Shown here: positions 1 through 43,191 of the stretch, one piece after another
How positions within the stretch are numbered: the stretch's first letter is position 1
How the letters are laid out: each line of letters opens with the position of its first letter
Virus record (IMG/VR): IMGVR_UViG_3300043788_000058
Location: 1 to 43,191 of that record
Reading direction: 5' to 3' (one strand)
Source of the DNA: a virus
DNA: 43,191 nt
Notes under the pieces: model-generated
What the model was told of the DNA's origin: nothing
Seen by the model: the letters and a program-made list of their open reading frames with translations, nothing else
Databases searched by the model: none
Translations under genes and position numbers: made by a program

Positions 1-737
1 GCCGCGCCAGTATTAAACTCCACGCCTAACTGGTCTATGGTAAACGTCTGTACAGCTAGCAAAGGTAGGAGATACATTGTGCCCGTTACCCCTGCTGAAA
101 ATTGGTTACCGGCCACATAAGGGAACGGTAGTATCCAATTTCCCGCCGTAGGGCCGGGGAATATCGTGCTTCCACTGCTGCTCGATCCTGTGGGGCCGGT
201 AGGGCCTGTAACCGTCGATTGACTTCCGGTTGAACCTGTGTTACCGGTCGAACCGGTAGGACCGGTTGGACCGGTAGGTCCAGTACTACCAGTTGATCCG
301 GCAGAACCGTTAGTTCCTGCGGCTCCTGTAGCTCCGGTTGGACCGGTAGGTCCAGTACTACCAGTTGATCCGGCAGAACCGTTAGTTCCTGCGGCTCCTG
401 TAGCTCCGGTCAGTCCGGTAGGTCCAGTGCTACCAGTTGATCCGGCGGTGCCGTTAGTCCCCGCCGCGCCAGTAGCTCCTGTAGCTCCCGTGGTCCCTGT
501 AGCTCCCGTAGGTCCCGTATTACCGACAGCGCCGGCACTCCCGGTCGGTCCAAGTCCGCCAGTGCTTCCCGTAGGGCCTGTTCCACCGACGCCTCCCTGT
601 TGCAGCGCAAGGATATCAGCCGCCGCGCCGCTATCAAGTTCGTAGATTAGATCAAGAAGTTGCTTGGTGACGCCGCCCGGGTAATACTGGCTCGGCCGTT
701 CACCGTTAACGACTTCGGGTTGAGGGAGATACGACAT
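1..737 (-). CDS. Collagen-like tail fibre, C-terminus cut by window edge
   Basis: Reading leftwards from the ATG at 737-735, 245 codons stay open to the window edge. An N-terminal region of about 50 residues ([10 protein letters not shown], then a helical stretch ending ALQQGG) precedes a long Gly-X-Thr collagen-like stalk of about 125 residues rich in GPT, GST and GAT triplets. A globular domain begins around residue 195 (TAGNW, later [12 protein letters not shown]). That domain start resembles the C-terminal domain of the fibre at 15626-16648 ([17 protein letters not shown]), so the two are probably paralogous receptor-binding modules. The stalk contains a perfect 72-bp tandem repeat. It is likely a trimeric virion fibre; the sequence does not show which receptor it binds. 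Confidence 0.85.
277..420 (-). repeat. 72-bp perfect tandem repeat in collagen stalk
   Basis: Two directly adjacent, identical 72-bp units (277-348 and 349-420) encode 24 residues, or eight Gly-X-Y triplets, each. A diverged third unit follows from 421. Identity at third codon positions points to recent duplication and makes the stalk length potentially variable. Confidence 0.85.
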
Positions 738-740
738 GGG

Positions 741-1016
741 TTACCCCTTCGCATCGCCACGCCGGAAGCGCCCCTTACCGTCGTGCACGAGAGGGCCTGC
801 TTTGTAGCGATCTTCGCTTTCGGGTCCCAACAGCGTGGCGCGGCGCGGCAATACGCCTTCCTGTTTTCGCAGTACGTCGTCTAACCCGCGTGCGTCCGTT
901 ACGTAGTCGGGACGCTCTTGGCCGATATCGCGCAGCGCTTTTATCGCGGCCGTCGATATCCGCTCGATCTTGGCTGCGATCGACTGGTTGAGTACCATTC
1001 CGCGACGCTGGCTCAT
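741..1016 (-). CDS. Hypothetical protein, 91 aa, overlaps upstream frame
   Basis: The ATG at 1016-1014 has a good Shine-Dalgarno (GAGG, five bases upstream). The product is a charged, helical protein beginning MSQRRGMVLNQS with no recognised domain. An in-frame TAG lies just upstream of this start, so the frame does not extend further. It ends four bases before the fibre gene start and therefore looks like part of the same leftward operon. The reading frame of the neighbouring gene (775-1245) runs across most of it, which is unusual. Only one of the two frames has ordinary composition here, and it is this one. Confidence 0.55.
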   Translation of the reverse strand: MSQRRGMVLNQSIAAKIERISTAAIKALRDIGQERPDYVTDARGLDDVLRKQEGVLPRRATLLGPESEDRYKAGPLVHDGKGRFRRGDAKG

Positions 1017-1245
1017 GGAGACCTCGGAGTTTGAAGATCGCTAGCAGCTTCTCGGGCGGCAGCGATCGTGCATCGGTATAGCTCGCGCACATGAGCACGC
1101 GCTTCTGCGGGACTGTGACGATCGCCTTGTTCGAGAGGGCGACCGTCCACCAGTTGTCATCATCCTTCAGTTCGACCCAAAGCGAGTAGCCGCGGAGTTT
1201 CAGTTCCGGGACCTCGACCTCGGCACGAAACGTTACTACACTCAC
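775..1245 (-). CDS. Hypothetical protein with doubtful C-terminal half
   Basis: The first 75 or so residues (MSVVTFRAEVEV, later WVELKDDDNWW and MCASYTDARS) look like a real beta-rich protein. After AIFKLRG the frame becomes strongly arginine-rich, typical of an out-of-frame reading, and it overlaps the 741-1016 gene by 242 bases. The simplest readings are a short indel in the sequence, a genuine long overlap, or a frameshift joining this N-terminus to the next frame near 1016-1035. The start overlaps the stop of the 1242-1577 gene, consistent with translational coupling. Function unknown. Confidence 0.5.
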   Translation of the reverse strand: MSVVTFRAEVEVPELKLRGYSLWVELKDDDNWWTVALSNKAIVTVPQKRVLMCASYTDARSLPPEKLLAIFKLRGLHEPASRNGTQPVDRSQDRADIDGRDKSAARYRPRASRLRNGRTRVRRRTAKTGRRIAAPRHAVGTRKRRSLQSRPSRARR

Positions 1246-1577
1246 TGCCGTGGCATGACCGTCTTAAGAGACTTGTCACGTCCCTTTTCACCGGGGCCAG
1301 ACTTGGTGTACTCCTGCGGAGACCCCGGCTTGGCTTCGGTCTTGGTGAACTTGCTGTCCCCCACTGCCATGCCGGCCGTAAAGGGATCGGGCTCCTTCAT
1401 GAAGCTACGGGCGCGACCGAGGACCGGTCCGCCGGCAGCATAGGAGCCGACACGAACATCGCCGCCCTTGACGTAGCCGCCACGGGCATAGCTGTTGGTG
1501 TCGTTGTCCTCGTCCTTCTTGGTGTCGCTTTCGCCGCCGCTAGGCGCCGGCTTCGACGGGATCGGAAACGTCTTCAT
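1242..1577 (-). CDS. Small virion-associated-type protein with ARGG/AAGG motifs
   Basis: This 111-residue, Gly/Lys-rich, low-complexity protein carries YARGGYVKGG and YAAGGPVLGR. The pattern aromatic-A-x-G-G recurs in at least four other small or internal virion proteins in this window (for example at 1584-1943, 1972-6924, 8553-9881 and 23219-23557). No enzymatic motif is visible. The gene sits in a tight leftward run; its stop overlaps the start of the next gene. Such proteins are common in the late regions of podovirus-like phages, but their roles are mostly unknown. Confidence 0.65.
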   Translation of the reverse strand: MKTFPIPSKPAPSGGESDTKKDEDNDTNSYARGGYVKGGDVRVGSYAAGGPVLGRARSFMKEPDPFTAGMAVGDSKFTKTEAKPGSPQEYTKSGPGEKGRDKSLKTVMPRQ

Positions 1578-1583
1578 GGCACA

Positions 1584-1943
1584 TTACCTCTTGCCGTACA
1601 GGCGCTTGCCGACGGTGGGTCGGCTTTGCGGGTTGCCTATTGGAGCGTTCGTCGGGGGCGGCGCATAGGCACCTGCCACTCCCATGGTCGGCGGCGGGGC
1701 TGCGCCCATCGACACCACACCACCATCAGCAAGCCCCGTACCAAACGCATGAGCGCCACGGGCTTGGGCTTCCTTAGCGAGTTGCTTGTGCTCGACCGTA
1801 CCGCCATGCGCGAAGCTGGTATCCCCGTCCGCACGCGCGAAGTCACGGCCGACCTTCTGAGGAATGCCGGCTTTGGCAGCGAACTTCGGATCATGTGCAA
1901 CACCTTCCATCAGGCGGTGCTGGGCTGGGCTAGTCGAGGGCAT
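1584..1943 (-). CDS. Small conserved phage protein (MEGVAHDPKFAAKAGIPQKVG type)
   Basis: The start is placed at the ATG at 1943-1941 because GGAGG lies five bases upstream. The longer upstream reading would run into the 3' end of the preceding gene. The 119-residue product contains a helical stretch around residues 10-35 (MEGVAHDPKFAAKAGIP, QKVGRDFARAD) that I recognise from many small late proteins of podovirus-like phages. It then has FAHGGTVEHKQL and a Pro/Gly-rich tail. A 17-bp palindromic site (1954-1970) lies exactly between the upstream stop codon and this ribosome binding site, so expression of this gene may be controlled there. Confidence 0.7.
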   Translation of the reverse strand: MPSTSPAQHRLMEGVAHDPKFAAKAGIPQKVGRDFARADGDTSFAHGGTVEHKQLAKEAQARGAHAFGTGLADGGVVSMGAAPPPTMGVAGAYAPPPTNAPIGNPQSRPTVGKRLYGKR

Positions 1944-1953
1944 CGGAACCTCC

Positions 1954-1970
1954 GTTACAGTTACGGTAAC
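1954..1970. promoter_or_regulatory. Dispersed palindrome, intergenic copy (one mismatch)
   Basis: GTTACAG-TTA-CGGTAAC matches the GTTACCG-N3-CGGTAAC consensus at 13 of 14 fixed positions. It lies one base beyond the stop codon of the 1650-residue gene and directly upstream of the GGAGG of the 1584-1943 gene. Confidence 0.8.
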
Positions 1971-1971
1971 A

Positions 1972-4900
1972 TCAGCGGGTAAGCTTATTGTAAACGTTTT
2001 CCTCCCACCCGCGGTTCCCCTTGCGGGCACGCGCGGCGGCATCCTGCGCCTCCTTGACGGGCGAGTGGGCCTCATACGCGATGGCGGCAGGGGACGGGTT
2101 GCGGAAGTCTAAGGCTTGGTCACGGACGCTGCCCAGCGCGCCGCCCGGGGAGCGGCTCTCCAGCGCCTTGGACGCCATGGCATACGGCGCGATGAACGTC
2201 TTGGCGCCGGCGGCAGCGCCTTGGGTAGCAACCCGACCGGCTGCCTGAAGTCGGTTCGGACCCTTCGCCATGCGCGCCATGTCGCCCGGCTGCACGAACG
2301 GACGGCCGGCAAAATCGCGGTTCTTGTAGAGGTCATAGGCGCCGCCGACCAACGGTGACAAGGTGAGAGCGCTCGACGGACCCACGTTCAACAGGTCCTC
2401 CTTACCCTCCATCGCCCGGGCGACATGATTGGGGAGGGCTAACGGGCCTCGGCGCCGCGCCTCAGAATGGTTGTTCCCGGTCAGCGCCTGCGCAGCCTTA
2501 TCCCATAACGGGTAGACCGCGAACGCGAGAATACCAAGCGCCATCATCTTGCCGATGGCGTCCTTCCGTTCCTCGCCGGTCCCTTGGACGCTGTCCTTAA
2601 CGATATGCGCATAAGAGTTGAACACGCCATGGTGATAAGGTCCGAACGCAAAAAGAGTGTTGTCGCGCAGCGCGTTTGCTATGATACGCCCCCAGTTCTT
2701 GCCGCTGATCACGCGGCTCGGCACGCGGTAGTTCGGGAAGTGCTTCTCCACGTCGGTAATCGCCTCTTTCATTGTGCTTCCACCCTTCATCCGTTCCGCC
2801 ACTAGTTGGGTATAGAACATATCGTTAGCCATCCACATGATCTTGCTGGATGCGCGATAGATCGCGCGCGCGAGGTCGGCCGAGTTCCACTCAGGTCCAA
2901 ACACCCGAGCGATCGGGTCCCATTTCGACGGCTGACTGGCGATGGCGACGCCAGCCGCCTTAGCGATATTATGCAGTCGGTTCTGATTAAGCACACCACC
3001 GGTCTGAGTACCACCACCATGCTCACGGATAATATCTTGGAAGCGACGATAAGCCGGACTGTTAAGTCCCATCATCGTTCCAAGCGGTGACTTTACGATT
3101 GCGGTGTCTTGCGAGAGAACAGATCGAATGCTAAAGAGACTGGTTTCGTACAGGTCCTTGTACGCCTGCGGCTTAATCCATAACGAGCCGCGGGCGACAA
3201 ACCAGTGTGCGCCCACGTTCGCGATATGGAACGTCGGCAAAAGGAACAACATCTTTGTCACCTTCTCACTAAGGTTCCGGATCGCGTTCCACGCCTCATT
3301 TGACGTGAACCCGGGCGCTGCAAAATCGTCAAAGACTTCACGCACGCGAGGGTGCATATACCAATCCCTCATTTGCGGCATGACCGTCTTTTGCCACGGC
3401 TCGTCCTTCTTCGCCCATGCCTGTGCCTGTGCTGCATCCGGCGTGCCGAGCTTCCGCGACAATAGATCGGGCTTGAGGCTCTCCAGATACTGAAGGTGGG
3501 ATAGAATATCTCGCAATTCAGCGTTGGTAACATAGGCGCTCAGGATCGCGCTCTTGTAATATTTAGCAGGCTGGCCGTTGGAGAAGTTGGCATGCGCCTC
3601 GATCTCAGGGGTGAGCGCATCGCGTACCGTCTGCAAGACGTTATTGTGATCGCGGAACTGGGTCCCTACCGACGTATCAAACGCCGCGTTCTGTCGCAGC
3701 ACTGATCGGTGATTGTGCCACTCGCTGTAGCCGCGATCATTTTGAGAGACAATCGTCCGTTTACCGTTCGGGTCTTCAAGCGCCATGAACTCACGCTGCA
3801 TGGTCTGCTGGGCTGATAGTTTCAACCCGCGGCGGCGCGTTGCCATCACGTTGGCGACAGGGTCACCGCCGAAGTCCGGATGCAACCCCTGCGGAATACG
3901 CGACGTATGGCTGTGGACCTTGGGGCCAAGCGTCCCGGGCGCAAGGGCCTCGATTTGATCCGTGATATGGTCATTGTCTTCAAACACCGGATCAAGTTCC
4001 TTATAGTATGCATCGCGCTGATCCTTCGGCAAGCTGGCGATATCATCCCGCTCGCGGGCCAGATAAACATCGTCACCCTCCTTAAGAATATCCGAGTGCT
4101 GGGCTGCTTCCTTCTCACGATCAAGCCAGTTGGTATCGCCCATCTTGCGGACCTGATAAAAACCGTCGTCAACACTACGAGCATATTCTTCGCGCCATGA
4201 CGACGGCGCTCGCGCCATGAACCGCTTGGCGAACTGTTGCTTCTTAGGTCCGAGAAACCCACGGATGGATTGGATCAGACGTTGGGGGTTAAAGCTACCG
4301 TCCTCGTTGGTGAGGAAGTCCGCGGCGTCGTAATAATCAAGTCCCGGCTTCTGGCCGGCGCTACGTTCGCCCCAGTTCTCCGTCTCCCAGTCGCTCGCGT
4401 CGTGCTCGGCGGGACCGAACTCGCGCTCCCACGCCGCGCGGTCCTTCGGGTCAAGCGTCTTAGTCCATTCACCAATCGCGCTATCGATCGGATCGGTGGT
4501 AACACGCCGCTTGTTCATGGCAACATCGGTATCGACACGGTTCATGCCACGAACTTCGCGTCCAGTGGCGCCGCGGCGTAGCATGACTTCGTCCCGAATG
4601 AACTTCGCTACGTCGGCCGGCTTCACCTTGCCGGGCTCCAGCGGTTCGCCGGCGCGGTTGAACACCAGCTTGTAAGCATTACGCAGCCACTCCTGCGGGC
4701 CGGTGCGCTTTACCGGCATGGGACGGAGCGGGTGCTTGCCGAAGTTTTCCTCCTGCGCATGCGCGACGGCGTCTTGTAGCCGCTTCACGAACGCAGCGCG
4801 ATCCTCAAGGGTTGTCGGGACCTTGTCGTTCGGCGGCGGGAACTTTTCAAACGCAGCCTGCGCAGCATTCTGTGCATGACGCGCGGTGCGTGCCTCCGTC

Positions 4901-6924
4901 TCGGAGCCAGCGGTAATCGTCTCGCCTTCGTTCTGGACCACTGCGCGCGCGTTCTTCTTTTGGGTGGCGACGCGCTCCTGCTCCGTGGCGCGGCGCTCAG
5001 CGAGCCCGGGGTTCTGCGCTTCCTCCAGCATCTGGGTTGCGCGGGTATGCTCGTCCTCCGTCTGGGCGCGCTCCAGCAGCCGGCGCGCGGTCTGCGCCTT
5101 GGCTTCGTCCACCAGTCCGCTTCCCTCTTGCTGGGGCGCAGTGAGGTCACGTAGGATGCGCCGCACCGTCACGGCATGCTCCGGGCGGCTCTCGACCGCG
5201 TCGGCAACTTTGTCCATACCCAACTTGCGAAGCTGTGTTACCGTGTCGGTAACAGCCGCGTCGGCGATCTCGCTCGGCTTCTGGGGCTGATCCGGCTCTT
5301 GGGCGCCAGCGTCCTGCGTCCCTTCGTCAGGCTGGATCGCTGCCTTCTGTGCGGTGTCAATGTTGGCTTCAGCCGGCTCTAATGTCTCAAATGACGGCTT
5401 GACGCCGCTGCCACTACTCGACGGATGCACGTTGCTATCCGCCGTCGCGCGGTAGTCGCGCGCGCTCCCAACACTCAGCGGGTGGTCAGGGTTGCTGCCG
5501 ACAGTCGAAGAATTACGCGGGGGCGGCGCTTCTGCATGCGCGGTCCCGACCGTGCTGGCGTTGTTGCGCGCCGGCGTTGCCTCGCGCTTGGACGTGACGA
5601 TAAACTCTTTCGTCTTCTGCGGAGGCGGGCCGAGTTGCTCCGGGGTCGGTGTCACGTTGTCGATCGGCGCTGTCCCGGGCTGCGACTGGCCCGCGAGGTT
5701 CTCGTTGGCGACCTTCCCCTTCAGGCTGCGCGGGAGCCGCGACTTACCATAATTTATCCCAAGCGACTGCGCCGGTGCGCCCTGTTGGGGCTGTGTGCCG
5801 CCGGGGTTGTCCTGCATAATGGAGTTCCCCATGTCCTCAGGGAACCCGTGGCCGGCAGCACCTTGGCCTTCCGTGTTACCGAGGTCCGGGTACATGGTCT
5901 CGGGCTCAGGCCCCGGCTCAACCGTCTGCCCCTGCTCCCAGTCCGTGCCCTTAGTGTAGTCGGGGCTGTATTGGTTCTCGTTGTCCGGCGGGTTCTCGGC
6001 GACGGGCTCCGTCTCCTCGCGCTCGTCCGGTCGCCCGGGCCGCCCTTCGGGAGGCACTTGCTCCGGGTTCCAGAAGGCACGTGAGCGCGCCTGTCCAGCG
6101 TTGATCGCCGCCTGCGTCGCAGCCGGGAGCCGACCCCGGATATTCTCCGCGGCTTGTGTCCCGACCCCTTCCAGCGCGCTCCCGATCCGGGTCCGCTTGT
6201 TCATCAGGGCCATGGCGCCGGACGCCAACGCGATCTTGCCGGGGTCGAGGTCCTCGCCTTGCAGCTTCTCTTGTCCCGCTTCCAGCCCGGCGCCGACCGT
6301 CGCCGGCAGAACGCGGGTCGCGAGCTTCCCGGCCGTGGACGGGTTGAACGCAAGTAGGTTCGGCGCCAGTTCACCAGCCATGGCCGCATACGGATGCGCC
6401 TCCACGTCAGCGGTACGGCTGGCTGTGTCGAGCAGCCCGAGCTTCTCAAGAATGTAGTCTTGGACCTTGGACACCGCGGCGCCGCCTAGCATGGCGCCCC
6501 CGATGCCGCCGATCAAGCCCCCGAGAGGCACAGTGATAGGGGCGATCGGGACGGGAAGGGCGCCTATCGCAGCGCCGAGTTCACCGCCAACCACCGCGCC
6601 CGCAATGCCACCAGCCGCCGGGAGTGCGCCGCGTGCCGCCCCGCGGGCGAATGCGCCGGCCGCGGAAGGCTCGCCAACGGTATACCCCTTTGCCTTGATT
6701 TCGTCGTCGGAGATTACCGGCCAGTCGGTATCAGCCTCAGAGGGCTCATTATCGCCGACGGTATATCCCTTTGCCTTGATTTCGTCGTCGGAGATTACCG
6801 GCCAGTCGGTCTCAGAAGGTCCTTCAACCGTGCCACCTTCGGCAAAAGCTAGCGTACTGCCGGCCGAACGAATGGTATCCGCTGCCGGGCTATCCGCGAG
6901 TTGTGCCAGCTTCGGGTTGGCCAC
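1972..6924 (-). CDS. Very large internal virion / ejection-type protein, 1650 aa
   Basis: This is the largest gene in the window. It starts with GTG (6924-6922) behind GGAG. The N-terminus has AFAEGG and two copies of a DWPVISDDEIKAKGYTVG peptide (about residues 40-57 and 67-84). A Gly/Ala-rich glycine-zipper-like hydrophobic stretch follows (about 88-150) that could insert in a membrane. A long, charged, low-complexity middle (about 270-680) leads to a helical C-terminal half. Size, glycine-zipper-like segment and position next to other internal-virion-type genes suggest a protein packaged in the head and ejected with DNA, as for podovirus internal core proteins. No catalytic motif is evident. 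It carries one palindromic site at 5237-5253. Confidence 0.75.
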   Translation of the reverse strand: MANPKLAQLADSPAADTIRSAGSTLAFAEGGTVEGPSETDWPVISDDEIKAKGYTVGDNEPSEADTDWPVISDDEIKAKGYTVGEPSAAGAFARGAARGALPAAGGIAGAVVGGELGAAIGALPVPIAPITVPLGGLIGGIGGAMLGGAAVSKVQDYILEKLGLLDTASRTADVEAHPYAAMAGELAPNLLAFNPSTAGKLATRVLPATVGAGLEAGQEKLQGEDLDPGKIALASGAMALMNKRTRIGSALEGVGTQAAENIRGRLPAATQAAINAGQARSRAFWNPEQVPPEGRPGRPDEREETEPVAENPPDNENQYSPDYTKGTDWEQGQTVEPGPEPETMYPDLGNTEGQGAAGHGFPEDMGNSIMQDNPGGTQPQQGAPAQSLGINYGKSRLPRSLKGKVANENLAGQSQPGTAPIDNVTPTPEQLGPPPQKTKEFIVTSKREATPARNNASTVGTAHAEAPPPRNSSTVGSNPDHPLSVGSARDYRATADSNVHPSSSGSGVKPSFETLEPAEANIDTAQKAAIQPDEGTQDAGAQEPDQPQKPSEIADAAVTDTVTQLRKLGMDKVADAVESRPEHAVTVRRILRDLTAPQQEGSGLVDEAKAQTARRLLERAQTEDEHTRATQMLEEAQNPGLAERRATEQERVATQKKNARAVVQNEGETITAGSETEARTARHAQNAAQAAFEKFPPPNDKVPTTLEDRAAFVKRLQDAVAHAQEENFGKHPLRPMPVKRTGPQEWLRNAYKLVFNRAGEPLEPGKVKPADVAKFIRDEVMLRRGATGREVRGMNRVDTDVAMNKRRVTTDPIDSAIGEWTKTLDPKDRAAWEREFGPAEHDASDWETENWGERSAGQKPGLDYYDAADFLTNEDGSFNPQRLIQSIRGFLGPKKQQFAKRFMARAPSSWREEYARSVDDGFYQVRKMGDTNWLDREKEAAQHSDILKEGDDVYLARERDDIASLPKDQRDAYYKELDPVFEDNDHITDQIEALAPGTLGPKVHSHTSRIPQGLHPDFGGDPVANVMATRRRGLKLSAQQTMQREFMALEDPNGKRTIVSQNDRGYSEWHNHRSVLRQNAAFDTSVGTQFRDHNNVLQTVRDALTPEIEAHANFSNGQPAKYYKSAILSAYVTNAELRDILSHLQYLESLKPDLLSRKLGTPDAAQAQAWAKKDEPWQKTVMPQMRDWYMHPRVREVFDDFAAPGFTSNEAWNAIRNLSEKVTKMLFLLPTFHIANVGAHWFVARGSLWIKPQAYKDLYETSLFSIRSVLSQDTAIVKSPLGTMMGLNSPAYRRFQDIIREHGGGTQTGGVLNQNRLHNIAKAAGVAIASQPSKWDPIARVFGPEWNSADLARAIYRASSKIMWMANDMFYTQLVAERMKGGSTMKEAITDVEKHFPNYRVPSRVISGKNWGRIIANALRDNTLFAFGPYHHGVFNSYAHIVKDSVQGTGEERKDAIGKMMALGILAFAVYPLWDKAAQALTGNNHSEARRRGPLALPNHVARAMEGKEDLLNVGPSSALTLSPLVGGAYDLYKNRDFAGRPFVQPGDMARMAKGPNRLQAAGRVATQGAAAGAKTFIAPYAMASKALESRSPGGALGSVRDQALDFRNPSPAAIAYEAHSPVKEAQDAAARARKGNRGWEENVYNKLTR
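5237..5253. promoter_or_regulatory. Dispersed palindrome, perfect copy
   Basis: GTTACCG-TGT-CGGTAAC. It is inside the 1650-residue gene and encodes V-T-D-T-V-T on the minus strand, far from either gene end. Confidence 0.85.
6677..6810 (-). repeat. 81-bp-period direct duplication (two 53-bp copies)
   Basis: Copies at 6677-6729 and 6758-6810 differ at one base and encode the duplicated DWPVISDDEIKAKGYTVG peptide near the N-terminus of the 1650-residue protein. Near identity at DNA level indicates a recent duplication. Confidence 0.85.
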
Positions 6925-6935
6925 CGTCGTCTCCG

Positions 6936-8549
6936 TTACTGGTTGGCGTAGACCGGCTCACCAGTCGCCTTGACGCCAATTTGTCGCCGTACGTTTTGAC
7001 CACTGGGGCTAGCCCCTGTTTGCGGAGCAGTTGCACCATTAACGACCGGCGCCGCCGGCGCTCGTGTCGGTTGAGTTTGCCCGAAGATACCATGGACATC
7101 AACTCCCTGCTTCTTCAACTCGGCGAACACAGTATCGAGGTCCTGCCCTTGGGCGGTCATACCCTTGATCGCAGACTGAATAATTCCACCTTGTGTCTTT
7201 TCTTGGTCCGTCGCCGATTGACGCGACATCTTGAGACCAAGAGCCATCATATCATTCTTCATCTTCTGGTCAAAGCGCTTATTCTCGGCGTCCTGTCGGA
7301 TGCGCTGGATATTCTCGCCATGCACACCGCGAATATCCCACATTTTCTCGCGCCCCTCCGCCCCGATCTTGGCGCTCTCCACTGTGGCAGCACCGCGGGT
7401 ATTCGCCACGTTCTCGGATGCAGTCCCGCGCGTCTGTGCGACGCGAAGCAGGTTCTCGCCCTTCTCGCGCTCCAACTGTAGCTGGTGTGCGCGGGCCTCG
7501 CGCTGCTGCTTCTGCGCTACCATGAACTCGTTCTGCTTCTGCCGCTCGGCCCAGCCGCCGCCCGGGTGCATCATTTCAGCCTGCGTGCGATCCTCTGCGT
7601 CGGGAGCCGCCGGCTGCGGCTGCGCCTGAGTTTGATCGCTCACACCGGCTGTCGCACCAAGCGCCTGCATGGCCGCATGCGGCCCGTGCACAAGAACACT
7701 ATACCCAAGACCGTTCTGGGTCCCAAGGAGCTTCTGGAACTGCGTGGGATTAAGCGTGTATGCCTGCGGCTGACCATCCGGGTCCGTTACCGTTGCGGTA
7801 ACATTTCCGTGGTTCGCCTCGAAATGGATACTTTCCTCGACCGGCAAGTTCTTGAACGCGCGGTTCGCGGCATCGACGGCCGAGCCGATATTGCCGGCGC
7901 CGACAGCGTTTGCAGCATAGAACCGGAGCGCGTCATACTTCTGGACCTGACCTTGCATCAACGCCGCGGCGGCGGCCGGACCCGCCTTTTCTGTCGCATA
8001 CTCCAAGGCGTCCAACGACTGCTGGTTGGGCGACTTGATGTTGTTCGGGTCCACAGCGTTGACGAGCGCGGACTGGGTCTGCGGGTCCATGGCGTTCGAG
8101 CCGCGAAGGAAGTTCGTCAAGCGACGATGAAGGTCTCCCATGAGCGGACCACCGAGCACGTTAGCCGCCGTAGTATCAGCCGCAGCTAACGCGCCCGGGA
8201 TTTTCTTGGTGACGCTCCAGTCCTGCGCCGGGAGCGCGTTCCACGCCGTCTTCGCGGCGTCGAGCGGGTTACCCTGTGGGCCGCCCGACGAGATACCATA
8301 GCTGGAGAGAAGATGCTGGAGCGTGCTCTCCACGATGGCGGACATTTTCCGCTGCGCCGGCCCCAAATCAAACTGTGTAGACTGCGGCGGGGCCTGATCG
8401 TTGTCGGGTCCTTCGGTTCCAGTCACGGCGCCCGCGTCCGGTGCAGTCGTGGACTGTTCCGCAGTGGTCGCGTCAGTGTCCTGCGCATCCGGTGCGGTGG
8501 TCGGGATCGCACCTTCGTTCTCGTCCGTAAACTCGTCCGTGTCGGCCAT
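6936..8549 (-). CDS. Internal virion-type protein, 537 aa, coiled coil
   Basis: ATG at 8549-8547 with GGAG six bases upstream, overlapping the stop of the preceding gene. The N-terminal 60 residues are acidic, Thr/Ala/Pro-rich and probably disordered. A helical middle follows, then a long charged coiled-coil stretch (about residues 330-470, beginning GGWAERQKQNEF) and a Gly/Pro-rich end. No enzyme motif is seen. It sits between two other presumptive internal virion genes, so a role in the ejected core or as a structural scaffold is likely. One perfect palindrome lies at 7786-7802, encoding V-T-A-T-V-T. Confidence 0.65.
   Translation of the reverse strand: MADTDEFTDENEGAIPTTAPDAQDTDATTAEQSTTAPDAGAVTGTEGPDNDQAPPQSTQFDLGPAQRKMSAIVESTLQHLLSSYGISSGGPQGNPLDAAKTAWNALPAQDWSVTKKIPGALAAADTTAANVLGGPLMGDLHRRLTNFLRGSNAMDPQTQSALVNAVDPNNIKSPNQQSLDALEYATEKAGPAAAAALMQGQVQKYDALRFYAANAVGAGNIGSAVDAANRAFKNLPVEESIHFEANHGNVTATVTDPDGQPQAYTLNPTQFQKLLGTQNGLGYSVLVHGPHAAMQALGATAGVSDQTQAQPQPAAPDAEDRTQAEMMHPGGGWAERQKQNEFMVAQKQQREARAHQLQLEREKGENLLRVAQTRGTASENVANTRGAATVESAKIGAEGREKMWDIRGVHGENIQRIRQDAENKRFDQKMKNDMMALGLKMSRQSATDQEKTQGGIIQSAIKGMTAQGQDLDTVFAELKKQGVDVHGIFGQTQPTRAPAAPVVNGATAPQTGASPSGQNVRRQIGVKATGEPVYANQ
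7786..7802. promoter_or_regulatory. Dispersed palindrome, perfect copy
   Basis: GTTACCG-TTG-CGGTAAC within the 537-residue gene, in the V-T-x-x-V-T frame. Confidence 0.85.
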
Positions 8550-8552
8550 GGC

Positions 8553-9881
8553 TTACTCCGTCGGGATCGCGCCGCGCTGTGAGGGCAACCGAGGACGCAA
8601 CTGCGGCTTGGCGGTCGCACCCTTATGACCCTTCTCGCTCTCTTGGATCATCTTGTGGAACTTGCCTTTACCCCACCACTCCACGGCATGACGCGGCATG
8701 ATGAACTCCCCGGCGTTCACCCGGATATCGTCGCCCGTCTGGTTGACCTTCGCCGGAACATCATCGGTCATCTTACCACGGCTCGGGCTTGCGGAGTAGG
8801 GGATCGCGCCGCCTTCCGCGTAGTCGCTATCGCTATCACTCCCCTCGCTCATACCAGTATTGAAGCTGCTGTCAGGCTGCTGGAAACCGGTTGCATTACC
8901 ATAACTCCCGGTCATATCGCCTTCGTTGGTATCGGCGCCATATCCCCCACCGCTGTTATCAAAGCCAGCGGGCATCTGACTAATGCCGTTCCATCCGCCA
9001 GCGCCGCCGGCCCCAAGACCGCCGCCTTGGTTCTCGCCTTCCCCAATTCCGCCCGCCATCGCCGGGTCCCAGTTGCCGCCGCCCTTCACGTCATACTCGC
9101 CGGGACTTCCGTAATTATTCCCATACGGGATCGCAGGCGACCCCGGGGAGCTACTGTTTGACTTACCACCCGGGCCTGCACCAGCGCCGCCGTGCTGCAA
9201 GCCGAGGGCGCCCCAGCCCTGCGGAGAGCCCATCATATTGACGCCCTCTTGGGAGTTCGCCAGCTTAGCGTTCTCGGCCGCGCTCGCCGCGCCGGACGCC
9301 GCGTTGTAGGCGGCGGCCGCCTGCGACGGCATGACAGAGCCGAGTTGCAGCGCCTCGCTGCGCAGCGCGCGTCCCGTCGCCTCCGTCTGCTGTTCAGCTT
9401 GGAAGCCGGCGCCGGCCTGCGCGGCCGCCTCGTTCATACGCTCGGCCGTATCAAGTTCCGCATAACGGCCGCTCGACGGGTCGATGCCATACCCTTCAAG
9501 ATCGCTCAGGGCACCCTGCCGTTGCCCGTTGTACGCCTGCGCGACGCCGCTCTCCGCGGCGCCCATGGCCTGCTGGATACGGGCCTGCGACGCATAATTG
9601 TTGGCGTCGTTCACAAGGCTGCTATACTCGGGGAGGAAGTCGCTCTGATATGTGCTCATGAGCGTATTGCCGACGCCCGCGAGTTCGCTATAATTGCTAA
9701 ACAAATCGTTAACGGTCTGGTCAGTGACGGCGCTATTTTGGGCAAACTGCTGCTGACCCCATGCCATCTGCTGTTGCATGTAGTTATCGGCCGCCATCTG
9801 AATGACGCCCGGAATAGACAAGCCTTGGCTGCCAAGTTCCCGTTGCTCGGTCCCGAAGCCAAAAATTTGGGAGAGGTCCAT
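8553..9881 (-). CDS. Gly-rich internal virion / tail-associated protein, 442 aa
   Basis: ATG at 9881-9879, GGGG six bases upstream. The N-terminal 220 residues are helical and Gln/Ala-rich (MQQQMAWGQQQFAQ), the middle is Gly/Ser/Asn low complexity, and the C-terminus has YAEGGAIPYSASPSRG, then DDVPAKVNQTGDD and NAGEFIMPRHAVEWWGKGKF. I recognise the latter signature (EF-I/V-P plus WWG.K.FHK) at the end of internal or tail-associated proteins of podovirus-like phages. It belongs to the leftward run of three large virion genes. No catalytic residues are apparent. Confidence 0.7.
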   Translation of the reverse strand: MDLSQIFGFGTEQRELGSQGLSIPGVIQMAADNYMQQQMAWGQQQFAQNSAVTDQTVNDLFSNYSELAGVGNTLMSTYQSDFLPEYSSLVNDANNYASQARIQQAMGAAESGVAQAYNGQRQGALSDLEGYGIDPSSGRYAELDTAERMNEAAAQAGAGFQAEQQTEATGRALRSEALQLGSVMPSQAAAAYNAASGAASAAENAKLANSQEGVNMMGSPQGWGALGLQHGGAGAGPGGKSNSSSPGSPAIPYGNNYGSPGEYDVKGGGNWDPAMAGGIGEGENQGGGLGAGGAGGWNGISQMPAGFDNSGGGYGADTNEGDMTGSYGNATGFQQPDSSFNTGMSEGSDSDSDYAEGGAIPYSASPSRGKMTDDVPAKVNQTGDDIRVNAGEFIMPRHAVEWWGKGKFHKMIQESEKGHKGATAKPQLRPRLPSQRGAIPTE

Positions 9882-9944
9882 GGTTTACCCCTTGGCGCCT
9901 TTGTCAAGCCGCCGTTAGCCTATAGAGACAATCTTAAACCAAAG

Positions 9945-10424
9945 TTACGGGAGGGGACCTGTAAACGTGGTCTCCTGCACGGATAACGCCGAGTTGCTCG
10001 GAAGCGCGACGATCTCGTTCGCCACTGCTAGGCTCGTATAGAAACCGCCCACGTACGTGAAGGGAATGTCGAGTTCCTCTACGTCATACTGCATGACAGA
10101 GACGAACCCGTTTAGTGCTGGGTCGTTCGGGCCGCGGCCTCCCGTATAGAGAAAGCCCGGAGGGGTCGGCGCGCCGCCCAGATTGAGCGACCGCACGAGC
10201 GGCGTGATCGGCGGGAAGGTCACCGGGGTCGCATCGACGTTGACAGCGCCATAAGGATAGTCCACTCCGTCAAAGCTGACAAAGTTAAGGCCGATCGCGC
10301 CAACAATAACATAGACCTTCGTCTGTATCGGTGGGGCCGGACCTGTCGCCCCGGGGAAGTGAACCGCCGTGATCCACTGCAAGAAACTCAGGTTCGGGTT
10401 CGATATTAGGAGCTTCGTGCCCAT
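9945..10424 (-). CDS. Hypothetical structural protein, 159 aa
   Basis: The protein is beta-rich with no charged clusters and many Gly/Pro/aromatic residues (ITAVHFPGATGPAPP, later YVGGFYTSLAVANE). The composition and position between the tail hub gene and the internal virion genes suggest a small tail or virion surface protein. AGG lies eight bases upstream of the start. I do not recognise a family. Confidence 0.6.
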   Translation of the reverse strand: MGTKLLISNPNLSFLQWITAVHFPGATGPAPPIQTKVYVIVGAIGLNFVSFDGVDYPYGAVNVDATPVTFPPITPLVRSLNLGGAPTPPGFLYTGGRGPNDPALNGFVSVMQYDVEELDIPFTYVGGFYTSLAVANEIVALPSNSALSVQETTFTGPLP

Positions 10425-10441
10425 CTTGCGTACCTAGTGAG

Positions 10442-10798
10442 TTATAGGTTCCACGTCCATTGCTCACCGGTCACCGTGTCCTGCATGACAAGCTGGGTGA
10501 TTTGCTCAAAGGTTACGCTCGCGCCACTGGTCGGATCGCTTACCGTCACCGACTGGGTCACTCGCGAGAGTTCAACGAACCGGCCAGTCTGGCCCTTGGT
10601 CGGCTGCTTCTTGGTGCTCGCGCTGTTAGAACCGGTATCGGGTTTCTGACCGCTAAGCTGGCGCACATTATACACCAGCGCCGCCACGGTGTTCTCCAAG
10701 CCCTGTGAGGTCCCATCTACTTCGGGGACCGCCATCAAGGTCGGCGTGGTCGGCTGGTCGGTTCCTTGCCCCTGCGAGCCGGTCAGAAAGATAGCCAT
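10442..10798 (-). CDS. Hypothetical virion protein, 118 aa
   Basis: A polar protein of 118 residues starting MAIFLTGSQGQG, with a Ser/Thr/Lys linker in the middle (TGSNSASTKKQPTKGQTG) and a beta-rich end containing VTQSVTVSDPTSGASVTFE. It lies directly downstream of the tail hub gene in the same leftward run. No recognised domain; probably a small tail accessory protein. Confidence 0.55.
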   Translation of the reverse strand: MAIFLTGSQGQGTDQPTTPTLMAVPEVDGTSQGLENTVAALVYNVRQLSGQKPDTGSNSASTKKQPTKGQTGRFVELSRVTQSVTVSDPTSGASVTFEQITQLVMQDTVTGEQWTWNL

Positions 10799-10819
10799 CG
10801 ATACACCTTATTTCGCCAG

Positions 10820-13800
10820 TCATTTCGCCAGCCGCAGTTCCTTGACACTGGTTGCCAGCTTGATATTCGTGACGCTTACAACACCCTCGATCTCCACCTG
10901 CCACGTCGTATACTTCTGCGCCGACGTGATCCGCATGAGTTCAGTCGAGTAGCGCAGTTCGCGCTCCGTGATGTAATTCCCATCAGCGATGATCCGCACC
11001 ACGCCAAACATCCCGGGCGCATATGCTAGCGTCGCCGTCGGCGACACCACAAACGGAACCTCAGTGCGAGACGCAGGCGGCGTTTGCGGGCCGCCCGGCG
11101 GGATATCAAACCAGACGCGGAAGGCATCGTAGTTTTCTCGGTTTGGGCCTTGGAACTTTTTGGAGCGCCAGATGGATTTTGTGATGGTAGGAGCGGGGTT
11201 AGGAAAGTCGTAATAATAGGTATTGCCCCCGGCAATAAGGAGAGTAACCCCAGACCAAGGATCAGTAAGTACATTATCAATGTTAGCCCCGTTAGGAGCG
11301 CTGAGAGTGCCGAAGCCAATACGATGACCACCAACTTGAGGCCAAATCGTAAAGCTCTGAGTGTTTGCGATTTCACTGAGTTCAATAGTGAACCCTTGCT
11401 GCGCGACGCTGGTGTCCGGCGTTCCATTGGTAACCCCTGTCGTTCCAAACGCGAAGTACGTGCTCACGTTCTTGGCTGCACGAACAAACTTTTGGGGAGT
11501 GTAAAAATCCCATTTCTCACGCGTGATCCAGTCCTGCGTGGTATTCACTGCGTAGCCGTTTCCGCTGACCTTGATCAAGCCATTGACGCTCGGATAGTAG
11601 ACCCCGTTCTCGGTACTCAGGATACCGCCGCGCGACGTGCACGGCTCAGGCAGCGGGATACGCTGTTGCGTCACCGTGTTAGGATTTACACCAGTAAAAA
11701 CCTGCGGGTTGTATTGGGTGCACGCAACCACGCTGGCACCCGAAACACCGAGCCCGACGATCGGATAGTCCGTCGTCATCACGTAGCCGGATGGCCACGC
11801 GTGCGGCCGGAAAGGCTCGCAGAACCAAACCTCGTTACCCTTGAACCCGGCGATCATCCCGTTGGGCATGGTCACCATGCCTTGTAGGTTCGTCGGCGGA
11901 CCAAACCATGTCGTACTGGGCAGAATGAGATTATCAGCTACCACGTCGTCAGTGACATTATCGGCGAAGTTCGAGCACGTAGCAGCAAAAGATGCCACAA
12001 GAAAGAAGACCGTTCCACCTTGGACGGACGACATGGTACGATAGAGGTTCGTCTGCACGATGTTGCGCAGCGTCCCCATATCCTCTTTGAGCGGCGGCTG
12101 GAGCCCCACATTCCATGTCGCGTTATCGTAGGCGTCCAAGAGCGCTGGCGGGGACGGTGGGCCTTCCTCGCCGTACGCGGTGACCCATGTGTAGACGTAC
12201 GCACGCGTTTCCTCCTGTGCTTCACCCGAAGTGCCCGGCGTCAGGTTGCCCCACAGTTGGAGGTCCGGGAAGCCGGTGGTCATGTTCGACGGCGCTTCCG
12301 GGGAGCCGGTAGTCGCGTCGGTCGGCAGCGCGCTAAGCTGCCCAAACTGCACGATGGATGACAGACCTTGTGCCTTGGTGTCGCCAAGCGCGAGCGTCAT
12401 GTTGCCGTTCGGAATGTACTGATTGATGAAGCCGCCGCCGTCGAGCAGCGCGCCAATCCAGTACTGCGTGTTTGCCGTCAGCGTCGGCGTGGTCCCCATC
12501 ACCGATGTTACCGCCTGCGGTAACGTAGGCGCGGCGCTCCCCAGAAGCTCGCCCTGCGAGCCGACCGCGATAATATCGCCCGGCGCGTTGCTCTCGGTCA
12601 AACTGGTCGCGCTCACGTCGGCGAAGATCACGCCGCGGAACAGGAAGTTCGCATTAGCGCCGAGGGTCGCCACCTGCACACTGATGCTGGCGAGCGTCGC
12701 CTCAACGCTGGTCTGCATCGGATACAGCACGAGGATGCTATCACCATCGACTTGGTCATTTACGGGGAGTTGCCCGTAATACTCGGTACCGCCGACGTTG
12801 TATGGCTGCAAGAAATTATACGTGGTCGCCGTGTTTGAACCCGGGAAGCCGATCTGGGTGGGATTACCACCGCCCGCCACCGCAAGGGTCGGCGCGATCG
12901 GAGGCGCAGGCACGCCAAGGAGCCACGGCGACTGCCCGTTCTTGATCCGATCATAGGTGTTGTACTGGGGCGGCAAGCTGGGGCTCGCCCAGTAGTACCG
13001 TTGGAACTCATCGTCCACCACCGGCGTACGGAGCACGTTCGTGTCTTGATCAAGGAACTCCAGCCACGCGGACGCTCCCGTGATCGTGGTGTCCGAGGTC
13101 TGATTGGCGCCACCGGTGAACAGCGTCGTGCGATCACTCAACGACGCGAGGTCAAACGTCCACGCTAGCCGCGCGCCGTTCGTGCTCTCGGCAACAGGCG
13201 TTTGGTTATAGGCGGCGCCGAACTCGGGCGCCTGCAAGGACAAATACGGGAACGGGCCGCCACCTTGGATCGTCGCCACGTTGAGCGTGTTGATCGGATC
13301 GGATGACGTGAGCACCGCCATGGTCCCCCAAAGCTGCCAGTTAGGCTGGTTCTGGTTATAGGCGCTCTCCAGCGAGCCGACCGTCGTACCGCCAGTTGTG
13401 ACACCGGTAAGCTCAGTGGTCTGGAACGGGTTCGGGGGACCGTTGGTATAGGTGTTGGACATGGAGACACCGAGCGTGCCGTTGCTCGACTGATTGAGCG
13501 GCACCGACGTGTCCATGATGAAGCCGATCCAATATGTCGAGCCTTCCTGCAATGTGATGTTCGTCCCGAACGCACTGACGATCGGCTGGCCCGTCGTGCA
13601 CCCGACAACCTGTGCACCGGTTGCGACCAGCGACGTGGGAATGTGAATGTACGCGGTGCCAGCCTGATTAATCTGGTACGTGTCCTCGTAGACTACGCCA
13701 GTGAAGTGCGCACCGGCGCTCGACCCGGCTGGCATCACGCTCACCTGCGAGAGGTTCATCGTGTCGGACGGCGTCACCGGCACAAGGATAACTGAGTTCG

Positions 13801-14290
13801 CGGGCGGCGCATTCGTGAGATTATAGAACTGGAAGGGGTAGCCGAGGTACGCGTTTGCGTTTGTGACCGCGGCGCCCGTTGCGCTATCGGCGCCCACAAC
13901 GGCCGTATCGTAGGACCCGAAGTTGATCGCCATGAACAGCGCTTCGGCCGAAGCGACAGTCGTTGAGCCGATCAGCACGTCATATGGATTGACCGGCATC
14001 GTCTTGAATGTGTACGTGACTTCGCCTAGCGTAACCTGATCGCCGTTCACGGGGTTCTGCACAAACACGAGGTTCGCGCCTGCAACCCCCTGTGAGATCG
14101 TGGGGATACGATATGCGAACTTGGCAGCCGAGGTCGTGAGCGCACGCAGAAGCTCAGGTTGCCGCCAACCGATATGCGCTCCCGAATAGAGGTAAGCGTT
14201 CTGTGCGAACGATGCTTGGTCCTGAGGGATATTACGATCGTCCCACGCGGGCAGCATGCCGCCGAACTTTTCGACCTTCAAGCTGCCCAT
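10820..14290 (-). CDS. Tail hub / stabilisation protein with beta-propeller-like region, 1156 aa
   Basis: The N-terminus (MGSLKVEKFGGMLPAWDDR) and the region around residues 700-940 (YTWVTAYGEEGPPSPP, MPNGMIAGFKGNEVWF, FRPHAWPSGY) match the large tail proteins of podovirus-like phages that sit at the tail tube. An insert near residues 65-160 has the VTLGEVTYTF pattern. Two beta modules ending in STYWIGFIMD and TQYWIGALLDGG look like duplicated carbohydrate-binding-type domains, and a similar pattern ([12 protein letters not shown]) ends the fibre at 15626-16648. It likely forms the distal tail hub to which fibres attach. It carries an 18-bp variant of the dispersed palindrome. Confidence 0.75.
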   Translation of the reverse strand: MGSLKVEKFGGMLPAWDDRNIPQDQASFAQNAYLYSGAHIGWRQPELLRALTTSAAKFAYRIPTISQGVAGANLVFVQNPVNGDQVTLGEVTYTFKTMPVNPYDVLIGSTTVASAEALFMAINFGSYDTAVVGADSATGAAVTNANAYLGYPFQFYNLTNAPPANSVILVPVTPSDTMNLSQVSVMPAGSSAGAHFTGVVYEDTYQINQAGTAYIHIPTSLVATGAQVVGCTTGQPIVSAFGTNITLQEGSTYWIGFIMDTSVPLNQSSNGTLGVSMSNTYTNGPPNPFQTTELTGVTTGGTTVGSLESAYNQNQPNWQLWGTMAVLTSSDPINTLNVATIQGGGPFPYLSLQAPEFGAAYNQTPVAESTNGARLAWTFDLASLSDRTTLFTGGANQTSDTTITGASAWLEFLDQDTNVLRTPVVDDEFQRYYWASPSLPPQYNTYDRIKNGQSPWLLGVPAPPIAPTLAVAGGGNPTQIGFPGSNTATTYNFLQPYNVGGTEYYGQLPVNDQVDGDSILVLYPMQTSVEATLASISVQVATLGANANFLFRGVIFADVSATSLTESNAPGDIIAVGSQGELLGSAAPTLPQAVTSVMGTTPTLTANTQYWIGALLDGGGFINQYIPNGNMTLALGDTKAQGLSSIVQFGQLSALPTDATTGSPEAPSNMTTGFPDLQLWGNLTPGTSGEAQEETRAYVYTWVTAYGEEGPPSPPALLDAYDNATWNVGLQPPLKEDMGTLRNIVQTNLYRTMSSVQGGTVFFLVASFAATCSNFADNVTDDVVADNLILPSTTWFGPPTNLQGMVTMPNGMIAGFKGNEVWFCEPFRPHAWPSGYVMTTDYPIVGLGVSGASVVACTQYNPQVFTGVNPNTVTQQRIPLPEPCTSRGGILSTENGVYYPSVNGLIKVSGNGYAVNTTQDWITREKWDFYTPQKFVRAAKNVSTYFAFGTTGVTNGTPDTSVAQQGFTIELSEIANTQSFTIWPQVGGHRIGFGTLSAPNGANIDNVLTDPWSGVTLLIAGGNTYYYDFPNPAPTITKSIWRSKKFQGPNRENYDAFRVWFDIPPGGPQTPPASRTEVPFVVSPTATLAYAPGMFGVVRIIADGNYITERELRYSTELMRITSAQKYTTWQVEIEGVVSVTNIKLATSVKELRLAK
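12507..12524. promoter_or_regulatory. Dispersed palindrome, 18-bp variant
   Basis: GTTACCG-CCTG-CGGTAAC: both 7-base half-sites are perfect but the spacer is four bases. The extra base places the gene in a different frame (L-P-Q-A-V-T), avoiding the TAA that a 3-base spacer would create in that frame. Confidence 0.7.
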
Positions 14291-14296
14291 GGAACG

Positions 14297-14662
14297 TTAT
14301 CCCTCAGTGGTCGGCGGCGGGGCTCCTTGCTGCTTGACCTTACGCATCAGCGGCCCGAGACCGCTTTGCAGGCGGTCTAGCCCCATGCCGTTCGGCCGAA
14401 ACACCGGAGTGCTCGTCCCCTGTGCTCGCAGTTCGGCCTCCGACCGTTTAACCGGAGGGCGATTAGCGAGTTGCTTCGTAATCTCGGCGACACGGCGCTT
14501 GCCGGCCTCCATTTCAAGCTCGCGGCGCGACTTGGCCGCGGGTGGCTCAACGTACGCGTGTCGAGACGGATCAACCAGAACTTCCGGCTGCTTCTCATAA
14601 CGAACGCCCTGAGCGTCCTGCACGACCTTAAAGGCGCCGGCGACCTCGACTTGATCTGTCAT
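14297..14662 (-). CDS. Hypothetical protein, 121 aa
   Basis: ATG at 14662 with GGAG six bases upstream. Beta-like N-terminal 30 residues are followed by a charged helix (KSRRELEMEAGKRRVAEI) and a basic, Pro-rich tail. It has no recognised domain. It is encoded immediately before the tail hub gene in the leftward operon; a structural or chaperone role is possible but not supported by a motif. Confidence 0.6.
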   Translation of the reverse strand: MTDQVEVAGAFKVVQDAQGVRYEKQPEVLVDPSRHAYVEPPAAKSRRELEMEAGKRRVAEITKQLANRPPVKRSEAELRAQGTSTPVFRPNGMGLDRLQSGLGPLMRKVKQQGAPPPTTEG

Positions 14663-14674
14663 AGCACTCTCCGG

Positions 14675-14869
14675 TTAACGGCCCCTACCGCCTTTGCGCC
14701 AGTGGCTCATAGTAATCGCCCGCTTGGCGTCGTTCCGCTTCTCACGGTCCGGATCACTGTTGCTGGCTGCGGCGCGAAGCTGCGCCTTCGGGATTTTCGC
14801 GCCAACGGGAATACCCATTTCGCGGTGAAGCTTGCCTTTATGGCCGCCGGGGTTGAAAGCCTTGGACAT
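14675..14869 (-). CDS. Small basic conserved phage protein, 64 aa
   Basis: The product starts MSKAFNPGGHKGKLHREMGIP and continues GAKIPKAQLRAAA. The combination of a KGKLHRE-(L/M)GIP motif with a following basic helix is one I recognise from small, uncharacterised proteins in the structural regions of many phages. It is highly basic and could bind nucleic acid or an acidic virion partner. AAGG precedes the start. Function unknown. Confidence 0.7.
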   Translation of the reverse strand: MSKAFNPGGHKGKLHREMGIPVGAKIPKAQLRAAASNSDPDREKRNDAKRAITMSHWRKGGRGR

Positions 14870-14873
14870 GGGA

Positions 14874-15275
14874 TCACACCTTCTTCATGAACTGATCAAC
14901 GATCACGCTGCTGAAGTAACCTGTGATGACTGTGATCATGATCCAATGGAGATCGCCCGTCAACGGGTCCGTCGCGAACGATGTACAGACGCCCGGTAGC
15001 TGATGCCCGGAACACCCAACGAACTTCGCCACGACCTTATCCCAAACGACAGCCGCCATGATGTATATCGCAATTGACCAACCGATCAGGGTCTGCGGCT
15101 GCCACCATTTGGAGTTGACGTTCTGCATCGCCTGCGCCTGTATGGCGGCAACGGCAACGACTTGCTCGGCGCCCGTCTTTGCTTGATAGAGGGCCACTTT
15201 CGTGTTGAAATAGCTCGTCGCGACAGTCTGCACGAATGAGAAGACACCCGGCAGAAGGCCAAGAAGTTCAAGCAT
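14874..15275 (-). CDS. Membrane protein, putative holin-type, 133 aa
   Basis: There are three hydrophobic stretches: residues 1-20 (weak), about 60-78 (QTLIGWSIAIYIMAAVVW) and about 108-126 (WIMITVITGYFSSVIV). A Trp-rich junction (KWWQPQ) and the ending VDQFMKKV complete it. The architecture resembles three-helix holin-like proteins of alphaproteobacterial phages and gene transfer agents, but this is a topology argument. Its start overlaps the end of the next membrane protein gene by eight bases, so the two are probably co-translated and may work together. Confidence 0.55.
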   Translation of the reverse strand: MLELLGLLPGVFSFVQTVATSYFNTKVALYQAKTGAEQVVAVAAIQAQAMQNVNSKWWQPQTLIGWSIAIYIMAAVVWDKVVAKFVGCSGHQLPGVCTSFATDPLTGDLHWIMITVITGYFSSVIVDQFMKKV

Positions 15276-15579
15276 GATCCTCGTCCTTGTGTTCCTCGTC
15301 CACGTGGCGCTGCCACCGCCACTGGAGAGTGCGCATACGCGCTCCGAGCGTAATCAACCCGATCGCAATCATATAGAGCGGGAGGACGCGCGGCGGAAGG
15401 TATTGCTGGAGCCCAAGCGTATTCGAGATATCCGGCCACTGCATCAGGGCTTCGAGGACACCCGACGCGATAAACATGAAATAGCTCCATGCCACGGTGA
15501 GCGAATGCCCGCAAAGGACAGCGAAGTGATGGAACCGCGGGACAACTCCGGCGATCAAGGGCTGGCCAAAAAGGATCAT
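15268..15579 (-). CDS. Two-helix membrane protein, 103 aa
   Basis: The start is set at the ATG at 15579-15577 because AAGGAG precedes it; a longer reading would run through the intergenic palindrome. Hydrophobic segments lie at about residues 20-45 (FAVLCGHSLTVAWSYFMFIASG) and 66-80 (LPLYMIAIGLITLG), and the C-terminus is strongly charged (RHVDEEHKDEDHA). It pairs with the overlapping membrane gene at 14874-15275. A lysis role (holin, antiholin) is possible. The palindromic site 15589-15605 lies directly upstream of the Shine-Dalgarno. Confidence 0.65.
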   Translation of the reverse strand: MILFGQPLIAGVVPRFHHFAVLCGHSLTVAWSYFMFIASGVLEALMQWPDISNTLGLQQYLPPRVLPLYMIAIGLITLGARMRTLQWRWQRHVDEEHKDEDHA

Positions 15580-15588
15580 GGGGCTCTC

Positions 15589-15605
15589 CTTACCGCCACG
15601 GTAAC
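15589..15605. promoter_or_regulatory. Dispersed palindrome, intergenic copy (one mismatch)
   Basis: CTTACCG-CCA-CGGTAAC, 13 of 14 consensus positions. It lies in the short gap between the collagen fibre stop (15626) and the AAGGAG of the 15268-15579 gene. Confidence 0.85.
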
Positions 15606-15625
15606 AAACGGTTGTTAATCCTCGG

Positions 15626-16648
15626 TTAAGGGATCGTATCGACGTGAAATGCGATAACAGGCATGGCGTTGCCGCCGGACACTGCATTAACCGTCCATGA
15701 GGTCGAGCTTGAGAACGTCGGCCACGTCCCAAAGGTCTGACCGCCAACGCTAAGCCCCGCCACCGTGTTGCCATTGCCAGTGATCAGATTGCTCATAGAG
15801 GCCGCACCGAATATCATTGCCAGCGCCGCGTACGCTTGGTGCCATGCCTGTACGCCGATGCCATTGGCAGACCCGATAATGCAGAACCAATAAACCGTCC
15901 CGGCTTGAACCTGCACGTTGCTACTGAGGCTCGCGTTTACTGCCCCGGAAGACGTAGCGGAGAGGTTCCCAGTGGATGCTAGCGCGGCGCCAGTCGGAAA
16001 TCCATCCGCACCGCTGGCATAGATCGCCAATTGGAAGTTCTGGCTGGAGCCGGTGTCGCGTACCCAAACGCCAAGCTTGTCAATCGTAAACGTCTGCGGC
16101 GCAACCCACGGGTATGCATAAATCTGCTGAACGGTGGTATCGAAGTCCCCGTTAGTGTCACCAGCGCCCGACAGGTACCAGTTGCCTGCGGTCGCGCCCG
16201 GCCACGCAGCGAACGTCATGACGCCACCAGCGCCGCCGCCAGTTGGCCCGGTTGACCCCGTACTCCCAGCCGTCCCGTTGGTCCCTGTTGGCCCAGTAGC
16301 GCCCGTGTTCGTAGCCGCACCAGCCGCGCCAGTTGCGCCTGTGGCACCCGTGCTACCAGTCACCCCTGTTGAACCGTTACTACCAGTCGAGCCGGTGCTC
16401 CCCGCGCCCGTGGCGCCCGTTGCGCCAGTGCTACCAGTCCCACCCGTTAAACCGTTACTGCCCGTCGAGCCGGTGCTCCCCGTGTTACCAGTAGGCCCGG
16501 GAACAACAGACGCGGCCCCTTGCAAACCAGTATAACCGGTATACCCGGTCGCGCCCGTGGCGCCGGTGAGCGTCGAGAACCCGGGCGGCCCGGTCGGGCC
16601 GACAACTCGCTGCGGCACCGGAATAGAGTAAATATTCGTTACGGGCAT
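15626..16648 (-). CDS. Collagen-like tail fibre, 340 aa
   Basis: The start is chosen at the ATG at 16648-16646 with GGAGG five bases upstream; the longer frame overlaps the preceding gene. A short N-terminal segment ([18 protein letters not shown]) resembles the N-termini of the next two fibres ([12 protein letters not shown] and [11 protein letters not shown]), suggesting a common attachment peptide. A Gly-X-Thr/Asn stalk covers about residues 18-135. The C-terminal domain (about 140-340) is beta-rich with [12 protein letters not shown] and [13 protein letters not shown] and shares its start with the fibre cut by the left edge. It is probably a trimeric receptor-binding or surface-adhesion fibre with Thr residues available for O-glycosylation. 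Confidence 0.85.
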
Positions 16649-16659
16649 CACATCCTCCC

Positions 16660-18240
16660 TTAGAACGAAATACCCGAGAACACCGTACCAGCCTGCACGA
16701 TGACAGGCGGATCGGAGTTGCTGTAGCAAATGGCTTGGACCGTGTACACGTCACTGCCGCCTGCCTTATCAGCTACAGATACCGCGGCGCCGCAGCTAAA
16801 GTTCGGCTGACCGTTCGAAAGGAAGTTCCCCGGCGCGCCGCCGACCGCAAACAGCGATCCGTTCTTGAACACGGCGAGCATGAAACTCACGGAGCCGTAC
16901 TGTGAGGTCGGTAGCGTAACTGTCAGCGTGCCGATGAACTGCGCGCTCGCGTTGATCTGCACCGGACCCGCGGGCGGCGTCCACGCATACGTGCTCGTGC
17001 TGAAATAGCCGCCATCGTTGAACGACGTGGTGTTGAACGGCAGGGTTTGCCACGACGTGTTCAACGTCAAGCTCGCCGACATTTGGGCATTGAACAGACT
17101 GATCGTCGGGGCACCCGGGCCGGTAGCACCAGTTGGGCCGGTCGGACCACCACTAGGGCCGGTTGGACCCGTCAGACCAGTTCCACCAGTGCTACCGGTC
17201 GGGCCGCCACTGGGACCTGTCGGCCCAGTGAACCCTGTAGAACCGGTGACGCCATTTGAAGCGCCGGTCGGCCCCGTCACCCCTTGCGGGCCAGCAGCAA
17301 GCATTCCACCTGAGAACGTCGAATTTGCCAACAGCGTGCCTGCAACAGACGAGGACATATTCACGCGAAATTGATCGTTAGTCGCGGCTTCAACCGTAAC
17401 GGAGATCGCGCCGCCCCCGGTGCCGCCAGACACAAGCGGGAAGGCATCGGTAGCGATCACGGCGTTGTTCTGCGTGATCTGCATGATCAGCACGCCAGTA
17501 CCGGTGTACCCCGCATAGACCGCGGCCGCGTTCAACTGCACCGCGCCGGCGAACGGCGCCCCATAGGCGCTAGCCGCGAAGGTATTACCAACGTTGTCCG
17601 TGATCGACGTAATATCCCACGTGGCAGCACTGTTCGCGCCGTAGCTTTGGCCCCCGCCGCCGATCGCCACAAGGAAGGTCGAAGCGGACTGCGAGACGTT
17701 ACCGGTCGGCCCAGCGTTACCGGTTGGCCCGGTCGGTCCCGTAGCGGACCCGCCAGTCGGCCCCGTCGCGCCGGTATTCGTCGCTGCGCCTGCCAAACCG
17801 GTCGGCCCGCTGGGGCCAGTATTGCCCGTGAAGCCGGTCGCACCCGTGTTCGTCGCCGAGCCCGCGGCGCCGGTCGGCCCCGTCGAACCCAAGAGACCGG
17901 TCGGGCCGGTCGGCCCTGTCTTCCCAGTGGCGCCCGTGTTCGTCGCCGAGCCAGCCGGCCCAGTCGGCCCCGTGATCGTGGACTGCGCACCGGTCGGCCC
18001 CGGCACCGTGGACTGCGCGCCCGTCGCCCCGGTCGAGCCAGTCGGCCCGGTATTGCCGGTCGCACCAGTGTTCGTAGCCGCGCCGGGCGCACCGGTGGGG
18101 CCAGTAAAGCCCGTCCCATTGCCACCGGTCGGCCCCGTCGAGCCGGGCGAAGGCCCAGTCGGTCCCGTCATACCGGTCACACCGGGAGGACCGGCAACCC
18201 GTAGCGGGATCGGAACCTGCGTTGGTGAAAACCGAGGCAT
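16660..18240 (-). CDS. Collagen-like fibre with C1q-like C-terminal domain, 526 aa
   Basis: The N-terminus [20 protein letters not shown] is followed by a first collagen-like stalk (about residues 20-185), a beta-rich domain (about 190-315, with [20 protein letters not shown]), a second short GPT stalk (about 320-375) and a final domain of about 145 residues. The final domain ([19 protein letters not shown] and [16 protein letters not shown]) has the look of a C1q/TNF-like jelly roll, the fold that caps collagen stalks in BclA-type and phage fibres. That assignment rests on pattern recognition only. The stalk repeatedly uses GPT and GAATNTGAT units, which shows internal duplication. Confidence 0.8.
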
Positions 18241-18242
18241 CG

Positions 18243-18647
18243 TTAGCTCGCTGGCGTGAAGGCTGTAATCAGCCCGTTGTTAACAACAACACTCCCGGTG
18301 CTGCCGCCGGTCGTGATCTTGGCAAGCACGAACGTCCCACTGACGCCGCCGCTCGGCCCGTAGGGGCCGGTCGGGCCAGTCGCGCCCGTGCTCGTAGCGA
18401 TGCCCGGGAGACCGGTCGGTCCTGTTGGACCGGTTACCCCAGTTGAACCTGTTTTACCGGTAAATCCGGTCGGTCCGGTTGGGCCAGTCGAGCCCGGGCT
18501 CGGTCCCGTAGGACCAGTTGTTCCAGTGGGACCCGCGGCGCCGGTCGCGGCCGCGCCCGTAGGACCGATAACCCGGACTGGCTGGACCGGGATCGGCGGA
18601 AACGGGGTGCGCTGCACCTGCGGCACGAGGATACGTGTGACAGTCAT
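18243..18647 (-). CDS. Short collagen-like fibre, 134 aa
   Basis: Starts [20 protein letters not shown] with an N-terminal VRVIGPTG attachment-like peptide shared with the two fibres downstream. A Gly-X-Thr stalk (about residues 29-100) and a small C-terminal beta segment ([14 protein letters not shown]) follow. Compared with its neighbours it lacks a large tip domain, so it may act as a spacer or support fibre, or form mixed trimers. The ATG overlaps the stop of the 18647-19027 gene (TAATG arrangement). Confidence 0.8.
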
Positions 18648-19027
18648 TAGCTTGGTCCCACCGTGACACCTTGCTTCACGTCAATGGTACCGTACATGAG
18701 CCCGTCGGTTTGACCCGTGGTACTATTGACCATGATCAGGTCATAGACATACTTCCCAACAGGAAGCGCCGTGCGGATCGCGCCGTCGGCGACGTTCATC
18801 TGAAGGATGCGGTTGATCGGGTCATCCACAAGAATGGTATTGGAGAGGCTCGATAGCGCAAGCAGCGGCACCGTGTCGATGTCATGCACCTGCACGTTCA
18901 AATAGAAGTTCATGCCGGTGAAATTCCACGTCTGGTCATCAAGCTGCCCAAACTGAAAGGCATCATCCCACCAGACGTTGTTGTCGATTTCGATATCGAC
19001 GCGCGTAAGCGGACGCTTCCCGATCAT
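18647..19027 (-). CDS. Ig-like / baseplate-fibre-adaptor-type protein, 126 aa
   Basis: The start is placed at the ATG at 19027 with GGAGG seven bases upstream; the longer frame overlaps the preceding gene. The product is all-beta: an opening acidic strand pair ([18 protein letters not shown]), a central [16 protein letters not shown] strand and an ending [14 protein letters not shown], then [12 protein letters not shown]. This order (an ...FxLxVQVxD... strand, then ...LPxGxYxYDL...) matches small phage proteins that link fibres or upper baseplate pieces to the tail. It sits exactly between the fibre genes and the adaptor genes, which fits. Confidence 0.6.
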
Positions 19028-19028
19028 G

Positions 19029-19811
19029 TTAGAACCTCCGGTCACTGCCCATCCACAGACCGCCGCGCTGGCTAGACGTGCGGAACTGCTGCGGGAAGGC
19101 CCATGCGCTGGCGCCAAACGTATTCTGTTTCAGGGCACGAACGCGGGCGATATTGACACCTTGTCGAAACAAGCCGTAATTGATCTTGCCGAGGTTGAGG
19201 TCCGAATAGGGACGATCAGCCTGTAGCTGCATCTTACCCTTGATGCCGGCAAGTAGCCACGTTTCATATGTGCGCACCACCCAATACGGCACGTGAGGAA
19301 GATCAGTACCCTCAGGGATACGCACGTTCTTGATCACCGTCGCATACACCGAGATCGCGTTGCTGGGCGCATGGTACAGGGTGAGGATCGGCGGAATAGG
19401 CATGTGGCCACGCCACGGCTGACGCGTGGTCGGTTCGATTACACTCGCGAGCCCAATAATCTCGCCCTTGGGAAAGGGCTCAAACAAGCTCTGCGGGTTA
19501 CCGGGCTCCAGCCAGTATTCCTGTACGGACGCTTGCAGGATACCGGGGATCGCCTCAAGCCAACAAGAACTGTCGTTGAAGAACTCGTGAAATACTTCGT
19601 ACATCACCGTGCGGATCGCCGCGTCGCTGGCGCCAAGCAGTTCAGTGCGCGCGCGATTATAGAGATACTCGACGTGCGCCTTCAAATTCACAGCACCCGT
19701 CGGCCCGGTCGCGCCAGTGGTACCGAAAAACGCCGGCCCTGTTACCGCGCCGGTAACACCCAAGAACGTACCTGTCGTGCCGGTAGGCCCCGGCTGCCAA
19801 AACTCTTGCAT
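19029..19811 (-). CDS. Head-tail adaptor / tail tube-type protein with short collagen-like N-terminus
   Basis: The 260-residue protein begins with a 40-residue collagen-like leader (QPGPTGTTG, then [10 protein letters not shown]). A helical and beta domain follows (HVEYLYNRARTELLGASDAAIR, later WVVRTYETWLLAGIKGKMQ and PYSDLNLGKINYGLFRQGVN). The latter pattern (a Trp-rich helix, then gKPwSnl..a..y..F..Gi..AR) resembles adaptors encoded just after the capsid gene in podovirus-like phages. A collagen-like leader on an adaptor is odd. A perfect palindrome at 19741-19757 falls in the leader, about 18 codons from the start. Confidence 0.65.
   Translation of the reverse strand: MQEFWQPGPTGTTGTFLGVTGAVTGPAFFGTTGATGPTGAVNLKAHVEYLYNRARTELLGASDAAIRTVMYEVFHEFFNDSSCWLEAIPGILQASVQEYWLEPGNPQSLFEPFPKGEIIGLASVIEPTTRQPWRGHMPIPPILTLYHAPSNAISVYATVIKNVRIPEGTDLPHVPYWVVRTYETWLLAGIKGKMQLQADRPYSDLNLGKINYGLFRQGVNIARVRALKQNTFGASAWAFPQQFRTSSQRGGLWMGSDRRF
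19741..19757. promoter_or_regulatory. Dispersed palindrome, perfect copy
   Basis: GTTACCG-CGC-CGGTAAC, 54 bases inside the 19029-19811 gene, encoding V-T-G-A-V-T within a collagen-like leader. Confidence 0.85.
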
Positions 19812-19813
19812 CG

Positions 19814-20233
19814 TTACACCTTAGGCGGCTGCTTGCCGGCCGTCGCGCGCTTCGCAAGGAGCCGGTTCTCCATAGACTGAATGAACCCGGTCGCGCGTTC
19901 GTCCTCGATATCCTCTTGGTCCCGCGACAACGCGTGCCCAACAATTCCGTCGATAATCGCCTGTCGAAAGCCTTGCTCAATAGGCACAAATGCATCCCAT
20001 GTCGGGTTTGTCTTGTCCTCAGTCGGAGTGGCGTCTTCGTCATCCTGCCACTGATACTGCGGCACATTGTCGAGGTCATCCATGAACAAGTCTGGTCGCA
20101 TACGGCGCGCATCAAGGAGCGTGAGGTTGAGCGACCGCACGAGACTGTGAGTACTGTATCGATAGGGTTCGATCCGATCCTGCAAGAGCGTACGCGCATC
20201 GCGCAGGTAGTCGCCCACAACGAGGAAGGCCAT
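19814..20233 (-). CDS. Head-tail connector-type protein, 139 aa
   Basis: The start is taken at the ATG at 20233-20231 (MAFLVVGDYLRDAR) because GGAG lies upstream; an ATG four codons earlier at 20245 is the alternative. The product is helical: LNLTLLDARRMRPDLFMDDL, then a later GFRQAIIDGIVGHALSRDQEDIEDERATGF. The layout (R.RPD.f near the middle and ALsRD.e...n...A..f toward the end) is that of small adaptor proteins encoded next to the capsid gene. It lies between the capsid gene and the next adaptor in the same operon. Confidence 0.6.
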   Translation of the reverse strand: MAFLVVGDYLRDARTLLQDRIEPYRYSTHSLVRSLNLTLLDARRMRPDLFMDDLDNVPQYQWQDDEDATPTEDKTNPTWDAFVPIEQGFRQAIIDGIVGHALSRDQEDIEDERATGFIQSMENRLLAKRATAGKQPPKV

Positions 20234-20251
20234 GTCGCACTCCATACAGAA

Positions 20252-20280
20252 AGGCCGGCAGAGCGTAGCCCTACCGGCCT
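20252..20280 (-). terminator. Intrinsic terminator after major capsid gene
   Basis: Read leftwards, an extended hairpin with up to 13 pairs (AGGCCGG...CCGGCCT, two wobble pairs, loop TAC) is followed by TTTCT. It lies 25 bases after the capsid stop and just before the connector gene. It may lower expression of downstream genes relative to the capsid gene. Confidence 0.75.
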
Positions 20281-20304
20281 AACTAATCGTTACCGTGTCA
20301 GCTA

Positions 20305-21321
20305 TTAGCTGCCGGGGGTGACCTGCGCCTGTACGAGGGCACGACCGTCCACGACCTGATAGCCGTAAACTTGGAGCCCGCGGAGGATTTGGCCGAAGGT
20401 CAGTTCGGACCGGAGCGTCTCGACCTTGCTGATCTGGCTCGCGAACGTCAGACCGTGGGCATGACCAGCGTAGATCGGCCACTCACCGGGCTGGAAGTGC
20501 ACGTTGTCCGAACTGTTGTTCGGAAGCAGGTTCGAGATATAGATGGTGAACCGATCCACCATCCCGAGGCGGCCGTTGCGGAGCATCGACACGCTATCGC
20601 CCGACAGGTACGCCTGACGGAGTTCGGACTGCTTGATCATGCGACCAGCCCACGCCGGCATGACGACCCAACGGCCGACCTCCGGGATGTTCTGCTCGTC
20701 AAGCGTCTGACCCATGCGCATGAGAAGGTCGAGAAGCTCGACTTCACCCGACGCCGGGTCACGCGCGACAACCGACAGAGGCGAGCCGGTGACGCCGAGG
20801 TTGATGGTGCCAGTGATGGCGCCCGCCGCGATACCCTGATTGGCGGCGACCATCTGGCCGCTGATGCCGTCGAGAACGTCGCTATCGACCGCGATCTTCA
20901 ACTGCTGGGCGGCGTCATCCGACCACATGGACAGAATGTTCAGATCGGACTGAATTTCCATCACGTCGTCAAGGATCAGCGAGAACAGCTTGCCGTTGCC
21001 GATGTACAGTTCGACGGTTCCGCCGGACGGACGATCGAGCGGAAGCAATTCGTCCGCCGAATAGTTGTGGATGGTGATGGTCGGCTTCGTGCGAATTTTC
21101 ACACGATCGCCCTTGTTCTTGATTTCGCCCTCGTAATCGGTGTTCGAGATTGCGGCCAACACAGTGCTCGCGTAGAACTTCTCCACAAGCTTGCCAGACC
21201 AGATTTCCGGGATAAACCCGGTGGCCTGCAACGTGTTGGCTACGCCACCGTTGGGGTAGATATCGCCCGCTGCCGATCCGGAAACGGAGGCAATGGGAAA
21301 TGCACCAGACGGGATAGACAT
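20305..21321 (-). CDS. Major capsid protein, 338 aa
   Basis: The region FIPEIWSGKLVEKFYASTVL, the following DYEGEIKNKGDRVKIRT, and the later VMPAWAGRMIKQSELRQ are typical of HK97-fold coat proteins of the podovirus-type group with an upstream scaffold gene (P22- or N4-gp56-like; I cannot separate these by eye). AGGGG precedes the start. Scaffold upstream, terminator and connector genes downstream, and portal further upstream give the standard head-gene order. No N-terminal delta domain or protease is seen, consistent with use of a separate scaffold. Confidence 0.88.
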   Translation of the reverse strand: MSIPSGAFPIASVSGSAAGDIYPNGGVANTLQATGFIPEIWSGKLVEKFYASTVLAAISNTDYEGEIKNKGDRVKIRTKPTITIHNYSADELLPLDRPSGGTVELYIGNGKLFSLILDDVMEIQSDLNILSMWSDDAAQQLKIAVDSDVLDGISGQMVAANQGIAAGAITGTINLGVTGSPLSVVARDPASGEVELLDLLMRMGQTLDEQNIPEVGRWVVMPAWAGRMIKQSELRQAYLSGDSVSMLRNGRLGMVDRFTIYISNLLPNNSSDNVHFQPGEWPIYAGHAHGLTFASQISKVETLRSELTFGQILRGLQVYGYQVVDGRALVQAQVTPGS

Positions 21322-21361
21322 GATAGTCCCCTATCAAGTTTGGGGACACCATGTCCCCGGG

Positions 21362-22471
21362 TTAACGAATGCGGCCAGTACGCTGGCACTCGAAGATGAT
21401 CGCCTGATCATTGAGATAGTCCTGCTGGCGGCCGTTATAGACGCCACGTCGGACATTAGCGAAGAAATCTTTGATCTGACCGCGTGTGATCCAGATCGGC
21501 TCCGAAGCGGACGCGCTCGGTTGGGCACCGACGGCCGGCTTGGCATGCCCGGGGGCTGCGAGCGCACTTAGCTCTAAGGCCGGGGGAGACGGCGCGGCTG
21601 AAAGCGGCGGCGGCATACCCGGTCCAAATTCAGTGGACCCCGTGGCTTCTTCCTCTGCGAGGAAGCCTTTGAAGAAGGACACAACCCGGGCGGCGTCTGC
21701 GGCCCTATGTGCGTCCATCAGCAATTCCTTACGTATACGACCCGAGTAAACATCACGTAAAGACAGCCAAGCCTTGAAACGCGGGCTTATGTTGATCGCG
21801 AGCCAATTTGGAACCTCGCGGTCCAGCGACATATTGACGCTATCAAGCGCCGTCCGGCGGATACGATGTTCGAGCCGAGCGTTACGTTCCTCAAGCTCGG
21901 CGATCTTCGGACTGACCGCCTGCAAGGCGGCGCGTTGCGCCACATTCAACAGGTCCTCGCCATAGGTGCTCACGTCTTCCGGCGTCAACAGCGGGGTCGG
22001 CGTGCGCGGCGGGATGGAGGGAGCCGATGGAGGGACAGTCTGCCGACTGGTCTGCGTCTGCACAAGCTCGGCGCCGATCTCGTTCAAGCTCGACTGGAGC
22101 GACGTAATGGTCTCCTGCGACTGACGATAACGCCCCTCCATGGACTTCGCATGGTGCGCCCACTGCTCAGGGGTCCAGTTCGCGCGCGGGTCCGCCGCGG
22201 GCTGCGGCTCAGGAGCCGGCGTGGGCGGTGTGGGCTGCGGCTGGGGAACGGGCTGTGGCGCCGGGGGCTGCGGCGTCGTAGGCTGCGGCTGGGGAACGGG
22301 CTGTGGCGCTGGGGACGGCGTAGATTGTGCGTACACCTGTTTGTGACGCGCTTCTGCCTGCGTTACCGCGGCGGTAACACGAGCGGGCAGCACAACATTT
22401 GGATCAACCGCAGCGCGCTGCATGCCGCGGCTATCCGTCTCAATCGAGAGCGGCTTCAACTCATCAGCCAT
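21362..22471 (-). CDS. Capsid scaffolding protein, 369 aa
   Basis: Located directly upstream of the capsid gene, with AGGAG before the start. Residues 50-95 are a Pro/Gln repeat (PAPQPVPQPQPT twice). A coiled-coil middle follows (about 110-215: EGRYRQSQETITSLQSSLNE and PKIAELEERNARLEHRIRR), then an acidic region. The C-terminal helix-turn-helix-like end (ITRGQIKDFFANVRRGVYNG, then AIIFECQRTGRI) matches the basic coat-binding tail of phage scaffolds. A perfect palindrome occurs at codons 32-37. Confidence 0.8.
   Translation of the reverse strand: MADELKPLSIETDSRGMQRAAVDPNVVLPARVTAAVTQAEARHKQVYAQSTPSPAPQPVPQPQPTTPQPPAPQPVPQPQPTPPTPAPEPQPAADPRANWTPEQWAHHAKSMEGRYRQSQETITSLQSSLNEIGAELVQTQTSRQTVPPSAPSIPPRTPTPLLTPEDVSTYGEDLLNVAQRAALQAVSPKIAELEERNARLEHRIRRTALDSVNMSLDREVPNWLAINISPRFKAWLSLRDVYSGRIRKELLMDAHRAADAARVVSFFKGFLAEEEATGSTEFGPGMPPPLSAAPSPPALELSALAAPGHAKPAVGAQPSASASEPIWITRGQIKDFFANVRRGVYNGRQQDYLNDQAIIFECQRTGRIR
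22362..22378. promoter_or_regulatory. Dispersed palindrome, perfect copy
   Basis: GTTACCG-CGG-CGGTAAC near the 5' end of the scaffold gene, 93 bases from the start, encoding V-T-A-A-V-T. Confidence 0.85.
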
Positions 22472-22489
22472 GATACACTCCTATTCCGG

Positions 22490-22747
22490 CTACGGCGCAT
22501 ACGGCGTAGGCGGTAGTGGGGTAGCTAGCGTCGGCTGCTTCGGATCGAGGTTCTGGAAGGTGTGCTGGAGAGCTTTGCACGCTCTCGCGAACCCCTTCGC
22601 TTCCAAAATCCGATCAGCGTCCGCTTCGGTTACGGCATCCACGGCTTCAGCCGTGTATTCCGCAAAAGCATCAAAGAACTCTTTCCACTCTATAGGCGCA
22701 ACGGCGCGTAGGTGGCGACAGGCTTCCTTGAACTGATTGGTCTGCAT
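22490..22747 (-). CDS. Small helical head-region protein, 85 aa
   Basis: A small acidic helical protein (CRHLRAVAPIEWKEFFDAFAE, then ILEAKGFARACKALQH) with a Pro-rich end. AAGGA precedes the start, and the ATG overlaps the preceding stop as TAATG. Proteins of this size and composition are often encoded between portal and scaffold in podovirus-like phages. I cannot assign a function. Confidence 0.65.
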   Translation of the reverse strand: MQTNQFKEACRHLRAVAPIEWKEFFDAFAEYTAEAVDAVTEADADRILEAKGFARACKALQHTFQNLDPKQPTLATPLPPTPYAP

Positions 22748-22986
22748 TAGACCGGTCCTTGCGATTGCCCCGGGCTAGGCACATTCCCGTCGAGCGGCGA
22801 AGCCCCCATAGGGGCGGGCGCCGGCGTGGGCATGGGGCTAGTCTTGGCATAGTTGTTCATGCTCGGTGCGTCAGCCGTAAGCGGGCCGGGCCGAGGTTGC
22901 GGGAACGGCGCGGAGCCCTTCCCCTTATGAACCGTGATCGAGCCGTGACGGCCGATCGGCGTGAGGTTCTTTTTGAGCGGGCCCAT
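22747..22986 (-). CDS. Small Pro-rich protein, 79 aa
   Basis: The N-terminus is basic (MGPLKKNLTPIGRHGSITVHKGKG); the remainder is a Pro/Ala/Ser-rich, probably unstructured chain. GGGAGA precedes the start, and TAATG couplings join it to both neighbours. It is a likely minor virion protein; no family recognised. Confidence 0.55.
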   Translation of the reverse strand: MGPLKKNLTPIGRHGSITVHKGKGSAPFPQPRPGPLTADAPSMNNYAKTSPMPTPAPAPMGASPLDGNVPSPGQSQGPV

Positions 22987-23219
22987 TAAGTCTCTCCCGT
23001 AAAACCGGTATTCCCGGTGCTCAACGTGCCTTCCGAGGGACCTTGTTCGGCCGCCATTTCGGGCTTGGAATAGTCGCGCCTACTCACCGAAATGTGCGGG
23101 AACCGAGTAGGTGGCCGCACTGACTTCTGGAACCGTACATTCTCCCCCGCAACCGCGCGGGGCTGCGGAACCTTCGGCACCCCGCCGATACGAGGCGCTT
23201 TGGTGGAAAAGGCAGCCAT
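22986..23219 (-). CDS. Small basic protein ending in a collagen-like triplet run
   Basis: A 77-residue basic protein (MAAFSTKAPRIGGVPKVPQP) whose C-terminus reads LSTGNTGFTGET, three Gly-X-Thr-like triplets. It is joined to neighbours by TAATG-type overlaps with no clear Shine-Dalgarno of its own, so translation probably depends on the upstream gene. No recognised domain. Confidence 0.55.
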   Translation of the reverse strand: MAAFSTKAPRIGGVPKVPQPRAVAGENVRFQKSVRPPTRFPHISVSRRDYSKPEMAAEQGPSEGTLSTGNTGFTGET

Positions 23220-23557
23220 TAGCGGGCGCTGGTAATCCCAGCGCGCGCAGGGACGGAGCCCTGATAGCCGAACATCTTCGTGGAACCGCCGGCCGCGAAC
23301 TTTTCACCCTCACCGCTGGTGCCAGTGTCGTGACGCGTGGTGCCGGGCTTCTGCTCGTCCGCGTTTTGCTCGCCGAACATATGATTGGAATGGCCGCCCT
23401 CCGCAAAGGTGGCGTCCTTCCCGCCGACGGCATTGCCCTCGGCCTTGCCCTTCGGCAGCTTGTAGCCTGCGCTACCGGACTTCGAGCCGGAACCCGAGTG
23501 GACGTTATCGCCCGCCCCGTAGCCGCCCTCGCCGCCCTTACCCTTTTCGCTGTCCAT
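23219..23557 (-). CDS. Conserved small phage protein with FAxGG-HMFG repeats, 112 aa
   Basis: The start is placed at the ATG at 23557 with AGGAG seven bases upstream. A Gly/Lys/Ser-rich first half is followed by two related units: ATFAEGGHSNHMFGEQNADE with PGTTRHDTGT, and EKFAAGGSTKMFGYQGSVPA with AGITSAR. I recognise this two-unit FAxGG...MFGxQ...GxT arrangement from small, uncharacterised proteins in phage head regions. It is the clearest member of a motif family that recurs across this window. Confidence 0.7.
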   Translation of the reverse strand: MDSEKGKGGEGGYGAGDNVHSGSGSKSGSAGYKLPKGKAEGNAVGGKDATFAEGGHSNHMFGEQNADEQKPGTTRHDTGTSGEGEKFAAGGSTKMFGYQGSVPARAGITSAR

Positions 23558-23575
23558 GGGAGTGCTCCTGTGAAT

Positions 23576-23598
23576 GAACATGGGCTAAGCCCACGTTC
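23576..23598 (-). other. Hairpin between cassette and head genes
   Basis: A 10-bp stem (one wobble) with loop TAA lies in the 70-base gap after the methyltransferase stop, ending a few bases before the Shine-Dalgarno of the 23219-23557 gene. There is no following T-run. It could be a weak terminator, a processing site or a translation-control hairpin. Confidence 0.45.
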
Positions 23599-23627
23599 AC
23601 AGGTAGCACCCGGAAGTTAATAAATAG

Positions 23628-24254
23628 CTAGCGTGGAGCCGCCACAACGGCTGCGTCTCGACGCACAATGAACAACCACTCGTGCGGTTGCACCTTCCAC
23701 CCAAGACCGCCTTCAATCTTGCGATACTCAAACTTGTAGCCGGGTGGGACCGCCTCGTATAGACGAAAACGGCCATTATCAAATGGCGGGCCGCCGGCGC
23801 CGAGGTCCTCGACCACATAGATGCCGCCGGGCATCAGCTTCGGCAGAAGGGTCTGAAGGGAGACCACTTGGTGGTCTCGTTCGTGCGATCCATCGTCAAT
23901 GATGATATCGAACAAGGGCCAATCAGCAGTCGCCTTGATCAGGTCGCTCGGACTGTTCTGGTCAGCCATTCGGATTGTAATCCGCTCGTCCCCCCATCGC
24001 AGACATTTCGCGTCGGTATCCAACCCTAGTATCTGAGCGTTCGGGAAATATTCACGCCACATACGCAGACTAGAGCCCGCATTGACGCCAATTTCCAACA
24101 GGTTCTGAACTAAATCGCGTCGATCCTCGAACAATTCATGGTAGTGTGGCGTGTAATTGTGACAGGTGTCGCTGTCGCCACCACCATACCGGAAATGCTC
24201 GCCGCCTTTATCGGTCTCATGTTTACGCGCGAGCGCACATAGCGGCGTCATCAT
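23628..24254 (-). CDS. SAM-dependent O-methyltransferase (CmcI/TylF-like)
   Basis: The 208-residue protein has the class I methyltransferase layout: an N-terminal HETDKGG...HNYTPHYHELF region, motif I LEIGVNAGSS at 53-62, an acidic residue after strand two (LDTD, 78-81), the IIDDGSHERDH signature at 118-128 with metal-binding type acidic and His residues, and PGGIYVVEDL at 142-151. This is the pattern of CmcI and macrocin/mycinamicin sugar O-methyltransferases. AGGAGG precedes the start. It closes a co-directional cassette with putative glycosyltransferases, so methylation of a sugar on virion fibres or on host glycans is the likely job. Confidence 0.8.
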   Translation of the reverse strand: MMTPLCALARKHETDKGGEHFRYGGGDSDTCHNYTPHYHELFEDRRDLVQNLLEIGVNAGSSLRMWREYFPNAQILGLDTDAKCLRWGDERITIRMADQNSPSDLIKATADWPLFDIIIDDGSHERDHQVVSLQTLLPKLMPGGIYVVEDLGAGGPPFDNGRFRLYEAVPPGYKFEYRKIEGGLGWKVQPHEWLFIVRRDAAVVAAPR

Positions 24255-24263
24255 GGCAGCCTC

Positions 24264-24974
24264 CTACTTGCTCCGGGCAAGACACAAATCTTGCACTGCT
24301 TTATCAGTACGTTGATCCTCGCGCGGCGCGAACAGAGCCCGCTTATTGGACCCAGTCGTCTCAGTGGCAGGCGAGAGATAATACATCGCAAGCGAGCGAC
24401 GATAGACCCCGGGCGGCAGGTGAAGGGGGCGGCTCATACCGTGCCACGCGTCAGGGGTCTCAAACATCACGAAGCGGTTACTCACCGGGAGAATTTCCTT
24501 GTAGAGCTTACCGGGCAGGTGCGGTTCGTCGCCCTTCTCCCACAACCCAAAATGGCCGCCCCATTCCGCCTGCCAATCGGGCGTCAAATATAAGATCGCA
24601 TTCAGCCGGCGAGCAAGACTAAGCTTTGGATGGCGGGCGTAATCCAAATGCGGATTAAGATTGCCCCCGTCACCGTGCAGGTGCCATCCACCACCATGAA
24701 GTCCGTAGTCGGGGAAAAGGTCCTCAATCCCTGTCAGTCGTGAACATATGCCTACCTGCTCGCCGCACATATCGGTGAAAAAATGATATGTCGCAGGACC
24801 GAATGCGTGCCAGTCAGCTAACGCTTTCTTTTTTTCCACCACATTGCTGTATGAAACCCATCGTGGATCATCAGCCGGGGGGACTTCGCTAAGAAGCCTA
24901 TTCAGAAGGGTCGGATGCAAATAGTCATCAATCACCCAATGACGAAACGGGTATAAGTCAAACGACATGTTCAT
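24264..24974 (-). CDS. 2OG-Fe(II) oxygenase, prolyl-hydroxylase-like
   Basis: The 236-residue protein has the iron and 2-oxoglutarate binding set in the right order: H109-x-D111 in NLNPHLDYARHP, a beta strand NAILYLTPDW, the distal His178 in DAWHGM, and Arg192/Arg193 in YRRSLAMYY for 2OG. The overall look is that of the Tpa1/SM-20 type proline 4-hydroxylase group. Its start overlaps the stop of the HtrL-like gene (ATGA). Substrate is unknown: candidates are residues in the collagen-like fibres or the sugar made by the cassette. Pro in these fibres is mainly in the X position, not the Y position used by animal collagen hydroxylases. Confidence 0.75.
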   Translation of the reverse strand: MNMSFDLYPFRHWVIDDYLHPTLLNRLLSEVPPADDPRWVSYSNVVEKKKALADWHAFGPATYHFFTDMCGEQVGICSRLTGIEDLFPDYGLHGGGWHLHGDGGNLNPHLDYARHPKLSLARRLNAILYLTPDWQAEWGGHFGLWEKGDEPHLPGKLYKEILPVSNRFVMFETPDAWHGMSRPLHLPPGVYRRSLAMYYLSPATETTGSNKRALFAPREDQRTDKAVQDLCLARSK

Positions 24975-25696
24975 GTCACGTCCTCCGGATAATTCGTGAA
25001 CTGGGTATAGCCATATTCGCCCTGATAGAAGCGAAACGGCAACTCGTCACGGGCTTCAACATGTCCCCAGATAGGGAGATCGCCCGGGATCGTATTCGTC
25101 CGCATGACAAACTTCCGAAGTTCCTGCTTGTACAAGTCCTCCAGCGCCGGCAAGAACCGCGTCGGCCAGATATGCACGGAGCCGCAGAACCGCCAATGCT
25201 GATCGTTATCAGCGATTGGATAGCGCGGCAAGATGCCGGGAAAAGGAATTGAGTTCACGGGAGGATGACGCCGGACTTTGTCGAAGAAGTCGGTGATATG
25301 GTGGGGTTCAACCTTCTCGCCACGCCACGCGCCCTGCTTCAAGACACCAGTATCAAGCCAGACCCACACGTCAACCTCGGGGTCTTCCACCGCGGCCATG
25401 CGCGCCCACGTCAACCGTTGGTGCTGCACATACTGACAACGCGCGTGCTCAACTGTGTTCGTGAACCGATCAGGCGCAGTCGGACAGTTAGGTCGCATGA
25501 TGCGCGGAAAGAACTCGCGCACCGCCCAGCATTCCGCAAACGGATAGTGATCAAAGAACCGCAGGTTCTTGTGCCCGATCGCTTCGCCCATCTGCGCAGC
25601 GTACGACCGAAACTTTTCTGCCGGCAAGCAAGACCCCTGCTCCGCAAGTGGCTGGAACCCAAGATCAACATACGCACAGACTGCCTTGACGCGCAT
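24971..25696 (-). CDS. HtrL/YibB-like putative glycosyltransferase A, 241 aa
   Basis: The start is set at the ATG at 25696 (MRVKAVCAYVDLGF) with GAGG six bases upstream; an earlier ATG at 25708 has a weaker site. A signature of the HtrL/YibB family is visible: QYVQHQRLTWARM (about 88-100), then VDVWVWLDTGVL (about 109-119), later HWRFCGSVHIWP and a terminal TQFTNYP. HtrL/YibB genes lie in enterobacterial LPS-core clusters and are thought to be glycosyltransferases, although activity is poorly documented. It is paralogous to the next gene: both share the QHxxxxW, VW-I/L-D-x-G and WRFCG blocks. Confidence 0.6.
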   Translation of the reverse strand: MRVKAVCAYVDLGFQPLAEQGSCLPAEKFRSYAAQMGEAIGHKNLRFFDHYPFAECWAVREFFPRIMRPNCPTAPDRFTNTVEHARCQYVQHQRLTWARMAAVEDPEVDVWVWLDTGVLKQGAWRGEKVEPHHITDFFDKVRRHPPVNSIPFPGILPRYPIADNDQHWRFCGSVHIWPTRFLPALEDLYKQELRKFVMRTNTIPGDLPIWGHVEARDELPFRFYQGEYGYTQFTNYPEDVT

Positions 25697-25724
25697 CACA
25701 GACCTCATGTCGAATTGTCCCCAC

Positions 25725-26390
25725 TTATGGGGCATTGGTGAACATGGTTTCATTGTGGTCGGCCGCGTACCACACGATCGGAAGAACATTGTGTTCTTCT
25801 ACTCGCGCGAGGGTGTTGACCTCCCAATCGATATTGCTCGTCGCCTCCATCGTCCGCATGGCAACCGCCATAGCCATCCGCGCGAATGGCGTTACGAGAA
25901 CGCGTGGCACGGCAATCAGGCCGCCACAAAAACGCCAGCACGGCGTTTGAGGACTGATCGCGAAAGGCTTGCGCCAGCAGCCCGGGATCGTAATCCGCGC
26001 GAAGTCCTGTGCCTTCACGAGATAATCCTTGATGATTTCTGGCGTCACCCCCGACACATGCAGGATGCCGTAGTCAATCCAGACGAACATCTGCGTGTTG
26101 TCTACGTCTTGATCGAACGCGCCCTTGAGCCACGAAAACTTCTCATGCTGCACACAATGGTAGGCCAACGTGTTTTTTGCCGGGTTATCGGCAACTGAGT
26201 GCGAGATATTCTGCCGGGAGGCCCTGATTGTCTTCGCCAACCATGTGTCTTCAACTGTGCCGCCACCAACCACCATCGGTACAGACCCGACCGCGTCTTC
26301 AAGCTTTGCACCGAGCGCTTGGTAATCAGCGCTCCCACGCGGATGGTCGGGAATATCGATGTATCCGGAGACTACCGTTACGAGTGCCAT
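25725..26390 (-). CDS. HtrL/YibB-like putative glycosyltransferase B, 221 aa
   Basis: The start is placed at the ATG at 26390 (MALVTVVSGYIDIPDHPRG), which overlaps the 3' end of the GT2 gene by 13 bases. Blocks shared with its paralogue are VQHEKFSWLKGAFD, QMFVWIDYGILHVSG (about 100-114), CWRFCGGLIAVP and a terminal ETMFTNAP. The WIDYG motif provides an acidic residue of the type used by GT-A enzymes, but a formal DxD is not present. The two paralogues lie head to tail within the glycan cassette and have diverged well, so they probably act on different positions of one glycan. Confidence 0.6.
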   Translation of the reverse strand: MALVTVVSGYIDIPDHPRGSADYQALGAKLEDAVGSVPMVVGGGTVEDTWLAKTIRASRQNISHSVADNPAKNTLAYHCVQHEKFSWLKGAFDQDVDNTQMFVWIDYGILHVSGVTPEIIKDYLVKAQDFARITIPGCWRKPFAISPQTPCWRFCGGLIAVPRVLVTPFARMAMAVAMRTMEATSNIDWEVNTLARVEEHNVLPIVWYAADHNETMFTNAP

Positions 26391-28348
26391 ATGAGGTCCC
26401 TTATGTCCTGAGCCGCAAGCTTGCCGATCCACGCCTCACGATCAAGCACCCCGAACGACACAAGCATCGTGCCGTCGGCCGGATGCCATGCAAGCCCCAT
26501 AGCGAACTCAATCTGTTTTTCGAAGAAGACGAACGGCCGTGAGTATTTAGTCAGCGCGAACTTTTCATCGAACCACACGAACCGGTGCTGATAGAACCGC
26601 TTCCCGTTAGTCGGGTCCGGTCGCGCTTCATGCACGATTGCTACCCATCCCCCATCGAAGGGCACCAACTGACCGCCTCCTGAAAACTGATCGACCGCGA
26701 TCGTCGGTGTATGCGCATGCTCAAACTCGCCGCTGCTATTCATTACCATGCCGGGACGATACATGAACCGCCCTTCTCTCCCGACGATCGGCATCCAGTT
26801 TTTCTCGTTCTGTTTCGGCAGACCGACAGGCTCCACCCGCGTACAGTCAGTCAACTCGCCAGTCTTTTGGTTGATCTTCATCACAAACTGCTCACGCCAA
26901 GCCTGCGGGTTCTGTTCGAGCATACAACCGTTCGCCCACAAGTCCCCGTCCTTTTCGTAGAGCCGCATGTCTTCCACGTCGAGAACGTCAGAGAACACCG
27001 GTTCTGGAAGGCCGGTCGGCCGGCGCAGTTTGAGCGCGCTTTGAAGCGTGAGATCGGACGAGAAGTTGCACAGATAATTCGTCGTGCGGATCGCATTGAA
27101 CCCGTTATAATCGTAGCTCCCGTCAGGGCGGATACGATAACTCACTGTGCGCACGACCGCCTGAATGCCGTCTTGCGAGACAAAGATTGACGGGTTTGAG
27201 TTCGTATAGCCCGCCTCACTCGCAACATTTGCGATGCGCACTGCCTTGAAAGACGATGCTACCTCAACAAGAGGTCGCAAATAATAGAACAGATTACGGC
27301 GTGCGCCCTCGCGCACTTCGGCGGGGACCCGCTGCATCAACGATAACTGATCACATGCGCGAAACCCTTCAGCCCGTGTCTTATCACTGTAGAACCCGAG
27401 GATCGATTTTTCGTGGAGAAAACCCCAATCATAGATGGATTGCTCCACAAATAGCATATCCTTCGGATACGTGATCTTCGAGCCCGCATCGGCGAACAGC
27501 CACGCTGTCTGCTGTTGATCACGCTGCTCGCGATAATACCGGGCGAGATCATAAAGCGGTTCCGCGCGCTGCGGGCGCGCGTTGTACGCTGCAAGGGCAT
27601 ATGTCACAAACCCCGCATCATCACCTAGCGCACGAGTGGATCGCGCCTTCTGGAGGCGCGCATACCATACTTCCTCGTCCCAGCCGCCAACATCCACACG
27701 ACGATCATACTTCTCAATCGCAGCTTTGTGGAGGCCACGATCCTTGAGGGTCTGTCCGAGATAGAACAAAGTACGGGCATCATCAGGATGCTGAACAAGA
27801 TAATCTTCAAGAAGCCGTGTGTCGCGCTCATATTTGTCTCCGCGGTTCGATCCGGTCGCGTGGTCAAGGAACCACCACGTGTCACTCGGAAGCAGCGTCT
27901 GCTCGTCCGCACCAAGATATTCGTGCGTGACACCGTGATACCAAGCCTTCGACCCATTCCGCAGCAGACGCACGTTATGGTAGGCGAGGTCGCCGGAACG
28001 CTGGATCATCGCGTAGCTCTCGGCGGTCAAAGGCGGCAGGGGACCTTCCACCTTAAGCTCCATATCAGCATCCATCAGCAAGAGATAATCCCACAGGCGC
28101 TGATGCACCCGCGCGTATAAAAGAGCCGAATTGCGGGCCTGCTCAAAATTTACGAACGTCGTCCGCTGGACAACGCATTGGATATTCCGTTCCTTGAAGA
28201 AGGCCGCGATAAACTCAGGCGTGCCGTCCGTGGACCCGGTGTCAACAATTACCGCCACGGTAACATGCGGTGCGACACTCGCGAGCGCGCGCGGGAGGTT
28301 CGCAATCTCATTCTTGACGATCATATTCAAGCAGAGGCGGGGCGACAT
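26378..28348 (-). CDS. GT2 glycosyltransferase with TPR and C-terminal propeller-like region, 656 aa
   Basis: An N-terminal GT-A domain shows LNMIVKNE (8-14), VDTGSTDGT (35-43), the FEQARN motif (69-74) and a DxD at D93-A-D95 in LLMDADMEL. TPR-like repeats follow at about 170-300 (HPDDARTLFYLGQTLKDRG). The C-terminal 300 residues look like a beta-propeller of the GH130 type (NPSIF, GMVMNSSGEFEHAHTP, ending FAMGLAWHPADGTMLVSFG). The start at 28348 begins the family core directly; a GTG at 28372 is an alternative. Likely transfers an activated sugar to a protein or growing glycan. The gene sits immediately after two collagen-like fibre genes. The dispersed palindrome occurs near its 5' end. Confidence 0.8.
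   Translation of the reverse strand: MSPRLCLNMIVKNEIANLPRALASVAPHVTVAVIVDTGSTDGTPEFIAAFFKERNIQCVVQRTTFVNFEQARNSALLYARVHQRLWDYLLLMDADMELKVEGPLPPLTAESYAMIQRSGDLAYHNVRLLRNGSKAWYHGVTHEYLGADEQTLLPSDTWWFLDHATGSNRGDKYERDTRLLEDYLVQHPDDARTLFYLGQTLKDRGLHKAAIEKYDRRVDVGGWDEEVWYARLQKARSTRALGDDAGFVTYALAAYNARPQRAEPLYDLARYYREQRDQQQTAWLFADAGSKITYPKDMLFVEQSIYDWGFLHEKSILGFYSDKTRAEGFRACDQLSLMQRVPAEVREGARRNLFYYLRPLVEVASSFKAVRIANVASEAGYTNSNPSIFVSQDGIQAVVRTVSYRIRPDGSYDYNGFNAIRTTNYLCNFSSDLTLQSALKLRRPTGLPEPVFSDVLDVEDMRLYEKDGDLWANGCMLEQNPQAWREQFVMKINQKTGELTDCTRVEPVGLPKQNEKNWMPIVGREGRFMYRPGMVMNSSGEFEHAHTPTIAVDQFSGGGQLVPFDGGWVAIVHEARPDPTNGKRFYQHRFVWFDEKFALTKYSRPFVFFEKQIEFAMGLAWHPADGTMLVSFGVLDREAWIGKLAAQDIRDLIWHS
28248..28264. 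promoter_or_regulatory. Dispersed palindrome, one mismatch
   Basis: ATTACCG-CCA-CGGTAAC near the 5' end of the GT2 gene, encoding V-T-V-A-V-I. Confidence 0.75.
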
Positions 28349-28410
28349 GGGGTGGGGTCCCTGTTTCACCACGGAAGGTATCTAAAACTGATACCTTATG
28401 CAAGCGAAAA

Positions 28411-29304
28411 TTATCCGTTCGAGATCGAGAACGTGCCGAGCAGAGCGCGGCCGCCACCACCATACAGACCCGTGCTCCCAGTGCCGCCGGTCAATGCCGT
28501 CGTACCACTCGGGCTCATATCGTACGGATTGTACTGCTGGTTGTTGTACACGGTGCTGAACCAAACCGCGTGCAACACGTGCGGATCATAGAACGGCACG
28601 ATAAACAGACCGCCCGTCGGGCCGGTGTTGGACCCCTGCGACGGGTTCACTCCGTCGTCAATCGTCAGCCCGCTACCGGTGAAGACGCCGAGACTGGTCG
28701 CGAAGGCGCCATAGACACCGGGACCAGTCGGTCCAACCGGTCCAGCGACACCAGCATGACCGGTGTTACCTGTATTGCCAGTGGACTGCCCGGTGGGGCC
28801 AGTAACGCCGGCGGAACCCGGATACATCGCAGCGCCAGTCGGCCCCTGCGGGCCAGAATACCCGGGCCACCCAGTTGCGCCGGTCGTAGCATTAAGGCCA
28901 GTCGCGCCAGTCGGACCGGTGTTGCCACCGGTACCCTGCGCGTTGTTAGGGCCAGTCGGCCCCGTCATCCCGGCGGCACCGGTCGGTGTCACAGGATACA
29001 AGCCAGTCGGCCCCGTCGAACCGGTGTTCCCGGTCGGACCACCACTCAAGCCAGTGTTACCAGTCGGGCCAGTGCTCTTGCCAGACGGACCAGTCGGACC
29101 CAAAGGCGCAGTTCCCGTGTATCCAGTAGGACCAGTCTTGCCAGTCCCGCCAGTCGGGCCGCCCACACTGGTGAAGTTCGCTGTGCAACCGCCGTTATTG
29201 ATGATGCCCACGACCTGAAAGAGGTCGCGGCGGATGCCGTCCAGATTGGTGTAATTCCGCACCGAACGGATGCCGACCACACCGCCGCCAGTAACACCGG
29301 CCAT
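28411..29304 (-). CDS. Collagen-like fibre, 297 aa
   Basis: The start is placed at the ATG at 29304 ([11 protein letters not shown]), five bases after GGAGG; an ATG five codons earlier has no ribosome binding site. The N-terminal 45 residues ([28 protein letters not shown]) resemble those of the adjacent fibre and may attach it to the virion. The stalk (about 48-200) is Gly-X-Thr with interruptions. The C-terminus contains [16 protein letters not shown], which matches the neighbour's DPHILGAVW, then a Gly/Ser-rich tail. Next downstream is the GT2 gene, so this fibre is a natural substrate candidate for the cassette. Confidence 0.85.
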
Positions 29305-29319
29305 TGTAGCCTCCATCAA

Positions 29320-29964
<645 letters not shown>

Positions 29965-30026
29965 TTAGAAAACGGGTCTCATAATTCGGTACCGACCATC
30001 TGTACACGTGGCAAGTTAAGATGACG

Positions 30027-30416
30027 TTACGCTTTCGCGGTGAAGTCAAGATGGCCGACCACGTCGCCGGCTGATGCCTTGGTCGAGCCGCCAATAGCCG
30101 TCACAACGGCATATGCAAGGCCGTTGTATAGCGGGATACCTTCAGCAAGAGCGGGGGCGGTTGGCGGGGCAGTCTCGTCCGCAGTAGCCGTTCCACTAAT
30201 CGCGAACTCGCGTAACGGAATATCAGCCCCAAGGATAGGCAGACGCGCGAGATCAAAAATTTGAACCACTCGCAAACTCGACGCGCCGCCGACATGGTTA
30301 TAAGCAAAGAGCGCTTTTAGCAAGCACGGCCCTTGATATACAACAGTCGGACCCGGGGCAGTGAGCTTTCCTGCCAAAGCAGGTGACGGAGTATTCGTTT
30401 GGTTGTTGACACTCAT
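30027..30416 (-). CDS. Virion protein, beta-sandwich decoration type, 129 aa
   Basis: An all-beta pattern: VVYQGPCLLKALFAYNHVGG, SLRVVQIFDLARLP, then IPLYNGLAYAVVTAIGG ending AGDVVGHLDF. The order (a leading gP-g-lk-l strand, a central jDLa..P strand, closing GlayAv....d........V....) is that of small capsid or head-fibre proteins in podovirus-like phages, often encoded beside the portal. I assign it as a minor virion surface protein without a specific family. Confidence 0.55.
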   Translation of the reverse strand: MSVNNQTNTPSPALAGKLTAPGPTVVYQGPCLLKALFAYNHVGGASSLRVVQIFDLARLPILGADIPLREFAISGTATADETAPPTAPALAEGIPLYNGLAYAVVTAIGGSTKASAGDVVGHLDFTAKA

Positions 30417-30430
30417 AACACTCTCCTGTC

Positions 30431-30733
30431 TTAGTCTTCACCCGCTAAGTTCACAGTAACCGTCGGACTTACTCCGCCGGTTAGCGCGACCAACTTAGCA
30501 AAAGCTTCTACAACAAGGGTATCTGTGGACCCCATTGTATCGGGCGGTGCGCTATAATCCACAAGTTGATTAAAATTTACACCGTCTTGCGATCCATAGA
30601 TTTGAACTTCATAAGATGAAGGGCTTCCGGTAGAGAAAAATTGCCACGAGAGCCGGCGCGGCTTGTCAAAGATGATTGCTGAGCCCGTGTCAGGGCTTGT
30701 TGCCGCATTAATTGAAGTCAAAACAAGTGACAT
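30431..30733 (-). CDS. Small beta-rich virion protein, 100 aa
   Basis: Beta-rich with SWQFFSTGSPSSYEVQIYGS, then DGVNFNQLVDYS and a final LTGGVSPTVTVNLAG. The pattern (S..v.I.GS.DG..f..L and a terminal ltGG.sPtVtv.l) is common in small phage virion proteins. It is encoded next to the portal and the 30027-30416 protein. Exact role unknown. Confidence 0.6.
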   Translation of the reverse strand: MSLVLTSINAATSPDTGSAIIFDKPRRLSWQFFSTGSPSSYEVQIYGSQDGVNFNQLVDYSAPPDTMGSTDTLVVEAFAKLVALTGGVSPTVTVNLAGED

Positions 30734-30745
30734 TTTTTCCTCCTA

Positions 30746-33112
30746 TTATCCGTTTCCGCCCTGAATGGGCACGGCGCCGGGACCTTTCGGTTTACCGGTC
30801 AACGCAGTCGTCGGCCCCATATGGTTAGTCGCAAGCTGGGTCGGCCGAGACCCCTGCGCGCGCGAAGCTGCTTGGTTCATATTCGTGGCCGGGCGCTCGG
30901 CGGCGGCGGGGTCACCGGGGCCACCTTTCCCTTGCGGCGCGCCGCCGGGCTGGGCTTCACCGCCGGGCGGACCACCCGCGCCGGGTTGCCCCGGCGGGGT
31001 GCCAATGTGCGTCGGCGGTCCCATCGGAAGACGCTCATCCGTCCCAAGAATGCCTGACGTAATTTCGGTGGTGATGCGTTGGACACCCGCCTTCACGCCG
31101 GCGTCCACGCCCTTGTTCACCGCCTCAACCGCGCCCGCATTCGCCGCGTTCTGCGCCTCCTGCTGCTGCATCTGATCAAGCTTGTCGTCATCGGGGACAA
31201 TTTCGTCGCCCACAAGACCAATCGTGTTCGACACCGAGCGAAGCACCTTACCACGACCGGCGATCCCCATGATTTTCTGGTCAAGCGGGTTAGCCGTGGT
31301 CTGGAGGAACTCGATCTGGCGCTGCCGCTGCGTCTCGCGCTGGATCGCGACGTTGACGCCGAGGACGCTGACGCGTTCTTCGCCCGTCAGAAGGCCACTC
31401 GTATCCGTGAGCAAGACTAGATCGAACAGTTGCAGAAGTGCCTGTTCCATCACGTCCCGATCGATGTTCGCCGAAACTGTCTGCAAGATTTTTGAAGCGT
31501 TACCCATAAGCATCGCCAGCCCGCTGGCTGTGCGCCCAGCACCGGAACCCGCTTGGCCGCCAACATATTTCGGGATAGCCGACACGTCATCTGCGACCTC
31601 AGTAAAGTACTCCAACACCTTGATCAACTTCTCAGAATTATCCATCGGCTGAAAGAAGCCGATCGGCTCTTTCTGGGCGCCCGAGCCCGCTGCCATCGGG
31701 TTGCGCTTGGCATGCCACCGCTTCCAAGGATACATATCCTCGGAATTGTCACTGGGGTCCACTTGTTCATCATCCACAACCACCTGCGGTCCCGACGCGA
31801 TCGAGAGGTTATTGATCAGTGACCGCAACGTGGCGTTTGCGCCTTCCTGAATATCGGTCAAGAGGTCGGTAAGGCCATTGCCTACCGGCGTCCCGGGAAC
31901 CTTTTCATAACTCGTGATGAAATACGGATGCCTCATACGGGGGCTCGGCGAAAGCTGCGCCTTGATGACATGCGCGCCAACGCACCACACCTGAACATGA
32001 TAGTCCACAAGATCATCCGGAACCGCGAGCCCGTAATCCTGCAAGACACGACCCTGCACGTTGCCATTGAACTCCATCATGCTCATCATTCCGGACCGGT
32101 TCCACGCCGGGTTCTCGCGACTTTCGAGGACAGCGCGCTCAGCGTCCGTCGTGTCCCAGTTGTCATAGAGGCCGCCGCGGCCATATTCGTCCAAAACAGC
32201 CTTAATTTCGTCCTGATTGTAGCCCGGAAGGGTAAGTAGCTCATTCAATTCTGCACGGGTGATCTGCTTTTTTTCGATAACACTGGCGTTCTCGATCGAC
32301 GCCACGCCGGGTGTCCACCACAGGTCAAACGGCGAAACACGCTCCCATGTGAGCGTCGGCTTCATTTCGATGGTCGGCTGTCCCCCTCCACTCCATGAGA
32401 GGGTCGGAATGACGCGAACCACGGGCCCCTTAATGCAACCAAAAGGGAAAATTGGAAGATCAACAAGGAACTCGGCCAAGGCATGATAAAACCCTCCCTC
32501 GCGCAGGATTTCATCGATCTTGTCTTCAGCGTCCTTGGCTTGGTCGGCGGCCTTCTTCTTGGCCGCATCGGACGCACTTTCAAGCAGCATTCGCTTGCGC
32601 TTGTCCAAGTCAGACTGCCCGGGCGGCTTCCCCAGTGTTTGCTGGATCATTTGCTGTTCAGACTTAATAAGCTGATCGATGCTTTGAAGAATTTCGGGCG
32701 GAATGTCGCAATCGGACGGCGGCTTAATGGCCCACGCCCGTTCGGAATTGAGGTAAATATCCCTAAGAAGCGAGCTTGCGGCGCGGCATTTCTGCGCGAT
32801 CAAGCGCATGTATACCTGCGAGCCGCCCCAACGGCGAATTTCTTGGAGCTTGCTTTCCTCGTACTGCCCATTAAAAGCCCGAAGGGCAACAAGCAGTCGG
32901 TTCGACCAGCCGGCCTGCGTATTCCGATGATTGCGCATAATCTCGAACTGGCCCTTGATATACGAGACCAGCGTGCTAACGTCCCCCTGCGCAATAACTT
33001 GCTGCGCGCTCTGCGTGGCCTGCGCCTGCGAGGTCGCGTTCTGTTGATCTTGCGCGTCAAGGGCGGCCGGGGGCACAACCTGAATGACGCCATTTTGGCC
33101 GAGCGAGTTCAT
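30746..33112 (-). CDS. Portal protein, 788 aa
   Basis: The large size, a helical N-terminus and the C-terminal half YVGGQAGSGAGRTASGLAML (about residues 530-550), followed by ILQTVSANIDRDVMEQALLQ and RQRQIEFLQTTANP, match the portal proteins of P22-like and related podoviruses, including the characteristic long C-terminal extension that is Gly/Pro-rich here. It forms the dodecameric DNA entry ring and docks the terminase. AAGGGATG precedes the start. It diverges from the packaging operon only 38 bases away. Confidence 0.85.
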   Translation of the reverse strand: MNSLGQNGVIQVVPPAALDAQDQQNATSQAQATQSAQQVIAQGDVSTLVSYIKGQFEIMRNHRNTQAGWSNRLLVALRAFNGQYEESKLQEIRRWGGSQVYMRLIAQKCRAASSLLRDIYLNSERAWAIKPPSDCDIPPEILQSIDQLIKSEQQMIQQTLGKPPGQSDLDKRKRMLLESASDAAKKKAADQAKDAEDKIDEILREGGFYHALAEFLVDLPIFPFGCIKGPVVRVIPTLSWSGGGQPTIEMKPTLTWERVSPFDLWWTPGVASIENASVIEKKQITRAELNELLTLPGYNQDEIKAVLDEYGRGGLYDNWDTTDAERAVLESRENPAWNRSGMMSMMEFNGNVQGRVLQDYGLAVPDDLVDYHVQVWCVGAHVIKAQLSPSPRMRHPYFITSYEKVPGTPVGNGLTDLLTDIQEGANATLRSLINNLSIASGPQVVVDDEQVDPSDNSEDMYPWKRWHAKRNPMAAGSGAQKEPIGFFQPMDNSEKLIKVLEYFTEVADDVSAIPKYVGGQAGSGAGRTASGLAMLMGNASKILQTVSANIDRDVMEQALLQLFDLVLLTDTSGLLTGEERVSVLGVNVAIQRETQRQRQIEFLQTTANPLDQKIMGIAGRGKVLRSVSNTIGLVGDEIVPDDDKLDQMQQQEAQNAANAGAVEAVNKGVDAGVKAGVQRITTEITSGILGTDERLPMGPPTHIGTPPGQPGAGGPPGGEAQPGGAPQGKGGPGDPAAAERPATNMNQAASRAQGSRPTQLATNHMGPTTALTGKPKGPGAVPIQGGNG

Positions 33113-33150
33113 AAATCATCCCTTAACGCATAGAGGTTAAAGAAACGCTC

Positions 33151-33699
33151 ATGACACAGATCGTCCCCACTGTTACCGTGCCGGTAACAATCCCTGAACT
33201 GGGCGCGCCGCTCACCCCGGCACTAGCCGCGGGTTTAGCGCGAGAGATCGCAATCGGGCTGCGCGAGCTTCCGGAAATCCTAGAGGCCTACAAAATATCG
33301 GCCGAGACTTACGAAAAACTTAAAGCGCATGAGTTCTTCCAGAAGCTAGTTGACTTGTCCCGGATCGAATGGCATGCTGCGGCCAATACTCAAAACCGTC
33401 TCGCTTTGGAGGCGGCCGCCACGGCGGAAGCTATCATGCCCGCGGTTTACGCCCGAGCGATCGACCCGAAAGAACCCCTCAATCACGTAGTCGATTATCT
33501 GAAATGGCTGGCGGACGTGGGCGGCTTGAAGCATGACGCTAACAAAGGTACTCCCGGTGAACGGTTCCAAATCACCATCAACCTTGGCGCTGATACGAAG
33601 ATCGAGTTCGACGGATCAAAAGCGCCAATCGGCGGCGACCCCAATAATCTCCCGGTCCTTCCGCTGCCTAGCTTTGATGACAAAGAGGACCGCGTATGA
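33151..33699 (+). CDS. Terminase small subunit-like protein, 182 aa
   Basis: First gene of the plus-strand packaging operon. The N-terminal part is helical (AREIAIGLRELPEILEAYKI, then SAETYEKLKAHEFFQKL), compatible with the helix-turn-helix of small terminases. The middle (NTQNRLALEAAATAEAIMPA) and the end are beta-like. Identity rests mainly on position, two genes ahead of the phosphoesterase and large terminase, and on the LPEIL-xx-Y-x-IS-xx-x-YE pattern. The ribosome binding site is weak (GAGG 14 bases away). A perfect palindrome begins 21 bases into the gene. Confidence 0.5.
   Translation: MTQIVPTVTVPVTIPELGAPLTPALAAGLAREIAIGLRELPEILEAYKISAETYEKLKAHEFFQKLVDLSRIEWHAAANTQNRLALEAAATAEAIMPAVYARAIDPKEPLNHVVDYLKWLADVGGLKHDANKGTPGERFQITINLGADTKIEFDGSKAPIGGDPNNLPVLPLPSFDDKEDRV
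33172..33188. promoter_or_regulatory. Dispersed palindrome at divergent junction, perfect copy
   Basis: GTTACCG-TGC-CGGTAAC, seven codons into the terminase-small-like gene (V-T-V-P-V-T) and 60 bases upstream of the divergently transcribed portal start. It is well placed to affect both transcription directions. Confidence 0.85.
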
Positions 33700-33968
33700 A
33701 CAAAGACTGGCGGTACAACCATTCCCCGAAAGGGCGCGCGCGGATGCAACGATACCGCCAGTCCCCGAAAGCGAAAGAAGTAAATAGGGTATTCGATCAA
33801 ACCCCTAAAGGGGCACTACGCAAACTCAAATATAACATATCCCCGCTCGGTCGCGAGCGTAATTGGAGATACGACCATGAAAACCGACGCCGACCGTCTC
33901 GCCGACGCGCAGGAGATCATTCGCAAAAAGAACCTAGAAGTGAACAATCTACGCGGTGCGGTGGCTAA
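33696..33968 (+). CDS. Basic SPKGR-repeat protein, 90 aa
   Basis: Starts with an ATGA overlap onto the previous stop. It contains imperfect repeats of a short unit: YNHSPKGRARMQRYRQSPKA, FDQTPKGALRKLKYNISPLG and a last RYDHEN. Strongly basic, with regularly spaced S/T-P-K/L-G. Such repeats occur in small DNA-tracking-like phage proteins, but I know no assigned function. The last 30 residues overlap the phosphoesterase gene by 92 bases and are arginine-rich, so the true end may be earlier or the overlap may be real. Confidence 0.5.
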   Translation: MNKDWRYNHSPKGRARMQRYRQSPKAKEVNRVFDQTPKGALRKLKYNISPLGRERNWRYDHENRRRPSRRRAGDHSQKEPRSEQSTRCGG

Positions 33969-34971
33969 ACTTCAGCGGGAACATGACAACGCAGAAGAAA
34001 TTCGAAAGGTCATCTTCAATATCGCCGAACATGATCCCGAGCCGGTGAAGTGGCTTCCGACACGCGGGTCCGCGCTCACACACCGCGGCGGTCCGTGCGT
34101 CATCTGGTCGGATTGGCATTATGGCGAAGTCATTGACCCGGATCAGGTCGGCGGCGTCAATACGTTCAACGCCGATATCGCGACTGCGCGCGCCAAGCGC
34201 CTCGTGGATACCACGATCGATCTCTGCTTCAATCACATGGGCCGCGCTGACAAGACCTATCCGGGCATCGTCGTGATGCTCGGCGGCGACATGATCGGCG
34301 GGAATATTCACGAGGAACTTGCCGAGACCAACGATCGCACTCCGATGCAAGCAGTCAACGACCTCACTGATCTATTGGCCGGTTGCATCGATAATCTGGC
34401 TGCCAAATTTGGGCGTGTACGGGTCCCGTGTGTTGTAGGTAATCACGGTCGAACAACGCTTAAACCGCGACTGAAAAGCGCTGTCTATCACTCTTACGAC
34501 TGGGGTATCTACTGCAACCTCAAGCGCCATTTTCGCAGCACACAAGCGGTGCAGTTCCTGATCCCCAACGAAACCGACGCACGCTTCGACGTGTACGGAC
34601 ACCGCTACCTTCTCACCCATGGTGACAACCTCGGCGTGAAGGGCGGCGACGGCATCATTGGCGCGATCGGCCCGATCATGCGCGGCAGCATGAAGGTCCG
34701 CACAAGTGAAGCCGAGATCGGCCGCGACTTCGATACTGCCTGCATCTGCCACTGGCATCAATACATTACTCTCCCCGGGCTGATCGTCAACAATAGCCTC
34801 AAGGGATATGACGAGTTCGCCCGGCTGCGGCTGCGCGCGAAGTATAGCGTCCCCTCGCAGGCGCTGTGGTTCACGCACCCGGAACACGGCATTACCGCCC
34901 ATTGGCAGGTGTATCTGGAAGGCCGCCAGCGCGCCGAGCAGAGCAAGACGTGGGTAGCTTGGCAGGAATAA
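33877..34971 (+). CDS. Metallophosphoesterase (calcineurin-like), 364 aa
   Basis: Motifs in order: SDWHYGE with D79-x-H81, LGGDMIGG with GGD at 136-138, VVGNHGR with GNH at 188-190, a GH-like YLLTHGDN, and a terminal CHWHQY. This is the five-block pattern of calcineurin-like phosphoesterases and Mre11/SbcD-type nucleases. A coiled coil occupies residues 5-45. GGAG lies eight bases upstream. It is encoded between the terminase genes, so a role in processing DNA ends during packaging is likely, though a simple phosphatase or host-defence role is possible. Confidence 0.75.
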   Translation: MKTDADRLADAQEIIRKKNLEVNNLRGAVAKLQREHDNAEEIRKVIFNIAEHDPEPVKWLPTRGSALTHRGGPCVIWSDWHYGEVIDPDQVGGVNTFNADIATARAKRLVDTTIDLCFNHMGRADKTYPGIVVMLGGDMIGGNIHEELAETNDRTPMQAVNDLTDLLAGCIDNLAAKFGRVRVPCVVGNHGRTTLKPRLKSAVYHSYDWGIYCNLKRHFRSTQAVQFLIPNETDARFDVYGHRYLLTHGDNLGVKGGDGIIGAIGPIMRGSMKVRTSEAEIGRDFDTACICHWHQYITLPGLIVNNSLKGYDEFARLRLRAKYSVPSQALWFTHPEHGITAHWQVYLEGRQRAEQSKTWVAWQE

Positions 34972-34972
34972 C

Positions 34973-36427
34973 ATGTCCTTTGTATATAATGCTTCACGCA
35001 CCGTCGCGGCCATGTCGAAGTGTGAAGCCTTCGGCCGGCTGATCGCTGGACCCGTCGGCTCCGGAAAGACCACCGGCGTCATCGTTGAAATGCTGCGACG
35101 GGCGATCGAACAACACCCCGGGCAAGACGGCAACCGGTACACTCGGTTCGCGGTCGTCCGGCAAACCCTTAAGCAGTTGAAGGACACCGTCCTTAAAGAC
35201 TGCGACACGTGGCTCGCCGCGAACGGGATTGGCTACTGGAAAATTTCTGATAGCACATACCATATTAACTTCGACCGCGTGCGGAGCGAGTGGATATTCC
35301 TCCCGCTTGAAGACGCCGCGGATCAAGGGCGTCTCCTGTCGATGCAGCTTACCGGCTCATGGTTGTCGGAGTGCATCGAAATGGATATCTCTATCCTCGG
35401 CCCGTTGTCCGGCCGTATCGGGCGATATCCGTCCGGCGTGAAGGGCGCGCCGACATGGAACGGCATCATCGCCGACACGAACTTCCCAGCCGAAATGACG
35501 CCGTGGTGGGAGTTCATGGAACGAGCGCCGGAAGACTGGAAAATTTTCAAGCAGCCAAGCGGGCTCGCGTGGGACGCCGAGAACCTTGACTACCTGTTGC
35601 AGACCGACGATACCATGAAGCTGCCATTAGGTCATCCCGACCGCATCGCGCGCGGGCGCGAATACTACAACCGTATCGTCCGGCTCCACGGGATCGAGAG
35701 CGATTTCGTCAAACGCTACGTCAAAGCCGAGTATGGCGATGACCCGAGCGGCCGCGCTGTCTTCCGCGAAACCTTCCGCCGCAAATGGCATGTGGTCGAT
35801 GACACGAACGTGATGCCCGGGTATCCGATCATCGTGGGGCAGGATTTTGGACGTGACCCATGGAGCTTAATTTGCCAACCCGATCATCTTGGGCGTATCC
35901 TCGTACACGAGGAAATCCCCGCCACTAACATCGGTCTGGAGAAGCACTGCCAAGATCACCTACGAGCGCGACTGCTTCAGTCAAAGTATATGGGATGCCG
36001 CGTTGCGCTGGTCGGCGATCCCGCCGGCGTAGCAAAGAGCACGCATTCGGAAGAAACCAGCTTCGACCTCCTGAAACGGCTCGGCTTCCCGTGCTTCCCG
36101 GCGCCGACCAATGACCTCGATCCGCGCCTGCGCGCCGTGGAGAGTTTCCTTGGACGACATACCAACGGCGGCCCCAGCATGCTGATCAACCGTGCGGGCT
36201 GCCCGCACCTGATCCGCGCACTCGACGGCGGCTACCGGTTCGAGTTCGCCAAGGCGTCCGGCATTCGACGCGACATTCCTCGTAAGGATGAATACTCGCA
36301 CGTGACAGACTGCCTTCAGTACGTCTGCCTCGTCTGCCACGGGGGCACGCTGCAAGCGATTGCCGCGCGCATGATGCCACGACCGCGCGTGCACGGCCCG
36401 AGAATTTCCCCGGCCGGTTGGACTTAA
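34973..36427 (+). CDS. terL: Terminase large subunit, 484 aa
   Basis: The N-terminal ATPase domain shows AGPVGSGKTT (Walker A, residues 25-34), with a probable acidic Walker B/catalytic region at SWLSECIEMD (129-138). The C-terminal nuclease domain has VGQDFGRDP (D291), VALVGDPAG (D349) and HVTDCLQYV (D446), the expected three acidic metal-binding residues. It powers and cuts DNA during packaging through the portal. It starts one base after the phosphoesterase stop. Its last codons overlap the convergent gene at 36424 by four bases, with no visible terminator between the two. Confidence 0.92.
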   Translation: MSFVYNASRTVAAMSKCEAFGRLIAGPVGSGKTTGVIVEMLRRAIEQHPGQDGNRYTRFAVVRQTLKQLKDTVLKDCDTWLAANGIGYWKISDSTYHINFDRVRSEWIFLPLEDAADQGRLLSMQLTGSWLSECIEMDISILGPLSGRIGRYPSGVKGAPTWNGIIADTNFPAEMTPWWEFMERAPEDWKIFKQPSGLAWDAENLDYLLQTDDTMKLPLGHPDRIARGREYYNRIVRLHGIESDFVKRYVKAEYGDDPSGRAVFRETFRRKWHVVDDTNVMPGYPIIVGQDFGRDPWSLICQPDHLGRILVHEEIPATNIGLEKHCQDHLRARLLQSKYMGCRVALVGDPAGVAKSTHSEETSFDLLKRLGFPCFPAPTNDLDPRLRAVESFLGRHTNGGPSMLINRAGCPHLIRALDGGYRFEFAKASGIRRDIPRKDEYSHVTDCLQYVCLVCHGGTLQAIAARMMPRPRVHGPRISPAGWT

Positions 36428-36759
36428 TGCTTCCAGAAGGCGGTCACGAGGCCGCTAAAGACGCTACCAATCGCCGCGGCAGCAATCGTGATAACTGTGA
36501 GCAGCGTCCCGGTGACGCCGCTATGGCGCGCGCGATCCTGCTCCAGTGCGGCGATGCGTGAGTTGAACCCACCCATCGTTACCTGCATGTCACGACGCAT
36601 GTCCGCAATGGCGGTCGAGGTCTGGCTCTCGAACCGGTCCATGCGCGACGGCAGCGTGCGCACGGTGGCGTTAATTTCACCCAGCATGAAAGTCGCATCG
36701 CGGCCAAGGGCCATGCGATTATCGCGGCTCTCGCCGACTTCATCCCGTTCTTCACTCAT
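36424..36759 (-). CDS. Coiled-coil plus C-terminal membrane anchor protein, 111 aa
   Basis: The start is set at the ATG at 36759 with GGAGG upstream (GGAGGCGGTTCC-ATG). Residues 20-80 form a coiled coil (GRDATFMLGEINATVRTLPS, SRMDRFESQTSTAIADMRRD, ALEQDRARHSG) and residues 85-105 a membrane helix (LLTVITIAAAAIGSVFSGLV) with a short basic end. The layout matches XhlA-like hemolysin/lysis membrane proteins. A palindrome with two mismatches lies immediately upstream of the ribosome binding site. Confidence 0.6.
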   Translation of the reverse strand: MSEERDEVGESRDNRMALGRDATFMLGEINATVRTLPSRMDRFESQTSTAIADMRRDMQVTMGGFNSRIAALEQDRARHSGVTGTLLTVITIAAAAIGSVFSGLVTAFWKH

Positions 36760-36771
36760 GGAACCGCCTCC

Positions 36772-36788
36772 ATTACGGCAGCGGTAAC
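36772..36788. promoter_or_regulatory. Dispersed palindrome, intergenic copy (two mismatches)
   Basis: ATTACGG-CAG-CGGTAAC, 12 of 14 consensus positions. It abuts the GGAGG of the 36424-36759 gene. Confidence 0.65.
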
Positions 36789-36811
36789 AGACGTACCTTA
36801 AGACGCCGTAA

Positions 36812-37036
36812 TCAACGACGCGCGTCCCGCCCGGGCGTTGCTTCGACCCCCATGATCGAACAGCCCGCCGTGAAGACGCCCTTGGTGCCCTTCTCGACAA
36901 GCACCTTGGCCTCGTCCAACGCCTTGGTCTGGCGCTGAATACACTCGTCATAGGTCATCGGCTCCGACGTGCGCACACGCGGTTCCTCGCCCGGGGGCGA
37001 ATAGATCATGACCAGCACAGCAAAAACCTTGAACAT
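36812..37036 (-). CDS. Small secreted or anchored protein, 74 aa
   Basis: AGGAGGG precedes the start. A hydrophobic N-terminus (MFKVFAVLVMIYSPP) is followed by a polar domain with two cysteines (YDECIQRQTKALDEAKVLVE, GVFTAGCSIMG). It is likely exported or membrane-anchored, with the two cysteines able to pair. It is encoded among membrane and lysis-region genes; no family recognised. Confidence 0.6.
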   Translation of the reverse strand: MFKVFAVLVMIYSPPGEEPRVRTSEPMTYDECIQRQTKALDEAKVLVEKGTKGVFTAGCSIMGVEATPGRDARR

Positions 37037-37046
37037 GACACCCTCC

Positions 37047-37385
37047 TTAGTGGCGCAACGCTGGCGCGTTGGCGACTTCCTCGATCAACTCCATCTGTCG
37101 CCCTAGCTTCTCCGTTTCGAGGTCAGTCTCACGGCACAGATAGGAAATCGTCTTGTTGATAGCTTCTTCATCAAACTGCTGCTGGGCCAGCATCCCGCTC
37201 GTCATGTCAAGCACCTGCGCCCGCGTCACCAACCCATAGACAGTCAGCGCAGTCTGTAGGAACTGCGCATACGCCTCAGGCGTCATGTTAACATTATGCG
37301 CGTAGAGCAGCGCAAGGAACACGTTCTGCTTGACCTGAGAACCCTCTGCGCGAAGGTCATTCCGATCGAACCGCTTCGCGGACAT
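37047..37385 (-). CDS. Hypothetical helical protein, 112 aa
   Basis: The start is set at the ATG at 37385 (MSAKRFDRND), seven bases after GGAGG, coupled by TAATG to the preceding winged-helix gene. The product is predicted all-helical (NVFLALLYAHNVNMTPEAYA, later DEEAINKTISYLC and TEKLGRQMELIEEV). Its coupling to the winged-helix gene suggests the two work together. Family unknown. Confidence 0.65.
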   Translation of the reverse strand: MSAKRFDRNDLRAEGSQVKQNVFLALLYAHNVNMTPEAYAQFLQTALTVYGLVTRAQVLDMTSGMLAQQQFDEEAINKTISYLCRETDLETEKLGRQMELIEEVANAPALRH

Positions 37386-37930
37386 TAGTCGGCCTCCTTC
37401 AGAAGCTCCCATATCTTACGACGGTCAACTTCCGTCATCTGATACCCTAGAGAGTGGACCGTCTGTAGAGTTATCCCGAGCGGCACAAGCTTCTTGCGCA
37501 TCTTGCAGACCACCACGTCCACAAGTTTTATCTGGCTGGGCTCCGACTGGTTGCCATGGTCAGCAGCAAGCAGCAACTGCTCACGCGAGGCGTGGCCGCG
37601 ACGCAGGATAACCAGCAAAAGTCGTCCTTCTTGGGGGGTTGTCTTCACCTTGCGCGACAAGAGCATGACAAGATCGTCGTCATCGAGCGTCGCAAGGGTC
37701 TGGGGCACGCAAGGGAGGCGCGTGAGCCGCGTTCCGCCGGTCGGCCAGTCTTCGGAGGGCATCGAAACGAGCCTACCAGCGGCGATTGCGTCGTGCAAAA
37801 AGGGCCGTAAATTCTCGTCTGAGACCCTGAAAATCCGCTTTAATGCCCCTATTGGGACACCTTCGTCGGCTGCGCGCTCAACCATCGCACGGTTGCCAAT
37901 CCAACTGTCTAGACCCGGGTCTTCGATCAT
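37385..37930 (-). CDS. OmpR/PhoB-type winged-helix DNA-binding protein, 181 aa
   Basis: The C-terminal 85 residues have the winged-helix pattern of response-regulator output domains: RLLLVILRRGHASREQLLLA, a basic recognition-helix region VDVVVCKMRKKLVP, then LQTVHSLGYQMTEVD, the typical hairpin wing ending GY. No receiver domain with phospho-acceptor Asp is visible; the N-terminal half is a separate helical domain (GVPIGALKRIFRVSDENLRP). It has no clear Shine-Dalgarno, and an 11-bp hairpin lies 18 bases upstream. It is the one candidate transcription factor I see in the window. Confidence 0.65.
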   Translation of the reverse strand: MIEDPGLDSWIGNRAMVERAADEGVPIGALKRIFRVSDENLRPFLHDAIAAGRLVSMPSEDWPTGGTRLTRLPCVPQTLATLDDDDLVMLLSRKVKTTPQEGRLLLVILRRGHASREQLLLAADHGNQSEPSQIKLVDVVVCKMRKKLVPLGITLQTVHSLGYQMTEVDRRKIWELLKEAD

Positions 37931-37947
37931 GGGAACACATGAGATAC

Positions 37948-37980
37948 GCCCCTACCCCTTGGGAGCATAGGGGTAGGGGC
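37948..37980. other. 11-bp perfect hairpin upstream of winged-helix gene
   Basis: GCCCCTACCCC pairs with GGGGTAGGGGC around an 11-base loop, between the 38003 gene and the start at 37930. There is no T-run on either strand. It could terminate or attenuate transcription from the right, or limit translation of the regulator. Confidence 0.6.
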
Positions 37981-38002
37981 ATCGCCAATGGACGCGTCGC
38001 AT

Positions 38003-38287
38003 TTACGCAGACGCGGCCGGGGAAGCAGAAGCAACGACCGCGGGCGCAACAGCCGCGGCGGGCTTAGCCTTGGCGGGGGTAGCAGCGGCCGGCGCAATAC
38101 CGACAGCGGTCTCAACCGAACTTACGCGTGCCTCAAGAGCGGCAAAGTCAGACTTTGCGACGGTGACGAGGCTGGTCAGCCACGTCGCGCCGGGCGCGAG
38201 CAGTTTGGTGGCAACCCAGTAAGCGAGAACAAGAACACCGAACAGAGCGAAGCCCTGACCGGCGTGAGCACCGAGGAACTCGAACAT
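38003..38287 (-). CDS. Alternative internal-start product: membrane protein, 94 aa
   Basis: The ATG at 38287-38285 has GGGAGA five bases upstream and begins MFEFLGAHAGQGFALFGVLV, a membrane helix, then a coiled coil (DFAALEARVSSVETAVG) and a long Ala/Pro/Lys tail. The arrangement is that of a small anchored membrane protein. It shares the frame of the longer secreted protein reading; which product is made cannot be told from sequence. Confidence 0.45.
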   Translation of the reverse strand: MFEFLGAHAGQGFALFGVLVLAYWVATKLLAPGATWLTSLVTVAKSDFAALEARVSSVETAVGIAPAAATPAKAKPAAAVAPAVVASASPAASA

Positions 38288-38662
38288 GGAAGTCTCCCAA
38301 CGTTTGGGTGAAGCATCAATCGGCGATGATATTGTCGCCGGGTTAACAGACGGTAAAGGTCGATCCGTTGTTACCGAGACGGTAACAGCTGGACGCGGCG
38401 ACGGCCGCCTGTCTCGTGACACAGTCTCCTGTGTAACCTTGGCACCACCGTGGGCCGCTGCGATGGCGGCTTTACAGGTGGCGCTCACCTGTGACTGGTT
38501 GGCGGCCATGCACTTGACGATGGCAGGGATGCCCTGTGGGATGGCGCTCGTGCAGAGCCGGAACGCATCTGGCGCGCACGCGGTGCGCTCGGCCGCCGTG
38601 TAAGCCTGCGCGCCCGCGCATAGAACGCCGACGCACGCTGCCGCGTATAAGTGCCGTTTCAT
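38003..38662 (-). CDS. Secreted Cys-rich protein fused in frame to membrane/Ala-Pro-rich segment, 219 aa
   Basis: From the ATG at 38662 (AGGGG seven bases upstream) comes a clear signal peptide (MKRHLYAAACVGVLCAGAQA), then a Cys-rich domain (ERTACAPDAFRLCTSAIPQG and IVKCMAANQSQVSATCKAAI). The pattern C-x(2)-D-A-x-R-L-C...C-M...C is widespread in secreted proteins of Bradyrhizobium-like bacteria. The frame continues without a stop into a second module with its own start (38287): membrane helix, coiled coil and Ala/Pro tail. Either this is a fusion or an internal start yields two products. The upstream frame stays open even further, to 38851. Confidence 0.5.
   Translation of the reverse strand: MKRHLYAAACVGVLCAGAQAYTAAERTACAPDAFRLCTSAIPQGIPAIVKCMAANQSQVSATCKAAIAAAHGGAKVTQETVSRDRRPSPRPAVTVSVTTDRPLPSVNPATISSPIDASPKRWETSMFEFLGAHAGQGFALFGVLVLAYWVATKLLAPGATWLTSLVTVAKSDFAALEARVSSVETAVGIAPAAATPAKAKPAAAVAPAVVASASPAASA
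38370..38386. promoter_or_regulatory. Dispersed palindrome, perfect copy
   Basis: GTTACCG-AGA-CGGTAAC in the 38003-38662 frame (V-T-V-S-V-T), about 85 bases upstream of the internal start at 38287. Confidence 0.85.
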
Positions 38663-38742
38663 GACCGATCCCCTAGAAGAATGATGCACGACACGGTGCA
38701 AACGAACCCGAGAATGAGAACCAAGATCACTACGTCCAACAT
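38659..38742 (-). CDS. Tiny membrane protein, 27 aa
   Basis: The ATG at 38742 has GGAGG five bases upstream, in the same GGAGGGTATC-ATG context as the endolysin gene. It encodes MLDVVILVLILGFVCTVSCI then ILLGDRS, a single membrane helix. Its TGA overlaps the ATG of the secreted protein gene (ATGA), a typical coupled arrangement. Small single-helix proteins here may be lysis accessories. Confidence 0.55.
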   Translation of the reverse strand: MLDVVILVLILGFVCTVSCIILLGDRS

Positions 38743-38847
38743 GATACCCTCCAGCCGAAGACGGTAGTACCATAGCCACCTGCCCGTGGCAAGTGTTGCA
38801 CGCGATAATAAACAGCAAGGTGGTCATCAGCACGCGAAGCAATCGGG

Positions 38848-39168
38848 TCATGACTTATCCGTGGGGATGGGCAAACCGTCGCCAGCTACGTGTTCCAACG
38901 CCTCCGCGAGTGCCTGCCGCCCCGGCACAGTGTCCACTCCAAGCTTAGAGGCTTCATCCAACAACTTTAGAATTTCTGTGACGGTCACCTTGCAGACCGC
39001 TTCACGCAACGCGGGCGTTAAAGTCGGGTGCGCCATCGTCCAGTCGGTGGTATATTTATTACGCCACCTGAACTGAGTAATTGTCATCTGTTGGGCGAGC
39101 GTAGTCTGCAACGTTTCGATCTGTCGCCGGATGCGTTCGATCTTCGTAACATCTTCGAAAGTGAACAT
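38848..39168 (-). CDS. Hypothetical helical protein, 106 aa
   Basis: The start is placed at the ATG at 39168 with GAGAGG upstream; an ATG at 39195 overlapping the previous stop is an alternative. The N-terminal coiled coil (VTKIERIRRQIETLQTTLAQ) is followed by TQFRWRNKYTTDWTMAHPTL and a helical C-terminus. No family recognised. It overlaps a lipoprotein-like ATG at 38851 by four bases (ATGA). Confidence 0.6.
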   Translation of the reverse strand: MFTFEDVTKIERIRRQIETLQTTLAQQMTITQFRWRNKYTTDWTMAHPTLTPALREAVCKVTVTEILKLLDEASKLGVDTVPGRQALAEALEHVAGDGLPIPTDKS

Positions 39169-39194
39169 TTTTCCTCTCAAGACGGTGAACACCA

Positions 39195-39542
39195 TCAAAA
39201 TTGACCTCTGTCGAAGCCGTGGGCTTCAGACACTTCGGCCGCGAGCGCCTTGAAGACCTTACCGTGCCCGTGGCCGATATTCATACGATGCATGTAGATA
39301 TGCACCATTTCATGCGCCAGCGTCTTCAGCAAGGTGAAGCTGTGCGTATGGTACTTGCCGGATATCTGGATTTTGTAGGGCTTGGTATCGTCCGGCGGGT
39401 AATGGCACCAGCCGTACGCACGGCCGGCACCAATAACCTCGAACTTCACGTCATCCTCGTCCGGCATGTTCCAGCCATTGAACGGCTCCGTCTCCGCGAG
39501 GTACGCGTAGCCGGCGCGCAGAATGGCTGGGGTAACCTTCAC
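39195..39542 (-). CDS. SprT-like zinc metallopeptidase, 115 aa
   Basis: The protein carries LAHEMVHIYMHRMNIGHGHG, where HEMVH (77-81) gives two zinc ligands and catalytic Glu78, and His91/His93 are the probable third ligand. KVFKALAAEVSEAHGF then follows, as in SprT/SprTN-type proteases. A beta-rich first half contains KYKIQISGKYHTHSFTLL-type strands. In phages such proteins may process virion or host chromatin proteins. It is compact compared with the bacterial family. Confidence 0.75.
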   Translation of the reverse strand: MKVTPAILRAGYAYLAETEPFNGWNMPDEDDVKFEVIGAGRAYGWCHYPPDDTKPYKIQISGKYHTHSFTLLKTLAHEMVHIYMHRMNIGHGHGKVFKALAAEVSEAHGFDRGQF

Positions 39543-39557
39543 CGTTACCTCCCCGGG

Positions 39558-39899
39558 TCAGCCGGCCGTGGTGATCTTGGTGACGTGGTGCGCGAGCATC
39601 CCCGAAACAGCGAGGGTATCCAGATCGCGTGACGCCCAGAAGTATGACGGGAACGCTACCAACGGCTGGGTCGGATGACGCGAGCACATGGCAACATAAC
39701 AGATATCGGGTAACTTGCACTCGCCCTTCTCGATATCATCGGCGAGAGCGCGAAGCATATCAACCGCAGAGGTCCAACTAGAACCATCGGCCTGCTTGGC
39801 CTGCGGGAAGGGAATGATAAGCGACGGCGGCTTGGCGGATGCCATCAGCCGGCTCTTACCAAGGGCGACGATGTTCTCAGGTGTCTTCTTGTCGGTCAT
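39558..39899 (-). CDS. Hypothetical protein, 113 aa
   Basis: Start at 39899 with GGAGG five bases upstream. The protein opens MTDKKTPENIVALGKSRLMA and has a conserved-looking middle (DMLRALADDIEKGECKLPDI) and a beta C-terminus. It appears soluble. It sits between the endolysin candidate and the SprT-like gene. I do not recognise a function. Confidence 0.6.
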   Translation of the reverse strand: MTDKKTPENIVALGKSRLMASAKPPSLIIPFPQAKQADGSSWTSAVDMLRALADDIEKGECKLPDICYVAMCSRHPTQPLVAFPSYFWASRDLDTLAVSGMLAHHVTKITTAG

Positions 39900-39932
39900 G
39901 GTGTCCTCCGTGGTGTAGAGGAACTAGGTGTC

Positions 39933-40742
39933 TCACACCTTCTTGAAGCTGTCAATAACTGTTGCCCAGAACCCTTTTGCCGGCGGGAGCGGAGTAACCG
40001 GTGGAGTAACCGGCGGGTGCTGCGTAACTGGCGGCCGCGGGTTAGTCGAAATCTGCGGCAAGGTAGCCGACGCTGCCGCCGCGAGAACCGGGGCGAAAGG
40101 GATCAGGAGGCCGGCGTCGGCGAGCGACTTCTGGACGGTGTTGGTGTCCATGTTCATACCTTGCCACCGCTCACCCGGATAAATCTTCTGGAGCAGCGTC
40201 CACGCGTTGGACGCGACATAGTCCTTGTAATGCGCCCACCCCGGCGACCCTGCAACCCACGTGTTGGTTACGCGCTTGGTACCTTGCATGGTCAAGCACG
40301 TCCAACCTGAGCCGTACGAGCCAACCGTGGGGCGCCGGCTGGCCGGCAACTCGTTGAACACAACGTTGATCGCGTCGAAGTACGCAACCTCGTTGGTGTT
40401 GATCTGCGTGGCGGTCGCGTCCGTGTCCACCGCGAAGTAGACGCACAGCGACGAGGACGGGGGCAGACCCACGCTCGGCAACCACGCCAGAACCTCGCGT
40501 GCATCACGCGTACCGGAGGGGCCGTCAACGCCTTTCCCGTTCGCCATGCCATACCCTTCGACCACGATGCCGACCGGCATGCCGAGGACCGCCCAGCGGC
40601 GCGCCTCCGCGGGCGTAAGGCTCTTGCCGCTGTCGTGGCCGTTGGTGAGAGGGTTGAAATAGCGCATGACGCCAGCGGCGCCAAAGGCCTTGATGGTGCT
40701 ACCTTTCGCCGAGTAGTCTTCTGCACAGTCAACGACGAACAT
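39933..40742 (-). CDS. DUF1906 / Rv2525c-like glycoside-hydrolase-type endolysin candidate, 269 aa
   Basis: GGAGG lies five bases before the ATG at 40742. The N-terminal 200 residues read as a TIM-barrel-type domain: VVDCAEDYSAKG, IKAFGAAGVMRYFNPLTNGH, ARRWAVLGMPVGIVVEGYG, SSSLCVYFAVDTDATATQ, YFDAINVVFNELPASRRP and VGSYGSGWTC. This matches the DUF1906 (glycoside-hydrolase-like) family used as phage lysins. A Pro/Thr linker (PPVTQHPPVTPPVTPLPP) and a C-terminal amphipathic helix (FWATVIDSFKKV) follow. It is probably the peptidoglycan hydrolase of the lysis system. No signal peptide is seen, so a holin would be needed. Confidence 0.65.
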   Translation of the reverse strand: MFVVDCAEDYSAKGSTIKAFGAAGVMRYFNPLTNGHDSGKSLTPAEARRWAVLGMPVGIVVEGYGMANGKGVDGPSGTRDAREVLAWLPSVGLPPSSSLCVYFAVDTDATATQINTNEVAYFDAINVVFNELPASRRPTVGSYGSGWTCLTMQGTKRVTNTWVAGSPGWAHYKDYVASNAWTLLQKIYPGERWQGMNMDTNTVQKSLADAGLLIPFAPVLAAAASATLPQISTNPRPPVTQHPPVTPPVTPLPPAKGFWATVIDSFKKV

Positions 40743-40961
40743 GATACCCTCCTGTTACCTTTACACGGTGGCAAGGTAAAAATAATCTGGGGTTCCACTG
40801 TTGGTATCCGGTTTGTCACCCCGAACCGCCATCTGCCTAAGGAATTACTCCAGTCAGCATAGATGGGGGCGGTTGCCCGCTTTTCCTCCGGTGTGGTGTG
40901 AGAGCCCGACTTACAACCTAGGTTACAATCGGGGCCCACACCTGCTACATACCGGGCCGAC

Positions 40962-41351
40962 TTAAGCCGGACCGGTTTCGCCACTGGCACCGGTTGCGGA
41001 TGTAGCGCCCGCACCGCCAGTGGGACCCGTGGTGCCTGAAGGTCCAGCCGACGCGGGCGCGGTAAGCGCGGCGTCGAGGGCCTGCACCTGAGTGAGGATG
41101 GTCTGCAACCCTGTTACCGCCGCGGTAATCGCCGCCTCGTCGGTCGGGTCGATGGTGGCATTGCCGAGCGCGGTCTGCAAGGCAGCAAGCGCGGTCTGCG
41201 TATCGGTGGCAAGCTTGCTGACCGCCGTCTGAAGCGCGGTCACAAGCTGGGTCAATGCAGCGACTTGGGCATCCATGGCGATGATCCTCTCAAGGACGGT
41301 ATCCAGTTTCCGATGAAGGTGGGAGAAGCTGGAGGCTATCTCGGCGTCCAT
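40962..41351 (-). CDS. Coiled-coil protein with collagen-like C-terminus, 129 aa
   Basis: GAGAGGGGG precedes the ATG at 41351. Residues 5-100 are a long coiled coil (FSHLHRKLDTVLERIIAMDA, VSKLATDTQTALAALQTALG, later TILTQVQALDAALT). The last 30 residues are Gly-X-Thr/Ser triplets (GPSGTTGPTGGAGATSATGA). A coiled-coil trimeriser followed by a collagen-like end suggests a small fibre or a tether. It is the only collagen-like gene in the right part of the window. A palindrome (one mismatch) lies at 41113-41129. Confidence 0.65.
   Translation of the reverse strand: MDAEIASSFSHLHRKLDTVLERIIAMDAQVAALTQLVTALQTAVSKLATDTQTALAALQTALGNATIDPTDEAAITAAVTGLQTILTQVQALDAALTAPASAGPSGTTGPTGGAGATSATGASGETGPA
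41113..41129. promoter_or_regulatory. Dispersed palindrome, one mismatch
   Basis: GTTACCG-CCG-CGGTAAT inside the 40962-41351 gene, encoding I-T-A-A-V-T. Confidence 0.75.
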
Positions 41352-41562
41352 ACTGTCCCCCTCTCGTCAGGCTCACGGTGCTTTGTACTCGCGGGGTGTG
41401 AAGGTGTCAAGGGGGTTTGGGCGACCGTGACACCGTTGTACCTTAACAAAACCTTAAGGCTCCTTTTTGGTTAATCTAAATTTCCGTACCGGGTGGACTT
41501 GCCCGCGCGGGGTGGGGTCTGGCCAGAGTGGGGGTGGGCAAACCTTCGCCAGCGCGGACATG
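41352..41562. other. Intergenic region without gene
   Basis: The 263-base gap to the next gene holds the terminator listed separately and two copies of a short CCTTAA-type element (CCTTAACAAAACCTTAAGG). The phrase GGGCAAACC-T/G-TCGCC is shared with 38865-38885. No open frame with a ribosome binding site is seen. Confidence 0.5.
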
Positions 41563-41590
41563 AAAAAACCCGCCCGGTTGCCCGGGCGGG
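41563..41590 (-). terminator. Strong intrinsic terminator
   Basis: Read leftwards, a 9-bp perfect GC stem (CCCGCCCGG / CCGGGCGGG) with a 4-base loop is followed by six T. It lies 25 bases after the stop of the 41616-41816 gene and ends its transcript. Confidence 0.92.
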
Positions 41591-41615
41591 TCGCAAGGTG
41601 GGGATGGTGGGACGG

Positions 41616-41816
41616 TCAAGCCCGGATATAGGCGTTCACACCCAAGTGCAGGACCTTGCCGCCTGGAAGACCGATCGCCTTGTTGCCGTGGGTCGAGGCA
41701 ACGACCTTGCTCTTGCCAGAGGCCGACGCGGTGGCGCCAGTGAGAGCGTCCGGGGACACGTCGATGACAATGGCGAGAACGTCCTTGCCGTCCATCTTGG
41801 TGATTTCGTATTTCAT
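41616..41816 (-). CDS. Small beta-rich protein, 66 aa
   Basis: AAGGAG lies seven bases before the ATG at 41816. The product is compact and beta-rich (MKYEITKMDGKDVLAIVIDV, then SASGKSKVVASTHGNKAIG, ending LHLGVNAYIRA). The SASGK-x-x-VVAST-x-GN motif is one I recognise from small uncharacterised phage and bacterial proteins. It has its own strong terminator, so it may be highly expressed. Confidence 0.7.
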   Translation of the reverse strand: MKYEITKMDGKDVLAIVIDVSPDALTGATASASGKSKVVASTHGNKAIGLPGGKVLHLGVNAYIRA

Positions 41817-41886
41817 AGCGGTACTCCTTGCGTTGGGTTGGGTGAGAACCGGGCCGTCCGGTTCGCTCTTGGCCGCCTGGACAAGG

Positions 41887-42099
41887 TTAACGGTCGCTTA
41901 CTCGGCTCGGATCGTGCGGAGACCACAGGCCGATCACGCCCACATGGATCACAGAGACAAACGCGCGCATCCAGAACGCCCATGTCCCCTGTGTTTGCAG
42001 GGTCACAACCTGCGGTAGGTGTGAGTTCCGTGGCGTGAGAGCGGTAAAAGTGACGATTTTAACCTTGTTACCGTGCTCGGATTTGGAATTCTTACACAT
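41887..42099 (-). CDS. Small membrane protein, 70 aa
   Basis: The start is at 42099 with AGGAGA six bases upstream; the longer frame upstream has no ribosome binding site. The N-terminal half is polar (MCKNSKSEHGNKVKIVTFTA); a hydrophobic segment (TWAFWMRAFVSVIHVGVIGL) is followed by a polar end. It is the first leftward gene next to the inverted-repeat control region, so it may be expressed early. Function unknown. Confidence 0.6.
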   Translation of the reverse strand: MCKNSKSEHGNKVKIVTFTALTPRNSHLPQVVTLQTQGTWAFWMRAFVSVIHVGVIGLWSPHDPSRVSDR

Positions 42100-42146
42100 T
42101 AGACTTCTCCTAGAGCCATGCTGATATGTGTGGCCTTCCAGACAAG

Positions 42147-42627
42147 TTGACAAATTCGTTTTCGCGCCGTTGGCGGGCTGCGAAAAGTTAACGACTTGCA
42201 TATTTCGCGGCGTAAGTTAATTCGTCAGATACGTTTTCGGAGTTGACAAATTAAGTTTTGCAAATTCAAGTATCTGCAACCATTGACGAATTTTCTTAAT
42301 CTGTCAATTTGTCAAAGATTTTTGGGTAGGATACCCTAAAAGGGACTTCGACATTGATATTATTCGGTGACCTAACAAAAGGTAAAGCTAATTTGTAAGA
42401 AAAAGTTGACAAATTAGCTTTACCTTTTAGTAAGGCACTCAACTATCCAATCAATTAAAAAAAACCGTAGTCTTGTTTTTTCGTTACTTTTTCTTAACTT
42501 TGCGAATTAATATCAATGTCGAAGTCCCTTTATAGGTATCCTACCTAAAAATCGCTTACAAATTGACAGATTAAGAAAATTCCTCAATTGGTTCAAAGAC
42601 TTGAATTTGCAAAACTTAATTTGTCAA
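42147..42627. repeat. Five copies of the 10-mer TTGACAAATT
   Basis: Exact copies are at 42147-42156, 42243-42252 and 42406-42415 on the plus strand and at 42306-42315 and 42618-42627 on the minus strand. Looser forms (TTGACGAATT, TTGACAGATT) are also present. This density suggests binding sites for a replication or regulatory protein. Although TTGACA is a -35 hexamer, no matching -10 lies at the right spacing for the first three. Confidence 0.7.
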
Positions 42628-42657
42628 CTCCAAAAACACGTTTTGCGAATTAACTTA
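42213..42657. repeat. 150-bp inverted repeat pair flanking a 145-bp loop
   Basis: The left arm (42213-42362) and right arm (42508-42657) are the same length and align as inverted repeats with about 130 of 150 matches. Mismatches cluster in short blocks (for example 42225-42232), leaving conserved blocks such as GAGTTGACAAATTAAGTTTT and GGACTTCGACATTGATATTA. The region is much more AT-rich than the rest of the window and has no gene. It sits between leftward and rightward transcription units, so an origin of replication or a master control region is the best guess. Confidence 0.9.
42377..42428. repeat. Inner 20-bp perfect inverted repeat
   Basis: The 20 bases at 42377-42396 are the exact reverse complement of 42409-42428, with a 12-base loop, in the centre of the large inverted repeat. 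The right half begins within a TTGACAAATT copy. Confidence 0.9.
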
Positions 42658-42691
42658 ATCCAGGAAATATGTGAACCTTCGCACTTTTTGC

Positions 42692-42720
42692 TTGACATGA
42701 CTGCGAGACTATCTCATAAT
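42692..42720 (+). promoter_or_regulatory. Consensus sigma70 promoter
   Basis: TTGACA (42692-42697), a 17-base spacer, then CATAAT (42715-42720): a perfect -35 and a one-mismatch -10. Transcription would begin near 42727, with GGAGG at 42744 and the ATG at 42754. It is the strongest promoter I see in the window. Confidence 0.9.
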
Positions 42721-42753
42721 TCGCAGCATCCAGTGTAACTTATGGAGGCGTAA

Positions 42754-43191
42754 ATGTCCCGCTCTAGCAACGTTTCATATCACGATGGTGTGTGGCGTGT
42801 GCCTGTGTATCCCCTGATCCAACGGATCAACCGCAAGCTTGCAACCTTCGTACCACACCGGGAGTTGTATCACCGATATGGGACAAAGGACTACTATCTC
42901 AGGTCCTATGCTCTAGGGGGAGCCCCTCTGAAGGATATAGGGCCGGTCTATTACCAGCATTTGATTGGTCTTGCTGACTACATTTCGCTGTGGACGGGTA
43001 AAGAAAAAATGCACAATCCCAAAGTTGTCATCGATAAAGATTTAACGACCTATGCCAACGAGCCTTGGCCTGCGCACATGGCATTCGACATGCTTTCCAG
43101 TCGTCTTGCCGACGCGGCGAATTTGCTCGTGCACGAAGGTTGGAAGGTGACACCGCCTGTTACCGCAACGGTAACGAACGGCGCCTTGCTA
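42754..43191 (+). CDS. Hypothetical early-type protein, 3' end beyond window
   Basis: The ATG lies five bases after GGAGG and is driven by the consensus promoter. 146 codons are open to the edge (MSRSSNVSYHDGVWRVPVYP, later RELYHRYGTKDYYLRSYALG). No recognised domain; the protein appears soluble and aromatic-rich. Being the first gene right of the inverted-repeat region, on the opposite strand to the late genes, it is probably an early gene. A perfect palindrome lies at 43159-43175 (V-T-A-T-V-T). Confidence 0.75.
   Translation, partial: MSRSSNVSYHDGVWRVPVYPLIQRINRKLATFVPHRELYHRYGTKDYYLRSYALGGAPLKDIGPVYYQHLIGLADYISLWTGKEKMHNPKVVIDKDLTTYANEPWPAHMAFDMLSSRLADAANLLVHEGWKVTPPVTATVTNGALL
43159..43175. 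promoter_or_regulatory. Dispersed palindrome, perfect copy
   Basis: GTTACCG-CAA-CGGTAAC in the plus-strand early-type gene, showing that sites occur in both transcriptional arms. Confidence 0.85.

Follow-up and report, generated by a model that had tools for sequence, protein, structure and literature searches.

Along a linear virus record of 43,191 bases, which is the whole stretch of DNA analysed here (hereafter the window), the palindrome GTTACCG-N3-CGGTAAC recurs in exact or nearly exact form, raising the question of what reads these dyads and for what purpose. A first-pass annotation of the window had listed thirteen sites, and in our re-scan every one of them was present as described: seven perfect 7-3-7 dyads, one perfect dyad with a 4-base spacer, four dyads with one mismatch and one with two. 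The features obtained in this motif scan were as follows.

1954..1970, no strand, dyad GTTACAG-TTA-CGGTAAC with 1 mismatch
5237..5253, no strand, perfect dyad with spacer TGT, in the 1650-aa ORF of cluster 25
7786..7802, no strand, perfect dyad with spacer TTG
12507..12524, no strand, perfect dyad with the 4-base spacer CCTG
15589..15605, no strand, dyad with 1 mismatch and spacer CCA
19741..19757, no strand, perfect dyad with spacer CGC
22362..22378, no strand, perfect dyad with spacer CGG
28248..28264, no strand, dyad with 1 mismatch and spacer CCA
33172..33188, no strand, perfect dyad with spacer TGC
36772..36788, no strand, dyad with 2 mismatches and spacer CAG
38370..38386, no strand, perfect dyad with spacer AGA
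41113..41129, no strand, dyad with 1 mismatch and spacer CCG
43159..43175, no strand, perfect dyad with spacer CAA

The same annotation had assigned the sites to both strands, which is meaningless for a palindrome. An Rfam search of the window gave no match.

We compared the number of dyads with that in shuffled sequences. With a spacer of 3 and up to three mismatches, the window contained 15 sites, whereas 100 shuffles that preserved dinucleotides averaged 2.12 and never exceeded 6. When synonymous codons were permuted within each called gene (200 shuffles, spacers of 3 and 4), the mean number of perfect dyads was 0.035 (maximum 1) against 8 observed, and that of sites with at most two mismatches was 3.46 (maximum 7) against 13 observed. 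Sequence with the same codon usage thus fell short of the observed density; an equal density would, by the terms of the first-pass annotation, have refuted its reading. These results indicate that the dyads are under selection at the DNA level. As a separate observation, codon context does matter for the dyads: in 16 genomes, 155 of 226 in-gene dyads started in the first codon position, in which case the site reads Val-Thr-x-x-Val-Thr.

Because the window is a fragment, the claim that the motif is dispersed genome-wide needed proof in relatives; it did not follow from the window alone, but it held in the related genomes. These are podovirus-like records of ~55–70 kb, which contained either the same dyad 8–28 times or variant dyads instead, mostly built on TTAC-N6/7/8-GTAA. 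Sites numbered 8 to 59 per genome (excluding G017 and G019, for which the motif had been poorly defined in that count), and the dyad specificities comprised TTACCG, TTACTG, TTACGG, TTACCC, TTACCT, TTACTC, TAACTGC and TTACACC. The same half-site occurred in relatives with spacers of 2–4, and other lineages had spacers of 0 to 4 with longer stems. Several window sites could be compared at orthologous places. The dyad at 5237 was also perfect in G001; that at 7786 had one mismatch in G024 and G012 and two in G025; and that at 33172 was perfect in G001, had one mismatch in G025 and was not kept in G024 or G012. G024 and G025 both kept the sites at 19741 (one mismatch each) and 28248 (two mismatches each), which in the dyad-less G009 had five and six mismatches, respectively, while the dyad at 43159 was perfect in G024 and had nine mismatches in G025.

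The spacing of the dyads is strongly regular. Intervals in the window ranged from 1598 to 5886 bases, with a CV of 0.35 compared with 0.90 under random placement, and over 21 genomes the mean CV2 was 0.587, compared with 1.001 (SD 0.033) for random placement, 0.881 (SD 0.031) for random gene junctions and 1.011 (SD 0.033) for density-matched jitter. Among 317 dyads, 226 were located inside called genes, 73 were intergenic and 18 overlapped a gene end, and no oriented or promoter-like flanking signal was found in 316 sites. Symmetric, dispersed sites are of the kind read by a dimeric DNA-binding protein, as the annotation had proposed, and it is such binding that we infer here.

We then asked which genes accompany the dyads. 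In most dyad-bearing relatives the order P250 – AAA+ ATPase – P147 – VWA-metallopeptidase – P239 – DNA polymerase was observed, in which the ATPase is N4 gp24-like, the VWA-metallopeptidase is N4 gp25-like and P147 is a small protein with a core of ~70–100 residues. The ATPase/VWA pair matched phrog_1297 (1.4e-33) and phrog_1314 (8.4e-74), with the Pfam families PF13203 and PF09967; the G27 and K30 columns of the ATPase alignment were invariant, and the VWA protein kept HExxH in 63/64 and DxSxS in 63/64. A MoxR AAA+ ATPase is likewise paired with a VWA protein in bacterial RavA-ViaA; the phage VWA protein differs in bearing a metallopeptidase motif. We know of no DNA-site array for RavA-ViaA.

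The ATPase and VWA clusters were present in all 21 dyad-bearing genomes and in none of the 6 dyad-less ones, and were the only such clusters among those listed. After duplicate records had been removed by hand, 82 records bearing a DNA polymerase were classified: 59 had both module and dyads, 19 had neither, 4 had the module without dyads and none had dyads without the module. G000 (the window), G008 and G031 were left out of this count for want of a polymerase ORF, as were the module-less L428, L433, L436, L437 and L438, whose polymerase lies <5 kb from the contig end; dyads are present in four of these five loci, and P239 in three of the four, which fits a truncated module. As for the four records with the module only, L409 had about a dozen degenerate sites (13 at ≤2 mismatches), L460 had six dyads of the TAACTA type, the 5.8-kb L425 had three sites, too few to pass, and L446 had the VWA gene with no dyads seen. 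Close relatives that keep the surrounding genes did include cases of dyad loss (G009, G011 and others), the situation that the annotation had set against its own reading, yet the module was absent there too. Dyad-less lineages fell at four separate places in a core-gene tree (FastTree, 9 proteins), and across 6 independent supported-branch pairs of the polymerase tree, module and dyads agreed in an average of 5.3 pairs and were opposed in an average of 0.0 (sign test, P = 0.03–0.125). Since relatives without the module have no such palindromes, these probably serve as docking posts for one of its proteins, and we consider it likely that the dyad reader is encoded there. The window itself does not contain the ATPase/P147/VWA module, which would lie beyond the limits of the fragment, and the link to this phage accordingly rests on its relatives.

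Which module protein might read the dyad? The N4 gp24/gp25 genes, encoding an AAA ATPase and a vWFA protein, are described as N4-like core genes of no known function in two reports (PMC4193335, PMC2784036). Family profiles detected these homologues of the module ATPase and VWA/DUF2201 protein, side by side, in N4, LIT1, VBP47, ort11 and EcP1. In contrast to the dyad phages, these five Schitoviridae (first 50 kb of each) lacked dispersed dyads, and neither P147 nor P250 nor P239 could be detected in them at E 0.05; the pair alone was accordingly rejected as the cause of the dyads. All five module genes were present in Rhizobium phage RHph_TM3_14A (laboratory host Rhizobium etli), whose first 50 kb contained 41 dyads of the TTAC-N7/8-GTAA type; its dyad is GTTACCT-N4-AGGTAAC.

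We computed the co-divergence of each protein with the dyad sequence, corrected for polymerase distance, in 29 records with all genes (500 permutations). P147 (r = 0.56) and P250 (r = 0.50) tracked the dyad sequence best, neither value being reached in any of the 500 permutations, followed by VWA (0.25, P = 0.024), ATPase (0.16, P = 0.068) and P239 (−0.08). Among 23 N7-type records the values were 0.67 for P147 and 0.44 for P250 (P = 0.004), and the other proteins were non-significant. The ATPase correlated with spacer length at r = 0.43 and, in a 50-record set without P250, also with dyad sequence at r = 0.20. P239 was rejected as the reader; it follows the presence of the module, not the dyad sequence. 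Neither P147 nor P250 was detected in the dyad-bearing G019, and P250, which can lie outside a locus, was found in 35/90 records. One P147 match, from a Salmonella phage (E 0.07), lay within an ORF of 2.3 kb in the head-gene region and was set aside. A regulator-like ORF in the window (37385–37930, weak Trans_reg_C) was also rejected as the binder: its cluster occurs in 14/21 dyad-bearing and 5/6 dyad-less records and therefore does not follow the dyads.

The monomer model of P147 (pLDDT 84.5) consists of a long helix, a hairpin and a helix, and its helix and hairpin arrangement bears a weak resemblance to that of MADS-box proteins (SRF, MEF2, MCM1). With Foldseek, MADS-box complexes made up 30 among the 50 matches listed, all at E above 0.9; with VIA, they made up 19/24 rows at weak Z values of 2.3–3.2, the top row being a GAF domain, and alignments spanned ~50 residues with an rmsd of ~3–4 Å in 7 of the 19 rows. 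Mcm1 binds TTACC-N6-GGTAA, which coincides with the outer bases of the phage dyad; however, MADS-box sites are A/T-rich at the centre, whereas the centre of the phage dyad is G+C-rich. P147 also differs from MADS-box proteins in having no sequence match: PF00319 was not detected in any of the 18 genomes searched, even at E ≤ 10, and the families listed for 43 members of P147 did not include it. The conserved hairpin of P147 is acidic. For P250, a fold search gave no match at E ≤ 0.001, and the best VIA Z value of 5.5 is typical of helical models. We put the chance that P147, and not P250 or some other protein of the module, is the reader at about even, and P250 is the second candidate.

Taken together, these observations suggest the following mechanism. 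The 13 window dyads would be posts of a phage-wide array, to which a dimeric protein of the conserved module, likeliest P147, would bind. The bound complex may organize, coat or mark phage DNA as it replicates, and the ATPase and VWA/metallopeptidase pair could load, remodel or remove the bound protein. That a module dimer, likeliest P147, binds the array and is remodelled by the ATPase/VWA pair seems to us evenly balanced between right and wrong. The role in organizing, coating or marking DNA would be the most likely one because the posts are regularly spaced genome-wide and are not tied to promoters; the annotation had already listed a genome-organizing role, which the spacing fits, and we lean slightly towards genome organization or marking rather than transcription control. 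DNA packaging or condensation as such, also on the list of the annotation, may play a part. The more detailed picture, a previously undescribed genome-organizing system in which a dimeric MADS-like P147 docks on regular palindromic posts and is loaded or stripped by an AAA+ ATPase and a VWA-metalloprotease, with at least six co-diverged post/protein specificities, is tentative and, on balance, less likely than not.

The strongest alternative is that a phage repressor uses the dyads as operators or stoperator-like roadblocks, the dyad lineages being immunity or timing groups. Cluster A mycobacteriophages (L5 type) carry 20–30 short sites per genome read by one phage protein, and the motifs drift between relatives along with it (PMC6550527, PMC9283540). 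The dyads are similar in being numerous and dispersed and in having motifs that differ between lineages in step with the module proteins, although for P147 and P250 this co-variation is correlation only, and a comparable drift is described in PMC6550527. Transcription control keeps some plausibility from the enrichment of dyads close to gene starts and stops: 29% of dyads lay ≤50 bases from gene starts, compared with 12% of random points, and sites recurred upstream of P239 (10/13) and of the cluster-2 head gene (13/20), compared with 20% of 1390 genes. However, an L5-type stoperator is an asymmetric 13-mer, recognized by a monomer and oriented with transcription, whereas the dyads are palindromes lacking an oriented flank, a distinction that the annotation had drawn correctly from symmetry. 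Stoperators sit in promoters and short intergenic spaces, and the dyads lie mostly inside genes, with a spacing more regular than that of random gene junctions. Stoperator phages are temperate; in the dyad phages a tyrosine integrase (PF00589) was found in only 2/28 records and ParB in 0/28, some records being fragments. The regulator-like ORF of the window does not follow the dyads, and L5-type stoperators, unlike the dyads, are not known to be tied to an AAA+/VWA module. The conserved inverted repeats (CIRs) of Streptomyces phage phiC31 are likewise palindromes dispersed in one phage genome; this phage is temperate, and its repressor uses them as operators. We know of no AAA+/VWA module associated with them. 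On this balance, transcription control appears a real but improbable explanation.

It is also conceivable that the posts label phage DNA, sparing it from degradation or exclusion encoded by the module or blocking a host defence. Regular coverage, selection at the DNA level and strict co-occurrence with the AAA+/metallopeptidase pair would suit such self-marking; however, seven module proteins gave no match to known defence families, and no nuclease domain was found among the module proteins scanned, which makes it unlikely. Early promoters of N4 have a 7-bp stem and a 3-base loop, are extruded as hairpins and are read by the virion RNA polymerase, and the 7-3-7 dyad equals them in stem and loop size. 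The loop of the dyads is not fixed at 3, as the spacers given above indicate, no oriented flanking signal accompanies them and N4 itself has no dispersed dyad, so that this origin is very improbable. An array of the ParB-parS or KorB type was not supported, as PF02195 was found in 0/28 records, with positive controls matched in 10/14. Mimicry of a host chromosome motif, another suggestion of the annotation, gained no support among the matches listed, where nucleoid motifs such as matS, SBS or Noc sites served as the comparison: exact matches were scattered in unrelated phyla, only one of the 80 bacterial and archaeal stretches listed (of at least 119) holds two sites, and no DNA polymerase or module genes were found at these listed loci. 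Finally, codon bias or a Val-Thr-x-x-Val-Thr peptide as the source of the dyads, suggested by the codon-phase bias, is refuted by the codon shuffle, in which proteins and codon usage were fixed, and is further opposed by the 73 intergenic sites, spacing that varies by one base and module-less relatives with the same genes and no dyads.

A search of the open-licence PMC literature returned no description of an array of this kind, part of the results being unrelated papers. The annotation contained neither the tie to the module nor the lineage-specific dyad variants, both of which lie beyond the window. What is new is the combination of a site array, an AAA+/VWA-protease module and small partner proteins, which no known kind tested fits; if the array is a repressor system, it would belong with the stoperator kind. 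A pair related to the N4-like core ATPase and VWA protein is now tied to a readable DNA signal, and the question of its substrate becomes directly testable by binding, with the dyad variants serving as natural specificity switches for mapping recognition residues. That DNA sites are regularly spaced over a viral genome suggests that its architecture or marking is actively controlled, in place of gene-by-gene regulation.

All 13 GTTACCG-N3-CGGTAAC palindromes that the first-pass annotation had listed in the window were present as described, and these dyads lay far above chance in both dinucleotide and synonymous-codon shuffles. The excess over synonymous-codon shuffles was found alike in four related virus records, with observed perfect sites compared with shuffled means of 12 and 0.09 (G001), 3 and 0.04 (G005), 3 and 0.005 (G012) and 1 and 0.005 (G024). 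When loci were picked by portal and terminase, ignoring the motif, 158 sites with up to two mismatches were found in 1.88 Mb, compared with 12 for the backwards control; the 158 include repeat counting, as several loci come from one record.

At least one match to the window motif occurred in 20 of the 28 whole records searched, and other dispersed dyads were frequent in records without it when exact 6-mer dyads were counted. The variants in relatives comprised GTTACC-N6, TTACCC-N3/4, TAACTGC-N2, TTACACC-N0 and TCACTA-N4, and polymerase-selected loci added TTACTG-N3, TTACGG-N3, TTACCT-N4, TTACTC-N4 and others. L183, a locus from a low G+C relative, carries TCACTA-N4-TAGTGA 11 times in 22 kb and departs from the TTAC theme. 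By exact 6-mer dyads, no dispersed dyad was found in six records (G009, G011, G020, G029, G030 and G032), among which the highest count was 3 (G020).

We compared all ORFs of 21 dyad-bearing and 6 dyad-less records against each other, and found that two clusters, an AAA+ ATPase and a VWA protein, were present in 21/21 and 0/6, respectively. The ATPase is N4 gp24-like (phrog_1297; one homologue is annotated MoxR-like), and the VWA protein combines DUF2201_N metallopeptidase and VWA-like domains. Three further families, P250, P147 and P239, occurred in 16, 15 and 13 of the 21 dyad-bearing records and in none of the 6 others, and profile searches recovered more diverged copies. The usual gene order of this module is P250, ATPase, P147, VWA, P239, followed by DNA polymerase.

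In a motif-blind sample of 80 loci selected by DNA polymerase, 54 contained both ATPase and VWA, and for TTAC-N-GTAA z exceeded 2.5 in 51 of these; the other three (L411, from G003, L409 and L454) did not reach this value, yet have degenerate or shifted dyads. VWA without ATPase was found in 5 loci, and neither gene in 21. In sixteen of the 21 module-less loci, no TTAC-N4..10-GTAA spacing occurred more than twice. The remaining five (L428, L436, L437, L438 and L465) had 3 to 7 copies, and because the polymerase start in these loci is 72 to 4412 bases away from a contig end, the module may lie off the contig. Module-less L435 carries a dyad of its own, AGGACA-N3-TGTCCT (four copies in 18 kb), which might be an independent array.

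After duplicates were removed and whole records added, 59 had both module and dyad, 19 neither, 4 the module only and 0 the dyad only, where a dyad-bearing call required at least four TTAC-N6/7/8-GTAA at more than 5 times expectation, or at least six of two other variants. A FastTree phylogeny of nine core proteins, some branches of which are weakly supported, placed dyad-less records in four separate places. On supported branches of the polymerase tree, 6 record pairs differ in the module; the dyad follows the module in 5.3 of the 6 on average and does the opposite in none. The pair sign test gave 0.03-0.125, and independent module-dyad events are therefore few so far.

We analyzed which module protein might read the dyad by a column test against dyad sequence, in which the mean z values, uncorrected for the tree, were highest for P147 (3.27), P250 (3.13) and ATPase (2.73), followed by VWA (1.82), P239 (1.47) and polymerase (1.36). 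In L390/L391, which have a TTACTG dyad, the P147 hairpin FSDDFFSGHEE, conserved elsewhere, is swapped for NSETNHYAHRN. Spacer length was tracked by the ATPase, a hint that this protein contributes to dyad geometry. The predicted P250 structure is all-helical (pLDDT 86), and comparison of the model with the PDB gave no match. P147 is predicted to form a long helix, then a hairpin, then helices. MADS-box complexes made up 30 of the 50 Foldseek matches listed, none significant; in VIA, MADS-box entries made up 19 of 24 rows, at Z 2.3-3.2, under the level that the VIA notes call meaningful, with a GAF domain on top. Sequence searches with P147 gave no support for MADS-box kinship, and the resemblance of the P147 model to this fold may serve as a lead.

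The window record is linear, and its structural genes include those for the portal, the large terminase and the major head protein. No tRNA was found in it, no Rfam family matched at gathering scores, and phage DNA comparison gave no near match. Among named phages, its portal is closest to those of Rhizobium phages RHph_TM27A, TM27B, TM29 and TM3_14A (57% over 76% of the protein). Other features are as follows.

225-590, 16234-16600, 17100-18550, 28780-29820: repeat arrays of 9-nt period, by their look possibly coding for collagen-like Gly-X-Y
19029-19811: ORF near these arrays, weak match to phrog_30509 'collagen like minor tail' (E 0.0073)
23628-24254: methyltransferase-like ORF, amid structural genes
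24264-24974: endonuclease V-like ORF, likewise
26378-28372: glycosyltransferase-like ORF, likewise
37385-37930: ORF, weakly Trans_reg_C-like, conserved in records with and without dyads
42199-42671: A-T-rich; an imperfect inverted repeat of 164 nt (85% complementary) encloses an inner hairpin (42367-42438); no Rfam match; possibly an origin or a region of divergent promoters

Tyrosine integrases were found in 2 of 28 records, both dyad-bearing (G013:2474-2971 and G018:1146-1577), and a ParB search found none in the 28. The annotated 'integrase' of RHph_TM3_14A matches DUF927 in Pfam and no integrase family. Most of the group are probably not temperate in the classical sense.

Local spacing of sites was regular in 21/21 genomes (CV2 0.38-0.81, compared with about 1.0 for random placement; P < 0.05 in 18/21), with a mean CV2 far under that of random gene junctions. 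G017 and G019, for which the motif was poorly set, were excluded from this test; improved patterns gave 45 sites (CV 0.73) in G017 and only 9 in G019, all within the first 14 kb, which counts against genome-wide placement. Where blocks separate cleanly, the replication block is denser in sites than the structural block, as in G012 (11 sites in 17.4 kb compared with 2 in 20.3 kb); the pooled densities, 1.77 and 2.77 kb per site, respectively, are blurred by permuted records. With approximate gene starts, 29% of 554 sites lay near gene starts and 26% near stops, compared with 12% each for random points.

We scored turnover at orthologous in-gene places, counting a site as kept with up to two mismatches. 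In the dyad-less records, 0/7 (G009) and 0/6 and 0/5 (G011) were kept. Between relatives, retention was 9/10 (G007 to G013), 11/16 (G024 to G025), 5/7 (G012 to G028), 4/9 (G024 to the window) and 1/6 (G012 to G010). Thus, the array as a whole persists while its individual posts move.

Follow-up and report, generated by a model that had tools for sequence, protein, structure and literature searches.

An AT-rich inverted-repeat element near the end of a viral contig is probably an iteron-type replication origin that would be fired by a self-loading primase-helicase. This reading is derived from the anatomy of the element together with the co-segregation of iteron type with residues 401-1058 of a primase-helicase encoded by related phages. 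A replication origin had been proposed in the first-pass annotation of this DNA, next to a large operator array and the source of a hairpin RNA; the comparative evidence supports the origin proposal well, and GC skew is only suggestive.

The inverted repeat and its iterons

The window, i.e. the whole stretch of 43,191 bases that was analyzed, comprises the entire record IMGVR_UViG_3300043788_000058 and is without end repeats. According to its gene content in Pfam and PHROG searches, the contig is a fragment of a short-tailed-phage-like genome (Table 1), and its best isolate relatives are the Rhizobium phages RHph_TM27A and kin (57% for the portal). The element divides leftward from rightward genes, and the strand switch already placed there by the first-pass annotation was confirmed. 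The first rightward gene is cut by the contig end after 437 bp, and the replication module, with any primase-helicase of this phage, falls outside the contig. This truncated gene gave no match in Pfam and PHROG searches and a direct search for its relatives returned none; by eye, the first gene of relative G001 resembles it. An outward promoter similar to the one between element and gene was also seen by eye in G001 and G002. On the other side, the family of the first leftward gene adjoins the element in six of the first 16 genomes compared. A candidate regulator, a small conserved protein that has a winged-helix domain of the OmpR type (37385-37930), is encoded 4-5 kb from the element; its Trans_reg_C match (1.4e-5) is below the Pfam cut-off.

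Table 1. Positions of genes and sequence features in the window.
Feature	Position	Strand	Basis or remark
SU10-type portal	30746-33112	-	domain matches
Exonuclease/phosphoesterase-like	33877-34971	+	domain matches
Terminase	34973-36427	+	domain matches
First leftward small gene, 66 aa	41616..41816	-	family F41
[AC][AC]GGT-N3-[AC][AC]GGT, ACGGTAACAAGGT	42062..42074	-	family-wide 8-bp-spaced motif
Iteron TTGACAAATT, exact	42147..42156	+	just beyond left arm
Left arm of long inverted repeat, 164 nt	42199..42362	+	
Iteron TTGACAAATT, exact	42243..42252	+	left arm
Iteron TTGACGAATT, 1 mismatch	42283..42292	+	left arm
Iteron pair, 8 bp apart	42298..42315	-	left arm; 42298-42307 (1 mismatch), 42306-42315 (exact)
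AT-rich centre, 145 bp, 30% GC	42363..42507		composition; proposed unwinding region
Inner hairpin, perfect 20-bp repeat AAAAGGTAAAGCTAATTTGT	42377-42396 / 42409-42428		
Iteron TTGACAAATT, exact	42406..42415	+	within inner hairpin
Right arm of long inverted repeat, 164 nt	42508..42671	-	
Iteron pair, 8 bp apart	42555..42572	+	right arm; 42555 (2 mismatches), 42563 (1 mismatch); mirrors 42298-42315
Iteron TTGACAAATT, exact	42618..42627	-	right arm; mirrors 42243
Sigma-70-like promoter TTGACA-17-CATAAT	42692..42720	+	11/12 consensus positions; points away from element
First rightward gene	42754..43191	+	cut by contig end

The element had been described as a 445-bp inverted repeat with 150-bp arms of about 87% identity. 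The repeat is real, but its arms are longer and, with 140 of 164 positions complementary (85%), slightly less alike; they lie 145 nt apart. Comparison of the 1-kb region with its own reverse complement gave a local score of 225, whereas dinucleotide shuffles of the same region reached a mean of 17.5 and a maximum of 26. The perfect 20-bp inverted repeat reported for the loop was found as well; it encloses 12 nt and sits inside a 30-nt repeat of 87% identity (42367-42396 / 42409-42438). Likewise, the AT-rich composition noted earlier is evident, as 42199-42671 has a GC content of 32.1% compared with 60.0% in the remaining contig and contains the contig's lowest-GC 400-bp window. An AT-rich region (30-32% GC versus 60%) is flanked by repeats on both sides. 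A DNA similarity search of the element against phage records yielded no match.

The 24 mismatches between the arms fall into 16 runs, with 20.6 expected (p = 0.007), which is a mild grouping. The first-pass annotation had taken grouped mismatches as a sign of selection on specific blocks. The grouping is weakly borne out. Iterons hold six mismatches in 58 positions versus 18 in 106 outside, and since this depletion is not significant (p = 0.36), grouping alone is no proof of selection.

The iterons had gone unremarked in the first-pass annotation. The 10-bp word TTGACAAATT occurs in direct and inverted orientation in five exact copies, all of which are located in the element, with none in the other 42 kb. 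Together with degenerate copies (Table 1), these words flank the AT-rich centre on both sides.

The locus in related phages

Scans with terminase, polymerase, and capsid led to 28 further large contigs and the isolate RHph_TM27A as relatives; a profile search of viral contigs with the primase-helicase returned mostly distant proteins. Genomes of this family are about 61-70 kb in size and short-tailed-phage-like, and a gene-by-gene comparison of the first 16 revealed a conserved gene order and circular-type genomes. In nearly all relatives that cover the locus, an AT-rich noncoding element lies where the structural and replication modules diverge, with leftward genes on its left side and rightward genes on its right side, and in most of them it is the lowest-GC 400-bp window. 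In RHph_TM27A, the AT-rich gap is found at about 19.4-20.1 kb of the record. The element statistics exclude G007 and G026, whose contigs probably do not reach the locus, and G008, in which it was not located.

Presence in relatives had been suggested as a check on the element. Its position and AT-richness are kept, but its sequence is not: elements of different phages are unrelated, and even G001 and G002, most proteins of which are 73-98% identical, share only 43% identity in the element. Self-complementarity exceeded every shuffle in 12 of 17 tested elements, with scores of 133 in G001, 93 in G003, 76 in G006, and 74 in G002 against shuffled maxima of 17-27; the other elements are only partly self-complementary.

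Most elements hold genome-specific iterons that are nearly absent from the remaining genome. AAATGTCC has all of its copies in the element in G010 (9/9), G015 (8/8), and G016 (7/7), and the same holds for CCACCATTTT in G006 (8/8), CGTAACTAC in G024 (7/7), and TAATTCGCA in G025 (5/5), while ACCGCGTCC in G003 has 11 of 12 copies there. These words are 8-12 bp long, occur directly and inverted about the centre, and are often spaced by 8-12 bp. Concentration of repeats at one site is therefore found in the window (5/5 copies of its own word) and in most, not all, relatives; an exact-word search gave no clear iteron in G001, G002, G004, G008, and TM27A. Throughout the family, the elements also share another motif. 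[AC][AC]GGT at a spacing of exactly 8 bp is present in 49 pairs in the family elements versus 4.6 expected, a 10.6-fold enrichment; the window has one such pair. An unsupervised scan for repeat clusters was swamped by coding repeats and was not used as a test.

GC skew, another check that had been suggested, gave a mixed result. The detrended skew has an extreme about 0.2-2.7 kb from the element in 11 relatives, as a minimum in nine and with reversed polarity, as a maximum, in G010 and G013; in G009, G015, G016, and G019 the extreme lies away from the element, and for G008 the skew was compared with a wrong position. Skew is used as supporting evidence only; the divergent genes partly confound it at the element. 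In genomes with a terminase gene inverted with respect to the structural genes, the third-position skews of terminase and portal show a negative correlation (rho -0.57, p = 0.007; p = 0.03 in 18 less redundant genomes), which fits a strand bias and not a transcription bias. The terminase-exonuclease cassette itself (33151-36427 in the window) has this inverted orientation in the window and 20 relatives and not in nine others; this inversion is repeated within one family.

Iteron type and the primase-helicase

The replication module of the relatives encodes a family-A DNA polymerase, an SNF2-type helicase, an AAA ATPase with a metallopeptidase-VWA partner, and a primase-DUF927 helicase. The latter is a protein of about 1020 amino acids in which an archaeo-eukaryotic-type primase is fused to a DUF927 helicase, and its gene is located 12-27 kb from the element. 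The protein profile matches the SCCmec Cch helicase (PDB 5dgk, 6e-17) and a pathogenicity island protein (8tch, 1.7e-13), so a helicase of the Cch/SaPI Rep family is encoded on the same replicon as the element in the relatives. The predicted structure of the C-terminal domain (pLDDT 90, pTM 0.84) has its significant structural matches among DUF927 phage proteins; Cch (5dgk) ranks first among its PDB matches, which is not significant (E 0.29), and a structure search with the whole C-terminal third gave no significant PDB match.

Phages with the same iterons tend to resemble each other in the C-terminal part of this protein. G010 and G009, which differ in their iterons, share 52% identity at the N-terminus, followed by 40, 35, and 18%, whereas G010 and G021, which have the same iterons, share 39% and then 45, 52, and 34%; for the same-iteron pairs G010-G021 and G010-G020 together, the ranges are 39-40% at the N-terminus and 34-52% at the C-terminus. 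In a permutation test in which overall divergence was regressed out, iteron labels were permuted, and the pair G006/G028 was dropped, iteron type co-segregated with residues 401-700 (p = 0.0010), 701-860 (p = 0.0002), and 861-1058 (p = 0.0007), but not with residues 1-400 (p = 0.62). Eight controls, namely polymerase, SNF2 helicase, F8, terminase, portal, winged-helix protein, RecB, and capsid, did not co-segregate either (p = 0.06-0.93). The test is based on one large iteron group of five genomes and several small ones. The statistical co-segregation is strong, and the C-terminal half of the primase-helicase may set origin specificity. An apparent co-segregation of the DNA polymerase was spurious; it resulted from a short or broken polymerase reading frame in G006/G028 and vanished once this pair was dropped.

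In the same pair, the match between the genomes of G006 (19001-21250, L101/L102) and G028 breaks off sharply halfway through the gene for the primase-helicase. At the protein level, the N-terminal part is about 94% identical and the C-terminal half about 51-58%, and by sequence this looks like the replacement of half a gene. As a clean case of an origin swap the pair was rejected, and it is taken as a hint only, since many other segments differ too. The family-A DNA polymerase appears as two adjacent shorter frames in G006 (L102:9390-11748) and G017 (L123:7211-9042), perhaps owing to an intron, an intein, or a frameshift. The AAA ATPase and its DUF2201 metallopeptidase-VWA partner (F24, F25) are found in 11 of the first 16 genomes at +5.5 to +9 kb from the element. 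In RHph_TM27A, the primase-DUF927 helicase (MN988461 42248-45331, L084:14249-17332, EVB29_077) is annotated as 'putative integrase protein'; judged by sequence, the EVB29_077 family is clearly a primase-helicase.

Proposed mechanism, alternatives, and known systems

In the proposed mechanism, the primase-helicase of each phage would use its C-terminal half to bind the phage-specific iterons of 8-12 bp that stand in both orientations on either side of the AT-rich centre. Binding would load helicase rings on both arms, the AT-rich centre would melt, and forks would leave both ways toward the divergent structural and replication modules, so that the near-palindrome may be regarded as two mirror-image half-origins. 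The initiator of the window's own phage, encoded outside the contig, would be of the same primase-helicase kind. The length of the arms, which exceeds that needed by iterons alone, counts against the origin reading.

The iterons could instead be bound by a phage repressor or activator, which would make the element a master operator controlling the divergent transcription units while replication starts elsewhere. The divergent genes, the strong outward promoter abutting the right arm, the Trans_reg_C protein encoded nearby, and the TTGACA within the iteron, which resembles a -35 box, agree with such a role. However, iteron type co-segregates with the C-terminal half of the primase-helicase and not with the Trans_reg_C protein (p = 0.18). 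The one good promoter match is located beyond the arms, and at about 450 bp, with as many as a dozen sites and an AT-rich core, the element is large for an operator. A pure operator, the main rival of the origin, is therefore unlikely; origin and operator may coexist, with the latter as a second role of the same sites. The arms could also fold into a very long hairpin, and weak miRNA-like Rfam matches might point to a gene for a long structured RNA or a transcribed hairpin that serves as a defence target or regulator. The best Rfam match of 42.4 bits is far from the gathering score of 211 and typical of any long hairpin, the element has neither a promoter leading into it nor a terminator behind it, and relatives keep position, iterons, and AT-richness but not the sequence. 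The hairpin-RNA source proposed by the first-pass annotation is thus highly improbable.

In linear plasmid prophages, inverted repeats between divergent modules serve as telomere sites, and by this likeness a protelomerase, terminase, or integrase might cut the element as a site of telomere resolution, packaging, or attachment. This is very unlikely, as the protelomerase domain PF16684 is present in none of 21 relatives and an integrase domain in just one of them, and the 145 bp between the arms and the 12-nt loop of the inner repeat leave no uninterrupted palindrome. Long inverted repeats that are AT-rich in a GC-rich genome are likewise reminiscent of a MITE-like mobile element inserted by chance, which is extremely improbable here: the contig holds a single copy, and other family members carry an element of unrelated sequence at the same position. 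This positional conservation refutes such an insertion as the sole explanation. The sole tyrosine-integrase domain among the 21 relatives (G016:C1:2474-2971) is located about 2 kb from the element.

The origin reading finds its closest parallel in staphylococcal systems. SaPI Rep and Cch2 are self-loading initiator helicases that recognize short iterons via their C-terminal domain, as reported for the iteron origin of SaPI; Cch carries DUF927 and is related to SaPIbov1 Rep (PMC7581432). The phage elements share the iterons with the SaPI origin and the putative SCCmec origin, and the phage DUF927 helicase is homologous by sequence to Cch and a SaPI protein. In SaPI and SCC, the origin lies next to the helicase gene (PMC7581432), whereas the phage gene is distant from the element. 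In addition, primase and helicase are fused in the phage family, the arms are long and inverted, the elements share a further motif spaced by 8 bp, and the element belongs to whole phages of 61-70 kb and not to satellites. As judged from sequence, the element would work like a SaPI/Cch origin, but it is not classified as one because the helicase gene does not adjoin it.

Palindromic origins such as oriL and oriS of herpes simplex virus and those of the SV40 type carry binding sites in two mirrored arms with an AT-rich centre in between. The phage element resembles them in its mirrored arms and in an AT-rich centre between divergent genes; the initiators are unrelated, so that this is an analogy only. 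The alpha protein of phage P4 acts at ori and crr iterons, and P4 needs two separate sites. A fused primase-helicase at iterons would be the common feature, but the type of primase-helicase is different and no second origin site as in P4 was found here. P4 alpha has been described as a fused initiator helicase-primase (PMC7145576). Iteron plasmids combine iterons with an AT-rich DNA unwinding element, as in oriV of RK2 (PMC4980987), but their Rep protein recruits a helicase, whereas the phage initiator would be the helicase itself.

It is conceivable, though doubtful, that these phages use a modular origin code in which exchange of the iteron set and of the C-terminal half of the primase-helicase is uncoupled from the remaining protein and genome, while a second factor reads the [AC][AC]GGT array at every origin. 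If so, co-infecting relatives would have private origins that are mutually not recognized. No origin for these phages was described in the papers searched. With about 25 natural variants of the origin and an initiator matched to each, the family would allow direct tests of the code by which self-loading helicases of the DUF927 type recognize DNA. Furthermore, origins in uncultured phages might be located without sequence conservation by seeking a private word that is almost confined to an AT-rich divergent gap. In the phage-sized Bradyrhizobium record NZ_PSRT01000042 (L372, 60.6 kb), an AT-rich gap is present without clear iterons; the record encodes a capsid (66%) and a primase-helicase of this phage family and provides a lead to the host.
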